Positions 1-53,115 of a DNA stretch of 53,115 nucleotides are shown here, piece by piece; within the stretch, counting starts at the first letter, position 1; each line of letters opens with the position of its first letter. The position numbers were made by a program, and so were the translations under genes. Origin of the DNA: Beijerinckiaceae bacterium (GTDB lineage Bacteria; Pseudomonadota; Alphaproteobacteria; Rhizobiales; Beijerinckiaceae); contig CANJJI010000011.1 of the NCBI GenBank assembly GCA_947474545.1, positions 1-53,115 on the forward strand, read 5' to 3'. A model generated the notes under the pieces. That model searched no databases, was not told where the DNA came from, and saw only the letters and a program-made list of their open reading frames with translations.

Positions 1-19
1 CTACGCCGCCACTCTCACC

Positions 20-72
20 GCAACAGGCGATCGGCTGCGCAACCCCGACCAGCTCCGCCGATCGCCTGTTGC
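20..72. repeat. 16-bp perfect inverted repeat next to a broken permease gene
   Basis: Bases 20-35 (GCAACAGGCGATCGGC) are the exact reverse complement of bases 57-72, separated by 21 nt. The hairpin would be very stable but no T-tract follows on either strand, so it is not a classical terminator. It sits about 40 nt upstream of the point where the TauE-like reading frame is broken. It could be a REP-like palindrome or the end of a small insertion; the window edge prevents a decision. Confidence 0.7.
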
Positions 73-113
73 TACACCCGCGCCACAAGGCGTAAAATCC
101 GCCGGGACTCTAA

Positions 114-452
114 ATGCTACTGGATGAAAGTTCAGGGGCAGGTCAAATCGGCGGCGGGTTTCTGATCGTCCCCGGTCTGATGTTTGCCACAGGCATGCCG
201 CTGGTCTACGCCATCGGCACGTCGCTGGTGTCAGTGGCCGCCTTTGGCGCCTCGACGGCTGTAAGCTACGCCTGGTCCGGGCTCATTGATTGGCGCATCG
301 CTGGCATATTTATCGCCGGTGGCGCTCTTGGCGGGCTCGCCGGAGTTGCATTGGGAAAAGCGCTCGCAAACAGTAAACGGGCGCTTGGTCTGGTGTTTGC
401 TGGAATTGTAATTGCAGCCGGACTTTATGTGATCATACGCGGGCTGATGTAG
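114..452 (+). pseudogene. TauE/SafE-family sulfite/anion exporter, C-terminal half only
   Basis: The 112-aa product has about four hydrophobic segments and begins almost at the glycine-rich motif (IGGGFLIVP, residues 12-20) that opens the second half of TauE/SafE (former DUF81) membrane permeases, followed by the GTSL segment typical of the family. Whole family members are about 250 aa, so the N-terminal half is missing. A TAA stop lies immediately upstream of the first ATG, in frame, and no ribosome-binding site is seen, so the frame is really interrupted here and not merely cut by the window edge. The first half may lie outside the window in another frame, or may have been lost together with insertion of the palindrome at 20-72. 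It converges on the VOC gene with a 9-nt gap. Probably non-functional. Confidence 0.6.
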
Positions 453-461
453 CCGCGCTGT

Positions 462-902
462 TCACTTCTGGCCGGGAGGACCCTGAAATTCCCATGTGTG
501 ACCCTGCGGATCGAGCAGGAACAATTGAGGGTCGCCGGTGAGATTGCCGATCTCCTGGAACGGAACACCCAGCGCCTTCATCCGCGCCCGAAACGCGCCG
601 ACATCGCGAATTTTCCACGCGGTATGCCGGCCAGCTGGCGTAATCTTGGCATCAGAGCCGGGACGCAATGTGTTTTCGTTGACGATCAAGTGGAAGCTTA
701 CGGTGCGATCGGCATCGACCATCCATGCGCCCGAACCCATCGCATCAAGGGCAGGCGGACGTGGAATCTGGGTAAGGCCAAGAACATCGCGGTAGAATGC
801 GATCAGATCAGGCAGCTTGTCCTTGTCGCAGGGAATGCCCTCATGGCTGACGCCATCGAAACGCAAGGCAGGCACATCGGTTGCAGTGGCGGTGGCTGAC
901 AT
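462..902 (-). CDS. VOC-superfamily (glyoxalase/extradiol dioxygenase-like) enzyme
   Basis: A 146-aa protein with one vicinal-oxygen-chelate repeat pair. The N-terminal part carries the first beta-alpha-beta unit with DLIAFYRDVLGL (residues about 31-42). The C-terminal strand ends in DPQGHTWEFQ, which supplies the usual metal-ligand Glu. The start is set by a GGGAGA ribosome-binding site 5 nt upstream of the ATG. It lies 47 nt downstream of the flavin monooxygenase gene on the same strand, so the two probably form one transcript. The family includes glyoxalases, fosfomycin-resistance proteins and ring-cleavage dioxygenases; next to an aromatic hydroxylase a ring-cleavage or isomerase role is plausible, but the sequence alone does not fix the reaction. 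Confidence 0.8.
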   Translation of the reverse strand: MSATATATDVPALRFDGVSHEGIPCDKDKLPDLIAFYRDVLGLTQIPRPPALDAMGSGAWMVDADRTVSFHLIVNENTLRPGSDAKITPAGRHTAWKIRDVGAFRARMKALGVPFQEIGNLTGDPQLFLLDPQGHTWEFQGPPGQK

Positions 903-949
903 TTTTCTCTCCCAATTCGAAGCCTATTTTGAACTTATCTGAGAAAACG

Positions 950-2197
950 TCAATGCGCCTGGAAGGCTGCGATCTCCGCGTCGCGCAACAGCATTTGTGC
1001 GCCATAATCCCGGATGATTTGCGCAGGATCGCATTTGAGGCCGGGGGTATTTGGATCATCGGGTGGACTGTATTTGGCTTCCAGAAACGCCCCGAGATAG
1101 CGCGAGTGCGCACATAACTTTTGACCAAATGCCACGCGCTGGGCCTCATAACGCGCCAGTGCCTGGGGAACATCGCCTGAGCTTGCGGTCAATTCATCCG
1201 CCAGACATTGTGCATCAAGAGCCGCTTTTGATACGCCTGCCGCCGTGTGCGGGCGCGCGATGAATGCAGCATCGCCCATCAGCGCAACCCTGCCGAAAAC
1301 CATCTTGGGCGTCTGCAGATCGCTGACCGCCTGCAACAAAATCTGCGGCGTGCGGTTGATCACCTCGGCAATGCATGCGGGCAGTAGCTTGTAAGCGTCG
1401 CTTTTAACTTCTGCCGGGAATTCTGGCCGGATCAATGGCGGCGGAATGGACACGCGGTGGTTCTTTCCGCTCGCGTCGGTGAACATGTCCGCGAGCCTGT
1501 CGCGTGAAACGGGCCTGTACCAGATAAAATAAATGCGGCGGTGGCCGGGACGCATATCGTCGCCGGTGCCCGGTACAGTCATGCACAAAAGCATTTCGCC
1601 ATCGGGATAACAAAAGACGATGCGATGGCCGATAGCTTCCAGCACGGCGGCCGGCATATCGGCTTCCTCGACGATGCCGCGCCAGGCGACATAACTGGCG
1701 TAGACAGGATCAACGTCTGGCAAAAACTGGCGGCGGACTGTCGAATAGACGCCATCAGCGCCGACCAGCAGGTCACCGGTTTCGCTGGCGCCATCGGCAA
1801 AATGAGCTGTCACGCTGGCGTCGGTTTGTTCGATACGCACGAGATTCATGCCCTGCCGGTAATGCTCTTCCGGCGCGATTTCCCTTAAAGGCTGATAGAC
1901 ACGCGGCCATGTGCTCCCGACGGTCGGCCGCACATGCTCGAACAGGATTTTCCCGTCCTTCGCCATCCACGCATAACTTGGGTGAGCAGACCCCGATGAC
2001 ATATCGAAGCGCGCGCCGACTTTGTGCATGATGTCGACCAGATCCTGAGAGATGCCCAGTCCCGCCCCCCGCCCTGCCAGATCGCCCCGCGCCCGCTCGA
2101 AAATGACAGCCTCCCAGCCTGCCTGGCGCAGCAAGGCTGACGCCAGCAATCCGCCAACGGAACCACCGATAATGAGGGCGCGGGGGCGAGTGGGCAT
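950..2197 (-). CDS. FAD-dependent aromatic monooxygenase, 2,6-dihydroxypyridine 3-monooxygenase-like
   Basis: The 415-aa product is a class A flavoprotein hydroxylase, which would use NAD(P)H and O2 to hydroxylate a ring. The FAD dinucleotide fold is at residues 8-17 (IIGGSVGGL, with Ser at the third motif position as in dihydroxypyridine hydroxylases). The second FAD motif LVGADGVYSTVR is at 144-155, and the GDAAF motif that binds the ribityl chain is near residue 300. The central YVAWRGIVEE block and the FCYPDGEML and PPPLIRPEF blocks resemble the 2,6-dihydroxypyridine 3-monooxygenase family (Pfam FAD_binding_3 plus its substrate domain). The ATG at 2197 is chosen because GGAAGG precedes it by 7 nt; an 18-residue upstream extension has no such site. 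It leads a likely two-gene operon with the VOC gene. The exact substrate is inferred only. Confidence 0.85.
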   Translation of the reverse strand: MPTRPRALIIGGSVGGLLASALLRQAGWEAVIFERARGDLAGRGAGLGISQDLVDIMHKVGARFDMSSGSAHPSYAWMAKDGKILFEHVRPTVGSTWPRVYQPLREIAPEEHYRQGMNLVRIEQTDASVTAHFADGASETGDLLVGADGVYSTVRRQFLPDVDPVYASYVAWRGIVEEADMPAAVLEAIGHRIVFCYPDGEMLLCMTVPGTGDDMRPGHRRIYFIWYRPVSRDRLADMFTDASGKNHRVSIPPPLIRPEFPAEVKSDAYKLLPACIAEVINRTPQILLQAVSDLQTPKMVFGRVALMGDAAFIARPHTAAGVSKAALDAQCLADELTASSGDVPQALARYEAQRVAFGQKLCAHSRYLGAFLEAKYSPPDDPNTPGLKCDPAQIIRDYGAQMLLRDAEIAAFQAH

Positions 2198-2388
2198 AAG
2201 TGTTTCCTTCCGGGCTGCGCCACAAATCGGCGCATGTTTTATTGGCTCCAATTTGCGGCGGTTTCGGACTCAATTGCAAGGGGCTGGCACATGGGGGCAG
2301 TCATCAGGATTGGGAACATTGTGTAGGCGCTCGAGCTGCAAAGCTGCGGCATCAATCTTTCTGCAATCGTATAATCCGACAAGCGTCC

Positions 2389-3651
2389 TTATCGCAGTAT
2401 GGAGCTTGCCATCATCGCGAGTGAGGTTAATAGACCTGCAAACGGCATCCAAAGGGGAACGGTCACGTGGGGCTCCTCGGATTCGATGCCTCGCAATCGG
2501 ACAGCAATAAGCGAAACATTCACGAGTGCAAAAACAGCCAGCGTCGCGATGGACGTACCTTCAGCCAGTTTCTCGAGTGGAAATGCGACCGCGAGCACTA
2601 TGACCAGAGCGATATTGACCCCGGTGGCAACAAGTGGCGTTGCTGTCCGGTGGTCGACCCTCCCGAATATCCCGGGTAAATCGCCCTGCCGGGCCATTCC
2701 ATACATAACCCGGGATGAAAGGGTCATTTGCGCCAGTATGGTGTTCAGGGTCGCGAAAATCGCGATCAAGCTGATCGTGGCGGGGCTTACGCCGGCCAGA
2801 GTGCGAAAAACAAGACTGAGCGGGGCAGGCGAGGCAGCCAGTTGCGCAAGGGGAACAGCAGCCACGCAAATCACAGCGATGGACACATAAAGCACGGTTG
2901 AAATAATCAAGGTCCACAGCATCGCACGCGGTAGATTGCGCTGCGGTTCCCGCGCTTCTTCGGCGATATTCGCCAGATCCTCGAACCCGATAAAAGCAAA
3001 AAATGCCAGCAGTCCACCAAAGGCGATCGCGGAGAACGAAGTCATGTCCATCGGCGGCAATTGCAGGATCACCGGGCTCACTGGCAGCCCCGCATACATG
3101 GCCGAACCGATGATGGCGAGCAGGCCGCTGACCTCTATCAGCGTAAAAAATGCAGCCAAGATAACCGATTCCAGAATACCCCAGGCCGATATTGCCCCGA
3201 GCACCATCACGATGACTACAACGAGAACACTGGCCGGTAGATTGACGAATTGCGTCATATATCCGGCTGATCCGATTGCAACCGCCGCCGAAGAGACAAT
3301 GCCAATCACAAGGGTCAAAAGCCCGGTAAAGACAGACAACGGCTTTGAGGAAAATGCGGCTCGCATGTAAGCGGCTTCGCCGGCGCTCACCGGGTAGCGC
3401 GTCGCCATTTCCGCATAGGAGGCGACTGTGAGCGCCATAACCAGCGCCGCGAGCAAAAAAGACCACGGCGCAAACCGCCCGGCGTGACCTGCCACAGCGC
3501 CGATCAGCACGTAAATTCCCGCGCCAATTGTTATCCCGGTGCCGTACATCACGAGCAGAGGCAGGCCTAGCCGGCGCTGCAGCTTTCCCTGTACTTTTAT
3601 GTCGCCGGTTGGTTGCATGGGCCTTGATCCAATCTTTGGGACATCAATCAT
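2389..3651 (-). CDS. APC-superfamily amino acid/amine permease
   Basis: A membrane protein of about 420 aa with around 12 hydrophobic segments. It carries the APC-family signature near the N-terminus (YGTGITIGAGIYVLIG, the glycine-rich TM1 that forms the substrate site) and the conserved FFAFIGFEDLANIAEEAREPQRNLPRA block after TM6. This family imports amino acids, amines or related small organic cations with protons or by exchange. The start is uncertain: ATG at 3651, ATG at 3618 (AAGG just upstream) and TTG at 3690 are all in frame. The gene is 191 nt upstream of the flavin monooxygenase on the same strand and could supply its substrate. The substrate cannot be read from the sequence. Confidence 0.85.
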   Translation of the reverse strand: MIDVPKIGSRPMQPTGDIKVQGKLQRRLGLPLLVMYGTGITIGAGIYVLIGAVAGHAGRFAPWSFLLAALVMALTVASYAEMATRYPVSAGEAAYMRAAFSSKPLSVFTGLLTLVIGIVSSAAVAIGSAGYMTQFVNLPASVLVVVIVMVLGAISAWGILESVILAAFFTLIEVSGLLAIIGSAMYAGLPVSPVILQLPPMDMTSFSAIAFGGLLAFFAFIGFEDLANIAEEAREPQRNLPRAMLWTLIISTVLYVSIAVICVAAVPLAQLAASPAPLSLVFRTLAGVSPATISLIAIFATLNTILAQMTLSSRVMYGMARQGDLPGIFGRVDHRTATPLVATGVNIALVIVLAVAFPLEKLAEGTSIATLAVFALVNVSLIAVRLRGIESEEPHVTVPLWMPFAGLLTSLAMMASSILR

Positions 3652-3877
3652 GAAAAGGCGGAAAAACAATTGACCGGGAACAAGCTGCAAAAAGGAGGGC
3701 GGCCCCCTTGGGCGATTGTGAGGCGGGATAGGCTCCCTGATGCCATTGAGACTTTCTCCCCGGCGCGAAGTACGTTACCTTACAGACGGCCAGAGGACCA
3801 AACCTTTGCGCTCGCACGAATAGGCCTTCGCGAGAAAGGCGGTTTGGGGAACAGAACTTGACCAGCGGGACCAGATC

Positions 3878-5635
3878 ATGACTGACAACACGGCAGGCGC
3901 GATGACGCGAAACCAGCCAATTGCTATGCCTGCGCCCCTGCAGAGCCTGGCCCAGCGTCTTTTTTCAGGCCGTAATGTGCTGGTCGTCTCGCTGGTGGCG
4001 ATCCTGAGCTTTCTGGCTGTCTATCCGCTGGCGATGCTGCTGTACGGCAGCCTTCACTCCACGCCGCCAGGAATGGCGGGCGAATTCAACCTGAATGGCT
4101 ACAAATCAATCCTGAATTGGTCCAATACCCTCGTACTGCTCAACACCGTGGCGATTTCCCTCGGCAAGACGATCCCTTCCCTGACCCTCGCGGTCCTCCT
4201 CGCCTGGATCATTGCCCGGACCGATACGCCCTGGCGGGACAAGCTGGAAGTTCTGATCACACTGCCATTTTTCATTCCTCCCATTCTCACGGCGATGGCC
4301 TGGGGCATGCTTGGTAACCCGCAAGTGGGACTTCTCAATCAGGTCTGGAAATGGGCGACCGGTGCAACCGTTTCCCCAATCAACGTATATTCGTATGGCG
4401 GCATCATCTGGCACATGATGCAATATTCGACGCCGTTCCTGTTCCTCTTCATTGTAGATATTTTCCGGGCAATGGACCCGGCGCTGGAAGAATCAAGCCG
4501 CATGTGTGGCGCATCGCGCTGGCGCACATTCCGCCTCATCACCTTGATGCTGATGCTGCCTGCGTTGACGAATTCTTTTATCCTGAGCTTGATCCGCGGC
4601 ATCGAATCCTTTGAATCGCCGCTGTTCTTCGGCACACCCGCAAAGATTGAAGTCATTACGACCGAAATCTACAATTCGATCAATCATCGGGCGACACCGG
4701 ATTATCAATATGCCACCGCGCTGAGCTTCGCCATCATGGTGATGATGTTCCTGCTCGTAATATGGCAATGGTGGCTGCTGAAGGGCCGCACCTTCACGAC
4801 AGTCACCGGCAAGGGCTACGCGCCCAACATCATGAAACTGGGCAGATGGAAATGGGTGACCTTTTCATTCTGCATTCTGTTTTTCGTCATCACAGTCGTT
4901 CTGCCTGTCGGCCAGTTGCTGATTGGCTCGTTCTTCAAGTTCTTTGGCTTCTATTCGTATGACATGCTGACGACCGAACATTACGTCGCTGTGTTCAACA
5001 ACGCTGAAGTCTGGCGCGCCATCGGCAATACAATGTTGCTGGGCCTGCTCGGCGCAACTGCGGTGATGATTCTGGGCTCAATCGTCGCCTATGTCTCGGT
5101 GCGGACGAAATGGCGCGGCCGCCGGCTGATTGATGGCCTGGCGTGGTTGCCGTGGATGATGCCGGGCATGGTGCTGGGCATCGGCTTTCTCTGGGCCTTC
5201 GCCATGTTGCCGGGACCAATCCCGATCTACGGAACCATCTGGGCGCTGATGCTTGCCTATATTGCGCTGGGCACGCCGATCTCCGTGCGCGTGATGAACA
5301 GCGCCTATGCCCAGCTCTCCTACGATCTTGAGGAATGTTCGCGCGTACATGGCGCGACCTTCATGCAGACCATGTGGCGCATTCTCATCGCGCTGGCCTG
5401 GCCCTCGTTTGCCGTGGGCTGGGTGCTCGCGTTCTTCGGCATCATGCGGGAATTGTCGGCATCCATCCTGCTCTATTCGGTGGGATCGGAAGTTCTGTCC
5501 GTTGTGCTGCTCCGACTATGGGCGAACGGCCTTGCCGAGCAGGTCAGCGTCATCGGGCTCATGATGATGCTTTTGGTGATCCTGTTCCGCTGGGTGCAGT
5601 TGAAACTCATCAAGAGCCGCATCTCCACGCTGTAA
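3878..5635 (+). CDS. ABC transporter permease, Fe3+/FbpB-type fused double domain
   Basis: At 585 aa this permease holds two complete BPD_transp_1 domains in one chain, with about 12 hydrophobic segments. Each half has the cytoplasmic EAA loop that docks on the ATPase: EESSRMCGASRWRTF in the first half and EECSRVHGATFMQTM in the second. Fused double permeases of this kind are typical of the ferric-iron/2-aminoethylphosphonate/spermidine-like importers. A GGGA ribosome-binding site precedes the ATG. The ATPase gene starts 35 nt downstream, then HyuA and HyuB follow in the same direction. No periplasmic binding-protein gene is near, which is unusual for such an importer. Given its neighbours it may import the substrate of the hydantoinase-like enzyme rather than iron. 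Confidence 0.9.
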   Translation: MTDNTAGAMTRNQPIAMPAPLQSLAQRLFSGRNVLVVSLVAILSFLAVYPLAMLLYGSLHSTPPGMAGEFNLNGYKSILNWSNTLVLLNTVAISLGKTIPSLTLAVLLAWIIARTDTPWRDKLEVLITLPFFIPPILTAMAWGMLGNPQVGLLNQVWKWATGATVSPINVYSYGGIIWHMMQYSTPFLFLFIVDIFRAMDPALEESSRMCGASRWRTFRLITLMLMLPALTNSFILSLIRGIESFESPLFFGTPAKIEVITTEIYNSINHRATPDYQYATALSFAIMVMMFLLVIWQWWLLKGRTFTTVTGKGYAPNIMKLGRWKWVTFSFCILFFVITVVLPVGQLLIGSFFKFFGFYSYDMLTTEHYVAVFNNAEVWRAIGNTMLLGLLGATAVMILGSIVAYVSVRTKWRGRRLIDGLAWLPWMMPGMVLGIGFLWAFAMLPGPIPIYGTIWALMLAYIALGTPISVRVMNSAYAQLSYDLEECSRVHGATFMQTMWRILIALAWPSFAVGWVLAFFGIMRELSASILLYSVGSEVLSVVLLRLWANGLAEQVSVIGLMMMLLVILFRWVQLKLIKSRISTL

Positions 5636-5670
5636 CAATAATTCTGAAATCCCCGGAAGGAAGGGCGTTA

Positions 5671-6768
5671 ATGTCCGCGATTGTACTTGAAAACATATCC
5701 AAATTCTTTGGCGCGGCGGCCGCTGTCGACAATGTCAATCTGCAGGTGGAGACCGGCGAATTTGTCACGCTGCTTGGACCCTCCGGCTGCGGCAAGACCA
5801 CGACTTTGCGCATGGTGGCGGGCCTCGAACAGAATTCCACAGGCCGTATCAGCATCGGTGGTGAAGTTGTAAGCGACGCCGCGCAGGGCTTTTTTATCCC
5901 GCCAGAGCGTCGACATCTGGGCATGGTGTTCCAGTCCTACGCCATCTGGCCGCATATGACTGTGTTTGACAATGTGGCCTATCCCCTGCGCATCCGGCGC
6001 AAGTCAGCGCAGGAAATCAAGGAACGCGTCGCCACGGCGCTGAAACTTGTCGAGATGGAGCGCTTTGCCGATCGTCCGGCGCCTGCGCTCTCTGGTGGTC
6101 AGCAGCAGCGTGTCGCCATTGCGCGCGCGCTTGTGTTCGAACCGCGCGTGCTGTTGCTCGACGAGCCCCTGTCCAATCTCGACGCACGCCTGCGCACACA
6201 GACCGGCGATGAGTTCCGCCAGTTGCAGAAACGCCTGGGCATCACCAGTCTTTATGTGACCCATGATCAGGGTGAAGCGATGGCGCTTTCTGATCGGGTT
6301 GTCGTCATGAGCATGGGCAAGATCCTGCAGGTTGGCGCGCCCGAGGATATTTATCAGCGCCCACATTCGCGCGATGTAGCGGCCTTTTTCGGTTCGCCGA
6401 ATTTCATTGAAGCAGAGGTAAAAGCCTGCCGCAGCGATACGGGCGGAACATTTGTGCTTGAACTTGATGGCGGCTGGAAAGGCCCGTGTCATTCCTCCCA
6501 TGAGATCAAGCCCGGGAACAAAGCTGCGGTGATGGTACGTCCCGAAAACATGCGCCTGGTCTCAGGCGGGCAGGGGCCTTCGGCAACTGGCATGGCGTGG
6601 AAGGGCATTGTGAAAGAATCCATCTATCGCGGCGCACATCGTTCTGTGATGCTCGATACGCCCGCCGGCAATCTCAACATTGACCTTACGGCGCTTGAAA
6701 ATCCTGCTGTTGGCGCAAATGTCGATGTATTCGCCGCCGAGAATTCAGCTTGGGCCGTGCCGGTCTGA
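5671..6768 (+). CDS. ABC transporter ATP-binding protein (FbpC/PotA type)
   Basis: A 365-aa ATPase that would power the permease upstream. Walker A is GPSGCGKT at residues 36-43, the Q-loop is at Q88, the signature LSGGQQQ at 140-146, Walker B LLLDEP at 161-166 and the switch His at 198. The last roughly 110 residues form a TOBE domain as in carbohydrate/iron/polyamine importers of this class. The ATG at 5671 has a strong GGAAGGAAGGG ribosome-binding region; a longer reading frame that starts inside the permease gene is out-of-frame overlap, not coding. HyuA begins 30 nt after its stop, which argues for a single operon linking transport and hydrolysis. Confidence 0.93.
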   Translation: MSAIVLENISKFFGAAAAVDNVNLQVETGEFVTLLGPSGCGKTTTLRMVAGLEQNSTGRISIGGEVVSDAAQGFFIPPERRHLGMVFQSYAIWPHMTVFDNVAYPLRIRRKSAQEIKERVATALKLVEMERFADRPAPALSGGQQQRVAIARALVFEPRVLLLDEPLSNLDARLRTQTGDEFRQLQKRLGITSLYVTHDQGEAMALSDRVVVMSMGKILQVGAPEDIYQRPHSRDVAAFFGSPNFIEAEVKACRSDTGGTFVLELDGGWKGPCHSSHEIKPGNKAAVMVRPENMRLVSGGQGPSATGMAWKGIVKESIYRGAHRSVMLDTPAGNLNIDLTALENPAVGANVDVFAAENSAWAVPV

Positions 6769-6798
6769 TTTTCGCCTGATCAAATTCCGGAGACTGCT

Positions 6799-8874
6799 TT
6801 GACGCGCTATCGCATAGGCATCGACGTTGGCGGCACGCATACGGATATGGTGCTTGTCGATACGCTGAATAATTCCAGCCGCGTTCATAAATTGCCGAGC
6901 ACGCCGGCAAATCCCGCTATCGCTGTACTCGAAGGTGTACAACACTTCATCGCATCAGGGATTGCGCCCGCAGATATCGCCTTTTTCAGCCATGGCACGA
7001 CTGTCACCACGAATACGCTGCTGGAGATGAAAGGCGCACGGATTGGCGTGCTGCTCAATCGCGGCATGCGTGGCATATTGGAAGTGCAAACGCAGGCTCG
7101 CGAGGGCTGGTCGACCTTCGATCATTTCTTTGTCAAACCCGAACCATTGGCTCGCCCTCGTTATGTGCGCGAAATCGCGGGGCGCATGGATTTTTCGGGA
7201 CAGGAAATAGAGAGGCTTGACGAAGCCGCTGTACGCGAAGCCGCGCAGGCGCTCACGGCGGATGGCGTTACATCTTTTGCAATCTGCTTTCTGTTCTCGT
7301 TCATGAACAAGAGCCATGAGGAGCGCGCGGCAGCAATCATTCGCGAAATTGCGCCGCAGTCCTTTGTGTCCTGTTCCAGCCACGTATTGCCGCGCATCCG
7401 CGAATGGCCGCGCTATTCCACCACGATGTTGAATGCTTATCTTGCCCCAGTTCTGTCGCGTTATTGCGGCGACATGGGCCGGGGCCTTGACGAACTTGGC
7501 GTCACGACCCGTCAGCGCTTCTTGATGCAATCCAATGGCGGCGTCATGCCGCTGTCCGCAGATGCGGAAGTGCATACCGTGCGCACGCTACTGTCCGGCC
7601 CGGCAGCGGGCGTGCGTGGCGCAAGTTATCTCCTCGCCCGCGCACAAGGCTGGCGCAATCTAGTAACGATGGATATCGGCGGCACATCTTGCGACATAGC
7701 CTTTATCGAAGGTGGTGAGCCTGTCGAACAATCGGAAGGCACGCTCGACGGACGCATTGTCGGCGTTCCCGCTTTCGATATTGCGACCGTTGCAGCGGGC
7801 GGGGGATCGATCGCCTGGACCAGCGAATCCGGTTTGCTTGAAGTTGGACCCAAGAGCGCGGGTGCAGATCCAGGTCCCGTATGCTACGGCAAGGGCGGCA
7901 GGCAGCCCACTGTAACCGACGCCAATGTCTTGCGTGGCGCTTTAAATCCCGATTATTTCCTGGGCGGCAAGATAAGTCTTGATCTGGATGCAGCGAAATC
8001 CGCTCTCAACCTTGAGATCGCCCGGCCCATGGGCATCGACGTTGATGCAGCCGCTTGTGGCATCGTGCGCATTATCAATGCACGTATCGTCGACGCCATC
8101 CGGGTTGAGGCAGCGAAAAAAGGTATCGATCTGGCTGGCCATACGCTCGTGCCGTTTGGCGGTGCGGGCCCTGTTCATGCTGCGCAGGTGGCTGAACAAT
8201 TGGGCATGCGCCGCGTGCTCGTGCCGCGAAATCCCGGCGCATTTTCGGCGCTCGGACTTTTGTGCAGCGATGTCCGCCACGATTACATGCGCTCGGAATT
8301 GGTTGACATCGCCACGCTCGATGCGGCCCATGCTGAAACATGTTTCGCATCGCTTGAGTCTGAAGCGCGAAAGGAAGTTGCAGTTGAAGGTCTCGATCCC
8401 GATTCGCTCGTTTACGAGCGCGAAATGGATATGCGTTATGCGGGGCAGGGATATGAATTGCAGATATCGCTGGCAGGTATAACGCGGCCGCTCGATCCTC
8501 AAGCCCTGAATGCGATTGCCGAACGGTTTCACACCGAACACACCAACATCCATGGCCATGCTGCCCGCGATACATCCGTTGAAATTGTCAGCTATCGCCT
8601 CCGCGCCATCGTCCCCATGCCGAAATTCGCGCCCGCAAAAAGAGCCGCAATTTCGGCTGAGACAAAACCTGCACACTTCAATCGCCGGACGGTTCTGCTC
8701 GACGCTGGCCGCAACATCGATGCGCGCGTCTGGCGGCGGGACGATCTGACCGCAGGTTTTATCGCAGATGGCCCTGCGATCATCGAGCAGCTTGATGCAA
8801 CGACCATCGTGCCCGATGGCTGGCGCTTCACCAGTGATGATGACGACAACCTCATACTGGAAAGGATTGCGTGA
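6799..8874 (+). CDS. Hydantoinase/oxoprolinase family protein, subunit A (HyuA-like)
   Basis: At 691 aa this matches the ATP-binding subunit of the hydantoinase/5-oxoprolinase/acetophenone-carboxylase family. The actin-like ATPase fold opens with GIDVGGTHTD (residues 7-16) and has a second block MDIGGTSCDIAFIEGG in the middle; the C-terminal region is the usual beta-rich hydantoinase tail. The start is TTG with CCGGAG 6 nt upstream; no ATG in this frame would keep the N-terminal motif. Its stop overlaps the HyuB start by one base, so the two are translationally coupled. Known members use ATP to open lactam, hydantoin or oxoproline rings or to carboxylate ketones. Which reaction applies here is not visible. 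Confidence 0.9.
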   Translation: MTRYRIGIDVGGTHTDMVLVDTLNNSSRVHKLPSTPANPAIAVLEGVQHFIASGIAPADIAFFSHGTTVTTNTLLEMKGARIGVLLNRGMRGILEVQTQAREGWSTFDHFFVKPEPLARPRYVREIAGRMDFSGQEIERLDEAAVREAAQALTADGVTSFAICFLFSFMNKSHEERAAAIIREIAPQSFVSCSSHVLPRIREWPRYSTTMLNAYLAPVLSRYCGDMGRGLDELGVTTRQRFLMQSNGGVMPLSADAEVHTVRTLLSGPAAGVRGASYLLARAQGWRNLVTMDIGGTSCDIAFIEGGEPVEQSEGTLDGRIVGVPAFDIATVAAGGGSIAWTSESGLLEVGPKSAGADPGPVCYGKGGRQPTVTDANVLRGALNPDYFLGGKISLDLDAAKSALNLEIARPMGIDVDAAACGIVRIINARIVDAIRVEAAKKGIDLAGHTLVPFGGAGPVHAAQVAEQLGMRRVLVPRNPGAFSALGLLCSDVRHDYMRSELVDIATLDAAHAETCFASLESEARKEVAVEGLDPDSLVYEREMDMRYAGQGYELQISLAGITRPLDPQALNAIAERFHTEHTNIHGHAARDTSVEIVSYRLRAIVPMPKFAPAKRAAISAETKPAHFNRRTVLLDAGRNIDARVWRRDDLTAGFIADGPAIIEQLDATTIVPDGWRFTSDDDDNLILERIA

Positions 8875-10514
8875 TGACGACACTGACGCAAACCGTCGAT
8901 CCCGTCAGCGTACAGATCGTGCGCAACCGCATTGCCTGTCTCATGGATGAAATGCAGCATCATTTCTTCCGGTCAGGCTACTCGACAATCGTACGCGAAT
9001 CCCGCGATTTTTCCTGCGTCATCGTTGATGCGCAGGGCCGGCTCATCACTTCGCCGCCGATGTTTTATCATGCAACGGCCTATTACCATCTGGCGCGCAG
9101 CATTCTTTCGATCTATGGCGACAATCTCGTCGACGGCGATGTATTCATCAGTAACCACCCCTATGAAGGTTTCACGCCGCATTCGCCCGATATGGCGATC
9201 ATGGCCCCTGTTATTGTCGATGGAAAATTGATCGCATTTTCCGCCGCTATCGCACATAAGGCCGATCTCGGCGGGACAGTGCCGGGCACGAGTTATGGCG
9301 CTGCTACAGAGATGTTTCAGGAAGGCATGCTGCTGCCGCCGATCAGGTTTTATGCCGCAGGCAAGCTCAATCAGGATATCGAACGCCTCATCGCCGCTAA
9401 CAGCCGCCAGCCGCGAGTCGTGATCGGTGATATGCGCAGCCAGACTGGCGCGGTCACGATTGGCCGCGAACGCATGAAAGATCTGGCGCATGAGCATGGC
9501 ATTGCTGGCATTCAGGCCATCATGAATGAGGCGATCGATGCGGCGGGCCGCGAAATGGGCGCGGCGTTGAAATTGCTGCCCGATGGCGAAAGCAGCGCCC
9601 AGGCGTTTCTCGACAACGACGGCGACCGGGCCGAAGCGCCCGTCAAACTTCATGTCACAGTCCGGGTAAAGGATGGCCGTGTCACGTTCGATTTCAGCCA
9701 GAGCGATGATCAGCGCCGTTCCCCGGTGAATTTGCGGCCGCCTCAAGTGGAGGGGACGTGTTTCCACGCGCTGATTGCGATGATCAATCCGCAATTGCGC
9801 TACAGCGATTCCGCGCGGCAATATGTCGATCTGATTTTACGTCCCGGCTCTGTCGTAAACGCTACGCCACCAGCGCCCTGTTCCAATTATATGAAAGTAT
9901 CGCAACGTTTGATCGATGTTCTGATCGAGGCCCTAAATCCCTTCTGCCCTGGCCGCGCAGCGGCGCATGCGGGGGGAAGCGGCGGTTCAATTGTTGTGAC
10001 CTGGGGCGCGGGGCCACGGCATGCCCATCATAATCAGCATGAGATCTTTGGCTCAGCCTATGGAGGCACTGCGGGGCAGGATGGCGCCTCCGGAACAACC
10101 GTGCACATGACCAATCTTTTCGTGACGCCGGTCGAGATCGTTGAAACTGAATTTCCCTGCCGGGTGAACCGGTTTGAATTGATCCCTAATTCTGGCGGTG
10201 ATGGCGAGTATCGCGGGGGCCTGAGCTTTCAACGTGAATATCTCGCGTTGCAACCGGCTGTGGTTCTTTATCGCGGCGATAAAACGAAATTTGCGCCAAG
10301 CGGCCTGTCTGGTGGCAAGGAAGGCCGCAAAAGCCGGTTTCTCGTTGATCCCGATGGCCCAAACGAAAAGCAGATGTCTGCCAATTGCCGTGTCGAGTTG
10401 CAAGCCGGCGAAAGCTTTCGCATCGAGGCGCCAGGCGGCGGCGGCTACGGCGATCCTGCGCTTCGCAAGTCCGGCGCGCGTGCACGCGACCGGGAAGATG
10501 GTTACGTCACCTGA
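8874..10514 (+). CDS. Hydantoinase/oxoprolinase family protein, subunit B (HyuB-like)
   Basis: A 546-aa partner of HyuA. It has the family's conserved N-terminal region (SVQIVRNRIACLMDEMQ), the SNHPYEGFTPHSPDMAIM block and the glycine-rich end (EAPGGGGYGDPA) that characterises HyuB/oxoprolinase B domains. The ATG at 8874 shares its A with the TGA of HyuA, giving the TGATG arrangement of coupled subunits; a GTG three bases earlier is possible. The stop codon abuts the stop of the convergent amidohydrolase with no gap. Together with HyuA it should form a heteromeric, ATP-dependent amidase or carboxylase in the cytoplasm. Substrate unknown. Confidence 0.9.
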   Translation: MTTLTQTVDPVSVQIVRNRIACLMDEMQHHFFRSGYSTIVRESRDFSCVIVDAQGRLITSPPMFYHATAYYHLARSILSIYGDNLVDGDVFISNHPYEGFTPHSPDMAIMAPVIVDGKLIAFSAAIAHKADLGGTVPGTSYGAATEMFQEGMLLPPIRFYAAGKLNQDIERLIAANSRQPRVVIGDMRSQTGAVTIGRERMKDLAHEHGIAGIQAIMNEAIDAAGREMGAALKLLPDGESSAQAFLDNDGDRAEAPVKLHVTVRVKDGRVTFDFSQSDDQRRSPVNLRPPQVEGTCFHALIAMINPQLRYSDSARQYVDLILRPGSVVNATPPAPCSNYMKVSQRLIDVLIEALNPFCPGRAAAHAGGSGGSIVVTWGAGPRHAHHNQHEIFGSAYGGTAGQDGASGTTVHMTNLFVTPVEIVETEFPCRVNRFELIPNSGGDGEYRGGLSFQREYLALQPAVVLYRGDKTKFAPSGLSGGKEGRKSRFLVDPDGPNEKQMSANCRVELQAGESFRIEAPGGGGYGDPALRKSGARARDREDGYVT

Positions 10515-11792
10515 TCAGGATATCCGCTCGGGACCACGCATTGCCATCACATCCGCAGCGCGCGGGCGTACGCGCTTGACTGGCAGGTTGAAGAGCTTGG
10601 CGGCGTTGAGTCCCAGGATGTTTTTCTTGGCCTGCTCGCTCAGGAACGGCAGCGTCGTGATGGAAGCTGGTGGATCGAAATCCCAATGCGGCCAGTCCGA
10701 CGCATAGAGCAATTGTGTATCCGCCTTGATTTTCTCGAACGTCGCCTCGGTATATTTCATATCCCAGCGTTCAAGCGGCTGACTCGAATAATACATGTCC
10801 TGCATGTATTCGCTGGGCATGCGCTTGAGGCCCGGCGCTTCGCTCTGGCGCATCAGCACTTCATGATCCAGTCTCTGCATCAGGTAGGGAATCCAGGCAA
10901 GGCCGCTTTCGATCCACACCAGCTTCAATTTCGGAAAGCGTTCCGGAAGCGCATTGATCACCCAATTGGTCATATGGATGAGATTGTAATGCACAAAACT
11001 CAGGGCGTGCATGGATATGAAGCGATTGAGCTGTGCAAAGGACGGATCGCCCCAGAATGGCCCGGCGTGAAACACCAGCGGCTTCCCGGTTTCCTCAATC
11101 ATTCTGTAGAGCCGCATATATTGATTATGATGCACCGGCTTGTTCCGCACGGAGCAGATGGTGAAGCCGGCGATCTGCGGATTGGCGCCATATTCCTTCA
11201 CCATGCGCTCGCATTCTTCGACAGAATTCAGCGGCAGATAGAGCAAGGCAATCAGGCGCGGGTCCTGCGGCATGACGAGTTCGGTCAACCAGCGGCTGTA
11301 GGCGCGCGCCATCTGGAGTTCTGTATCCTCCATCGGGTTCATGCCGAGATTGAGCAGGGCGGTCGGAAATATCACCTGATAGTCAACGCCCATAAAGTCC
11401 ATATTTCGCCGCATGATCTCGACAAAAGCCGCGCCGGGCTTGTCGGGATTGGTCACTTTTTCACGCGGGCCTGCCTGATGGGGAATCCGGCCTTCCATCG
11501 CCTGAAAATTCATGCCCGGTTGGCTGTTCAAAAGCGGATTGGCGATACCGCCCTTGAGTTGTTGCAAGGCCGTTTCGCGCAGGACGTCATTGTCCATAAA
11601 CGGAATGATCTCGGGCCAGAAGCGCGTTTCCTGCAGATGCGCGTCAATATCGACGATCAACTCATAATCGTCATATTGCTTTTGCGCCTGTTTGGCCGCG
11701 GCGAAAAGATAATCGCGGGAATCGGTGGTCACAGTGATTTCCGCGAGTTCGCGCACCTGTCCTGCGGATACCGGTTTTTGCTCATCAGGCAT
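10515..11792 (-). CDS. Amidohydrolase-2 family protein (ACMSD/LigW-like), copy 1
   Basis: A 425-aa TIM-barrel metal-dependent hydrolase or decarboxylase of the COG2159 group, which includes ACMSD, gamma-resorcylate decarboxylase and 5-carboxyvanillate decarboxylase. Likely metal-site segments are DIDAHLQE (residues 48-55), FHAG (241-244) and ASDWPHWD (364-371). The first motif has AHLQE where ACMSD has HxH, as in some decarboxylase/hydrolase subgroups. The ATG has AAGGAG upstream. It is the last gene of the minus-strand operon that runs ThDP enzyme, amidohydrolase 2, Rieske protein, this gene. It is a clear paralogue of the gene at 12240-13517 with the same length and the same C-terminal tail pattern. 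Decarboxylation of an aromatic acid or C-N/C-C hydrolysis is plausible; not determined. Confidence 0.88.
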   Translation of the reverse strand: MPDEQKPVSAGQVRELAEITVTTDSRDYLFAAAKQAQKQYDDYELIVDIDAHLQETRFWPEIIPFMDNDVLRETALQQLKGGIANPLLNSQPGMNFQAMEGRIPHQAGPREKVTNPDKPGAAFVEIMRRNMDFMGVDYQVIFPTALLNLGMNPMEDTELQMARAYSRWLTELVMPQDPRLIALLYLPLNSVEECERMVKEYGANPQIAGFTICSVRNKPVHHNQYMRLYRMIEETGKPLVFHAGPFWGDPSFAQLNRFISMHALSFVHYNLIHMTNWVINALPERFPKLKLVWIESGLAWIPYLMQRLDHEVLMRQSEAPGLKRMPSEYMQDMYYSSQPLERWDMKYTEATFEKIKADTQLLYASDWPHWDFDPPASITTLPFLSEQAKKNILGLNAAKLFNLPVKRVRPRAADVMAMRGPERIS

Positions 11793-11836
11793 GATGGCCG
11801 CTCCTTGCTATTCTGATTTGACCAGGCGCGCTTTCA

Positions 11837-12208
11837 TCAGTCGCGCAGCGACACTACGATATCGTCGCCCTCAACCCGCATTTTTACGGCGCGCAGGCGG
11901 ACAGCATTATTTGTCGGGTGCCTGCCGGTGCGAATATCGAACTCGAACCCGTGCCATGGACAAACAACATTCATATCGGTCTTGGAGAATTCGCGCCCGC
12001 GGCTTGTCTTGTCTTCGTTCACAGCTTCTGTCGCGCAGGGCAGGATTTTGCCCTGGCACGCCGGGCCATCGAGATGCGGGCAGCGGTTTTCCCAGGCGTA
12101 GAATTGCCCGCCCAGTTTGAACACGCCGAATTCCGTACCACCGACATCGAAAACCTTGCGGCCAGGATCGGGAAAGGACGAAGCCTTGGCGACAATGACA
12201 TCAGGCAT
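11837..12208 (-). CDS. Rieske [2Fe-2S] ferredoxin-like protein
   Basis: A small soluble 123-aa electron carrier. The two Rieske cluster boxes are CPH (C43, H45) and CPWH (C83, H86). The boxes are 37 residues apart, about 20 more than in standard Rieske ferredoxins; the insertion (about residues 53-80) is polar and includes an extra Cys at 58. The ATG is preceded by AAGGAGG. It lies between the two paralogous amidohydrolase genes, with gaps of 31 and 44 nt, in the same operon. It could pass electrons from the PDR-type reductase at 16612-17568 to an oxygenase, but no terminal Rieske oxygenase is encoded in this window. A regulatory or structural Rieske domain is an alternative. Confidence 0.88.
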   Translation of the reverse strand: MPDVIVAKASSFPDPGRKVFDVGGTEFGVFKLGGQFYAWENRCPHLDGPACQGKILPCATEAVNEDKTSRGREFSKTDMNVVCPWHGFEFDIRTGRHPTNNAVRLRAVKMRVEGDDIVVSLRD

Positions 12209-12239
12209 GGTATTTCCTCCTTAGTTTATCTGATTTTTG

Positions 12240-13517
12240 TTATGACACGCGATGACGTGCGCGGGCTGCTATCACGTCTTTCGCATGCGGGCGCATCCGC
12301 TTGACTGGCAGGTTGAAGAGCTTTGCGGCATTCAACCCGAGTATGTTCTTCTTCGATTGTTCGCTGAGGAAGGGCAGGGTCGTGACGGATGACGGCGGGT
12401 CGAAATCCCAATGCGGCCAGTCGGATGCGAACAGCAATTGTGTGTCGGCCTTCATCTTTGTCATCGTCGCTTCCAGCATTTTCATATCCCAGCGTTCCAT
12501 GGGCTGGCTGGAATAGAACATGTCCTGCATATATTCGCTTGGCATACGCTTGAGCCCAGGCGCTTCGCTCTGCCGCATCAGCACTTCATGATCAAGCCGC
12601 TGCATCAGGTAGGGAATCCACGCAAGGCCGCTTTCAATCCACACGACCTTCAGTTTGGGAAACCGCTCGGGCAGCGCATTGATAATCCAGTTGGTCATGT
12701 GGATGAGATTGTAATGCACAAAACTCAGCGCATGCATCGATATAAAGCGATTGAGCTGTGAGAAGGACGGATCATCCCAATGCGGTCCGGCATGGAACAC
12801 CAGTGGCTTGCCGGTTTCCTCGATCATCGAATACAGTCGCATATATTGATTGTGATGCACGGGCTTGTGGCGCACGGCGCAGATCGTAAAACCCACGATC
12901 TGCTTATGGCCGCCAAATTCCTTCACGATTTTCTCCGATTCAACTGGGTCGTTGAAGGGCAGATAGACAAGGCCCAGTAAACGCGGGCTCTCAGGCAGCA
13001 CCTTCTCCACCAGCCAGCGGCAATAGGCGCGCGCCATGTTGATCTCGATATCTTCCATCGGGTTCATTCCCAGATGCAGCATGGCCGTGGGAAAAATCAT
13101 CTGATAGTCAACGCCCATGGAATCCATGCCGCGCATGACGATCTGCGCGAAGGGATGGCCGTGTGTCGCCGGATCCTCGACCTTTTCGCCCGGCCCGGAT
13201 TGATGCGGTACGCGACCGCCCAAAGCCTGAAAGCTCATGCCTGGCTGCATGTTGATCAGCGGCGCACGGATACCGCCCGCAAGCTGTTGCTGCGCTGTGT
13301 AGCGCAGGACGTCGCTATCCATATATTCGACTAATTCATCCCAGAATCGGCCCTCTTGCAGATGGGCATCAACATCGACGATCAATTCATAATCATCGTA
13401 TTGGCGTTGCGCCTGCCGGGCCGCCGCGTGCAGATAATCGCGCGTATCTGATGCAGCAGTCATTTCCTGCAATTCGCGAATGTTGTCTGCGCGCACCGGT
13501 TTCATTTCATCAGGCAT
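12240..13517 (-). CDS. Amidohydrolase-2 family protein, copy 2 (paralogue)
   Basis: This 425-aa protein is collinear with copy 1 at 10515-11792 and clearly homologous along its whole length, with long identical stretches such as the segments around QYDDYELIVD and the MHALSFVHYNLIHMTN block. It keeps the same metal-site segments: DVDAHLQE, FHAG and ASDWPHWD. The ATG at 13517 is chosen because GGGAGG lies 6 nt upstream and because it gives exactly the length of copy 1; the longer frame up to 13574 overlaps the ThDP gene. The gene follows the ThDP-enzyme gene by 20 nt. Two copies kept in one operon suggest either a heteromeric enzyme or two successive or substrate-variant reactions. Reaction not determined. 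Confidence 0.88.
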   Translation of the reverse strand: MPDEMKPVRADNIRELQEMTAASDTRDYLHAAARQAQRQYDDYELIVDVDAHLQEGRFWDELVEYMDSDVLRYTAQQQLAGGIRAPLINMQPGMSFQALGGRVPHQSGPGEKVEDPATHGHPFAQIVMRGMDSMGVDYQMIFPTAMLHLGMNPMEDIEINMARAYCRWLVEKVLPESPRLLGLVYLPFNDPVESEKIVKEFGGHKQIVGFTICAVRHKPVHHNQYMRLYSMIEETGKPLVFHAGPHWDDPSFSQLNRFISMHALSFVHYNLIHMTNWIINALPERFPKLKVVWIESGLAWIPYLMQRLDHEVLMRQSEAPGLKRMPSEYMQDMFYSSQPMERWDMKMLEATMTKMKADTQLLFASDWPHWDFDPPSSVTTLPFLSEQSKKNILGLNAAKLFNLPVKRMRPHAKDVIAARARHRVS

Positions 13518-13537
13518 GCTGACCTCCCGTAATGTAG

Positions 13538-15163
13538 TTAGCCGCGTATTTTCGGAAACTGGATAAAGCCCCATGGGCTCGGCACTTCACCGATAGGCAC
13601 TTCGATGATGACAGGCTCCTTGCCTGCCACCGCCTTTTCCAGCACTGGCCGCAATTCTTCGGGCGACCGCACACGAATGCCTTTAATGCCGAAGGAATCG
13701 GCGAGCTTGAGGAAATCGGGATTCAGGAGATCGCTGGCGATGACCCTGTTGCCATGTTCTTCCATCTGCATACGCCTGACATTGCCGAACGCCGCATCGT
13801 TGAACACGATGAATACAGGCGAGAGATTGTGGCGCACAGCGGTGGAGAATTCCTGGATCTGATACATGAAGCCGCCATCGCCGGAAATCACGATGACAGG
13901 CGTATCGCCAACCGCATCCTTCGCGCCCAGCGCCGTGGAGACGCCCCAGCCCAAAGTGCCCTGATAGCCGCTGTTCAGGAACGTGCGCGGTTTATACACG
14001 GGATAGGCAATGCGCGAGACATAGCCAACCTGTGTAAGATCATCGATAAGAATGCCGTTTTCCGGCAACACATCGCGAATGACGCGCAGATAGGAAAGCT
14101 GCGGCTCAAGCCCCTTTGTCCAGTTATTGAACCAGGCCTTGTGATCGAGACTAGCCTGTATGCGCTTCTTCGCCGGGAAGTCATCGGGCTTAAGAATGCC
14201 CAGCAGCGCCTGTAGAACAGCTTTGGAATCCGCGAGAATAGACACATCGGGTTGTTTGAAGCGCGAGAGTTCCTCGGGATCGAGATCAATGCGCAGCAGT
14301 TTCAGCTTGTCGTCGAAGCCCCAGGATTGCAGAGGCAGACTGACGCGCGAACCGATGCCGATGACCAGATCTGTGGTCTTCCACAATTCATGCGCCGCTG
14401 CCTGCGTGTGCGAAAGCGGATGCCGCGAATCCAGTATGCCGCGCCCTGTGCGATGGCCGATCACGGGAATGCCGGTGAGTTCAGCAAGCAGGCGGATTTC
14501 TTCCGCGGCATGAATTGCGCCGGTACCCGCGAAAATCATCGGCCGTTCGGCTTTTTTGATCAGATCGGCGGCGCGTTCCACATCGGCGGGCAGCGCCACG
14601 GGCGGCTCCTCTGCGCCCAGTGGCGCAACAGGGGTGACTTCGCCCTTGCGCGCCAGCATGTCGGCAGGCAGATCAAGACCGACGGGGCGCGAACGGCCCG
14701 ATGCCACCGCGCGAAACGCCTCGGCGATCTTCTGCGGCGCTTCGGCAGGCGTATTGATCCGTTCAGTCCATTTGGTCAGCTGTTTCTGGATCGCCAGCTG
14801 ATCGGGAATTTCATGCAGCAGGCCCCAGTTCTTGCCGATGCCCGCTGTTGGCAATTGCCCGGCGAGCGCGATGACAGGCGCATTCAACGCATAGGCCGTA
14901 CACAGCGCCGCGCAGGAATTCAGGAAGCCGGGACCCGGAACAACCGAATAGGCAGCGGGTTTTCCAGTTGCGATGGCAGCGCCCAGCGCCATATAGCCGG
15001 CGGCCTGCTCGTGCCTTGTATGAACGGGGCGTAGCGCGCCATGTGTGTCGAATATGGCGTTGAACAAATGATCGCTCTGCACGCCGGGCAGGCAATAGAG
15101 CGTCTTCACGCCATGCGCCAACAAACCGCCAACTACAGCATCCCCGCCCGACATCACCGGCAT
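13538..15163 (-). CDS. Thiamine-diphosphate-dependent enzyme (acetolactate synthase/benzoylformate decarboxylase superfamily)
   Basis: A 541-aa cytoplasmic ThDP enzyme with the three-domain order PYR, central, PP. The catalytic activating Glu is E52 in HEQAAGYMA, and the ThDP/Mg motif GDG at 428-430 is followed by N455 in VFNDAAFGN, the standard GDG-x(24)-N spacing. Such enzymes decarboxylate or ligate 2-oxo acids (acetolactate synthase, benzoylformate, oxalyl-CoA, sulfoacetaldehyde and others). It is unlikely to be the biosynthetic acetolactate synthase because no small subunit follows and it heads a catabolic operon with two amidohydrolases and a Rieske protein. AGGAGG precedes the ATG. It is divergent from the SDR gene across 112 nt. 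Confidence 0.9.
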   Translation of the reverse strand: MPVMSGGDAVVGGLLAHGVKTLYCLPGVQSDHLFNAIFDTHGALRPVHTRHEQAAGYMALGAAIATGKPAAYSVVPGPGFLNSCAALCTAYALNAPVIALAGQLPTAGIGKNWGLLHEIPDQLAIQKQLTKWTERINTPAEAPQKIAEAFRAVASGRSRPVGLDLPADMLARKGEVTPVAPLGAEEPPVALPADVERAADLIKKAERPMIFAGTGAIHAAEEIRLLAELTGIPVIGHRTGRGILDSRHPLSHTQAAAHELWKTTDLVIGIGSRVSLPLQSWGFDDKLKLLRIDLDPEELSRFKQPDVSILADSKAVLQALLGILKPDDFPAKKRIQASLDHKAWFNNWTKGLEPQLSYLRVIRDVLPENGILIDDLTQVGYVSRIAYPVYKPRTFLNSGYQGTLGWGVSTALGAKDAVGDTPVIVISGDGGFMYQIQEFSTAVRHNLSPVFIVFNDAAFGNVRRMQMEEHGNRVIASDLLNPDFLKLADSFGIKGIRVRSPEELRPVLEKAVAGKEPVIIEVPIGEVPSPWGFIQFPKIRG

Positions 15164-15275
15164 CTGATTTCCTCCTGATTATTTTGCGCATATTCGGGCA
15201 GGAAAGACATGATTGTCGAGTCATTTCCCGCGCAGCGTGTTTGTGCTCTATTGGCGCAAACTTGGGAGGAAGCAC

Positions 15276-16082
15276 ATGTTCGAGAATTTGTTCCGCATGG
15301 ATGGCAAGGTGGCCGTGGTCACCGGCGCTGGTTACGGCCTGGGGCGCTCGTTTGCACTGGGGCTGGCGGCCCATGGCGCGCATGTGATCTGTCAGGATCG
15401 CAACAAGGAGCGCGTCGAGGAGACGGTGGGGCTCATCCGGCAATCGCGGTTGAGCGGCGAATCCATCGTCGGCGATGTCGCCGACGAGAAATCATGCGAG
15501 CTCAACTGGGCGGAGATTGCGGCCAGTCACAAGAAGATCGACATCCTCATCAACAATGCCGGCATTACGACTAATCCTGTGCGCACTCATGAATTCAGCA
15601 TCGAGGATTGGGATCGTGTCATGGCGGTGAATCTGCGCGGCGTGTTTCTGACGACGCGGCAGGCATTGCGGCTCATGCTGCCGGGGCCAGCGTCGATCAT
15701 CAACATCGCTTCGATTGCCGGGTTGATGGGCTATTATCCGGGCCGCCCTTCGCTGGCGATCAATTATTCGACAGCCAAGGCCGGTGTGCTGGGCTTCACC
15801 AAACAGGTCGCGGCCGAATATGCCAAGGAGCATATCCGCGTCAACGCGATTGCGCCGGGTTGGCATGGCGGCACGGATCTGGGCGCAGCCAGACGCGCGG
15901 CGCTGAATGAGGAGGAGATCGGCTTCTTCGAGAAAGCGATCAAGGACCGAGTCCCCATGGGGCACCGCGCTGTCGCTGATGATCTCGTTGGACTGGTGGT
16001 GTATCTGGCCAGCGATGCCTCTCACTACATGACCGGCCAGGTCATCGCCCATGATGGCGGCTGGAGCGAGATGCTGGTGTGA
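15276..16082 (+). CDS. Short-chain dehydrogenase/reductase (SDR)
   Basis: A 268-aa classical SDR that would oxidise or reduce a hydroxyl/carbonyl group with NAD(P). The cofactor motif TGAGYGLG is at residues 16-23, NNAG at 93-96, and the catalytic Ser146, Tyr164 and Lys168 are in place. The C-terminal end (YMTGQVIAHDGGWSEM) is the usual dimer-interface tail. The ATG at 15276 has GGGAGGA 6 nt upstream; longer frames start without a ribosome-binding site. It is divergent from the ThDP gene, so the 112-nt gap probably controls both. An alcohol or dihydrodiol intermediate of the pathway is a reasonable substrate. Confidence 0.92.
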   Translation: MFENLFRMDGKVAVVTGAGYGLGRSFALGLAAHGAHVICQDRNKERVEETVGLIRQSRLSGESIVGDVADEKSCELNWAEIAASHKKIDILINNAGITTNPVRTHEFSIEDWDRVMAVNLRGVFLTTRQALRLMLPGPASIINIASIAGLMGYYPGRPSLAINYSTAKAGVLGFTKQVAAEYAKEHIRVNAIAPGWHGGTDLGAARRAALNEEEIGFFEKAIKDRVPMGHRAVADDLVGLVVYLASDASHYMTGQVIAHDGGWSEMLV

Positions 16083-16122
16083 TTGAGCATGGGTCCGCAT
16101 CGTCAGGGACACGGCGAAGCCG

Positions 16123-16163
16123 ATCCGGGATCGTTAGCCGTTAATAACTGCACGATCCCGGAT
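16123..16163. promoter_or_regulatory. 12-bp perfect inverted repeat between SDR and EthD genes
   Basis: ATCCGGGATCGT (16123-16134) is exactly complementary to ACGATCCCGGAT (16152-16163) with a 17-nt loop. It begins 41 nt after the SDR stop. There is no T-run, so it could be a Rho-type or mRNA-stabilising hairpin or an operator about 60 nt upstream of the -10 element of the EthD gene. Confidence 0.5.
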
Positions 16164-16221
16164 GGCGGCAAAGAGGCAAGAGAACGGCTTGTTTATAACT
16201 GAACTTGAATACACGATGTCA

Positions 16222-16227
16222 TATAAT
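16222..16227 (+). promoter_or_regulatory. Putative -10 element of EthD-domain gene
   Basis: A perfect TATAAT lies 50 nt upstream of the EthD start. The best -35 at 17-nt spacing (CTGAAC) is weak, so an activator may be needed. Confidence 0.4.
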
Positions 16228-16276
16228 CGGGCGGTGCAGGTTGAAATCTGGAGCAGCGCGATAGTGGAGAGACTCA

Positions 16277-16591
16277 ATGGCGCGAATGGTCGTGATCTAT
16301 AAAGCGCCCGCTGACGTCGATGCTTTTGAGCGGCATTATTTCGAGAAGCATGTGCCCCTCGCCAAGCGTTTACCGGGCATCAGAAAATACGAGGTGAGCC
16401 GTGGCGCGATCATGTCGCCTGCTGGCCCGTCGGACGCGTGGATGGTTGCAACGCTTCATTTCGACAGCCTGGCCGCTATTCGCGATGCCTTCGCGAGTGA
16501 GGTGGGGAAGGAATGCGCTGCGGACCGCCGCGAGTTTGCGCCTGATCCGGCGCAATTTCAAATGCTCATGTTTGACGACAAAGAAGTGTAG
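16277..16591 (+). CDS. EthD-domain protein (dimeric alpha/beta barrel)
   Basis: A 104-aa protein of the EthD family: the N-terminal strand MVVIYKAPADVDAFERHYFEKHVPLAKRLPG carries the typical HYFEKHVPLAK helix of this fold, followed by LHFDSLAAIRDAF. EthD-domain proteins often accompany degradation operons (ethyl tert-butyl ether, aromatics) and either act on small cyclic intermediates or have an unknown accessory role. GTGGAGAG provides the ribosome-binding site. It reads toward the PDR-type reductase, which ends 20 nt beyond its stop. Its exact function is not known. Confidence 0.85.
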   Translation: MARMVVIYKAPADVDAFERHYFEKHVPLAKRLPGIRKYEVSRGAIMSPAGPSDAWMVATLHFDSLAAIRDAFASEVGKECAADRREFAPDPAQFQMLMFDDKEV

Positions 16592-16611
16592 CGCGAAGCT
16601 CCTCTCGCCCC

Positions 16612-17568
16612 TCACAAATCCAGCACCAGCCTTGCGCTCTTGCTGCCTGAGCAGCAGATCATCATGGTCTTGCTCGCCTTGCGCTCGCTGTCGGTGAGGA
16701 TGTTGTCGCGGTGGTCGGGTGTGCCTGAGACAACCACGGTTTCGCAGGCGCCGCAGACGCCTTCTTCGCAGGAATAGGTCATGTCGACACCCGCGTCGCG
16801 CAGCACCTGCAGAATGGTTTTGCCTTGAGGAACTTCAAATTCGCGGCCGGATTTTTTCAGCTGCACGATATAGCCGCCTTCAGTCGCAGCGGCTTCCTTG
16901 GCGGTGAAATATTCAATGTGCATCTGGCCGGGGGCGAGATCCTTCGTCGCCTCTTCATAGGCGGCAAGCATCGGACCAGGGCCGCAGCAATAAAAATGCG
17001 AGCCTGCGGGCGCGCTGGCGACGATGGCCTTCATGTCGAGAAACTTGCCATTGGCTTCGGAATCAAAATGCAGGGTTACTTCCGGGCGCTTGGACAATTC
17101 GTCGAGAAACGCCGCCTCTCCGCGCTCGCGGCATGAATAATACATCGTGAACGGCAAGCCCTTGGCGATCAGCCGCTCGGCCATACAGCGGATGGGCGTG
17201 ATGCCGATGCCGCCAGCAATCAGCACCGTATGGGGTGCCGTCAAATCGAGCGGGAAATTGTTGCGGGGTCCGCCGATCTTGACGATCTGGCCGACCTTCA
17301 AATGATCATGAATATAGATCGAGCCGCCACGGCTGGTGCGATCGCGCTTGATGCCGACGATATAGCTCTCCCGCGGCCCTTCCGTCGTTGTGAGCGAATA
17401 CTGCCGCATCATGCCGTTGGGCAGATGGATATCGATATGCGCGCCCGGCTCGACAGCTGGCAACAGGCCGCCTTCCGGGCGGCGGAATTCGTAGAGATGC
17501 GTCTCATGGGCAGCATAGGTAATGCTGGTGAGCCGCAGGTTCATAGTTGTATTATTGAGGTCGTTCAC
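16612..17568 (-). CDS. PDR/VanB-family oxidoreductase (FMN, NAD(P), plant-type [2Fe-2S])
   Basis: A 318-aa reductase laid out like phthalate dioxygenase reductase and vanillate demethylase reductase. The FMN-binding motif RQYSLT is at 55-60, the nucleotide-binding AGGIGITPI at 118-126, the CGPGPM block at 195-200 and a C-terminal plant-type ferredoxin domain with C267, C272, C275 and C305 or C306. It transfers electrons from NAD(P)H to an oxygenase. The start is GTG, one base after the stop of the upstream hydrolase, with AGG inside that gene as ribosome-binding site; an ATG 24 nt further in is an alternative. It is the last gene of a four-gene operon. No oxygenase alpha subunit lies nearby; its partner could be the Rieske protein at 11837-12208 or be encoded elsewhere. 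Confidence 0.9.
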   Translation of the reverse strand: MNDLNNTTMNLRLTSITYAAHETHLYEFRRPEGGLLPAVEPGAHIDIHLPNGMMRQYSLTTTEGPRESYIVGIKRDRTSRGGSIYIHDHLKVGQIVKIGGPRNNFPLDLTAPHTVLIAGGIGITPIRCMAERLIAKGLPFTMYYSCRERGEAAFLDELSKRPEVTLHFDSEANGKFLDMKAIVASAPAGSHFYCCGPGPMLAAYEEATKDLAPGQMHIEYFTAKEAAATEGGYIVQLKKSGREFEVPQGKTILQVLRDAGVDMTYSCEEGVCGACETVVVSGTPDHRDNILTDSERKASKTMMICCSGSKSARLVLDL

Positions 17569-17569
17569 G

Positions 17570-18409
17570 TCATTCTACCTGTTCAAGAAACGCGAGGGTC
17601 CGCGTGTTGAATTCATCCGCGCATTCGATATTGCCCATGTGGCCAGCATTTTCAAATACATGCAGATCGCAGCGCGGGATTTGCGGCACAAAGCCATCGG
17701 TATAGCCGGGCGCACGCAGGGGATCGTGGCGGCCGGCAAATACCAGCACCGGCACTTTGATATTGGCGTAATTGATTTGGTCGCGTTCTGTGCGCGCTGA
17801 AGGTCCGCGGAAGGGCGCCTTGAAGCGCGCAACGGCAGTGGCTTCCCAAGCGCCGGGCAGGTTCGCCATTTCAACGCGCCGCGCGACATATTCTTCGCTG
17901 GCGCCCCACGCCTTGTTCACGAACATGGTGTCGACGATGCGGCGCATATGTTCCGGCGTACCGTCGTAGGAATTGAGCACCTTGCGGGCGTCGTTATCGG
18001 GAGATTCACCACCGCCGCAGCAACAAGTGACGCTTTTCAGCGGCCAGTCAGGCAAGTTGCGCGCCGCCACCATAAGGCAAAGCCCTCCCGACATGGATGA
18101 GCCCATGATGTGTACAGGCCCGGTTTCCATGATCTCGATGAAGCGCCGGATATGACGGATGCGCCGCCCGAACTGATCGTTGAAATCAAACACCTTGTCG
18201 GTAAGGCCAAAGCCCAGATGATCGGGCGCGAGCACGTGAAAATGCTGCGCCAGAAACGGCAAATTATATTCCCAGGTGAATTCGGCGCAGCCGCCAAATT
18301 CAGCCGAATGCAGAAGCACGATTGTAGGCTTCTTGCCGCGATGCTGGTCACCCGCTTCGTAGTAATGTGTGCGGGTTCCATCGACGGAAATATATTTGCC
18401 TTCCTTCAT
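17570..18409 (-). CDS. Alpha/beta hydrolase, MhpC-like meta-cleavage-product hydrolase type
   Basis: A 279-aa alpha/beta hydrolase similar in layout to the C-C hydrolases MhpC/BphD. The oxyanion segment is LLHSAEFGG (residues 32-40), the nucleophile elbow GSSMSGG (103-109, Ser105, with Ser where the last Gly usually is), the acid is in AGRHDPLRAP and the base is in ENAGHMGNIE. The ATG overlaps the stop of the upstream flavin monooxygenase (ATGA), so the two are translationally coupled, and the reductase starts one base after its stop. Hydrolysis of a ring-cleavage product or ester is the likely role; the substrate is not determined. Confidence 0.87.
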   Translation of the reverse strand: MKEGKYISVDGTRTHYYEAGDQHRGKKPTIVLLHSAEFGGCAEFTWEYNLPFLAQHFHVLAPDHLGFGLTDKVFDFNDQFGRRIRHIRRFIEIMETGPVHIMGSSMSGGLCLMVAARNLPDWPLKSVTCCCGGGESPDNDARKVLNSYDGTPEHMRRIVDTMFVNKAWGASEEYVARRVEMANLPGAWEATAVARFKAPFRGPSARTERDQINYANIKVPVLVFAGRHDPLRAPGYTDGFVPQIPRCDLHVFENAGHMGNIECADEFNTRTLAFLEQVE

Positions 18410-19575
18410 TCGGCGGCGGCTTTCGCATTCAAGGGCTGGCTGCGCGGCAGATCGCGGATCTGCGGATACACTTCCTTCGCGAACAGGGTCATGTTCTTGA
18501 CCGTGCTGGCATGGTCGAGGAAGCCGGCCTGCATCATCATCAGGAGATTGTCGAGACCGCCGGTCAGCTCATAGAGGCGCTTGATCTGCTTCACGACAAC
18601 GTCAGGTGTTCCATAGATCAGCACGCCCTGATCCTTGAGATATTCGATGGATTGCTTGCGCATCGCCTCGGTGCGGCCGGTGAACGTGCCCTTGAGGGCA
18701 GCCACGTTGAAATCAACCGGCACATAGCCCGGAGGATTGCGGTATTGCGGCTCAGTCTTGGCGTCGAGATACCAAGTTAGCGCCTTCGCTCCCTTTTCGG
18801 CTTCCTCCATATTATCGCCGACGAACACCAGCGGCATATAGGACGTGCCGCCGCCATCGGGCATGCCGGTGTCGACGTGCGCGCTGCGATAGGCGTCGAA
18901 CATCCACTTCACTTTTGTGTGCGGCTGCAGGAAGGTGGCGAAGGTGATGCCGCGGCTGGCGGCGCGCTTGATGTTGTCGAGATCGCTCGAACCGGTGATC
19001 CAGACTTGCGGATGGGGCGATTGCAGCGGGCGCGGCCAGATGTTGACAGCGCGGCGGTGCGTAAACTGGCCTTCGAAATTAAACGGGCCATCGGTCGTGG
19101 TCCAGGCCTTGATGCACAGATCAATGCCTTCCCAGAGACGTTCGACCGTCTGGGTGGGATTGCTGTTGGCCGCGAAGACTTCATACGGCACGCCGCGCAC
19201 AAATCCCGCATCCAGACGGCCGCGTGAAATGCAATCGATCATCGCCATTTCCTCGGCGATGCGGATGGGGTCGCCGCGATTGGCGATGGGGTTGCCGAGA
19301 ATGCAGATGCGTCCCTTGCTCGTCTGCCGCGCCAGAATCGCCGCAGTGAGAGGCACACAGGTGTCCATGCAGGTGGCGGTCTGATGATGCTCGTTGAGCA
19401 CCATGTTGAGGCCAAGATCGTCGGCAATCATATATTCGTCGAGATAGCGGTTATAAAGATCGGCTCCCACCTTCGGGTCGAAGTGCTTGCTGGCCAATGA
19501 CACGCGCATGGTGGACATATCCTCCATGGGCGGTAGATGCGGATAGGGCATTTCAGTAAAGAACCAGGCCTGCAT
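18406..19575 (-). CDS. LLM-class (luciferase-like) flavin-dependent monooxygenase
   Basis: A 389-aa TIM-barrel protein of the bacterial luciferase family, which uses reduced FMN and O2 to oxidise substrates. The conserved N-terminal blocks NMVLNEHHQT and AEEMAMIDCISRGRLDAGFVRG are present, as is the SSDLDNIKRAASRG block after the central barrel. GGGAG precedes the ATG. It follows the alpha/beta hydrolase at 19602-20387 by 26 nt and overlaps the next hydrolase gene by four bases. No separate flavin reductase is present in the cluster; the PDR-type protein or a distant gene may supply reduced flavin. The substrate is unknown. Confidence 0.9.
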   Translation of the reverse strand: MQAWFFTEMPYPHLPPMEDMSTMRVSLASKHFDPKVGADLYNRYLDEYMIADDLGLNMVLNEHHQTATCMDTCVPLTAAILARQTSKGRICILGNPIANRGDPIRIAEEMAMIDCISRGRLDAGFVRGVPYEVFAANSNPTQTVERLWEGIDLCIKAWTTTDGPFNFEGQFTHRRAVNIWPRPLQSPHPQVWITGSSDLDNIKRAASRGITFATFLQPHTKVKWMFDAYRSAHVDTGMPDGGGTSYMPLVFVGDNMEEAEKGAKALTWYLDAKTEPQYRNPPGYVPVDFNVAALKGTFTGRTEAMRKQSIEYLKDQGVLIYGTPDVVVKQIKRLYELTGGLDNLLMMMQAGFLDHASTVKNMTLFAKEVYPQIRDLPRSQPLNAKAAAE

Positions 19576-19601
19576 GTTGTTCTCCCTTGAGGTCGCGCGT
19601 G

Positions 19602-20387
19602 TCAGGCCAGAAAGCCGTTCAGTGTTTTCATGAATGCATCGGGTTGTTCGATATGCGGAAAATGTCCGGCAGATGCGATCGTTTCGAATTTGGCGCCGGG
19701 TATGAGCTCCGCATAGGCCTTGCCATAGGCGGGTTTCGTGAGGCCGTCATTGGCGCCCCAGATCACCAAAGTCGGCGTCTTGATGCGATGCAGGCGGCGC
19801 TTCAGTTTGGGATTATGCATATAAGGTTCCCAGCAGAACCGGGCGAAGGTTTCTATGTTTTGGGCCACAACAGTGAGCTGATCGTCGCTCATCGCGGCAA
19901 AGTCGCGCTTGCCTTTGGCGGCATCATGCCATTTCCAGGTGGCCACCTTGTCGGGATGCTGGGTCCACATATCCTCGATGTCGACATCGAACGGGCCGCC
20001 GATCTTTACGCCATAGGCGTCCACCAGCACCAGTTTTCCGATCAGGCTGTCGTCTTTGGTCGCCATTTCTGCAGCAATCCAGCCGCCGAGCGAGAAGCCG
20101 AGGATATCGGTGCTTTTGAGTTTCATCGCCTCGATCAGATCGAGATAGACATAGGCGATATCGTCCACATTGGTCATCCAGTCCGGGCGCGGTGAATGGC
20201 CGAACCCCGGCGGCGAGGGGATAATCACCTGACGTGTTTTGGCCAGCGCATCGACGAATGGCAGATGGTTTTCCAGCTGATCCTCGCTGGACAGCAATAG
20301 GAGAGGCGCGCCACTGCCGCGAATGTCGACTTCAAGCTGGACGCCGCCAACATTCATCAGGCGGGACTTCGTATCTGCGGACGTCAT
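19602..20387 (-). CDS. Alpha/beta hydrolase
   Basis: A 261-aa hydrolase with the nucleophile elbow GFSLGG (residues 97-102, Ser99), the acid in WGANDGLTKPA and the catalytic His in ASAGHFPHIEQPDAF. The fold and spacing match the general esterase/C-C hydrolase/haloperoxidase group. AGGGAG lies upstream of the ATG. It is the first gene of the four-gene minus-strand operon with the luciferase-like monooxygenase, the MhpC-like hydrolase and the reductase. Having two different alpha/beta hydrolases in one operon suggests successive ester or C-C bond cleavages. Confidence 0.87.
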   Translation of the reverse strand: MTSADTKSRLMNVGGVQLEVDIRGSGAPLLLLSSEDQLENHLPFVDALAKTRQVIIPSPPGFGHSPRPDWMTNVDDIAYVYLDLIEAMKLKSTDILGFSLGGWIAAEMATKDDSLIGKLVLVDAYGVKIGGPFDVDIEDMWTQHPDKVATWKWHDAAKGKRDFAAMSDDQLTVVAQNIETFARFCWEPYMHNPKLKRRLHRIKTPTLVIWGANDGLTKPAYGKAYAELIPGAKFETIASAGHFPHIEQPDAFMKTLNGFLA

Positions 20388-20477
20388 TTTAATCTCCCTG
20401 TTCTGGCCCGGAAGATCCGCGCCCGTAGCGCCTTGGTGACGCTCTTGAATTATTGGCGCCGGCTGCGCCGCGTTCGA

Positions 20478-21641
20478 TTATGATTTGGCGAGTTCCGGAA
20501 TTGCCTCTTGTTTGTGAATATGAATGCCGTAGCCTTCAAGGCCAACGACTTTCTGCTTGCTGTTTGTCAGCAGGACCATGTTGCGAACGCCGATATCCAG
20601 CAAAATCTGCGCGCCGACGCCGAACTGGCGCAGCACCTCGATAGGCGCGCGCGGGGCCTCGCCTTCGCGTTCGGCCAGCGCGCGGCTCATGAAGTTCTCA
20701 TTGGGGTCGCGCATCAGCACGATCACGCCACGGTTTTCCCTGGCGATCAGGCGCATGCAGGATTCAAGCTCACCTCCGCGCGGACGCGGTGCGCCACCGA
20801 AAAAAGCGCCCGGTGTCGTATCGCCAAGGCCGTCGGCGAAGATGTTGGATTGATGCATGCGCACCAGCACCGGCTCGTCGCCCGAGACATTGCCACGGAT
20901 CAGCGCAATATGTTCAACCGATCCGATCTTGTTGCGGTAGACGCGCAGGTCGAATTCGCCGCCAAAGCGGCTGTTGATCTTGCTGACGCCCACCAGATCG
21001 ACCAGCTTTTCGTTGCGGCGGCGGTAGGAAATCAGGTCGGCAATGGTCGCTATCTTCAGCCCGTGCAATTGCGCAAACGGCACGAGATCGGGCATACGCG
21101 CCATGGTGCCGTCATCGTTCATGATCTCGCAGATGACGCCCGAGGGGTTCATCCCGGCGAGGCGGGAGATGTCTACAGCAGCTTCCGTGTGCCCGGTCCG
21201 CACGAGAACGCCGCCCTCCTGGGCGACCAGCGGGAAGATATGGCCGGGCGACACAATATCGCGGGCGCCCTTGGCCGGATCGATGGCAGTCAGCACCGTA
21301 TGGGCGCGGTCGGCGGCCGAAATGCCCGTTGTGACGCCATCGCGCGCCTCGATGGAGACGGTGAAAGCGGTGGAATGGCGCGCCTGGTTCTTGCGCGCCA
21401 TCAGGTCAAGTCCAAGCTCTTCCGTGCGTTCACGCGTCATCGAAAGACAGATCAGCCCGCGCCCATGCTTGGCCATGAAATTGATAATTTCCGGCGTGAC
21501 CCTTTCGGCGGGAATGACGAGATCGCCTTCATTTTCGCGGTCTTCGTCGTCAACGAGGATGAACATCTTGCCAGCGCGCGCATCCTCGATCACTTCCTCA
21601 ATGGAGGATAGCCAGGCATGGTGTTCGGGGGACATACGCAA
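20478..21641 (-). CDS. ribBA: 3,4-dihydroxy-2-butanone-4-phosphate synthase with degenerate GTP cyclohydrolase II domain
   Basis: A 387-aa two-domain protein of riboflavin biosynthesis. The RibB half (about residues 10-205) has the metal/substrate loop [10 protein letters not shown] (31-40), RHSTAFTV and the [13 protein letters not shown] block, so it should make the four-carbon riboflavin precursor from ribulose 5-phosphate. The second half resembles GTP cyclohydrolase II but lacks the three zinc cysteines: the region that should read ECLTGD...C.C is [13 protein letters not shown]. This half is therefore probably not a cyclohydrolase, a known situation in alphaproteobacterial RibBA proteins, and a separate ribA is expected elsewhere. 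No FMN riboswitch is visible in the 190-nt leader. Confidence 0.9.
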
Positions 21642-21720
21642 ACCTCTTCTCGCGGCGGCAAGTTGGGAACCTGCCCTTATTTGTGCTGTGGCCGCTGCTA
21701 TTCAACCTGCTCACGGGTTT

Positions 21721-21748
21721 CTTGTATCGAACCCCCGACAGCGGTCAA
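21721..21748 (-). promoter_or_regulatory. Putative sigma70-type promoter of ribBA
   Basis: On the minus strand TTGACC (21743-21748) and TACAAG (21721-21726) are spaced by 16 nt, about 75 nt upstream of the ribBA start. Confidence 0.4.
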
Positions 21749-21832
21749 GGGCGCAACTGCCGGGGAGTCATGCGTCTGGCGCGGGACATGCTCCATTCGG
21801 AGCAAAAGCGTGGCGGGTTTAGTGTCGGGCGG

Positions 21833-22858
21833 TTAGTCCAGAATCTGTCCGCCGTCCCAGCTCATGGCGAGCCGGCCCATCATGATTCGGTAGGCGTCGC
21901 TGGCAATAATGGCCCGGTAGAACCCGCGGATATCGCGCCCATCGGCTGCGGCCAGGCCCGCTGTGGCGTCTGTGCTATGTGGGAACAGCCGGGCGATGAT
22001 GCGCGCCTTTCCATCCTGCGTGAGTGGTGAGGCGGGATCGCTGCTTTCGCCGCGCAGCAATATCTCCAGCATCAGGTCCGGATCGAATTTCGGCAATTGA
22101 GCAAAAAGCGCGCCTGTCAATACCTTTGCGAAAGCATGATCGGGGTGATCCTCGCGGAATGGCGCACGATTGGTATGGCCAAGATGGGGGACTGCAAGCC
22201 ATTCGGCCTTTTCGCGTGGAAAACGCGCAAGCAACTCTGTATTCTCTTGAGCAATGTAAAACCGGTTCAATCCCTCAAACAACACAAACTCATATCCCCG
22301 GGCCAGGAGCTGCGGCTCCCAGTCCTGCCAGTTTTCGGCCATCGAGCCGGGCGCAACGGCTTCACACAATATGATGCGCGGACGGTAACGGCTGAAATTA
22401 TTGCCAGCGAGGACTTCGCCTTCAGCGCCCTCCACATCGATTTTCAGAAAATCAATCGTTGTAACGCCATGGCGTTCACACAAGGAGGCCAGCGTCTCCA
22501 TGGGCTTTTTCACTGTTTTGTAACCCGCGCCGAACTCACCGGCCTTTTGAGCGTATTGGCTCACGGTCGTGGAAAATCCGTGCAGACGTTCGACCGCATG
22601 AAACTCGGCAACTCCCGTTTCCCGCCCCAGAACGCAACAGGTCACGAGATCACGCGGGCGCATATAACGATAAAGGCTGGCCAGTTCTTCCTGCGGTTCT
22701 ACGGCGATGCCGTTCCATCCGCGCAGATAAAACCAGCAGGACACATTGTCAGCGACGGGATGGCCCGCGCCGACATCTATATAGAAGCCCTTCGCCTGTT
22801 CGCCGAAGACGCGCGACAGGTGGTAGTCTTCAAGATTCTGGGCGTAGGACATGTCCAT
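21833..22858 (-). CDS. FkbM-family methyltransferase
   Basis: A 341-aa SAM-dependent methyltransferase of the FkbM type. Motif I is FYIDVGAGHPVADN (from about residue 25), with the acidic VEP at the end of strand 2, and the family block IDFLKIDVEGAEGEVLAG follows. The C-terminal 150 residues form an extension without a recognised domain. Family members methylate hydroxyl groups of polyketides, glycans or lipids; a surface glycan is a common target in alphaproteobacteria. It stands alone, 191 nt from ribBA and divergent from the small exported-protein gene. Confidence 0.85.
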   Translation of the reverse strand: MDMSYAQNLEDYHLSRVFGEQAKGFYIDVGAGHPVADNVSCWFYLRGWNGIAVEPQEELASLYRYMRPRDLVTCCVLGRETGVAEFHAVERLHGFSTTVSQYAQKAGEFGAGYKTVKKPMETLASLCERHGVTTIDFLKIDVEGAEGEVLAGNNFSRYRPRIILCEAVAPGSMAENWQDWEPQLLARGYEFVLFEGLNRFYIAQENTELLARFPREKAEWLAVPHLGHTNRAPFREDHPDHAFAKVLTGALFAQLPKFDPDLMLEILLRGESSDPASPLTQDGKARIIARLFPHSTDATAGLAAADGRDIRGFYRAIIASDAYRIMMGRLAMSWDGGQILD

Positions 22859-22980
22859 CTTTGATCAGGCTCCAATTGCGATGTGGCGCTGGCTGCACAC
22901 AGACGTCCCCGTGTCAGAACCAGATAGTCCGGCCCGGCAGGAACACCAAACCGTCACGATTTTTTTTAGACCGATTTTCC

Positions 22981-22998
22981 GTGTGCGCCTGCGCACAC
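22981..22998. repeat. Short palindrome upstream of the exported-protein gene
   Basis: GTGTGCGC and GCGCACAC form a perfect 8-bp stem with a 2-nt loop about 80 nt before the small gene. It may be an operator or leader hairpin. Confidence 0.4.
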
Positions 22999-23021
22999 CG
23001 TCCTGCAACGCTCTCCCCTAT

Positions 23022-23047
23022 TCTCCAATCATCGCCGGTGAGCAAGA
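23022..23047 (+). promoter_or_regulatory. Conserved 26-nt leader element, copy 1
   Basis: This 26-nt segment, starting TCTCCAATCATCGCC, is identical to 45935-45960, and both lie about 30 nt before the start codon of the paralogous 95-aa genes. Exact conservation in a noncoding leader whose flanks have diverged suggests a regulatory or transcription-start element. Confidence 0.5.
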
Positions 23048-23078
23048 AGCCCCGGCCAACTGAAACAGGAGAGAGACC

Positions 23079-23366
23079 ATGAACACCTTCGCGAAAAAGA
23101 CCCTGACCACAGTTTTCGCCGCCCTCACCCTGGGCATCACCCTCGCCGCGACATCTGCGCCTGCCGAAGCCCGCTGGGGCCGCAATGCAGGCATCTTCGG
23201 TGGTGTTGCCGCCGGTCTGGTTGGAGCAGCGATTATCTCCAATCACTATGCCCGTCCTGCTTACGCCGCCCCGGTTTACGGCGGCGAATGTTGGACCGAG
23301 CGCCGCGCCGTCTACAACAGCTGGGGCGATTTCGTCGGCTACCGTCCCCAGCGTGTCTGCAACTGA
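23079..23366 (+). CDS. Small exported protein with Gly/Ala-rich segment, copy 1
   Basis: A 95-aa protein with a Sec signal peptide (charged start, hydrophobic residues about 9-25, likely cleavage after APAEA at 28-32). Then come a glycine/alanine-rich stretch (FGGVAAGLVGAAI) and a C-terminal part with two cysteines (ECWTERRAVYNSWGDFVGYRPQRVC pattern; Cys at about 72 and 94) that could form a disulfide. No function is known to me. The gene has an AGGAGAG ribosome-binding site and a strong terminator, so it is monocistronic. A paralogue of the same length at 45990-46277 differs by roughly ten residues and shares the leader. Confidence 0.85.
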   Translation: MNTFAKKTLTTVFAALTLGITLAATSAPAEARWGRNAGIFGGVAAGLVGAAIISNHYARPAYAAPVYGGECWTERRAVYNSWGDFVGYRPQRVCN

Positions 23367-23412
23367 GAATCGGCGCTGCGATAGCGACCCCCTCGCTCTG
23401 GCAGCTGCCCGT

Positions 23413-23448
23413 AAGCCCTTCCGGTCCCCCTCCGGAAGGGCTTTTTTT
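23413..23448 (+). terminator. Rho-independent terminator of the exported-protein gene
   Basis: A 12-bp stem, core GCCCTTCCGG/CCGGAAGGGC, with a 7-nt loop is followed by seven T. It starts 47 nt after the stop codon. Confidence 0.92.
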
Positions 23449-23513
23449 CGATTCCTGTTTGGGGCAAATAGAATTCATGCTTGACCGGAGCGAGCAAAAA
23501 AAACGGGGAAAAT

Positions 23514-24410
23514 ATGACCGACCCATTCACGAGCGAAAGATCAGAGATCGCCAGGCGCGTTTCCGCGGCGGGTAAAGTCTTCAACGAAGAAACCATCGCC
23601 ATATTTGCCCCGCTCTATGCGGCCCTGCATGCGCGTACGATAAAGCCTGCGATCAAGATCGCCCGCGACTTTTCCTACGGGCCCCACACGGAAAGGCACC
23701 TTCTGGACGTTCATACGCTCGAGGGGGCCAGCGGCGGCGCAAAGCCCATCGTCATCTTTTTCCACGGCGGCGGCCTGGTGCGCGGCAACAAGGACGGCGG
23801 AGGACCATTTTTCGGAAATTTCGCCAGCTTTTTTGCGGCCAATGGCGCAATTGGTATCAACGCAACCTATCGGCTGGCGCCGGAAATCCAATGGCCGGAA
23901 GGTGCGCGCGACGTCGGCGCGGCGGCGGCCTGGGCCGCTGCCCATGCGTCTGAATTCGGCGGGGACCCACAAAAGATCGTTCTGGTGGGACATTCGGCCG
24001 GCGCTACACACGTGGCGAACTATGTCTACCGCCCCGATCTTCATCCAAAGACTGGGCCGAACTTTTGTGCGGCGATTCTCATGAGCGGCGTTTATGGCAT
24101 TGATGCGGAAAACCCTCCGCCCAATCACCGCGCCTATTACGGCGAGGACCGCAGCAAATATCCCGCCATGCAGGTGGTGGGCAATGCTGACGCCTGCAAA
24201 TTTCCGGTGCTCGTCACCGTCGCCGAAAATGATCCCCTGCGCTTTGAAAGCGGGGCCTACAAATTGCTGGCGGAGCTGGTGGAAAAAGGCGCGCCTAATC
24301 CACGCGTCAAACAATTCCTCGGGCACAATCACATATCGCCCGCGCTGGCGACCGGGACGGGCGACAGCGATATCGAGGAGACATTGCTGTCGTTTCTGGC
24401 CACGCTATAG
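23514..24410 (+). CDS. Alpha/beta hydrolase fold-3 esterase (HSL family)
   Basis: A 298-aa carboxylesterase of the hormone-sensitive-lipase family. The oxyanion motif HGGG is at residues 84-87, the nucleophile motif GHSAG at 159-163 (Ser161), the acid in AENDPLRFES and the base His in LGHNHISP. The ATG at 23514 is preceded by GGGGAA; a TTG start 33 nt earlier lacks a ribosome-binding site. There is no signal peptide, so it acts in the cytoplasm on short esters or related arylformamides. It converges on the phosphorylase gene with a 15-nt gap. Confidence 0.88.
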   Translation: MTDPFTSERSEIARRVSAAGKVFNEETIAIFAPLYAALHARTIKPAIKIARDFSYGPHTERHLLDVHTLEGASGGAKPIVIFFHGGGLVRGNKDGGGPFFGNFASFFAANGAIGINATYRLAPEIQWPEGARDVGAAAAWAAAHASEFGGDPQKIVLVGHSAGATHVANYVYRPDLHPKTGPNFCAAILMSGVYGIDAENPPPNHRAYYGEDRSKYPAMQVVGNADACKFPVLVTVAENDPLRFESGAYKLLAELVEKGAPNPRVKQFLGHNHISPALATGTGDSDIEETLLSFLATL

Positions 24411-24425
24411 CCGACAGAAGCGCTT

Positions 24426-25292
24426 TCAGGTCAGCGGCTGCTTGCGCAAAAGACTGGTTGGCTTGGATTCTGCCGCATAGACCCCTTCTTTGGTGCGCAG
24501 GAATGTGCGGATCAGTCTGCGAAGACTGATCGCAGACTGACGGGCAAAATCGCGGGCTTCGATCTGGCTCGGATCGGATTTGTGAAACCCAGCGCCGAAA
24601 TGCGAAACGGCGGAGACAAGACAGGCCCGCACGCCCAGACGCCGTGCGAGAATCATTTCAGATATGCCGGCGCTGCCGACGACCGTCGCGCCCAGTATCC
24701 GGGCCATTTTGATTTCGGCAGGCGTTTCAAATGTAGGCCCGGAGAACCACATGTAAACGCCTTCCTTCATGGCGATGCCAGCGGCTGCCGCTGACCTCTT
24801 GAGGCGCGCATTCAGGCGTTCATCGTAAGTCTTGCTGAGGGAAATAATGCCGCCATCATTATTTACGCCGATCAGCGGATTGAGTCCGTTCAGATTGATA
24901 TGATCTGTGACGGTGACCAGAGCGCCTGGAAACAAATCAGCATCCACAGAACCGCAGGTGCCTGTGATAAGAAATGTACCCGCGCCAAGGAAGGTCATGG
25001 CTTCCAGCGGCAGTGCCATATCATCGCTTCGGCCTGTGTCGGAATATTGGTTCCGGCCTTTCAGACAGGCAATTCTTACGCCCTCCAGTTCGCCGATGAC
25101 CAGGCGATTTTCCTGGCCCTGGGTCTTGATCATGGGAAAGCCTGGCAAATCTTCATAGGGGATCGAAACCTCGTTATCGAGGCGCTCGACAGCTTCTCCG
25201 AGGCCCGCGCCAACCACGATCGCGATCTCGACCTCGCCCGGGCCGGCTCGGCTTTGAATGATTTTTGTGGCGGCATCCAGATCGTCGTTCAT
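24426..25292 (-). CDS. Purine-nucleoside-phosphorylase-family protein, divergent active site
   Basis: A 288-aa member of the trimeric PNP/MTAP family (PNP_UDP_1). The phosphate loop reads GAGLG (28-32) in place of GSGLG, the HINL segment is kept at 131-134, and EGVYMWFSGPTFETPAEI (178-195) matches the base/ribose-binding block. Two catalytic positions differ: the RFHYYEG loop is RNQYSDTG (80-87), so the catalytic His is absent, and the purine-binding Asn after the VxGMS block is replaced by Ser (GSAGISE; LVSAVSH). ATG 25292 fits the normal family N-terminus; an extension of 26 residues to 25370 is possible. It may act on another nucleoside or have altered activity. Confidence 0.8.
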   Translation of the reverse strand: MNDDLDAATKIIQSRAGPGEVEIAIVVGAGLGEAVERLDNEVSIPYEDLPGFPMIKTQGQENRLVIGELEGVRIACLKGRNQYSDTGRSDDMALPLEAMTFLGAGTFLITGTCGSVDADLFPGALVTVTDHINLNGLNPLIGVNNDGGIISLSKTYDERLNARLKRSAAAAGIAMKEGVYMWFSGPTFETPAEIKMARILGATVVGSAGISEMILARRLGVRACLVSAVSHFGAGFHKSDPSQIEARDFARQSAISLRRLIRTFLRTKEGVYAAESKPTSLLRKQPLT

Positions 25293-25547
25293 CCCGTTAC
25301 TTTCAGAGAGGTAGGTCAATAGACCCATGAAGATTAAACAATATCGGGAAATGGCGAATAATTGGTTCATGCCATGATTCTCGGTCTATCCGCCAGAGGC
25401 GTTTGATCAGAAAGTGGCCAGGCGAGTGTTGTGGTCATAAGTCCGGCGCGGGCCAACAGATGGAGCACTTCTGGCGGCCTGAATATTCCCTGTTTGCAGG
25501 ACGATGGTAGCGTGGCACAGTGTGCGTGTTGACGGGAGGACAAGCCA

Positions 25548-26405
25548 ATGAACAGTCGTTTCCGGAATATTGGCCCAGGCAAAGCCCTTACTTGGCAGAT
25601 GGCGTTGTTGGCTTGCAGTCTGGCGTTATTTTTTTATCCCTCCAGCCTTTTCGCCAAGGATGGACCTGTCACCGTTGACGTCGAACTGGTTCTGGCCGTG
25701 GATGTTTCCTATTCCATGGACCCTGAGGAACAAAGGCTGCAACGCGACGGCTATATTCAGGCCATTACCTCTCCCGATTTCCTGAAGGCTCTGCAGGCCG
25801 GTTCTTATGGCAAGATCGCGATTGCCTATATGCAATGGGCCTCTGCCTATGATCAGGATGTGCTGATTCCCTGGACGCTCATCGACGGTCCTGCATCGGC
25901 AAAGGCATTTGCCGAGAAGTTGATGGAAGCACCCTACCGGCGCGCCCGGCGCACCTCCATCTCTGGCGCGATCGACGCAGCTATGAAAACCTTCGACAAG
26001 AACGGATACAATGGTGTGAGGCGCGTCATCGACGTGTCGGGCGATGGCACCAATAATGATGGCCGCCCAGTGACGATTGCCCGTGACGATGCTGTCCGCG
26101 AGGGTGTGACAATCAATGGATTGCCGCTTCTGATTCGTCCTTCCAGCTACAGCTATGGCGATATTGCCAATCTCGACGAATATTATGAAGACTGTGTCAT
26201 CGGCGGCACCGGCGCTTTCATGATACCCATCAAGGATCGTGAAAATTTCGTCCGCGCCACCAAGACCAAGCTGATCATGGAAATTGCGGAGACTACACCC
26301 GTGATCGATGAGAACGCCTCGCTGATTCTTCGCACGCAACAACGCGAGCCCAGGGTTTCCTGCACGGTAGGCGAAAACATGTGGCGTGACCGCTGGGGCA
26401 GATAA
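25548..26405 (+). CDS. DUF1194 exported von Willebrand A-type protein
   Basis: A 285-aa protein with an N-terminal signal peptide (hydrophobic residues about 16-34, ending SSLFAKDG) followed by a VWA-like domain. DVSYSM (about residues 53-58) is a complete MIDAS metal site, with SGDGTNNDG as the second acidic loop. It matches the DUF1194 family of alphaproteobacteria, whose function is unknown; periplasmic protein binding through the metal site is likely. GGGAGGAC precedes the ATG. Gamma-glutamyltransferase starts 4 nt after its stop, so the two are co-transcribed. Confidence 0.88.
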   Translation: MNSRFRNIGPGKALTWQMALLACSLALFFYPSSLFAKDGPVTVDVELVLAVDVSYSMDPEEQRLQRDGYIQAITSPDFLKALQAGSYGKIAIAYMQWASAYDQDVLIPWTLIDGPASAKAFAEKLMEAPYRRARRTSISGAIDAAMKTFDKNGYNGVRRVIDVSGDGTNNDGRPVTIARDDAVREGVTINGLPLLIRPSSYSYGDIANLDEYYEDCVIGGTGAFMIPIKDRENFVRATKTKLIMEIAETTPVIDENASLILRTQQREPRVSCTVGENMWRDRWGR

Positions 26406-26409
26406 GCAG

Positions 26410-28194
26410 ATGAAATGTTCCCTCGCGGCGCGCCTGGCCGCCGCTCTACTGATCGTTCCCGCCGCCGCTTCGTTGGCGTGGGCTCAGGCGCCGGATCGCG
26501 GCCCGGGCCGCAGAACCGGGCCCGCTGGCGAATCGCCGCCGCCGATCATTTCCGCCCGCGCCCGGGCGTTGCCCGTGGTCGCGCGTCACGGAATGGTCGT
26601 CAGTCAGGAGCTACGGGCTTCCCGGATAGGCGTTGATGTGCTTCGCAAAGGCGGCAATGCTGTCGATGCGGCGATAGCGACCGGATTTGCGCTGGCCGTC
26701 ACTCTGCCGCGCGCCGGAAACATAGGCGGCGGCGGCTTCATGCTCGTGCATATGGCGGCGGAGAAGAAGACAATCGCCATCGATTATCGCGAGATTGCGC
26801 CAGCCGATACGGCCCGCGATGTGTTTCTCGATGAAAGCGGGAATTTCGTGCCTTCCAGATCGCAATCCAGCGGGCTTGCCGTCGGCGTTCCCGGCACGGT
26901 TGCGGGCTTTGACCTGGCTCATCGCAAATACGGCTCCGGCAAACTGACGCTCGCCGAATTGATCGCTCCTGCTATCCGGCTTGCGCGCGAAGGCATCGAC
27001 GTCGACGAGGATCTTGCCGATTCGCTTCCAATGATAGCGCGGCGACTGGCCCGCTATCCGTCATCGCGTGCGATTTTTCTTAAGGGCGAAGCGGAGCCGC
27101 TGGGCTACGGCGACCGCCTGGTGCAGGAAGATCTTGCCCGCAGCCTCGAGCGCATATCCGCAACCGGCGTGCGCGGGTTCTACGAGGGCGAGACCGCTGA
27201 AAAATTTGTCGCCGCCGTGCGTGCCCATGGCGGGCGCATGACACTTGAGGATATGCGTAGCTATCAGGTCAGGGAACGCGAGCCTGTTCGCGGCATGTAT
27301 CGCGGGCGCGAGGTCGTTTCCATGCCGCCGCCCTCGGCTGGCGGCGCACTGGTTGTGCAGATGCTCAATGTCCTCGAGGGCCTGCCGCTGGCCGATCTCG
27401 GACATAATTCAGCCGTCACGATCCATCGCATGGCCGAGACCATGAAATTTGGCTATGCGGACCGGGCCGAGCATATGGGTGATCCGGATTTCGTGACAAT
27501 GCCGATCAAGGCGCTCACCTCGCGCGCCTATGCGGACAAGTTGCGCAGCATGATTTCCCTCGAACGCGCTACGCCCTCGGCGCAAATCCGCGCGCTTGAT
27601 CTTGCTCCATATGAATCAGATCAGACGACCCATTATTCCGTTGTGGATTCACAGGGCAACGCCGCCGCAAATACCTATACCTTGAACTTTTCCTATGGGC
27701 TTGGCCTAGTCGCGGATGGCACCGGCATCATGCTCAACAATGAGCTCGACGATTTCGCCGCCAAGCCCGGCGCGCCCAATGCCTACGGACTCACCGGAGG
27801 CGAAGCCAATGCACCCGGGCCGCGCAAACGCCCGCTCTCGTCCATGAGCCCCACAATGGTGTTCAATAAGGGCGAGCTTGAAATTGTCACGGGATCGCCG
27901 GGCGGGTCGCGCATCATCACCATTGTCCTGCAGATCATTCTCAACATCATCGACCACGGCATGAATGCCGCCGAAGCCACGATTGCGCCGCGTATCCACC
28001 ATCAATGGGCGCCTGATCAATTGCGCATGGAGAACGGTGTTTCACCTGATACGATCAAAATCCTCAAGCAGATGGGACACGACGTGCGCGAACAGCCGAC
28101 CATTGGCTCCACCCAAACCATTCACCGCACGGGCGGGATGATTTATGGCGCAGCCGACACGCGCCAGCGTGGCGGGGCGGCGGTGGGGTATTGA
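26410..28194 (+). CDS. ggt: Gamma-glutamyltransferase
   Basis: A 594-aa exported proenzyme that cleaves gamma-glutamyl bonds of glutathione and related peptides. The signal peptide covers about residues 1-26 (ends SLAWAQA). The family blocks GGNAVDAAIA (81-90) and GNIGGGGF (103-110) are present. The autoprocessing and catalytic Thr is T406 in QTTHYSVVD, followed by NTYTLNFSYGLG, and the PLSSMSPTMV and GSPGGSRI blocks of the small subunit are intact. The ATG at 26410 begins directly with the signal peptide; an upstream in-frame start overlaps DUF1194. The tight link to the VWA protein hints that they work together in the periplasm, which is inference. Confidence 0.93.
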   Translation: MKCSLAARLAAALLIVPAAASLAWAQAPDRGPGRRTGPAGESPPPIISARARALPVVARHGMVVSQELRASRIGVDVLRKGGNAVDAAIATGFALAVTLPRAGNIGGGGFMLVHMAAEKKTIAIDYREIAPADTARDVFLDESGNFVPSRSQSSGLAVGVPGTVAGFDLAHRKYGSGKLTLAELIAPAIRLAREGIDVDEDLADSLPMIARRLARYPSSRAIFLKGEAEPLGYGDRLVQEDLARSLERISATGVRGFYEGETAEKFVAAVRAHGGRMTLEDMRSYQVREREPVRGMYRGREVVSMPPPSAGGALVVQMLNVLEGLPLADLGHNSAVTIHRMAETMKFGYADRAEHMGDPDFVTMPIKALTSRAYADKLRSMISLERATPSAQIRALDLAPYESDQTTHYSVVDSQGNAAANTYTLNFSYGLGLVADGTGIMLNNELDDFAAKPGAPNAYGLTGGEANAPGPRKRPLSSMSPTMVFNKGELEIVTGSPGGSRIITIVLQIILNIIDHGMNAAEATIAPRIHHQWAPDQLRMENGVSPDTIKILKQMGHDVREQPTIGSTQTIHRTGGMIYGAADTRQRGGAAVGY

Positions 28195-28373
28195 GTTCAA
28201 ACGGGCTGCTGAAAAATGGCGTGTTATCAGCATAGCCTTCAATACGCTCGCTGCGCGAGCTGCTCAGCGGTAAGCGTTATCGCGCGGGTCAAATTCTCGA
28301 GTCCCATCCAGAATAGCCGCAGAAAGCGGTGTATCGAAGGGCGGGAGCGGAACAGGCCTTCTTATGCCGTCAG

Positions 28374-28922
28374 CTAATTCCGGTCTTCCGGCAGCGGCGG
28401 GATTGGCAACACCGGAATGCCCTCCTCCCATAATTCCTTGGCTTCCTCGAAGGTCGCTTCACCGCGAATGGAGCGCACGGGAATATCCCCATCATGCATC
28501 TGGCGCGCCTGTTCGGGGAAAGCCTTGCCTACATCTTCCGATGTAGCCACGACTTTTTCGTGCAGTTCCCGAATGGCGGCGCGCAATTCTGCATGCTTTT
28601 CGTCGAGCAGGGTCACCGGTTGTTGCGCTGCAGCCGGGACAGGCGCGGGAACGGGCAATGCAGGTACAGCGGCAGGCGCCGCGCCGGGTGGCGGCATCGA
28701 AGCAATCGCCTGGCGCATTGCCTGTGCACGAACTTCCTGGCGTTCCTCTTTCTTGCGTGCCGTGGCCACCGAGGGCGCCATCAAAGCCTTGAACACTTTT
28801 TTGGTGCCGCAATGCGGGCAATCGACAAGGCCACGCTTGACCTGCGTGTCAAAGCTCTCCGAATTCGCAAACCAGCTTTCGAATTCATGGTCTTTTTCGC
28901 AGATGAGCGAATATTTGATCAT
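28374..28922 (-). CDS. DUF1178 family protein
   Basis: A 182-aa conserved protein of unknown function. The N-terminal 50 residues (MIKYSLICEKDHEFESWF, then DCPHCGTKKVFKALMAPSV) include a CxxC pair and resemble a small zinc ribbon. A Pro/Ala linker separates it from the C-terminal conserved block (VGKAFPEQARQMHDGDIPVRSIRGEATFEEAKELWEEGIPVLPIP). The family is widespread in alphaproteobacteria. It is the last gene of the comF-grxC-DUF1178 operon and starts 8 nt after grxC. The grouping suggests a redox or protein-quality role, not established. Confidence 0.9.
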   Translation of the reverse strand: MIKYSLICEKDHEFESWFANSESFDTQVKRGLVDCPHCGTKKVFKALMAPSVATARKKEERQEVRAQAMRQAIASMPPPGAAPAAVPALPVPAPVPAAAQQPVTLLDEKHAELRAAIRELHEKVVATSEDVGKAFPEQARQMHDGDIPVRSIRGEATFEEAKELWEEGIPVLPIPPLPEDRN

Positions 28923-28930
28923 TGATGATT

Positions 28931-29188
28931 TCAGCCTGCCAGAAGTGGATCGAGCTTCCCGGCGCTTTCGAGGGCGTAGAGGTCATCGCACCCACCGACG
29001 TGGGTTGTCCCAATGAAAATCTGTGGAACAGTCCAGCTTCCGCCAGCCCGTTCGGACATTTTGCGTTGTGCGTCCATATCGCCGTCGACGGAAATCTCCT
29101 CGAATGCGGCATTTTTCTTGTTCAGCAAGGTCTTGGCGGCATGGCAATAGCCGCAGGTTGATTTTGTGTAGATCGTGATCGCGGGCAT
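28931..29188 (-). CDS. grxC: Glutaredoxin 3
   Basis: An 85-aa monothiol/dithiol-type thioltransferase of standard length. The active site is CGYC (residues 12-15) instead of the common CPYC. The cis-proline segment TVPQIFIG and the glutathione-binding GGCDDLYAL block are present. It reduces protein or ribonucleotide-reductase disulfides with glutathione. It sits between comF and DUF1178, in the order commonly found in alphaproteobacteria. Confidence 0.92.
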   Translation of the reverse strand: MPAITIYTKSTCGYCHAAKTLLNKKNAAFEEISVDGDMDAQRKMSERAGGSWTVPQIFIGTTHVGGCDDLYALESAGKLDPLLAG

Positions 29189-29221
29189 ATTTTCAGTCTC
29201 CGGGTCAGTTATATAGTTCTG

Positions 29222-29989
29222 TCACGCCTGTGTCACAACCCTTGCAAACACCAGTACATCGACCTGGGCAGCGCCCGCTCGCAACAAGATCCGCGAAGCT
29301 GCATTTGTGGTCGCGCCTGAAGTGAGCACATCATCGACCAGAACAATTTTTTTTCCTTGAATGCGGGACCTGGCGTCCTCTGGCACACGAAACGCGCCCT
29401 GCACATTGCCGGCCCTTTGTGCGCGAGTGAGGCCAACCTGCGGTGGCGTTGGTTTGATGCGCACCAGCACCAGCGGGTCGAAAGGCTTTCCGGATGTTTG
29501 TGCAACGGCGCGCGCCAGTTCGGCAGCCTGATTGAAGCGCCGGGAAAACAGGCGTCTGCGATGCAGGGGTACCGGGACCAGCACATCGGCATCCGCCAAA
29601 AGCTCGGCCCCGGCGCGCGCCATCCATGCGCCCATAGAACCGGCCAATTCCAGCCGGTCGCCATATTTCAGATTGTGAACAAGATCTCGCACCGGCCCAT
29701 CCTCGAAACGCGCGACCGCACGTGCGCGCTGGAACACCGGCGGATTGGCGAACGCCTCCGGACAAATCAGGCCAGCCCCAAGATCCTGCTGAAAGGGTGT
29801 GCCAAGCCGCTCGCAATAGGGCCGCTCGATGAAAGGCATGGCGACCCAACATTGGGGGCAGAGCGTTCCTGCGTTCATCGTTGCACGGCGGCAAGCGATG
29901 CATGAGGGAGGGTAAACGATATCAATAGCTTGATGTACCGTGGCAACCGCCCTACGGCGCAGCATAGCGGGCGTCATGTTGCGCAACAT
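29222..29989 (-). CDS. comF: ComF family phosphoribosyltransferase-like protein
   Basis: A 255-aa protein. An N-terminal zinc ribbon is visible as CIAC and CPQC, plus ICP. The C-terminal type I PRTase domain carries the PRPP motif VLVDDVLTSGATTNAA near residue 220 and the LVPVPLHRRRLFSRRFNQA block. ComF is needed for DNA uptake in competent bacteria and is related to the GntX family. Several in-frame ATGs exist (29977, 29989, 30094); 29989 is a compromise because the sequence before it has no family resemblance. A much longer frame to 30865 runs antisense to the methyltransferase and is not credible. It is the first gene of the operon with grxC and DUF1178. Confidence 0.85.
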   Translation of the reverse strand: MLRNMTPAMLRRRAVATVHQAIDIVYPPSCIACRRATMNAGTLCPQCWVAMPFIERPYCERLGTPFQQDLGAGLICPEAFANPPVFQRARAVARFEDGPVRDLVHNLKYGDRLELAGSMGAWMARAGAELLADADVLVPVPLHRRRLFSRRFNQAAELARAVAQTSGKPFDPLVLVRIKPTPPQVGLTRAQRAGNVQGAFRVPEDARSRIQGKKIVLVDDVLTSGATTNAASRILLRAGAAQVDVLVFARVVTQA

Positions 29990-30169
29990 GAAATCGATAC
30001 TGCGTTGCAGTATTTTCGGCGCCGGTGGTGACGTCAGGGCGTCATTCCCACTCAGCCACTCTGGATGCCAGTGATCCCCCGCCTGTTCGCTCATTTCATG
30101 ATCGTAAGGCGGAGCCGCCGCGCCAACAAGGGCTTTGACCGCGCCAGCGCAGAACGGCATAAGCAGGCG

Positions 30170-31060
30170 GTGACAGAGCCATCCGCCATCCCCCAGGTTT
30201 TCGACCGCGCGCTCCAGCGCAAAAGACTCGCGCGCGCGCTCAAGATGGGCGCGGCCGATTTTCTGTTGATCCGCGCTGTCGAGGATATGCAAGCCCGGCT
30301 GCAGGCGACCTTGCGGCCCTTTCCGCGCGTGCTCGATCTGGGCACACCCGGCCCGCATCTCGCCGCCATGCTGGCAGAAGCCGCAGACGGGCGCAGTATA
30401 ACCCGCGCTGCGCCGCTGGCGGAGATAGACAATTCCAGATGGACCACCATTCTGGCCGATGAGGAAGCGCTTCCCTTTGCCCCGCAAAATTTCGATCTGG
30501 TGGTGTCCGCCCTGTCGCTGCAATGGGTCAACGATCTGCCCGGCGCGCTGATCCAGATCCGCCGCGCGCTCAGCCCCGATGGGCTGTTTCTCGCCTGCAT
30601 GATGGGCGGCCAGACCTTGCAGGAATTGCGCGCCGCGCTGGCCCAGGCCGAAGACGAAATCACCGGCGGCGCCAGTCCGCGCGTCGCCCCCTTCGCCGAT
30701 CTGCGCGACATGGGCGGGTTGTTGCAGCGCGCGGGGTTTGCCCTGCCGGTGACGGATATCGACACGATCATGGTCCGATATAACGACATGTTCGGCCTGA
30801 TGGCCGATCTGCGAGCTATGGGCGCAACCAATACGTTGGTGCAGAGATTGAAACAGCCATTGCAACGCGCCGTCTTTCTGCGCGCCGCCGAAATCTACGA
30901 CCAGCTTTTCGCCGACCCGGACGGCCGCGTCCGCGCCACCTTCGAAATTGTCTGGCTGTCAGGCTGGGCCCCGCATGAAAGCCAGCAAAAACCGCTGCAA
31001 CCCGGCAGCGCAAAAATGCGGTTGGCGGATGTTCTGGGGGTGAAGGAGGGTAAGGTTTAG
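30170..31060 (+). CDS. NDUFAF5/BioC-like SAM-dependent methyltransferase-fold protein
   Basis: About 296 aa when started at the GTG at 30170, which fits the family N-terminus (PQVFDRALQRKRLARA). Motif I is VLDLGTPGPHLA, motif II/III is the FDLVVSALSLQWVNDLPGALIQIRRAL block. This pattern matches the alphaproteobacterial relatives of mitochondrial NDUFAF5, which modifies an Arg of complex I subunit NDUFS7; BioC is a more distant relative. ATGs at 30065 and 30098 are alternative starts. It is divergent from comF, a common arrangement in Hyphomicrobiales. Confidence 0.82.
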   Translation: MTEPSAIPQVFDRALQRKRLARALKMGAADFLLIRAVEDMQARLQATLRPFPRVLDLGTPGPHLAAMLAEAADGRSITRAAPLAEIDNSRWTTILADEEALPFAPQNFDLVVSALSLQWVNDLPGALIQIRRALSPDGLFLACMMGGQTLQELRAALAQAEDEITGGASPRVAPFADLRDMGGLLQRAGFALPVTDIDTIMVRYNDMFGLMADLRAMGATNTLVQRLKQPLQRAVFLRAAEIYDQLFADPDGRVRATFEIVWLSGWAPHESQQKPLQPGSAKMRLADVLGVKEGKV

Positions 31061-31091
31061 GGGAGGCCCTCGAATTCAGCGGCGCAAGCCG

Positions 31092-31925
31092 CTACTCCTC
31101 TTCGATAAAATATCGCCCTGCGCGCTTCTTGATAAATCCGAAACCAGGGAAATCCAGGTGCATGCCGGCGATGCGTGTTGCATCAGCCGAAACCTGATCG
31201 AGCACTGCGATGCGCGAGCGGACGGACATGGCGGGATCAAAATCATAGCCCCAGGCGCATTCAGGCCGCTCGAGCTGCAGAAACGACATGTGGACCGTAT
31301 CGCCCCAGATCATCAGGCTCTTGCCGCCGCCCTCGATCGTCCAGCAGGTGTGCCCCGGCGTATGGCCCGGCGATTTCATCGCAATAATGCCCGGCATGAA
31401 TTCACCGTCGCCAATGCGCGTTATCTGTTTGGCATAGGGCGCAAACGCTTTCTTCGCATTGCCCATGTTCCAGCGCACACGATCATTCGCGCCTTGCGAG
31501 AGATCGCGATCCACCCAGAATTTTATCTCGTCCTCCTGCACAACGACTTCGGCGTTGGGGAAAGAAGGCGCGCCCGTGCTGTCGATCAGCCCGTTGGAAT
31601 GATCGGGATGGATATGTGTCAGCAGAACATGCGTGATCGATTCAGGCGGCTTGCCGGCCTTGCGCAGATTCTCCGGCAGGAAGCCCATGTCCGGTCCCAG
31701 CGTATCGCTCGTTCCCGCATCGACAAGAGCCCTTACGCCGCGCCCCTCGACTAGAAAGGCGTTGACGGAGAGCTTGACGGGCTCATCCAGCTTCTTGCCC
31801 GAGATCCGCTGTATCGTCTCCTTATCCGCGCCGATCATCAAGTCGACACTGGTGGTAAAGATGCCGTCGCTGAATGTCGTGATGGTATAATCGCCGATGG
31901 TTATCGTTGCGCTGGTGTCTGGCAT
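31092..31925 (-). CDS. MBL-fold metallohydrolase (lactonase-like)
   Basis: A 277-aa metallo-beta-lactamase-fold hydrolase. The zinc motif is THIHPDHSNG (HxHxDH), further ligands are the His in SPGHTPGHTCW and the Asp in IWGDTVHM, with the late His in AGMHLDFPG. The arrangement resembles AHL-lactonase/AttM-like and other quorum-quenching or arylsulfatase-related MBL proteins. The ATG at 31925 has GGGAGG 6 nt upstream; an extra 11 residues are possible but lack a ribosome-binding site. It has no signal peptide. It converges on the methyltransferase. Confidence 0.88.
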   Translation of the reverse strand: MPDTSATITIGDYTITTFSDGIFTTSVDLMIGADKETIQRISGKKLDEPVKLSVNAFLVEGRGVRALVDAGTSDTLGPDMGFLPENLRKAGKPPESITHVLLTHIHPDHSNGLIDSTGAPSFPNAEVVVQEDEIKFWVDRDLSQGANDRVRWNMGNAKKAFAPYAKQITRIGDGEFMPGIIAMKSPGHTPGHTCWTIEGGGKSLMIWGDTVHMSFLQLERPECAWGYDFDPAMSVRSRIAVLDQVSADATRIAGMHLDFPGFGFIKKRAGRYFIEEE

Positions 31926-32134
31926 GGCGGCCTCCCTGTGTAGCGGGAAATGTGGCATGCAGAGAGTGTGAGATCAAATCAATGGAGTGCGCGGCAGAAC
32001 GGGCAATGCAGCGCCACCCCGTGCTTCCGCGCACATCTGCCTTCACCATCCCGCGCTACAACTGATCTCAAGTTGTGGCGGCCCGGCGATGCGAAAAACA
32101 TCAGCCCGCCCGTCACCCCAACAGGGTCAGGCAG

Positions 32135-33295
32135 ATGGCGCAGATGTCAGCATATAACAAGGCGAGGCATATTTTTGCCGGAGCGATGCTGGCGCTGGCC
32201 ACTGCGGCCCAGCCTGCAAGTGCCGAAATTATCCGTGTCGGCGACATGCTGCGCGGCATGGAAATCTCACAGGGCCAATGCTCCCAGATGGGTCAGGCTG
32301 TCTGGGTGAACATGCATGGCCACGGCTTCTGCATCCGCTATTATCTCTCGACGGCAGGCGGCGTCAGTGGCAAGCCCATCGTTTTCCTGCAGGGCGATCA
32401 ATTCGGAACCATGGACGGCAGGACCAAAAGCTTCAATCCGCCCGCAGATACCAAAGACACTGATACGGACAATCTGCTGAAGCTCGCCGACAGTTTTTCC
32501 AAGGCGGCTAAAACACCCGCGATCTATTTGGCTCGGATCGGCGTGGACGGTTCTTCCGGCCACCATCGCCTGCGCCGTACGGTGCTGGAGCTGCACACGA
32601 TCAATGCAGCGCTGGATCTCATTCGCCTGCGTCATGGCTATGAGGGCTTTCACCTTGTCGGCCAGTCCGGAGGCTCGGGCTTGATCGGCGGCTTGCTGGC
32701 GCTGCGCAGTGACATCGCCTGCGCGGTCCCAGGTGCAGGGCGTCTCTCCCTTTTGCGAACTGCGCGCGTCACAGGCGATCCCACGAAAGACTATTTCGAT
32801 CCCATGGACGCTGCAGGCATGATTGCCGCCAACAAGGGCGCGCGTATTATCGTTGTGACTGATCCGCAGGACCAAGTTGTCGGCGTGCAGCATCAGGTCG
32901 CGTTCGTGAACGCCATGCGCCGCGAAGGCCGCGCCATCGAGCAATATTTCGTGCAATCGACTGATGAGAAACATCACGGTGTTCTTGCCTATGCAGGCCG
33001 TGCCACCGTCATGTGCGCTCAGGGTGCGCCATCGACACGCATCGCAACCGATCTCGATCTTCTGGTGAAGAAGCGCATGGCGGCTGCCGCCCAGGCGCGC
33101 GGCGCAGCCGCCAACACGCCAGCACAAATGCCGCGCCAATATGCGACGGCCCCAATAGTCAGCGCGACACCAGCCCCGGTTCCAAATTCAGGCTCTACCA
33201 TCGCGTCCGGCCAGCCACTCCCTTCAGCCAGCCCTCCCAGGACCGAATGGCCGAAATTGCCAAGGCGTCCCGGGCCTGACGTTATTTACCGCTGA
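32135..33295 (+). CDS. Exported alpha/beta hydrolase-like protein with Pro-rich tail
   Basis: About 386 aa with a signal peptide (hydrophobic GAMLALATAAQPASA) and a weak alpha/beta-hydrolase domain. The candidate nucleophile elbow is GQSGGSG, the preceding acidic/oxyanion strand is KPIVFLQGDQFG, and TDPQDQVV and HHGVLAYAG could hold the acid and His. Two N-terminal cysteines (QGQCSQMG, GFCIRYY) may pair. The last 55 residues are Pro/Ala/Ser-rich with no domain. A second exported hydrolase follows after 14 nt, so the two form an operon. The function is unknown; periplasmic esterase or peptidase activity is possible. Confidence 0.75.
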   Translation: MAQMSAYNKARHIFAGAMLALATAAQPASAEIIRVGDMLRGMEISQGQCSQMGQAVWVNMHGHGFCIRYYLSTAGGVSGKPIVFLQGDQFGTMDGRTKSFNPPADTKDTDTDNLLKLADSFSKAAKTPAIYLARIGVDGSSGHHRLRRTVLELHTINAALDLIRLRHGYEGFHLVGQSGGSGLIGGLLALRSDIACAVPGAGRLSLLRTARVTGDPTKDYFDPMDAAGMIAANKGARIIVVTDPQDQVVGVQHQVAFVNAMRREGRAIEQYFVQSTDEKHHGVLAYAGRATVMCAQGAPSTRIATDLDLLVKKRMAAAAQARGAAANTPAQMPRQYATAPIVSATPAPVPNSGSTIASGQPLPSASPPRTEWPKLPRRPGPDVIYR

Positions 33296-33309
33296 ACTGA
33301 AGCAGAAAC

Positions 33310-34374
33310 ATGCCGCGATTTCTAAAGAAAACGGCGTGTGTGGGCGCCGCCATAGCCGCGATTTTGGTCACTGGCGTTGCAATGGCAGAGGGCGGAGCAA
33401 TGGATCAGGAGATTGTCTTCATCGGCACCAACGGCGTGCGTATTGCCGGAAGCCTTATGCTGCCTGCCGGTCCAGTGGAAGGAACGAAAGTGCCTGCGAT
33501 GCTGATTGTGCAGGGCAGCGGGCCTACAGACCGCAACGGAAACCAGCCCCCGGGGCATATCACCGATCTTGAAAAGCAGATTGCCGAAAAGCTCGCATCT
33601 CTTGGTATCGCCAGTCTGCGCTATGATAAACGCGGCATGCACGCCAATGCGGCTGATATGCCCAAAAATGTTGCAGCACTTACGCAATTTGCCCGCTGGG
33701 ATTTCCAGGTTGGCGATGCCGCTGCGGCCTGGCGCTTTCTGGGCGCGCAGACAGGTATCGACAGCGGAAGAGTTGGCGTATTCGGTCATAGCGAAGGAGG
33801 CATGATCGCCCTCGAACTCGCGGCCGGTGCGGACGAGACGCATCGTGTGAGGCCGGCTGCGATTGTTCTGGCTGCGACGCCAGGCCGTCCGTTGGGTGCT
33901 GTGCTGCGTGATCAACTTGAAATACTCGGGCGGCGTCAGGGCGCACCGGATGATATCAATCAGAAATTGCTGGCCATCAGTGACGGCGCCATAGAACATA
34001 TCAAAGCGACGGGAGAGATTCCCACAGGACTGCCGCCGGGGATCGCGCCGCTCTATCCAGCCTACCTCAGGTTATTTCTGCAATCGCTGTTTAAACTTGA
34101 TCCGATCGCATTGGCGCAGCGTGTCGAAGGTCCCGTCTTGCTTCTGAATGGCGATCGCGACCCGCAGGTGCTGTCGATGCAGGATGCAGAACCGCTTGCA
34201 AAAGCTCTGAAACTACGCGCCCCGGGGAGCACGTCGATCAACATCATTGCTGGCGCAAGCCATGCGCTCAAGCCGTCTGCAAATATGGACGAGAACAATC
34301 ATGCCGGACCCGTTGCGCCCGAAGCCATGCGGGCGTTGACCACGTGGTTGCAAGAGATCGGCTGGACGCGCTGA
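33310..34374 (+). CDS. Exported alpha/beta hydrolase (dienelactone hydrolase/acyl-peptidase-like)
   Basis: A 354-aa protein with a signal peptide ending near VAMAEGG (about residues 1-26). The hydrolase domain has the oxyanion strand MLIVQGSGPTDRNGN, the nucleophile elbow GHSEGG, the acid in LNGDRDPQV and the catalytic His in GASHALKP. The NQPPGHITDLEKQIAEKLAS block and RYDKRG are typical of the COG1073-like family of secreted esterases/peptidases. It is co-transcribed with the preceding exported hydrolase and converges on glnS after 13 nt. Substrate unknown. Confidence 0.85.
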   Translation: MPRFLKKTACVGAAIAAILVTGVAMAEGGAMDQEIVFIGTNGVRIAGSLMLPAGPVEGTKVPAMLIVQGSGPTDRNGNQPPGHITDLEKQIAEKLASLGIASLRYDKRGMHANAADMPKNVAALTQFARWDFQVGDAAAAWRFLGAQTGIDSGRVGVFGHSEGGMIALELAAGADETHRVRPAAIVLAATPGRPLGAVLRDQLEILGRRQGAPDDINQKLLAISDGAIEHIKATGEIPTGLPPGIAPLYPAYLRLFLQSLFKLDPIALAQRVEGPVLLLNGDRDPQVLSMQDAEPLAKALKLRAPGSTSINIIAGASHALKPSANMDENNHAGPVAPEAMRALTTWLQEIGWTR

Positions 34375-34387
34375 TGGCGCGCCGCGT

Positions 34388-36094
34388 TTAACCGCCCGCC
34401 TTGCTCTTTGGCGCAGGCGTCTTTCCCACTTCCTTTGCGAACGTGTCGCGCAGGCCAACCGTGCGAATGAAGACGGGCTTGCCACAGGCATCGTCCTTGT
34501 CGCGGCAGAAATAGCCCTGCCGTTCGAATTGATAGGCTATCCCCGTCTGCGCTGACGCCAGATCGGGCTCAATCTTACTTGAGGGAAGAATTGTCAGCGA
34601 ATTGGGATTGAGATCATCCATCACATCGCCATCTGCGCCCGGATCTGGTCGGGCAAATAGATGATCGTAGAGCCGCACTTCGGCATCCACTGCGTCCGCC
34701 GCATTGAGCCAATGCATGGTCGCCTTCACCTTGCGGCCATCAGGCGCATTGCCGCCACGTGTGGCGGGATCATAGGTGCAGCGCAATTCGATGACCTTGC
34801 CGTCGGCGTCTTTCACGACATCCTTGCACGTCACAAAAAAGGCATAGCGCAGGCGGACTTCCTGCCCGGGCGAAAGGCGGAAGAATTTCTTCGGCGGGTC
34901 CTCCATGAAATCTTCGCGTTCGATGAAGAGTTCGCGGCCGAAGCGGATTTTTCGCGAACCAGCTGCAGCATCGTCGGGATGATTGATTGCTTCCAGCTCT
35001 TCAAACTGCCCTTCGGGCATGTTCTCGATCACGACTTTCAGGGGGTCGAGCACAGCCATACGCCGCTCAGCCTTCTTGTTCAGAAATTCCCGGATCGAGA
35101 ATTCCAGCATCCCGAAATCGACGGTGCTATTGGCTTTGGCTACGCCAATGCGCGCCACGAAATCGCGCAAGGCTTCTGGTGGAACGCCCCGGCGGCGGAT
35201 GCCGGCCAGGGTCGGCATGCGCGGATCGTCCCAGCCACTCACATGCCTTTCCTGCACCAGCTTTGTCAGCGTGCGTTTGGACAGGACCGTATAGGTGAGA
35301 TTGAGCCGTGCGAATTCATACTGGCGGGGATGGCCAGGCACGGGAAGATTGGCAAGAAACCATTCGTAGAGCGGGCGATGGTCTTCAAATTCCAAAGTGC
35401 AGATAGAGTGCGTGATGCCTTCGATTGCATCGGACTGGCCATGCGCGAAATCGTAACTCGGATAGATTTTCCAGGCCGTACCGGTGCGCGGATGCGGCGC
35501 ATCGATGATGCGATAGAGTGCGGGATCGCGCAGGTTGATATTGCCCGAGGTCATGTCGATTTTCGCCCGCAGAAGGCGTGAGCCTTGAGCGAATTCGCCC
35601 GCGCGCATCCGCCGGAACAGATCAAGATTCTCTTCAACGCTGCGATTGCGAAAGGGGCTTTCCTTGCCGCCTTCAGTCAGCGTGCCGCGATTGGCGCGCA
35701 TTTCCTCTGCGGACTGATCGTCCACATAAGCCTTGCCGTTGATAATGAGGTGCTCGGCCCAGGCATAAAGCTGCTCGAAATAATCGGAGGCGTGATAGAG
35801 ATTTTCGCCCCAGTCGAAGCCGAGCCAGCGCACATCCGCCTGGATGGAATCGATGAATTCCTGTTCTTCCTTGGCCGGATTGGTGTCGTCGAACCGCAGA
35901 TGGCAGCGGCCGCCAAATTCCTGTGCAATGCCGAAATTCAGGCAGATCGACTTGGCGTGGCCCAGATGCAGATAGCCATTGGGCTCCGGGGGGAACCGCG
36001 TGACGACAGTCTTGTGTTTGCCCGCGCCAATATCCTCCGCGACGATATCGCGAATGAAATCGCGGTGAACTTCTTTTGCGGTGTCTTCCGCCAT
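34388..36094 (-). CDS. glnS: Glutaminyl-tRNA synthetase
   Basis: A 568-aa class I aminoacyl-tRNA synthetase that charges tRNA-Gln. The ATP motifs are HLGH (43-46, in [15 protein letters not shown]) and VLSKR (KMSKS-type). The catalytic RFDDTNP segment, the [14 protein letters not shown] block and the two C-terminal anticodon-binding beta-barrels are in the expected order. Length is close to the E. coli enzyme. The ATG at 36094 is chosen because the family begins just before the HRDFIRDIV helix; a longer frame lacks homology. GlnRS is patchily distributed in alphaproteobacteria, most of which use the GatCAB transamidation route. Confidence 0.95.
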
Positions 36095-36128
36095 GATCTG
36101 GTCCTGAATCCGGATGGGTTTGCGGCGC

Positions 36129-36134
36129 ATTATA
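36129..36134 (-). promoter_or_regulatory. Likely -10 element of glnS
   Basis: The minus strand reads a perfect TATAAT 35 nt upstream of the glnS ATG. No good -35 hexamer is seen at the usual distance. Confidence 0.45.
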
Positions 36135-36307
36135 GCGCGCTCGGGTTGCGCCCCGTTTAAGGGGCAGGGGCGGGACCGTAAAGGCCTTGTATCAGGGGCA
36201 GGGAGAAAAACGTCTGCCCGGCCCGCGCGCATTGGCGCATTGGCGTTGCGGCCCAGCCGCCCTATTAAAGGATAAGGCGAAACGCGCCGTGACCTGAAAG
36301 TACCCAG

Positions 36308-37816
36308 ATGTCCTCCCGCTCCGGCCCTGACCGGCCCTTGTCGAGCTCATTCCCGGCAGATACGTCCCGCCAGTTCTGGCGGGTGTTTCCGTCTGTCATG
36401 CTGCCGATTTTCATGTCGGTGGGGGATCAGACCATTGTTGCGAGCGCTCTGCCCGCCATCGCGGGCGCGCTGGGAGATGTGGAACGCGTATCCTGGCTGA
36501 TCATCGGTTATCTCATTGCCTCGACGATTGCTGCGCCTGTCTATGGTTACCTCGGCGACGTTTTCGGGCGGCGGCGGCTGCTGTTTCTGGCGCTCGTGAT
36601 ATTCATGGTTGGCGCAATCTGCTGCGCCTTTGCGCCGACGATGAATCTGTTGATCGCCTCGCGCATTCTGCAAGGACTGGGCGGTGGCGGGCTCATGAGC
36701 ATGTCGCAGGCTCTGCTTGCGGAAGTTATTCCGCCACGGGAAAGGGGCCGGTATCAGGGCTATACAGCCACAGTCTTCGTCGTCGCCTCGGCCATAGGCC
36801 CGGTGCTCGGCGCTTTGCTGACCGTGCAGTTTGGCTGGCACGCCGTTTTCTACATCAACATGCCCGTCGGGGTCGTGGCCTTCCTGATGGCCTTCCGGAT
36901 CACCAACAGGCGCGGCGGGCGCGATGCGGATTGGGCGTTCGATTACCCTGGGCTGATCTATTTTGTGGGCTTCATCGTTCCGCTTCTGCTGGCGCTTGAA
37001 CAGGTCCGGCGGTTCGATACGCAGGGCGCGGTGACGATTGTCGCGCTGGTCTGTGCAGCGGGTCTGTCGCTGACCTTGCTGATCCGGCAGGAGCGGCGGA
37101 CGGCCTCTCCTTTGCTCCCCATCGGCCTGATGCAACAGACCGCCATCTGGAATTCACAGATGTTGATCGTCTGCCACGGCGCGATGATGACGGCGCTGCT
37201 GGCGTTCCTGCCCCTATATCTGCGGGTCACCGGCATCGGCACTGTGCAGGATGTGGGTATAGCGCTGCTGATCTATTCATTCTTCATCGCGGTATCGTCC
37301 ATTATTGTCGGCTGGATGGTGACCTTTACAGGCCGCACAATGATATTTCCCGCCATCGGCATGGCCTGCACCGCGCTGATCTATGTCTGGATCGCCTTTT
37401 ATGCCTCGAAGCTCAATATCCACGGCATATATGTGGTCATGGCGGTGCTTGCCATCGCCATGGGGCCGGTCATGACAGTCTCGCAGGTTACAATCCAGGC
37501 TGTCGCCGGACGCAAGTTGCTGGGTGCAGCGGCTGGCTCGATCCAACTGGCCCGCACCGTGGGCGCTGTGTTTGGAACCGCCATTTTCGGCACAATCCTG
37601 TTCGCGACGCTGGCCATCCTTGATCCAGAGGCCGCGCCGATGTTCGGCCGCATTCTGAGCCTTGGCCCGGATGCACTCTCAGCCATGAGCGAAGCGCGCC
37701 GCACCGCCATCATGGGTGAGATCATCACAGGCTTCCGCTATGCCTTCCTGTTGCTGGCAGGCATAGCGGGCGTCTCCTGTATTCTGGCTTCGCTGAATCC
37801 GGTGCGGCGGATTTGA
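36308..37816 (+). CDS. MFS transporter, DHA2 (EmrB/QacA) family
   Basis: A 502-aa inner-membrane antiporter with about 14 hydrophobic segments, the DHA2 number. Motif A is [13 protein letters not shown] (between TM2 and TM3), motif C is the [12 protein letters not shown] segment in TM5, and [17 protein letters not shown] marks TM1 of this subfamily. It would export drugs or toxic metabolites in exchange for protons. No membrane-fusion partner or regulator is next to it. The ATG has only a weak ribosome-binding site. It converges on the Usp gene after 15 nt. Confidence 0.92.
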
Positions 37817-37831
37817 ATCCGGGATTGCCGG

Positions 37832-38653
37832 TCAATTCGCCATGAACACCGGCAGTTTCGCCTTCGCCATGATATGGGCCGTCGGGCCGCCAAAAATCAT
37901 CTGGCGCAGGCGGCTCTGGGTGAAGGCGCCCTTGATGAGAAGATCGCCGCCGAGATTGGCGGTTTCCTCCAATGCGCTTTCGCCATGCGAGCGCTTGTTG
38001 GGCTTGGTAACGGCTTCCACAGCAATGCCGTGATTGGCCAGCAATTGTGCGCATTGCTCGCCAGTGGGGCCTTCAACCATAAAACCTTCGATGGTCAGCA
38101 CATAGACTTTCTTTGCCTGCATGAGCAGTGGCATGCCCAGCGCGACGCTGCGGGCCGTCTCGGTGCTGCGGTTCCAGGAAATGACGATCGTGTCGCCCAT
38201 GGCTTTGGGGGCATCGGGCGGTGCCAGCAGAATGGGACGGCCGCTTTCGAAAATCGAGGCCTCCGCAGTGGCAAGGCGCGGATCACCGCGATCGGAGCCG
38301 GGCCGGCCCAGTACGGTCACGTCAAAAACCCGGCCATAACTCGCCATCTGGCTGTCGCCGAGTGAACGGTCGCCGCCCCAGCGCCAGCAGGGGCCGGAAC
38401 CTCCCGCAGAAATACCGCTCGAAGCCATGGTCGATTCGAATTTCTTCTGCGCTTCGTCCGCCAGTTCCTTCCACTGGTTTTGGTCGGAAACCGTCCAGCT
38501 CACTGGCATGTCGAAGGCTACGAGATCGGGCAGGTCAGGCCCCAGCGCCACCCCTTCGATCTGGCTGCCAAACCGCCTGGCCAGCAGCGCTGCGGTATGG
38601 AAAACGGAATCGATGGAAGAGTGAAGTTCGACAGGCACCAGAATATTTTTCAT
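37832..38653 (-). CDS. Universal stress protein (double Usp domain)
   Basis: A 273-aa protein with two UspA-like halves. The first (residues 1-140) starts KNILVPVELH and ends SGRPILLAPP; the second starts DTIVISWNRSTETARSV and ends with the LLIKGAFTQSRLRQMIFGGPTAHIMAKAKLPVFM block, which is the usual C-terminal nucleotide-binding signature. Tandem-domain Usp proteins act in starvation, oxidative or respiratory stress. It is monocistronic and divergent from acs across 238 nt. Confidence 0.9.
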   Translation of the reverse strand: MKNILVPVELHSSIDSVFHTAALLARRFGSQIEGVALGPDLPDLVAFDMPVSWTVSDQNQWKELADEAQKKFESTMASSGISAGGSGPCWRWGGDRSLGDSQMASYGRVFDVTVLGRPGSDRGDPRLATAEASIFESGRPILLAPPDAPKAMGDTIVISWNRSTETARSVALGMPLLMQAKKVYVLTIEGFMVEGPTGEQCAQLLANHGIAVEAVTKPNKRSHGESALEETANLGGDLLIKGAFTQSRLRQMIFGGPTAHIMAKAKLPVFMAN

Positions 38654-38804
38654 GGTTCATTCCCTCCGGCAGTCCGCTTCAGCCCCTCCAGCCGCCGCGA
38701 CTGCACACCGCAGAATACACCAGATTCTCGTCCAGGCCGAATGGAAACTCTGAGGAGCGTGCTTTCCCCCAAAGTCGCGCGACCAAAGTTTGAGCGTATC
38801 CGGC

Positions 38805-38832
38805 TTGTCCGCACGTGGTCATTTCGCATAAT
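38805..38832 (+). promoter_or_regulatory. Putative promoter of acs
   Basis: TTGTCC (38805-38810) and CATAAT (38827-38832) are spaced by 16 nt, 60 nt upstream of the acs ATG. Confidence 0.35.
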
Positions 38833-38891
38833 GCAGACATCCGATGCCCGCTGGATGCGGGCGCTCTGGCGCGTATCCCTAGGAGGAAAAA

Positions 38892-40826
38892 ATGAGTGAA
38901 GCTCTGTATGCAGTCCCCGAGGCCTGGAAATCCCGCGCCTTTGTCGACGACGCAAAATACAAGGCGATGTATGAGCGGTCGGTGAAAGACCCAAACGGCT
39001 TTTGGGGTGAACACGGCAAGCGCCTGAACTGGATCAAGCCTTATACCACGGTGAAGAACACCAATTACGGCCCGCCCGATGTCTCGATCAAATGGTTCGA
39101 GGACGGCACGCTGAACGTCTCTGCCAATTGCGTCGACCGGCATCTGGAAAAGCGGGGCAATCAGATCGCAATCATCTGGGAAGGCGATGATCCCTCAAAG
39201 TCCAAACACATCACCTATAATGAATTGCATGAACATGTCTGCCGCTTCGCCAACGTGCTGAAAGCCCATGGTGTCAAGAAAGGCGATTGCGTCACTATCT
39301 ATCTGCCGATGATTCCCGAAGCCGCCTACGCCATGCTCGCCTGCACACGCATCGGCGCGGTCCATTCCATCGTCTTCGGTGGCTTCTCGCCCGATTCGCT
39401 CGCCGGGCGCATTGAAGACGCCAAATGCGATGTGCTGATTACCAGCGACGAAGGTGTGCGTGCGGGCCGTCCTGTCCCGCTGAAAGCCAATTCAGACGCC
39501 GCCGCCGACAAGGCGCCGGTCAAGACAATGATTGTCGTCCAGCACACCGGCGGCAAGGTCAATATGAAGCCGGGCCGGGACTTCTGGTATCATGAGGAGG
39601 CGGCCAAAATGCCCGCCGAATGCAAGCCTGAAGAAATGAACGCGGAAGATCCGCTGTTTATCCTCTACACGTCTGGCTCTACGGGCAAGCCAAAGGGCGT
39701 GCTGCACACGACCGGCGGTTATCTCGTCTATGCCTCAATGACGCATCAATATGTCTTTGATTATCACGAGGGTGATATTTACTGGTGCACGGCGGACGTG
39801 GGTTGGGTTACCGGGCACAGCTATATCGTCTATGGCCCGCTCGCCAATGGCGCAACGACTCTGATGTTCGAAGGCGTTCCGAATTATCCCGATGAATCGC
39901 GCTGCTGGCAGGTCATCGACAAGCACAAGGTCAACATCTTTTATACAGCGCCAACAGCGATCCGCGCGCTGATGCAGAAGGGCGAAGGGCCGGTGAAGAA
40001 GACCTCGCGTGCTTCGCTGCGCCTGCTGGGATCTGTCGGCGAGCCGATCAATCCTGAGGCATGGGAATGGTATCATCGCGTTGTCGGAGAAGGCCGTTGC
40101 CCGATTGTCGATACCTGGTGGCAGACGGAAACCGGGGGCATTCTCATCACGCCGTTGCCCGGTGCGACCGCGCTTAAGCCAGGCTCGGCGACGCGGCCGT
40201 TCTTCGGCTGCCAGCCGCAGATCGTCGACGCCGAGGGCAAGGTGCTGGAAGGCGCGACAGAGGGCAATCTCTGCATTATCGATTCGTGGCCCGGCCAGAT
40301 GCGCACCGTATTCGGCGATCACGAGCGCTTTATACAAACCTATTTCTCCACCTATCCCGGCAAGTATTTCACCGGCGACGGCTGCCGCCGCGATGCCGAC
40401 GGCTATTACTGGATCACCGGCCGCGTTGACGATGTCATCAACGTGTCGGGCCATCGCATGGGGACTGCGGAAGTGGAAAGCGCACTTGTCGCTCATCCCA
40501 AAGTGTCTGAAGCAGCGGTCGTTGGCTTCCCCCATGACATCAAGGGCCAGGGCATCTACGCTTATGTCACGCTGATGGCAGGCGAACATCCCAGTCCCGA
40601 ATTGCGCAAGGAACTGGTCAACTGGGTGCGCAAGGAAATCGGCCCCATCGCCTCGCCTGACGCCATCCAGTTCGCGCCAGGCCTGCCGAAAACACGTTCG
40701 GGCAAGATCATGCGCCGTATCCTGCGCAAGATCGCCGAAAACGATTTCGGGGCGCTGGGTGATACTTCGACTCTGGCCGATCCCAGTGTCGTGGACGATC
40801 TCGTCAAAAATCGCGCGGACGCCTGA
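38892..40826 (+). CDS. acs: Acetyl-CoA synthetase
   Basis: A 644-aa AMP-forming acetate-CoA ligase of standard length. It shows the ATP loop [12 protein letters not shown], the WWQTETGG active-site motif, the hinge region [20 protein letters not shown] and the C-terminal acetylation site [10 protein letters not shown], whose Lys is the usual target of Pat/CobB control. AGGAGGAAAAA gives a very strong ribosome-binding site. It lets the cell grow on acetate and recycles acetate made by catabolism. It is monocistronic. Confidence 0.97.
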
Positions 40827-40950
40827 CGCCGCTCGACCAATCCCTATTGGCTAGAGGCGGCGTCAACTTGCGGCAGTGAAGGGGTTCGCCGGGCGGATGA
40901 CGCCTGCGCCCAGCGTGAACGCTCCTTTTTGCTGGGCTATTGGGGCTGGG

Positions 40951-40974
40951 AGAGCGGAGCTCCAGCTCCGCTCT
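40951..40974. repeat. 11-bp stem palindrome downstream of acs
   Basis: AGAGCGGAGCT (40951-40961) is perfectly complementary to AGCTCCGCTCT (40964-40974) with a 2-nt loop. There is no T-run. It looks like a REP-type palindrome and could stabilise the 3' end of the acs transcript. Confidence 0.55.
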
Positions 40975-41094
40975 TACTTTACGAAGCCGGCGAGAGGCCC
41001 GCGCTCCTGGTGACGGACCGGCAAGTGCGGCGATCCGGCGTGACTCATCTCCGTCACGCCCCTAAACTCCCGGCAAAATGCCAAGGAGAGAAAA

Positions 41095-41859
41095 TTGCCC
41101 TTCCAGACCATCGAAACCTCCCTGTCGCCGCGCGGCCTTGCCACGATCACCCTGAACCGGCCTGATCGCGGCAACGCCATCAACCAGACCATGCTCGATG
41201 AAGTGGTGAGCCATCTGGCGGCGCTGGCGGCTGATGCGAAAGTGCGCGTTGTCATTCTGCGCGCCAATGGCAAGCATTTCTGCGCCGGGGCCGATGTCAG
41301 CGGGCGCGGCGATATCGAGAAGACGGACAAGTCAGCCACGCTCGGCGATCTCATCTTCGATCTCGACCGCCTGCCCAAACCCACCATCGCCATCGTGCAG
41401 GGCGGCGCAGTGGGCGGCGGCGCGGGGCTCGCCTGCGCCTGTGATGTCACCTTGATCGAAAAAGACGGCTTTCTCTCGATTCCCGAGGTGCGCCTTGGCT
41501 TTGCGCCCGGTGGTCTGGTTTCTGTTCTCATGCGCAGCATGGGTGCGCGCGCTTTCCGCCGTTACGCCATGTCCGGCGAACGCATCCGCGCTGAAGCGGC
41601 GCTGCGCCTTGGTCTTGCAAGCGAAAGTTATGAGGCGGGAACGCTCGATGCCATGTTGGACGAAATCACCGATGCCTTCATGCTGGGCGCCCCCGGCGCG
41701 CAGGCCGTGGTCAAGCAATCCACGGCGGTGCTTGAGACGCCTTCGCTTGCGCATTTGAAGGATCGCGCGCCGCCGCACGGCATGCATTCAGATGAGGCGA
41801 AGGAGGGCGTTGCTGCCTTTCGCGAAAAGCGCAAGCCGAACTGGTATGTCGAAAAATAG
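41095..41859 (+). CDS. Enoyl-CoA hydratase/isomerase family protein
   Basis: A 254-aa crotonase-fold protein. The CoA/oxyanion segments are HFCAGADVSGRGD (near residue 60) and QGGAVGGGAGLACACDV (about 101-117). The catalytic Glu position lies in LSIPEVRLGFAPGG. It would hydrate or isomerise an enoyl-CoA in fatty-acid or amino-acid breakdown. The start is TTG with AAGGAGAG 4 nt upstream; no ATG would preserve the first strand. It stands alone, between acs and hisZ. Confidence 0.9.
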   Translation: MPFQTIETSLSPRGLATITLNRPDRGNAINQTMLDEVVSHLAALAADAKVRVVILRANGKHFCAGADVSGRGDIEKTDKSATLGDLIFDLDRLPKPTIAIVQGGAVGGGAGLACACDVTLIEKDGFLSIPEVRLGFAPGGLVSVLMRSMGARAFRRYAMSGERIRAEAALRLGLASESYEAGTLDAMLDEITDAFMLGAPGAQAVVKQSTAVLETPSLAHLKDRAPPHGMHSDEAKEGVAAFREKRKPNWYVEK

Positions 41860-41972
41860 CCGGACACGTTATCGAACATTAACGTCTCCGCCACAATCCG
41901 TTCACCTATTTACCTAAAATGCGTCGCATCGGGAGCTCGTGCTTGATACAAGCAGGATAACCGGAGAGTTCA

Positions 41973-43115
41973 GTGGAACAGGCGCAGGATTTCATTAACC
42001 AGACGCGGCAGCGGGAAGAGGCGCTCATCGCCCATCTCGCAACTGCAGGCTATGTGCGCACGGAGCCTGCGATCATGCAGCCCGCTGCCAGCTTTCTTGA
42101 ACTTGCGGGCGAAGAATTGCGCCATCGCATCTTCACGACGACTGATCCGTCAGGCGCAGAATTCTGCCTGCGGCCCGAATTCACAATTCCTGTCTGTACT
42201 GCCTATCTAGCCTCCGGCGATGCGGGCAAGCCGGCGGCTTTTTCCTATCTTGGTCCGGTCTTTCGCTATCGAGCCAGTGGCGCCAGCGAATTCCATCAGG
42301 CCGGCATCGAAAGTTTTGGCCGCGCCGATCGCGAAGCTGCCGATGCCGAAGTCATGACCCTGGCGCTGGAAGCTGCCGCGCAGGGCGGGGCCGGCAAGCT
42401 CAGTGTGAAACTCGGCGACGCTGGCCTCTTCAACGCGCTACTCGAGACTTTGAAAATTGATGACGTGTGGTTGCGCCGCATCCGCCGGGGCATCGCCCGC
42501 GGCCAGAAACTCGAAGCGATCTTTACGCCGCCCAATGGTGGCGGCAGCGGCGATCACACCGGTGTCCTCGCTGCGCTTCAGGGCACGGATCGCAAGGGCG
42601 CGCGCGCCCTCGTGGAAGACCTGTTGTCGATTGCAGGTATCTCGTCAGTCAGTGGCCGCAGCGCGGGCGAAATCGCCGAACGCTTTCTGGAACAGGCGGC
42701 GCTGCGCGACAGTGCAGGCTTCAGTCAGGAAAAGCGTAGCGTGATCGAAAACTATCTTGGTATCGCAGGCGATCCCGATGATGCCGCCGCCCGCCTGCGT
42801 AAACTCGCGCAAGACGCCAAGCTCGATTTCGCTCGCCCGCTCGATGAGTTTGAAGCGCGTATCGGCTTCATCGCCGCGCGTGGTTTCGATGTGAGTGCGA
42901 TCCACTTTGCGACCGCTTTTGCGCGCAACCTCGATTATTATACCGGCTTTGTGTTCGAGGCGCATGATGCGCGCAATCCTGCACGGGGTCCCGTTGTTGG
43001 CGGTGGCCGTTATGACAAACTCATGATGGCGCTTGGCGCGAAAACGCCTGTGCCCGCTGTAGGAGCCGCCATCTGGTGCGACCGTCTTGTGAACGGCGCG
43101 GAGGCCTCGTCATGA
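41973..43115 (+). CDS. hisZ: ATP phosphoribosyltransferase regulatory subunit
   Basis: A 380-aa class II aminoacyl-tRNA-synthetase-like protein that lacks tRNA charging and instead activates HisG. The motif-2-like FRYRASGASEFHQAGIESFGR region and the HisRS-like LDYYTGFVFEAH and VVGGGRYDKLM blocks are visible. The start is GTG with CCGGAG upstream. Its stop overlaps the hisG start by four bases (ATGA), so the hetero-octamer subunits are coupled. Control of the first step of histidine synthesis is the established role. Confidence 0.93.
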   Translation: MEQAQDFINQTRQREEALIAHLATAGYVRTEPAIMQPAASFLELAGEELRHRIFTTTDPSGAEFCLRPEFTIPVCTAYLASGDAGKPAAFSYLGPVFRYRASGASEFHQAGIESFGRADREAADAEVMTLALEAAAQGGAGKLSVKLGDAGLFNALLETLKIDDVWLRRIRRGIARGQKLEAIFTPPNGGGSGDHTGVLAALQGTDRKGARALVEDLLSIAGISSVSGRSAGEIAERFLEQAALRDSAGFSQEKRSVIENYLGIAGDPDDAAARLRKLAQDAKLDFARPLDEFEARIGFIAARGFDVSAIHFATAFARNLDYYTGFVFEAHDARNPARGPVVGGGRYDKLMMALGAKTPVPAVGAAIWCDRLVNGAEASS

Positions 43116-44101
43116 ACGCGCCCGCAGAACAGAACGGAACACTCGTCATCGCCATTCCCTCCAAGGGACGGCTGCAGGAAAACACAGCGGCGTTTTTCGC
43201 GCGCGCGGGACTGACCGTCGCGCAGGGTCGCGGTGTGCGCGATTATCGCGGCACTTTGAAGGAAATGCCCGGCGTTGAAATCGCCTTTCTGTCAGCCTCC
43301 GAAATCGTGCAGCAGCTTGCTGCTGGCAGCGTTCATCTGGGCGTGACCGGCGAAGATCTCGTGCGCGAAAACGTGGCCGACGCTGATGCGCGCATGGAGC
43401 TTCTGACGCCGCTTGGCTTCGGACATGCCAATGTTGTTGTCGCTGTGCCGCAGGCCTGGATTGATGTCCGCACTATGACCGATCTGGAAGACGTGGCCGC
43501 CGCCTTCCGCGCTCGCCGTGGTGGCCAGCGTATGCGCGTGGCGACCAAATATATCAATCTGACGCGCAACTATTTCGCACAGAATGGCGTGACGGATTAC
43601 AGGATTGTTGAATCGCTGGGCGCGACAGAAGGCGCTCCCGCTGCCGGACAGGCCGAACTCATCGTCGATATCACGACAACGGGCGCAACATTGAAAGCCA
43701 ATGCGCTCAAGGTGCTTGATGATGGCGTAATGTTGCGCTCGGAAGCCAATCTCGTCGCCTCCGTCAACGCAAGCTGGAACGACGCAACCCAAACGCTGGC
43801 GCGCAAGATTCTCTCGCGCATCGCCGCCGAAGAAGACGCGCGCACCTCGCGTGAAATCCGCTGCTACATTCCCGCCAAGCCGCGCCGCACGGCACGCGAG
43901 GCCGAGCAATTGTTCGGCGCGCGCATGCTCTATGGTCTGGATGGCGATATCGTCCGCCTCGTCTGCCCCGCCAGCAAAGTCGCCGAAGTAGCGGACTGGC
44001 TGATCGAACGCGGCGCCCAGCAAGTCAGCGTGAGCGCGCTCGATTATATTTTCAGCGCGGTGAACCCGCTTTATGAGAAGCTGGTCAAGCGGATAGGGTG
44101 A
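43112..44101 (+). CDS. hisG: ATP phosphoribosyltransferase catalytic subunit
   Basis: A 329-aa enzyme for the first step of histidine synthesis (PRPP plus ATP). The N-terminal PSKGRLQENTAAFFARAGL block, the GVTGEDLVRE segment and the phosphate-binding EAP/VDITTTGATLKAN loop are intact. It is longer than the classical short HisG (about 210 aa) because of a C-terminal region (about residues 215-329) usual in the Hyphomicrobiales form that works with HisZ. The ATG overlaps the hisZ stop. A hairpin at 44107-44140 follows. Confidence 0.95.
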   Translation: MNAPAEQNGTLVIAIPSKGRLQENTAAFFARAGLTVAQGRGVRDYRGTLKEMPGVEIAFLSASEIVQQLAAGSVHLGVTGEDLVRENVADADARMELLTPLGFGHANVVVAVPQAWIDVRTMTDLEDVAAAFRARRGGQRMRVATKYINLTRNYFAQNGVTDYRIVESLGATEGAPAAGQAELIVDITTTGATLKANALKVLDDGVMLRSEANLVASVNASWNDATQTLARKILSRIAAEEDARTSREIRCYIPAKPRRTAREAEQLFGARMLYGLDGDIVRLVCPASKVAEVADWLIERGAQQVSVSALDYIFSAVNPLYEKLVKRIG

Positions 44102-44106
44102 TATTT

Positions 44107-44140
44107 CGCCTCATTTTTGCGATGATGTTTGAATGAGGCG
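44107..44140 (+). other. Hairpin after hisG
   Basis: CGCCTCATT and AATGAGGCG form a perfect 9-bp stem with a 16-nt loop, 5 nt after the hisG stop. No T-run follows, so it is either a weak or Rho-assisted terminator or an mRNA-protecting hairpin. Confidence 0.5.
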
Positions 44141-44334
44141 CTGGCAGGAGTTATCGCTCTACACTGCTGCGATAAAGTACCGGTGTCTCGCCTTGATTCA
44201 CGCCGCTGAAAAATGGCTGCAAGGACAAGATGGCGAAAGCCCCAGCAAAAGGCAAACGCCCTAAAAGTTGAGCGAGGCCCTGCATCCGCCGGCCGCGTCC
44301 GTGTGTATCCCCCTCATCCCAAGAGGAGGATTTC

Positions 44335-44703
44335 ATGCCGGCCTTCACTATCAAACCCTATGCTTTTGCCCTCGTGCTGCTCGGCCTCGCTACGCCGCTC
44401 GCTGCACAGGAAAAATATTCCACCTGGCCGCTGCTCAAAAACCCGTTTGAAAGCACAGGCGGCGGCGGGATCATGATTGATGGTTATGACCCCGTGATAT
44501 CAGGCAAAGTCTGCCGCACCGATTTCTCTGCGAAAACGCCAGAGGGGCAAGTCTACAACAATACGGTGGAATTCGATGCGGTCGCCGAACAGGGCGGCAT
44601 TCTCTGCACCAACGGGCGCTGGCGTGCGAAGGATGGCTCTGCGCAGGGGACGACGCCGTTCCGTGTGTTCATCAGGGATGGAATCGTGCGCCGCGCGCCG
44701 TGA
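44335..44703 (+). CDS. Small exported protein of unknown function
   Basis: A 122-aa protein with a clear Sec signal peptide (hydrophobic residues about 8-22, cleavage after PLAAQ). The mature part has two cysteines (GKVCRTDF, GILCTNGRW) that probably form a disulfide, a Gly-rich stretch and the C-terminal PFRVFIRDGIVRRAP. AGAGGAGG lies upstream of the ATG. I do not recognise the family. It precedes the NagZ-like gene by 84 nt and may be co-transcribed with it. Confidence 0.75.
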   Translation: MPAFTIKPYAFALVLLGLATPLAAQEKYSTWPLLKNPFESTGGGGIMIDGYDPVISGKVCRTDFSAKTPEGQVYNNTVEFDAVAEQGGILCTNGRWRAKDGSAQGTTPFRVFIRDGIVRRAP

Positions 44704-44787
44704 ATTTTGGTTTTGAAATTTTGCCTTGTTGCCGCCATCGCACCCGTGCAAAGGAAGGCGCGCTGTTTCTTTACATGGATCGATTTT

Positions 44788-45873
44788 ATGACTGACATCT
44801 CCCGCCGCGCCGTTCTGGCTTCTGCCGCCGTTCTCGCGGCGCCCTGGGTCAGCCGCGCGCAGGCGCAGGCCGATGAGCGCATGATCGCGCAAATGCTTGT
44901 ACTGGGATTTTCCGGCACATCGAGCGCAGACACCGGCGCGCAAAAGCTGGCGCAGCATCTGGCGGCCGGGCGCATCGGCGGGGTTTGTTTTCTGGGCAAT
45001 AACACGCGCAACCGGCCGGGCATCGAAAGCCTGACGCGGCTGTTCAATTCCGCCGGGAGATCCGGCAAGCCGCTTATTTCGGTGGATCAGGAAGGCGGCG
45101 CGGTGCAACGCCTTGGCGCCAAGACCGGTTGGTCCGCCATTCCCGCCCCGCAGGCGGTGGCCGCCCGCAACACACCCGAACAGGCGCGCGGGATTTATGC
45201 GCAGATGGCGCGCGAGCTGAAAGCGGCGGGCTTTAATCTCAATCTTGCCCCGGTGGTGGACCTTGGTTTCGAGCCGAAGAATCCTATCGTCTATAAATGG
45301 GGCCGGGCCTTCGGCAAAGACGGCGCGACGGTCGCAGAATATGCCGGCGCGTTCGTGGAAGGCCACCGCTCGCAAGGCGTGCTGACGGCGCACAAGCATT
45401 TCCCCGGCCACGGCTCGACCTTCGTGGATTCGCATGATCGCCCCGTCGATCTGACGCCGACCTGGCGGGCCGATGAACTCGTGCCCTTCCGTGAGCTCGC
45501 CCGGCGCGGCCTGATTGATATTGTGATGAGCGGTCACCTCACCCATGCCAAACTGACAGGCGGCCTGCCTGCAACGCTCTCACCCACCGCTGTGCGGCTG
45601 CTACGTCAGGATATCGGGTTTAATGGCGCGATCATGACTGACGATCTCGACATGAAAGCGATCCGTTCGTCCTTCACGCTGGACGACGCCATCGTGCGGG
45701 CTGTCTCTGCCGGACATGATCTGGTGCTGCTCTCCAATTCCCTGCAGCCCGACGACATGCTGCCACAAAAGGCCATCGCGGCAGTGAAGGCCGCTGTTGC
45801 AGCCGGGCGCATAGCCCCGGGACAGATCGAAGCCTCTGCGCAAAGAATAGCTGCGCTGCAGGCGCGGGTTTAA
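44788..45873 (+). CDS. Glycoside hydrolase family 3 protein (beta-N-acetylhexosaminidase, NagZ-like) with Tat signal
   Basis: A 361-aa GH3 enzyme. The N-terminus DISRRAVLASAAVLAAPWVSRAQA is a twin-arginine-type signal, unlike cytoplasmic NagZ. The catalytic histidine motif KHFPGHG is at 203-209 and the nucleophile Asp lies in MTDDLDM (283-289). VDQEGGAVQRL (about 99-109) is the sugar-binding loop. It should remove N-acetylglucosamine from peptidoglycan fragments, here probably in the periplasm. The ATG at 44788 starts directly at the signal; an earlier in-frame start has no ribosome-binding site. Confidence 0.88.
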   Translation: MTDISRRAVLASAAVLAAPWVSRAQAQADERMIAQMLVLGFSGTSSADTGAQKLAQHLAAGRIGGVCFLGNNTRNRPGIESLTRLFNSAGRSGKPLISVDQEGGAVQRLGAKTGWSAIPAPQAVAARNTPEQARGIYAQMARELKAAGFNLNLAPVVDLGFEPKNPIVYKWGRAFGKDGATVAEYAGAFVEGHRSQGVLTAHKHFPGHGSTFVDSHDRPVDLTPTWRADELVPFRELARRGLIDIVMSGHLTHAKLTGGLPATLSPTAVRLLRQDIGFNGAIMTDDLDMKAIRSSFTLDDAIVRAVSAGHDLVLLSNSLQPDDMLPQKAIAAVKAAVAAGRIAPGQIEASAQRIAALQARV

Positions 45874-45934
45874 TTTTTTAGGCGATCTACTCTTCGTGCG
45901 TCCCCGCACATATTTTCGCGCAAGTGTGACCTAC

Positions 45935-45960
45935 TCTCCAATCATCGCCGGTGAGCAAGA
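45935..45960 (+). promoter_or_regulatory. Conserved 26-nt leader element, copy 2
   Basis: Identical to 23022-23047; located 29 nt before the start of the second 95-aa exported-protein gene. Confidence 0.5.
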
Positions 45961-45989
45961 CGCTCCGGCAAGAAACAGGAGAGAGAACC

Positions 45990-46277
45990 ATGAACACTTT
46001 TGCAAAGAAGACCCTCACCACCGCTTTTGCCGCCCTCACCCTGGGCGTCACGCTCGCCGCAACATCCGCACCTGCTGAAGCCCGCTGGGGCCGCAATGCA
46101 GCCTTCTTCGGTGGCGCAGCCGCAGGTCTGGTTGGCGCTGCGATCCTCGCCAACAACTATGCCCGTCCCGCTTATGCCGCGCCTGTGTACGGCGGCGAGT
46201 GCTGGACAGAGCGCCGCGCGGTTTACAACAACTGGGGCGACTTCGTTGGCTATCGCCCGCAGCGGGTTTGCAACTGA
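45990..46277 (+). CDS. Small exported protein with Gly/Ala-rich segment, copy 2
   Basis: A 95-aa paralogue of the protein at 23079-23366, with the same signal peptide, cleavage site (APAEA), Gly/Ala-rich stretch and two cysteines; about ten substitutions, mostly in residues 38-55 and conservative. The ATG with AGGAGAGA is used; an upstream in-frame extension begins in the shared leader and is unlikely. Its own terminator follows, different in sequence from that of copy 1. Function unknown; a small envelope protein produced in quantity is the best inference. Confidence 0.85.
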   Translation: MNTFAKKTLTTAFAALTLGVTLAATSAPAEARWGRNAAFFGGAAAGLVGAAILANNYARPAYAAPVYGGECWTERRAVYNNWGDFVGYRPQRVCN

Positions 46278-46331
46278 GTTGAATGATTAAAAGATTTTCC
46301 GCCGAACCGCCTCTCACCGGCGGGAAGAGGG

Positions 46332-46363
46332 AACCCTCCGGGACGTCCGACCCCCGGAGGGTT
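46332..46363 (+). terminator. Rho-independent terminator of exported-protein gene, copy 2
   Basis: AACCCTCCGGG pairs with CCCGGAGGGTT (11-bp stem, 10-nt loop), ending in TTTT. It lies 55 nt after the stop and also faces the end of the convergent ABC gene. Confidence 0.85.
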
Positions 46364-46382
46364 TTCGCGTGTCTGCGTTTTT

Positions 46383-48509
46383 TCAGGCAGGCATGACGGC
46401 TGGAGTGAATACCCCATTAGCGGCAGGCTGCATCTCTATCCGCGTGTCATGTAATTCGACCAGTGTTGAACGATGACCAATGGAGACAATGGTAGTTCCC
46501 GGCAATTCTGCCTTGAGCATGCGATAGATTTCGCCTTCCAGTTTTTCATCAAGCGCTGATGTCGCTTCATCGAGGAACAGCCATGAAGGCTTGGCAAGGA
46601 GCGCGTGGGCGATTGAGAGCCGCTGCTGCTCGCCGCCGGAAAGTCTTTGGCCCCAGGCCTCTTCCACATCGAGCTGATCCACCAGCATCGGCAGGCGCGC
46701 TTTTGTCAGCGCATTGCGCACTTGTTCGTCTGTGTAGTCGCTTTCGATACCGGGATAGCTGGCTGCACGCTTGAGCGTGCCAGCTGCGATATAGGGCCGT
46801 TGCGGCAACAACATCACCTCGATGGGATGGCCGTCCTCTCCGGCTGGAAAGGCGATGGAGCCACGGCCATAGGGCCAGATGCCGGCAATGGCGCGGAACA
46901 TCGTGGATTTGCCCGAGCCCGATGGCCCGTTGACGAGCGTCGCCTGACCGGCTTTCAAATCAAGCGATTTAAGCGCGACGATCTCGCGGCCGTTGGGTAG
47001 GGTCAGCGATATGTCGCGCAATGTGAGATCGCGTGTCGCAGATTTCTCCGCTTCCAGACGTGGCGGTGTCTTGCCAAGACCGGCGGCCTTTTCGATGGCT
47101 GCCCCAAAGCTGGTTAGACGATCGATCACCGCCTTGAAGGCGGCGAGCGAGGAATAACGGGCAATGAAAAATGTCATTGCGCTCTCAACACGTCCGAACG
47201 CGCCTGCAGTTTGCGACATCTGACCCAGCGAGATCTTGCCGAGAAAATAATAGGGCGCAACGATCACATAGGGAATGACCACGCTGGCTTGAAAGAAGCT
47301 GCTTGTGAACGTCGACAGTTTCAATTGTCGCGAGACGATATCGAAATAATTGCGCAGGATGTTGCCAAACCGGTTGTTGATGCGGTCGCGTTCCGAACGC
47401 TCGCCGCGCAGCAGAGAAACCTGCTCACTATATTCGCGTAGCCGCGCCAGCGTAAAACGGAAATCGGCTTCAAATCGCTCTTTCATGAAGTCGAGCCGGA
47501 TGAGCGGACGGCCGATGAGATGTGTCAGCCACGTCCCTATGGTCGAGTAAATCAGCGCGATCCAGAACGGCAGACCGGGCACGACGATATCCGTTCCGGG
47601 AATAACGAAATCAGCAGGAATGGTCCACAGTATGATGGAGAAGGAAACCAGATTGCTGACCGTGGCAAGCAGCGTGATTGAATAGGAATAGGTATTATCG
47701 ATATAGCTCTTGACGTCGTCGGCGATACGCTGGTCGGGGTTGTCGGCGCCGTCTCCCACAAGGCTCATGCGATAAAGACCGCCGCGTCCCAGCCAGTTGT
47801 CACTGAAGCGCTGTGTCAGCCAGCGCCGCCAGCTGATTTTCAGTACAGATTCAAAAAAGAATTCGATCAGGTTGCTGGCCACCGCTATCGCCGCCCAGAC
47901 ACAGAACACAGTGAGCAGCAACGACCAGAACGCGGCGGCATCCTTTTTCTGGATAGCGTCAAACCAGTCGCGATTGAAGAAAGACAATCGCACGCTGATG
48001 GCGACCTGCAGCTGATTGATGACGATCAGCGTGGTGATCAGCAGGATGCCGAGCCGGCTTTCGCTCATTCGGGCCGAGCCGAATGGGCCAAATGAGACTG
48101 TCCGCATTTCCTGCGAACTGAAATAGGGATCTGCCAAGGCCGTGATCTGCCGCAGAACGGGAATAAACGAAATCAGCCAGACGATCAGACCGAATACAGC
48201 GACGGTGACTGGCAGGCTCATGGGCACCTGCATATCGGCTAGCGAGTCTGGCCACAGGCCCTTTCTAGCGGCCAGATAGGATAACGTCGTCAATATATAT
48301 TCGATCGCGAAAATGACTGAAAAAATGCGGAGGAATGAAGATATGTTGCGCGCTGCAAAGGTCGTCACAGCCAGCATGGCGCCGGCAAATGCCAGACCAT
48401 ACATGGCCGGATCGCCATAGGCGCTCCAGCTGCCCTCGGCGGGCATTTGTGCGCCCGTGATCGCACTCAGGACGGCTGCGGCGGCAACTGCGAGGGCCAG
48501 AATATACAT
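46383..48509 (-). CDS. SbmA/BacA-like ABC transporter (membrane and ATPase domains fused)
   Basis: About 708 aa. The N-terminal 60% is an SbmA/BacA-type membrane domain (ABC_membrane_2) with some eight hydrophobic segments and the NWLGRGGLYRM and NPDQRIADDVKSY blocks typical of this family. The C-terminal ATPase has Walker A GPSGSGKST, signature LSGGEQQR, Walker B LFLDEATSALDE. This is the YddA/COG4178 layout, related to peroxisomal ABCD proteins and to mycobacterial cobalamin/peptide importers; in rhizobia BacA relatives import peptides and affect very-long-chain fatty acids. The ATG at 48509 has a CCGGAG site 7 nt away; longer starts at 48566 or 48578 have none. Confidence 0.88.
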   Translation of the reverse strand: MYILALAVAAAAVLSAITGAQMPAEGSWSAYGDPAMYGLAFAGAMLAVTTFAARNISSFLRIFSVIFAIEYILTTLSYLAARKGLWPDSLADMQVPMSLPVTVAVFGLIVWLISFIPVLRQITALADPYFSSQEMRTVSFGPFGSARMSESRLGILLITTLIVINQLQVAISVRLSFFNRDWFDAIQKKDAAAFWSLLLTVFCVWAAIAVASNLIEFFFESVLKISWRRWLTQRFSDNWLGRGGLYRMSLVGDGADNPDQRIADDVKSYIDNTYSYSITLLATVSNLVSFSIILWTIPADFVIPGTDIVVPGLPFWIALIYSTIGTWLTHLIGRPLIRLDFMKERFEADFRFTLARLREYSEQVSLLRGERSERDRINNRFGNILRNYFDIVSRQLKLSTFTSSFFQASVVIPYVIVAPYYFLGKISLGQMSQTAGAFGRVESAMTFFIARYSSLAAFKAVIDRLTSFGAAIEKAAGLGKTPPRLEAEKSATRDLTLRDISLTLPNGREIVALKSLDLKAGQATLVNGPSGSGKSTMFRAIAGIWPYGRGSIAFPAGEDGHPIEVMLLPQRPYIAAGTLKRAASYPGIESDYTDEQVRNALTKARLPMLVDQLDVEEAWGQRLSGGEQQRLSIAHALLAKPSWLFLDEATSALDEKLEGEIYRMLKAELPGTTIVSIGHRSTLVELHDTRIEMQPAANGVFTPAVMPA

Positions 48510-48753
48510 AAACAGCTCCGGAGATTTAGGCGAATCCCAACACGATGCGCAGTGTTTATAGTCCATAGCGCGCGTCAAATGGAAACCGGCGATCGAACCG
48601 CCGGTTGGTTCAGATTTTCACAGGTGAAAGTGGTCGAAACACGATGGATGGCAGGAGAGGCGGGCCGCAAACGTCCATATTCCCGCTGCATGAGCGCAAA
48701 AATATTTCAGCGGACGTCCGTCACGTCAGGCCCCGAGTTTGTCGGGCTAGAAG

Positions 48754-49155
48754 TCAGAACTTGTCGCTTTTGATCACGTCGCCACGCGATGAGTTGGCTG
48801 CCGCCTTGATCTTGGGAGAAGTTGCCGCCGGTTCGTCCTCATCGGCGTCCGGTTCTGCGATCTCGCCGTTCACAGCAGCAATCAATCTCGGCGAAGGCTT
48901 GAAAGTGAGAACGCGCCGGGCGGCGATCGGATATTCGTCGCCGGTTTTCGGATTACGTCCGACTCTGGGTCGTTTGGCGCGAATGTTGAACGTGCCAAAC
49001 CCGCGTAACTTGACCGGTTCGTTATTACCAAGAGTGCTACACAAAGTGTCCAGCACTGTTTCGACGATGTCCTTTGCCTCTACACGGGACAGCCCCGGCC
49101 CGGCAACGTAAACCGCCTGCAACAGATCGGCACGGGTGAGTGTTTTATTCGTCAT
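48754..49155 (-). CDS. Integration host factor alpha/HU-family DNA-binding protein with C-terminal tail
   Basis: A 133-aa member of the HU/IHF family that bends DNA. The core (residues 1-98) has the IHF-alpha pattern LTRADLLQAVYV..GLSRVEAKDIVETVLDTL, then VKLRGFGTFNIRAKRPRVGRNPKTGDEYPIAARRVLTFKPSPRL. The beta-arm keeps the Arg and the intercalating Pro (GRNPKTG). About 35 extra residues follow, acidic first (EPDADEDEP) and then Lys/Ser-rich, which is longer than standard IHF-alpha of about 100 aa. GAGGGG precedes the ATG. It might be ihfA, but the tail makes a specialised paralogue possible. Confidence 0.85.
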   Translation of the reverse strand: MTNKTLTRADLLQAVYVAGPGLSRVEAKDIVETVLDTLCSTLGNNEPVKLRGFGTFNIRAKRPRVGRNPKTGDEYPIAARRVLTFKPSPRLIAAVNGEIAEPDADEDEPAATSPKIKAAANSSRGDVIKSDKF

Positions 49156-49583
49156 CTATTTGCCCCTCGGAAACATAGCCCCTGCATTCCAAGTGCGTCA
49201 GCGCGCCCCATTAACAGCAAGCGGGAAGTTCATTTTGCGCTCCCTGATTATTTTTGCTTTACCGTTGATCCCTGCAACCGTTTCGGAGCGTATTGGCCGG
49301 CTCCGTTTCCTGCCGCAGTCTGACAAACCAATTACAGCGCAGAAACAGATGCGTAGTCAAAGAGAAAATGCAGATTGGAGTTGCCGGACGTGAAGAAAAA
49401 CACGTTGACTTATAAACAGTTTCGCCGGTAAGGGCGGCGGCCGCGTGAACCTGGATGAAACTGTTTCATATGCATCCGAAATCTTGATTTCAAAAAAACC
49501 GAGCTGGATTGGGCGCTTTTCTCGATCCAGCCTGAAAAGGTTTCCTTGAAAAACCGCAAATCGATAAGGCAGCAAGGACGGCC

Positions 49584-49614
49584 AAACAAATTCAGGCCGC
49601 TTTCGCGGCCTGAA
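49584..49614 (-). terminator. Rho-independent terminator of the groES-groEL operon
   Basis: On the minus strand TTCAGGCCGC pairs with GCGGCCTGAA around a 4-nt loop (GAAA), followed by TTTGTTT. It lies about 115 nt beyond the groEL stop. Confidence 0.8.
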
Positions 49615-49636
49615 CATTTTGTATCAATTTTAAATT

Positions 49637-51485
<1,849 letters not shown>

Positions 51486-51495
51486 CCTTCCTCAC

Positions 51496-51783
51496 TCAGC
51501 CGATCACGCCCATGACATCGGATTCCTTCATGATCAGGAGTTCCTGACCGTCGATCTTGACTTCCGTGCCGGACCATTTGCCGAAAAGGACCTTGTCGCC
51601 CTTCTTCACATCGAGCGGAACAAGCTTGCCGCTTTCGTCGCGGGCGCCGGGGCCTACGGACACGACTTCACCCTCCTGGGGCTTTTCCTGGGCGGTGTCG
51701 GGAATGATGATGCCGCCTTTGGTCTTCTCTTCGCTGGTGACGCGCTTAACGACAATGCGGTCGTGCAGGGGACGAAACTTCAT
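51496..51783 (-). CDS. groES: Co-chaperonin GroES
   Basis: A 95-aa cap of the GroEL chamber, of standard length. It shows [14 protein letters not shown] at the start, the mobile loop [20 protein letters not shown] with its hydrophobic III that binds GroEL, and the [15 protein letters not shown] roof-proximal block. It is the first gene of the operon; the start has AGGAATA upstream and a CIRCE-controlled promoter. Confidence 0.98.
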
Positions 51784-51866
51784 TGTACTTATTCCTGTCG
51801 GTTTTGGCGGTTCGAGGCGAACGCCCGGTTCACCCGGACCACCTGTCTGCCACTACTGGAAAGCTG

Positions 51867-51893
51867 TTAGCACTCTATTAGAAGGAGTGCTAA
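51867..51893 (-). promoter_or_regulatory. CIRCE operator (HrcA binding site)
   Basis: TTAGCACTC, nine bases, GAGTGCTAA: a perfect match to the CIRCE consensus. It lies 84 nt upstream of groES, just downstream of the predicted transcription start, so HrcA would repress the operon until heat shock. hrcA itself is not in the window. Confidence 0.97.
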
Positions 51894-51905
51894 CAGTCGG
51901 GAGGG

Positions 51906-51934
51906 GAGATAAGTGCTGGGCCTATGCCTGTCAA
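51906..51934 (-). promoter_or_regulatory. Sigma70-type promoter of groES-groEL
   Basis: On the minus strand TTGACA (51929-51934) and TATCTC (51906-51911) are spaced by 17 nt. The start would fall near 51899, placing CIRCE at about +6 to +32. Confidence 0.8.
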
Positions 51935-52112
51935 GGATTGCCACGCAGAAAAAATCGCGGGCGTTAATAATGGTTAACACAAGGCGGGACGCCGCCGGTT
52001 CTGCCGCAACGCACGCCAGGTAAACAAAATTATGGCCAAGCTTTGGCTGCACACGCCTGATTGGGGGGCGCAACACTGCAGCCAAGGTCTGAGTGCGCCC
52101 CCGTCCTCGCCT

Positions 52113-52505
52113 TCACTTCGGGAAATACATCAGCTCGATACGGACATTGTCTGGCGCCTCGATAAAGGCGATGCGAATGCCAGTGGGCGTCGCCATGGGA
52201 CCATCGAGCACCGGCACGCCCATGGCCTTCACATGCGCGAGGCTTGCGTCGAAATCGTCGGTAGCGACAGCGAAATGTTCAAGGCCGAACTTCGTACCGG
52301 AATTGCCCGCTGGCAAGGTTTCACCCGTCTTCTCGCCAGAGATAACAAATGTTGTTCCATCAGTGGCGGCGCAGGTGATAAAGATATCGCCCACGGGACG
52401 CACCACCCTGTCGACCACCTTGAAGCCGAAGGCCTCGCCATACCAGGCCGCTGTCTTGTCGGGGTCTTTCGCCTTCAGATGGAGATGATGGAACTTGACC
52501 GGCAT
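52113..52505 (-). CDS. VOC-family (glyoxalase/bleomycin-resistance-like) protein
   Basis: A 130-aa single VOC module: FHHLHLKAKDPDKTAAWYGEAFG at the N-terminus, GLEHFAVATDDFDASLAHVKAMG at the start of the second half, and the terminal strand VRIELMYFPK with the metal Glu. His residues at about 6-8 and 74, with Glu124, are candidate ligands. It acts in the cytoplasm; the substrate is unknown. It is not closely similar to the VOC gene at 462-902. It stands alone between groES and the truncated gene. Confidence 0.87.
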   Translation of the reverse strand: MPVKFHHLHLKAKDPDKTAAWYGEAFGFKVVDRVVRPVGDIFITCAATDGTTFVISGEKTGETLPAGNSGTKFGLEHFAVATDDFDASLAHVKAMGVPVLDGPMATPTGIRIAFIEAPDNVRIELMYFPK

Positions 52506-52584
52506 AGTCGAAACCTTTCGTGCTGGGCGTTATCGATCGCTGCGTTGAAGTGGTGGTTAAAGTTCTGGCTTTCTCAGCACAGGT

Positions 52585-52980
52585 TTATTTGGCGGCGGGT
52601 GTCAGTTTAAGGGAGTCAAAAAAGCGATCACGCAAGCCCGCGACCGCCTGCGATTCTGAATTCGGCCATTCGACAATCATTGTGAAGAGGCTCTCGGAAT
52701 TTAAAACATAGCGAACAGACGCATTCGCTGCGCCAGCAGCCATATCGAACGATATTTCCTCGCCCAGAGGCCCGTTGAGAAGTCTCACGTTGGATACCGT
52801 GTTGCCTGTGCCGCGAAAGCCGTCAGCCATTGTCTTGATGTCCGGGCGCTTCATCTTCTCCGTAATCGCCATGCGGGTTACGGAGTATTTTGCGCCGCGC
52901 GAGCTTGTCCCGCCAATGGTGTAGACGGCAAAGGCGCCGATCTTCGTGTCAGTCCCGCTTTGGGTAAAGCTTGGTCTCAA
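52585..52980 (-). pseudogene. Exported-protein-type gene, 5' end cut off by an IS30 element
   Basis: The readable part gives about 130 aa. Its C-terminal half (blocks NTVSNVRLLNGPLGEEISFDMA, SVRYVLNSESLFTMIVEWPNSE and the ending RFFDSLKLTPAAK) resembles the small conserved secreted proteins that end in a FFDSFKL-like motif, of unknown function. The frame opens with TTG directly at the end of the IS30 transposase, with no ribosome-binding site and no signal peptide, so the true start has been lost. The stop and 3' end look intact. Probably not expressed as a working protein. Confidence 0.65.
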
Positions 52981-53115
52981 ACATCAAGTGCAACGGTTGA
53001 ACTGAAGGCTTTGATTTCTTCGGCCATGGCCTCGGCAGGGGTTTTCCAGCCGAGGGTTTTTCTGGGGCGGCCGTTCATCAATCTGGCGACATCGTTCAGC
53101 CAGGTCTGCGAGGCA
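52970..53115 (-). mobile_element. End of an IS30-family insertion sequence
   Basis: The transposase end shows that an IS30 element enters from the right edge. Its terminal inverted repeat should lie close to the transposase stop, around 52965-52990, as is usual for the family; the exact boundary cannot be fixed without the other end. Confidence 0.75.
52977..53115 (-). CDS. IS30-family transposase, C-terminal end (partial at window edge)
   Basis: The last 46 codons read ASQTWLNDVARLMNGRP, then RKTLGWKTPAEAMAEEI, ending STVALDV and a TGA at 52977-52979. NxRPRKTLGWKTPAE is the diagnostic C-terminal block of IS30-family DDE transposases, which cut and join the ends of their element. The rest of the gene lies beyond the window. 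The stop coincides with the point where the neighbouring gene is interrupted. Confidence 0.9.
   Translation of the reverse strand, partial: ASQTWLNDVARLMNGRPRKTLGWKTPAEAMAEEIKAFSSTVALDV

Follow-up and report, generated by a model that had tools for sequence, protein, structure and literature searches.

ARO enzymes (amidohydrolase-related dinuclear oxygenases) have an amidohydrolase fold whose Fe/Fe or Mn/Fe site activates strong C-H bonds. The structure of PtmU3 reportedly dates from 2019 and AibH1H2 from 2021, and the ARO group is said to have been named in 2024. PtmU3 belongs to the platensimycin pathway. The closest known relative of the locus considered here is AibH1H2-AibG-AibF, the 2-aminoisobutyrate monooxygenase of Rhodococcus wratislaviensis, which, like the locus, combines two PF04909 proteins with a Rieske ferredoxin and a 2Fe-2S flavin reductase (PMC7782822, available sections). 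The diiron hydroxylase PtmU3 (PDB 6omp) has its fold and type of metal site in common with ARO1 of the locus (same source, available sections), but it is biosynthetic, takes CoA-linked substrates and is 19% identical. For SfbO and three other ARO candidates (PDB 8SM6-8SM9), the available part of the report likewise gives the native substrates as unknown (PMC10811679). The literature covered, mostly outside subscription journals and preprints, yielded only papers related to AibH1H2, SfbO and PtmU3 on this type of enzyme.

The window is the whole stretch of 53,115 nucleotides that was analysed (G000:C11:1-53115, where G000 is the source genome; other genomes are coded likewise). Each gene that a sequence-only reading had named at 462-20387 is an open, intact frame with the domain and place assigned to it, and the frames number 17 if the permease and ATPase of the importer are counted apart. 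Together with the adjoining ribBA they are as follows.

462-902, minus strand: VOC protein
950-2251, minus strand: FAD monooxygenase (FMO), FAD_binding-like PF22607 and PRK07236
2389-3690, minus strand: APC permease
3878-5635, plus strand: fused two-domain ABC permease, two BPD_transp_1 stretches (Pfam)
5335-6768 (frame), plus strand: ABC ATPase, PotA/PhnT2-like, ABC_tran and TOBE_2, with NCBIfam PotA and PhnT2 below cut-off
6799-8874, plus strand: HyuA, ATP-dependent amidase/lactamase-type alpha subunit (Pfam)
8871-10514, plus strand: HyuB, beta subunit, PF02538
10515-11792, minus strand: ARO2, second candidate dinuclear oxygenase subunit, Amidohydro_2
11837-12208, minus strand: rFd, Rieske ferredoxin, PF00355, motif C-x-H ... 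C-x2-H
12240-13574, minus strand: ARO1, candidate dinuclear oxygenase subunit, Amidohydro_2 family
13538-15163, minus strand: ThDP enzyme, PRK08266 subfamily (NCBIfam)
15213-16082, plus strand: SDR, Pfam adh_short
16277-16591, plus strand: EthD protein, PF07110
16612-17568, minus strand: PDR-type reductase, best PDB match 2pia
17570-18409, minus strand: ABH1, alpha/beta hydrolase
18406-19575, minus strand: LLM, luciferase-like monooxygenase
19602-20387, minus strand: ABH2, alpha/beta hydrolase
20478-21641, minus strand: ribBA, PF00926 and PF00925, beyond 462-20387

The true start of the ABC ATPase is probably near 5671 rather than at the frame start of 5335. The genes are tightly packed: ARO2 and rFd are separated by 44 bases and rFd and ARO1 by 31, the ARO1 and ThDP frames overlap by 37 bases and those of HyuA and HyuB by 4, and HyuB and ARO2 converge with zero gap.

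Pfam and structure comparison agree on the PF04909 fold of ARO1 and ARO2; a first structure model (4-row alignment, pLDDT 42.6) was poor and was set aside, and families missing from the structural rows were given no weight. The predicted metal ligands of ARO1, D69, H71, H261, E314, D385 and H388, have equivalents in ARO2 and are the same six as in AibH2 (D, H, H, E, D, H), and both window copies also carry D390, the acidic residue two positions past the last His, as AibH2 does (PMC7782822, available sections). Across the ARO alignment, in which the clade comprises sequences at least 45% identical to ARO1, this seven-residue dinuclear set is invariant; the acid is present in 110 of 112 rows, and the remaining two rows end before that position. 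According to the available part of Hibi et al. (PMC7782822), the acid is kept in binuclear members only. The PDB matches of ARO2 are 8sm7, 8sm9, 8sm8, 8sm6 and 6m1w, its orthologue in the sister genome G217 is 94% identical in amino acids with a dN/dS of about 0.035, and rFd, lying between ARO1 and ARO2, places a Rieske ferredoxin within three genes of each. Membership of the ARO family, the full predicted ligand set and the Rieske motif are established at the level of sequence and model comparison. ARO1 and ARO2 are best read from these features as oxygenase subunits rather than hydrolases, and hence the hydrolysis and C-N cleavage previously assigned to the two amidohydrolases fall away.

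The pair differs from the aib proteins in several respects. ARO1 and AibH2 share about 20% identity, and ARO1 and ARO2 share 76%, whereas AibH1 and AibH2 share 28%; AibH1 is without the acid and binds one Zn, whereas both window copies keep the whole predicted site (aib data from the available sections of PMC7782822). The single mononuclear Zn subunit without the acid that marks an AibH1H2-type heterotetramer is thus not found in the window pair, and two copies with a complete predicted dinuclear site are among the most surprising features of the locus. Like the locus, the aib cluster includes an amino-acid permease, whereas the aib genes tabulated in the available part of the same paper (PMC7782822) comprise no ThDP enzyme, no HyuAB and no ABC importer. 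The literature searched held no characterised member of the clade at least 45% identical to ARO1, and the system in the window represents a variant, so far uncharacterised, of an enzyme kind described only recently.

The electron donor of the AROs is presumed to be rFd. An AibH1H2-type system has a dedicated reductase in the ferredoxin operon, whereas a domain search of 10515-15163 found no reductase gene. The PDR-type reductase, which matches phthalate dioxygenase reductase 2pia with an E value of 6e-69, sits past the SDR and EthD genes, both on the opposite strand, relative to the ARO block. In G201 its neighbour is the SDR that belongs to the ARO block, and in G223, G199 and G219 it is found next to the ribBA-LLM genes. 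It is possibly the reductase of rFd or possibly the partner of the luciferase-like enzyme; given that G201 keeps it with the SDR close to the ARO genes, a switch from one role to the other could have occurred.

A profile scan of genome contigs with the ARO alignment gave 586 confirmed loci, of which the best 80 were kept, and neighbours (E<=1e-15, 60% coverage) were counted at the 50 of these 80 that span at least 15 kb. Another count took 67 of the 80, two of the others having no ARO row left after de-duplication and the rest lacking 1.6 kb on one side. The 39 controls were round-number places picked by hand in nine genomes, including three from the window's own genus, and were unmatched to the loci by genome or composition, and the labels came from a BLAST panel of named proteins, the counts covering panel families only. 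Rieske ferredoxins of the panel types were found at 42 of the 50 loci (best 80 of 586) and at no control (Fisher p 1e-17), a protein of about 100 residues at 15 under a strict threshold (none; 6e-5), a ThDP enzyme at 15 (none; 6e-5), the fused ABC permease at 8 (none; 0.008) and an SDR at 9 (one control; 0.02), and these p values are too good because the loci are not independent. Differences were not significant, again for 50 of the best 80 of 586 loci against 39 controls, for LLM (7 vs 2), ABH2 (3 vs 1), ABH1 (0 vs 0), the PDR reductase (2 vs 2), HyuA (3 vs 0), HyuB (4 vs 0), FMO of both kinds (0 vs 0), the APC permease (0 vs 0), aminotransferase (5 vs 0, p 0.051), hydroxy-acid oxidase (2 vs 0), aldehyde dehydrogenase (5 vs 1), LigB-like proteins (1 vs 0), a second amidohydrolase (1 vs 0), TctC (12 vs 8) and ribBA (2 vs 0). 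Among the matches listed, the clade occurs in Alphaproteobacteria, Burkholderiales, Actinomycetota, Acidobacteriota and others, and the companion of about 100 residues, which is of no known family and occurs in many relatives, is also one of the most surprising features.

These frequencies bear on the alternative that the PF04909 proteins are ordinary non-redox enzymes (an aromatic decarboxylase, hydratase or hydrolase), that the ferredoxin serves another oxygenase and that a hydrolytic pathway stands. PF04909 decarboxylases do share the fold closely, which counts against the oxygenase reading; the invariant seven-residue set, the acid of the binuclear members, the frequency of the ferredoxin at ARO loci and the absence of any Rieske oxygenase among the genes at 462-20387 in the domain search all argue against a non-redox role, which appears improbable.

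Within the genus, ARO1 homologues (E<=1e-60) are present in 49 of 51 genomes at 1-7 copies each, and this expanded ARO family likewise ranks among the most surprising features; relatives at least 65% identical are listed for 14 genomes, the source genome included. The close ARO clade comprises 11 tree rows (the two copies of the window, the two of G217, and G201, G223, G221, G226, G219, G233 and G228) with an SH-aLRT of 98, in a tree made by a quick method with no bootstrap and with some rows on long branches; its forks allow an origin of ARO2 either before or after the G201 split. The proposed synteny of the ThDP-amidohydrolase-Rieske-amidohydrolase block held for three of the four genes, ThDP, ARO and rFd being together in G217, G201, G223 and G226, and in G228 only ThDP and ARO are together before the contig ends. 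The ABC permease and ATPase accompany ARO in G201, G223, G221, G219 and G217 (the fused permease being 82-89% identical at the ARO stretches of the first four), as does HyuAB in G201, G223 and G217, so that the ARO, rFd, ThDP, HyuAB and ABC genes recur together. HyuA orthologues at 68% or more are found in G000, G217, G201, G228, G223 and G226, with HyuA and ARO on different contigs in G228 and G226, and are absent from G221 and G219 (best 45%). In the same six genomes a ThDP gene of at least 66% identity adjoins ARO; the best ThDP match in G221 is 45% and not at ARO, and G219 has none at E<=1e-60.

The ThDP enzyme is presumed to be a 2-oxo-acid decarboxylase: it scores 686 bits against PRK08266 (cut-off 571), and the next-best model, 5-guanidino-2-oxopentanoate decarboxylase, is under its own cut-off. 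The ThDP enzymes of the window, Aminobacter, Neorhizobium and Microbacterium all pass the PRK08266 cut-off, and, among the matches listed, those at ARO loci L101 and L104 are PRK08327 and that at L120 is PRK06154; for L082 no model matched at the threshold used. The presence of several ThDP families beside AROs suggests a chemical, not merely inherited, link. The SDR, a candidate 2-hydroxy-acid or alcohol dehydrogenase, adjoins the ThDP gene in G217 (96%) and lies about 5 kb away, past RTX genes, in G201 (79%).

Isatin-type steps are part of indole-acetate breakdown. By analogy, the ARO could make an oxidised lactam such as isatin, which HyuAB would open to an aryl-2-oxo acid for decarboxylation by the ThDP enzyme. 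The best NCBIfam matches of HyuA and HyuB are the subunits of caprolactamase CapAB, a family whose lactam hydrolysis is published (PMC8453981, available sections); the scores (alpha 527 and beta 201 bits, each against a cut-off of 1000) are about half the equivalog cut-off or less, and no claim to the same substrate is therefore made. HyuA and the ARO-linked ThDP enzyme are co-distributed in 8 genomes, and, among the matches listed, L075 and L124 also have HyuAB relatives next to ARO and a ThDP gene. However, HyuAB is missing from most other ThDP-ARO loci among those matches, each of 8 genomes searched has 5 to 11 HyuA homologues (E<=1e-100), HyuAB relatives also hydrolyse hydantoins or carboxylate ketones in the parts of the literature available, and a literature search on the isatin route gave nothing on point; such a lactam route is given little probability.

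No binding protein for the ABC importer was found at 462-20387. In G201 three genes adjoin the importer; they encode a BenC-type reductase, a binding-type protein that shares 44% identity with one annotated as substrate-binding, and a protein of the SBP_bac type. The source genome has an orthologue of this binding-type protein (93%) at G000:C29:9585-10589, flanked by frames that resemble the BenC-type reductase and SBP_bac-type genes of G201 by size and order, and the importer partners of the window are thus likely to be on that other contig. An AibH1H2-like pair adjoins the importer in G201, G221 and G219, and in G223 at least the AibH2-like member stands beside it, at the end of the stretch.

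The outer blocks probably have other affiliations, and the sequence-only proposal that all five blocks of 462-20387 form a single catabolic island directed at one compound is unlikely to hold. In favour of a single island, the sister genome G217 keeps the order of the window on two contigs at 83-98% identity (EthD and VOC excepted, VOC being beyond the end of the stretch fetched), and the PDR reductase, which stands at the junction and is with the SDR near the ARO block in G201, could serve both ARO and the luciferase-like enzyme. Against it, EthD was not found at the corresponding place in G217 (stretch L052), and the luciferase-like block follows ribBA: ribBA gives one match in each of 8 genus genomes, with an LLM orthologue about 1 kb away in all 8, and LLM homologues are found in 48 of 51 genus genomes, far from the 14 listed for close ARO1 relatives. 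ABH1 and ABH2 accompany ribBA-LLM in stretches L171, L172, L173, L174 and L177, and the PDR reductase does so in L172, L173 and L174 and not in L171 or L177, which assigns ABH2-LLM-ABH1 with the PDR reductase to a separate ribBA locus. The LLM-ABH-ribBA stretches fetched from G201, G223, G219, G199 and G231 contain no ARO, and, of the genomes looked at, only the window and G217 have the ribBA locus directly next to the ARO block. ABH1-LLM-ABH2 (17570-20387) thus belongs to a near-core ribBA locus as a module outside the ARO system. Linkage of FMO-APC to the importer was seen only in G217 among the loci fetched, and the ARO stretches fetched from four congeners (G201, G223, G221 and G219) lack FMO-APC and have AibH1H2-like genes at the importer in its place. 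VOC-FMO-APC (462-3690) and the luciferase-like/hydrolase block are neighbours, not parts, of the ARO cluster. Compared with models for an equivalog-level match to 2,6-dihydroxypyridine hydroxylase, the flavoprotein gave only PF22607 and, as its best model, PRK07236, an unnamed subfamily, and nothing specific speaks for the pyridine substrate that had been suggested.

Two other routes were considered and rejected. Riboflavin or lumichrome breakdown was suggested by ThDP, Rieske and flavin genes near ribBA; the lum cluster, in the available part of its description, has a P450, a xanthine-oxidase-like enzyme and a Rieske dioxygenase (PMC12746152), these three are not among the genes at 462-20387, and ribBA is single-copy. 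For the 2-hydroxyisobutyrate route, in which a ThDP lyase acts on CoA esters and the oxygenase is of the MimABCD type (PMC7176365, available sections), no counterpart was found here.

The locus is probably best explained as a catabolic cluster around an ARO-type multicomponent monooxygenase, with 10515-15163, the convergent operon 3878-10514 and the SDR (15213-16082) as its core; we infer the redox partners, the order of the steps and the substrate class. A reductase, either the PDR type at 16612-17568 or a BenC type elsewhere, would use NAD(P)H to reduce the Rieske ferredoxin, and the ferredoxin would in turn reduce a dinuclear site, Fe/Fe or Mn/Fe, of ARO1, of ARO2 or of both. O2 would be activated at this site and a C-H bond of the substrate hydroxylated; the product would be converted to a 2-oxo acid via the SDR, with HyuAB acting if an amide or lactam needs opening, and the ThDP enzyme would decarboxylate the 2-oxo acid to an aldehyde, which would then probably enter aromatic-acid catabolism. 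This explanation retains the transport, oxygenation and ThDP components of the catabolic set read earlier, for which the literature searched indeed held no described pathway. Enzymes that would give 2-oxo acids accompany ThDP in several lineages, but the hydroxy-acid oxidases and aminotransferases of other loci are not among the genes at 462-20387, and ThDP is missing at 35 of the 50 ARO loci (best 80 of 586).

Aromatic genes accompany close ARO relatives, and aryl-acid substrates are therefore favoured. In L073, HpaB (4-hydroxyphenylacetate 3-hydroxylase) directly precedes an ARO 73% identical to ARO1, and a LigB-like gene and another gene of PF04909 are also present; in Aminobacter, LigB, an aromatic-ring hydroxylase and an annotated 4-hydroxybenzoate 3-monooxygenase accompany the ARO. 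An FMO-MetE-like-LigB-amidohydrolase-aldolase set stands at the ARO of G223, LigB-, amidohydrolase-, aldolase- and FMO-like genes are found by the AROs of G221, G226 and G219, and the source genome has a set of the G223 type on contig C13. The ARO system probably acts in aromatic-acid breakdown. A broader proposal, tentative and as a whole rather doubtful, is that the AROs of the clade start an undescribed alpha-oxidation-type route, in which O2-dependent hydroxylation beside a carboxylate would lead to a 2-oxo acid and, through the ThDP enzyme, to an aldehyde one carbon shorter; the protein of about 100 residues would be an effector subunit in many lineages, replaced by a second ARO in the lineage of the window, in a genus with expanded AROs.

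Annotation labels AROs as amidohydrolases, and few of them have a known substrate. The clade can be recognised by its ligands and a nearby ferredoxin, and the partner genes narrow its chemistry. This leaves a limited set of candidate substrates and proteins, the latter including the small companion and the pair of AROs whose predicted sites are both complete.

A protein of about 100 residues, which may be an effector subunit of the candidate amidohydrolase-related dinuclear oxygenase (ARO), lies within 1.6 kb of the oxygenase gene in 44 of the 67 loci that contain 1.6 kb flanking the ARO on each side; these loci were drawn from the best 80 of 586. Examples are as follows.

L031:13290-13601, protein of about 100 residues
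L032:9626-9961, protein of about 100 residues
L034:9567-9866, protein of about 100 residues
L081:11280-11594, protein of about 100 residues

The protein had no match in 39 control stretches, and Pfam returned no match for the L031 copy, the single copy examined. It was not found in the window, in the sister-genome stretch L052, or in L070 and L158-L162.

A further tandem ARO pair occurs at L107:9902-12483, with 52% and 50% identity to the window AROs, and this locus also carries genes resembling the luciferase-like monooxygenase (LLM) and ABH2, one of the two alpha/beta hydrolases beside it. The slot on the side of the ABC importer holds an FAD monooxygenase and an APC permease in the window, whereas relatives have an AibH1H2-like pair there, adjoining the same importer and accompanied by a separate Rieske ferredoxin of the pair's own (G201, L053:5208-7842; also L159 and L161). 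In G201, genes with RTX calcium-binding repeats separate the ThDP enzyme gene from the SDR gene (L053:18331-19998 and L054:2-2935).

Elsewhere in the window, two frames overlap.

29222-30865, minus strand, longest frame; its double zinc ribbon and phosphoribosyltransferase domain are confined to residues 314-541
30065-31060, plus strand, methyltransferase frame

Because the first part of the former overlaps the methyltransferase frame, its true start is likely to be later than that of the longest frame.

The LLM gene lies about 1 kb from single-copy ribBA in all eight genus genomes checked (whole locus in the window, PDR reductase to ribBA, 16612-21641). Both alpha/beta hydrolases are present in all five ribBA stretches fetched, and the PDR reductase in three. 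Within the genus, homologues of ARO1 occur in 49 of 51 genomes (one to seven each) and those of LLM in 48 of 51 (up to 15 per genome). The genus thus carries an unusual load of uncommon oxygenases, the LLM count referring to this genus only.
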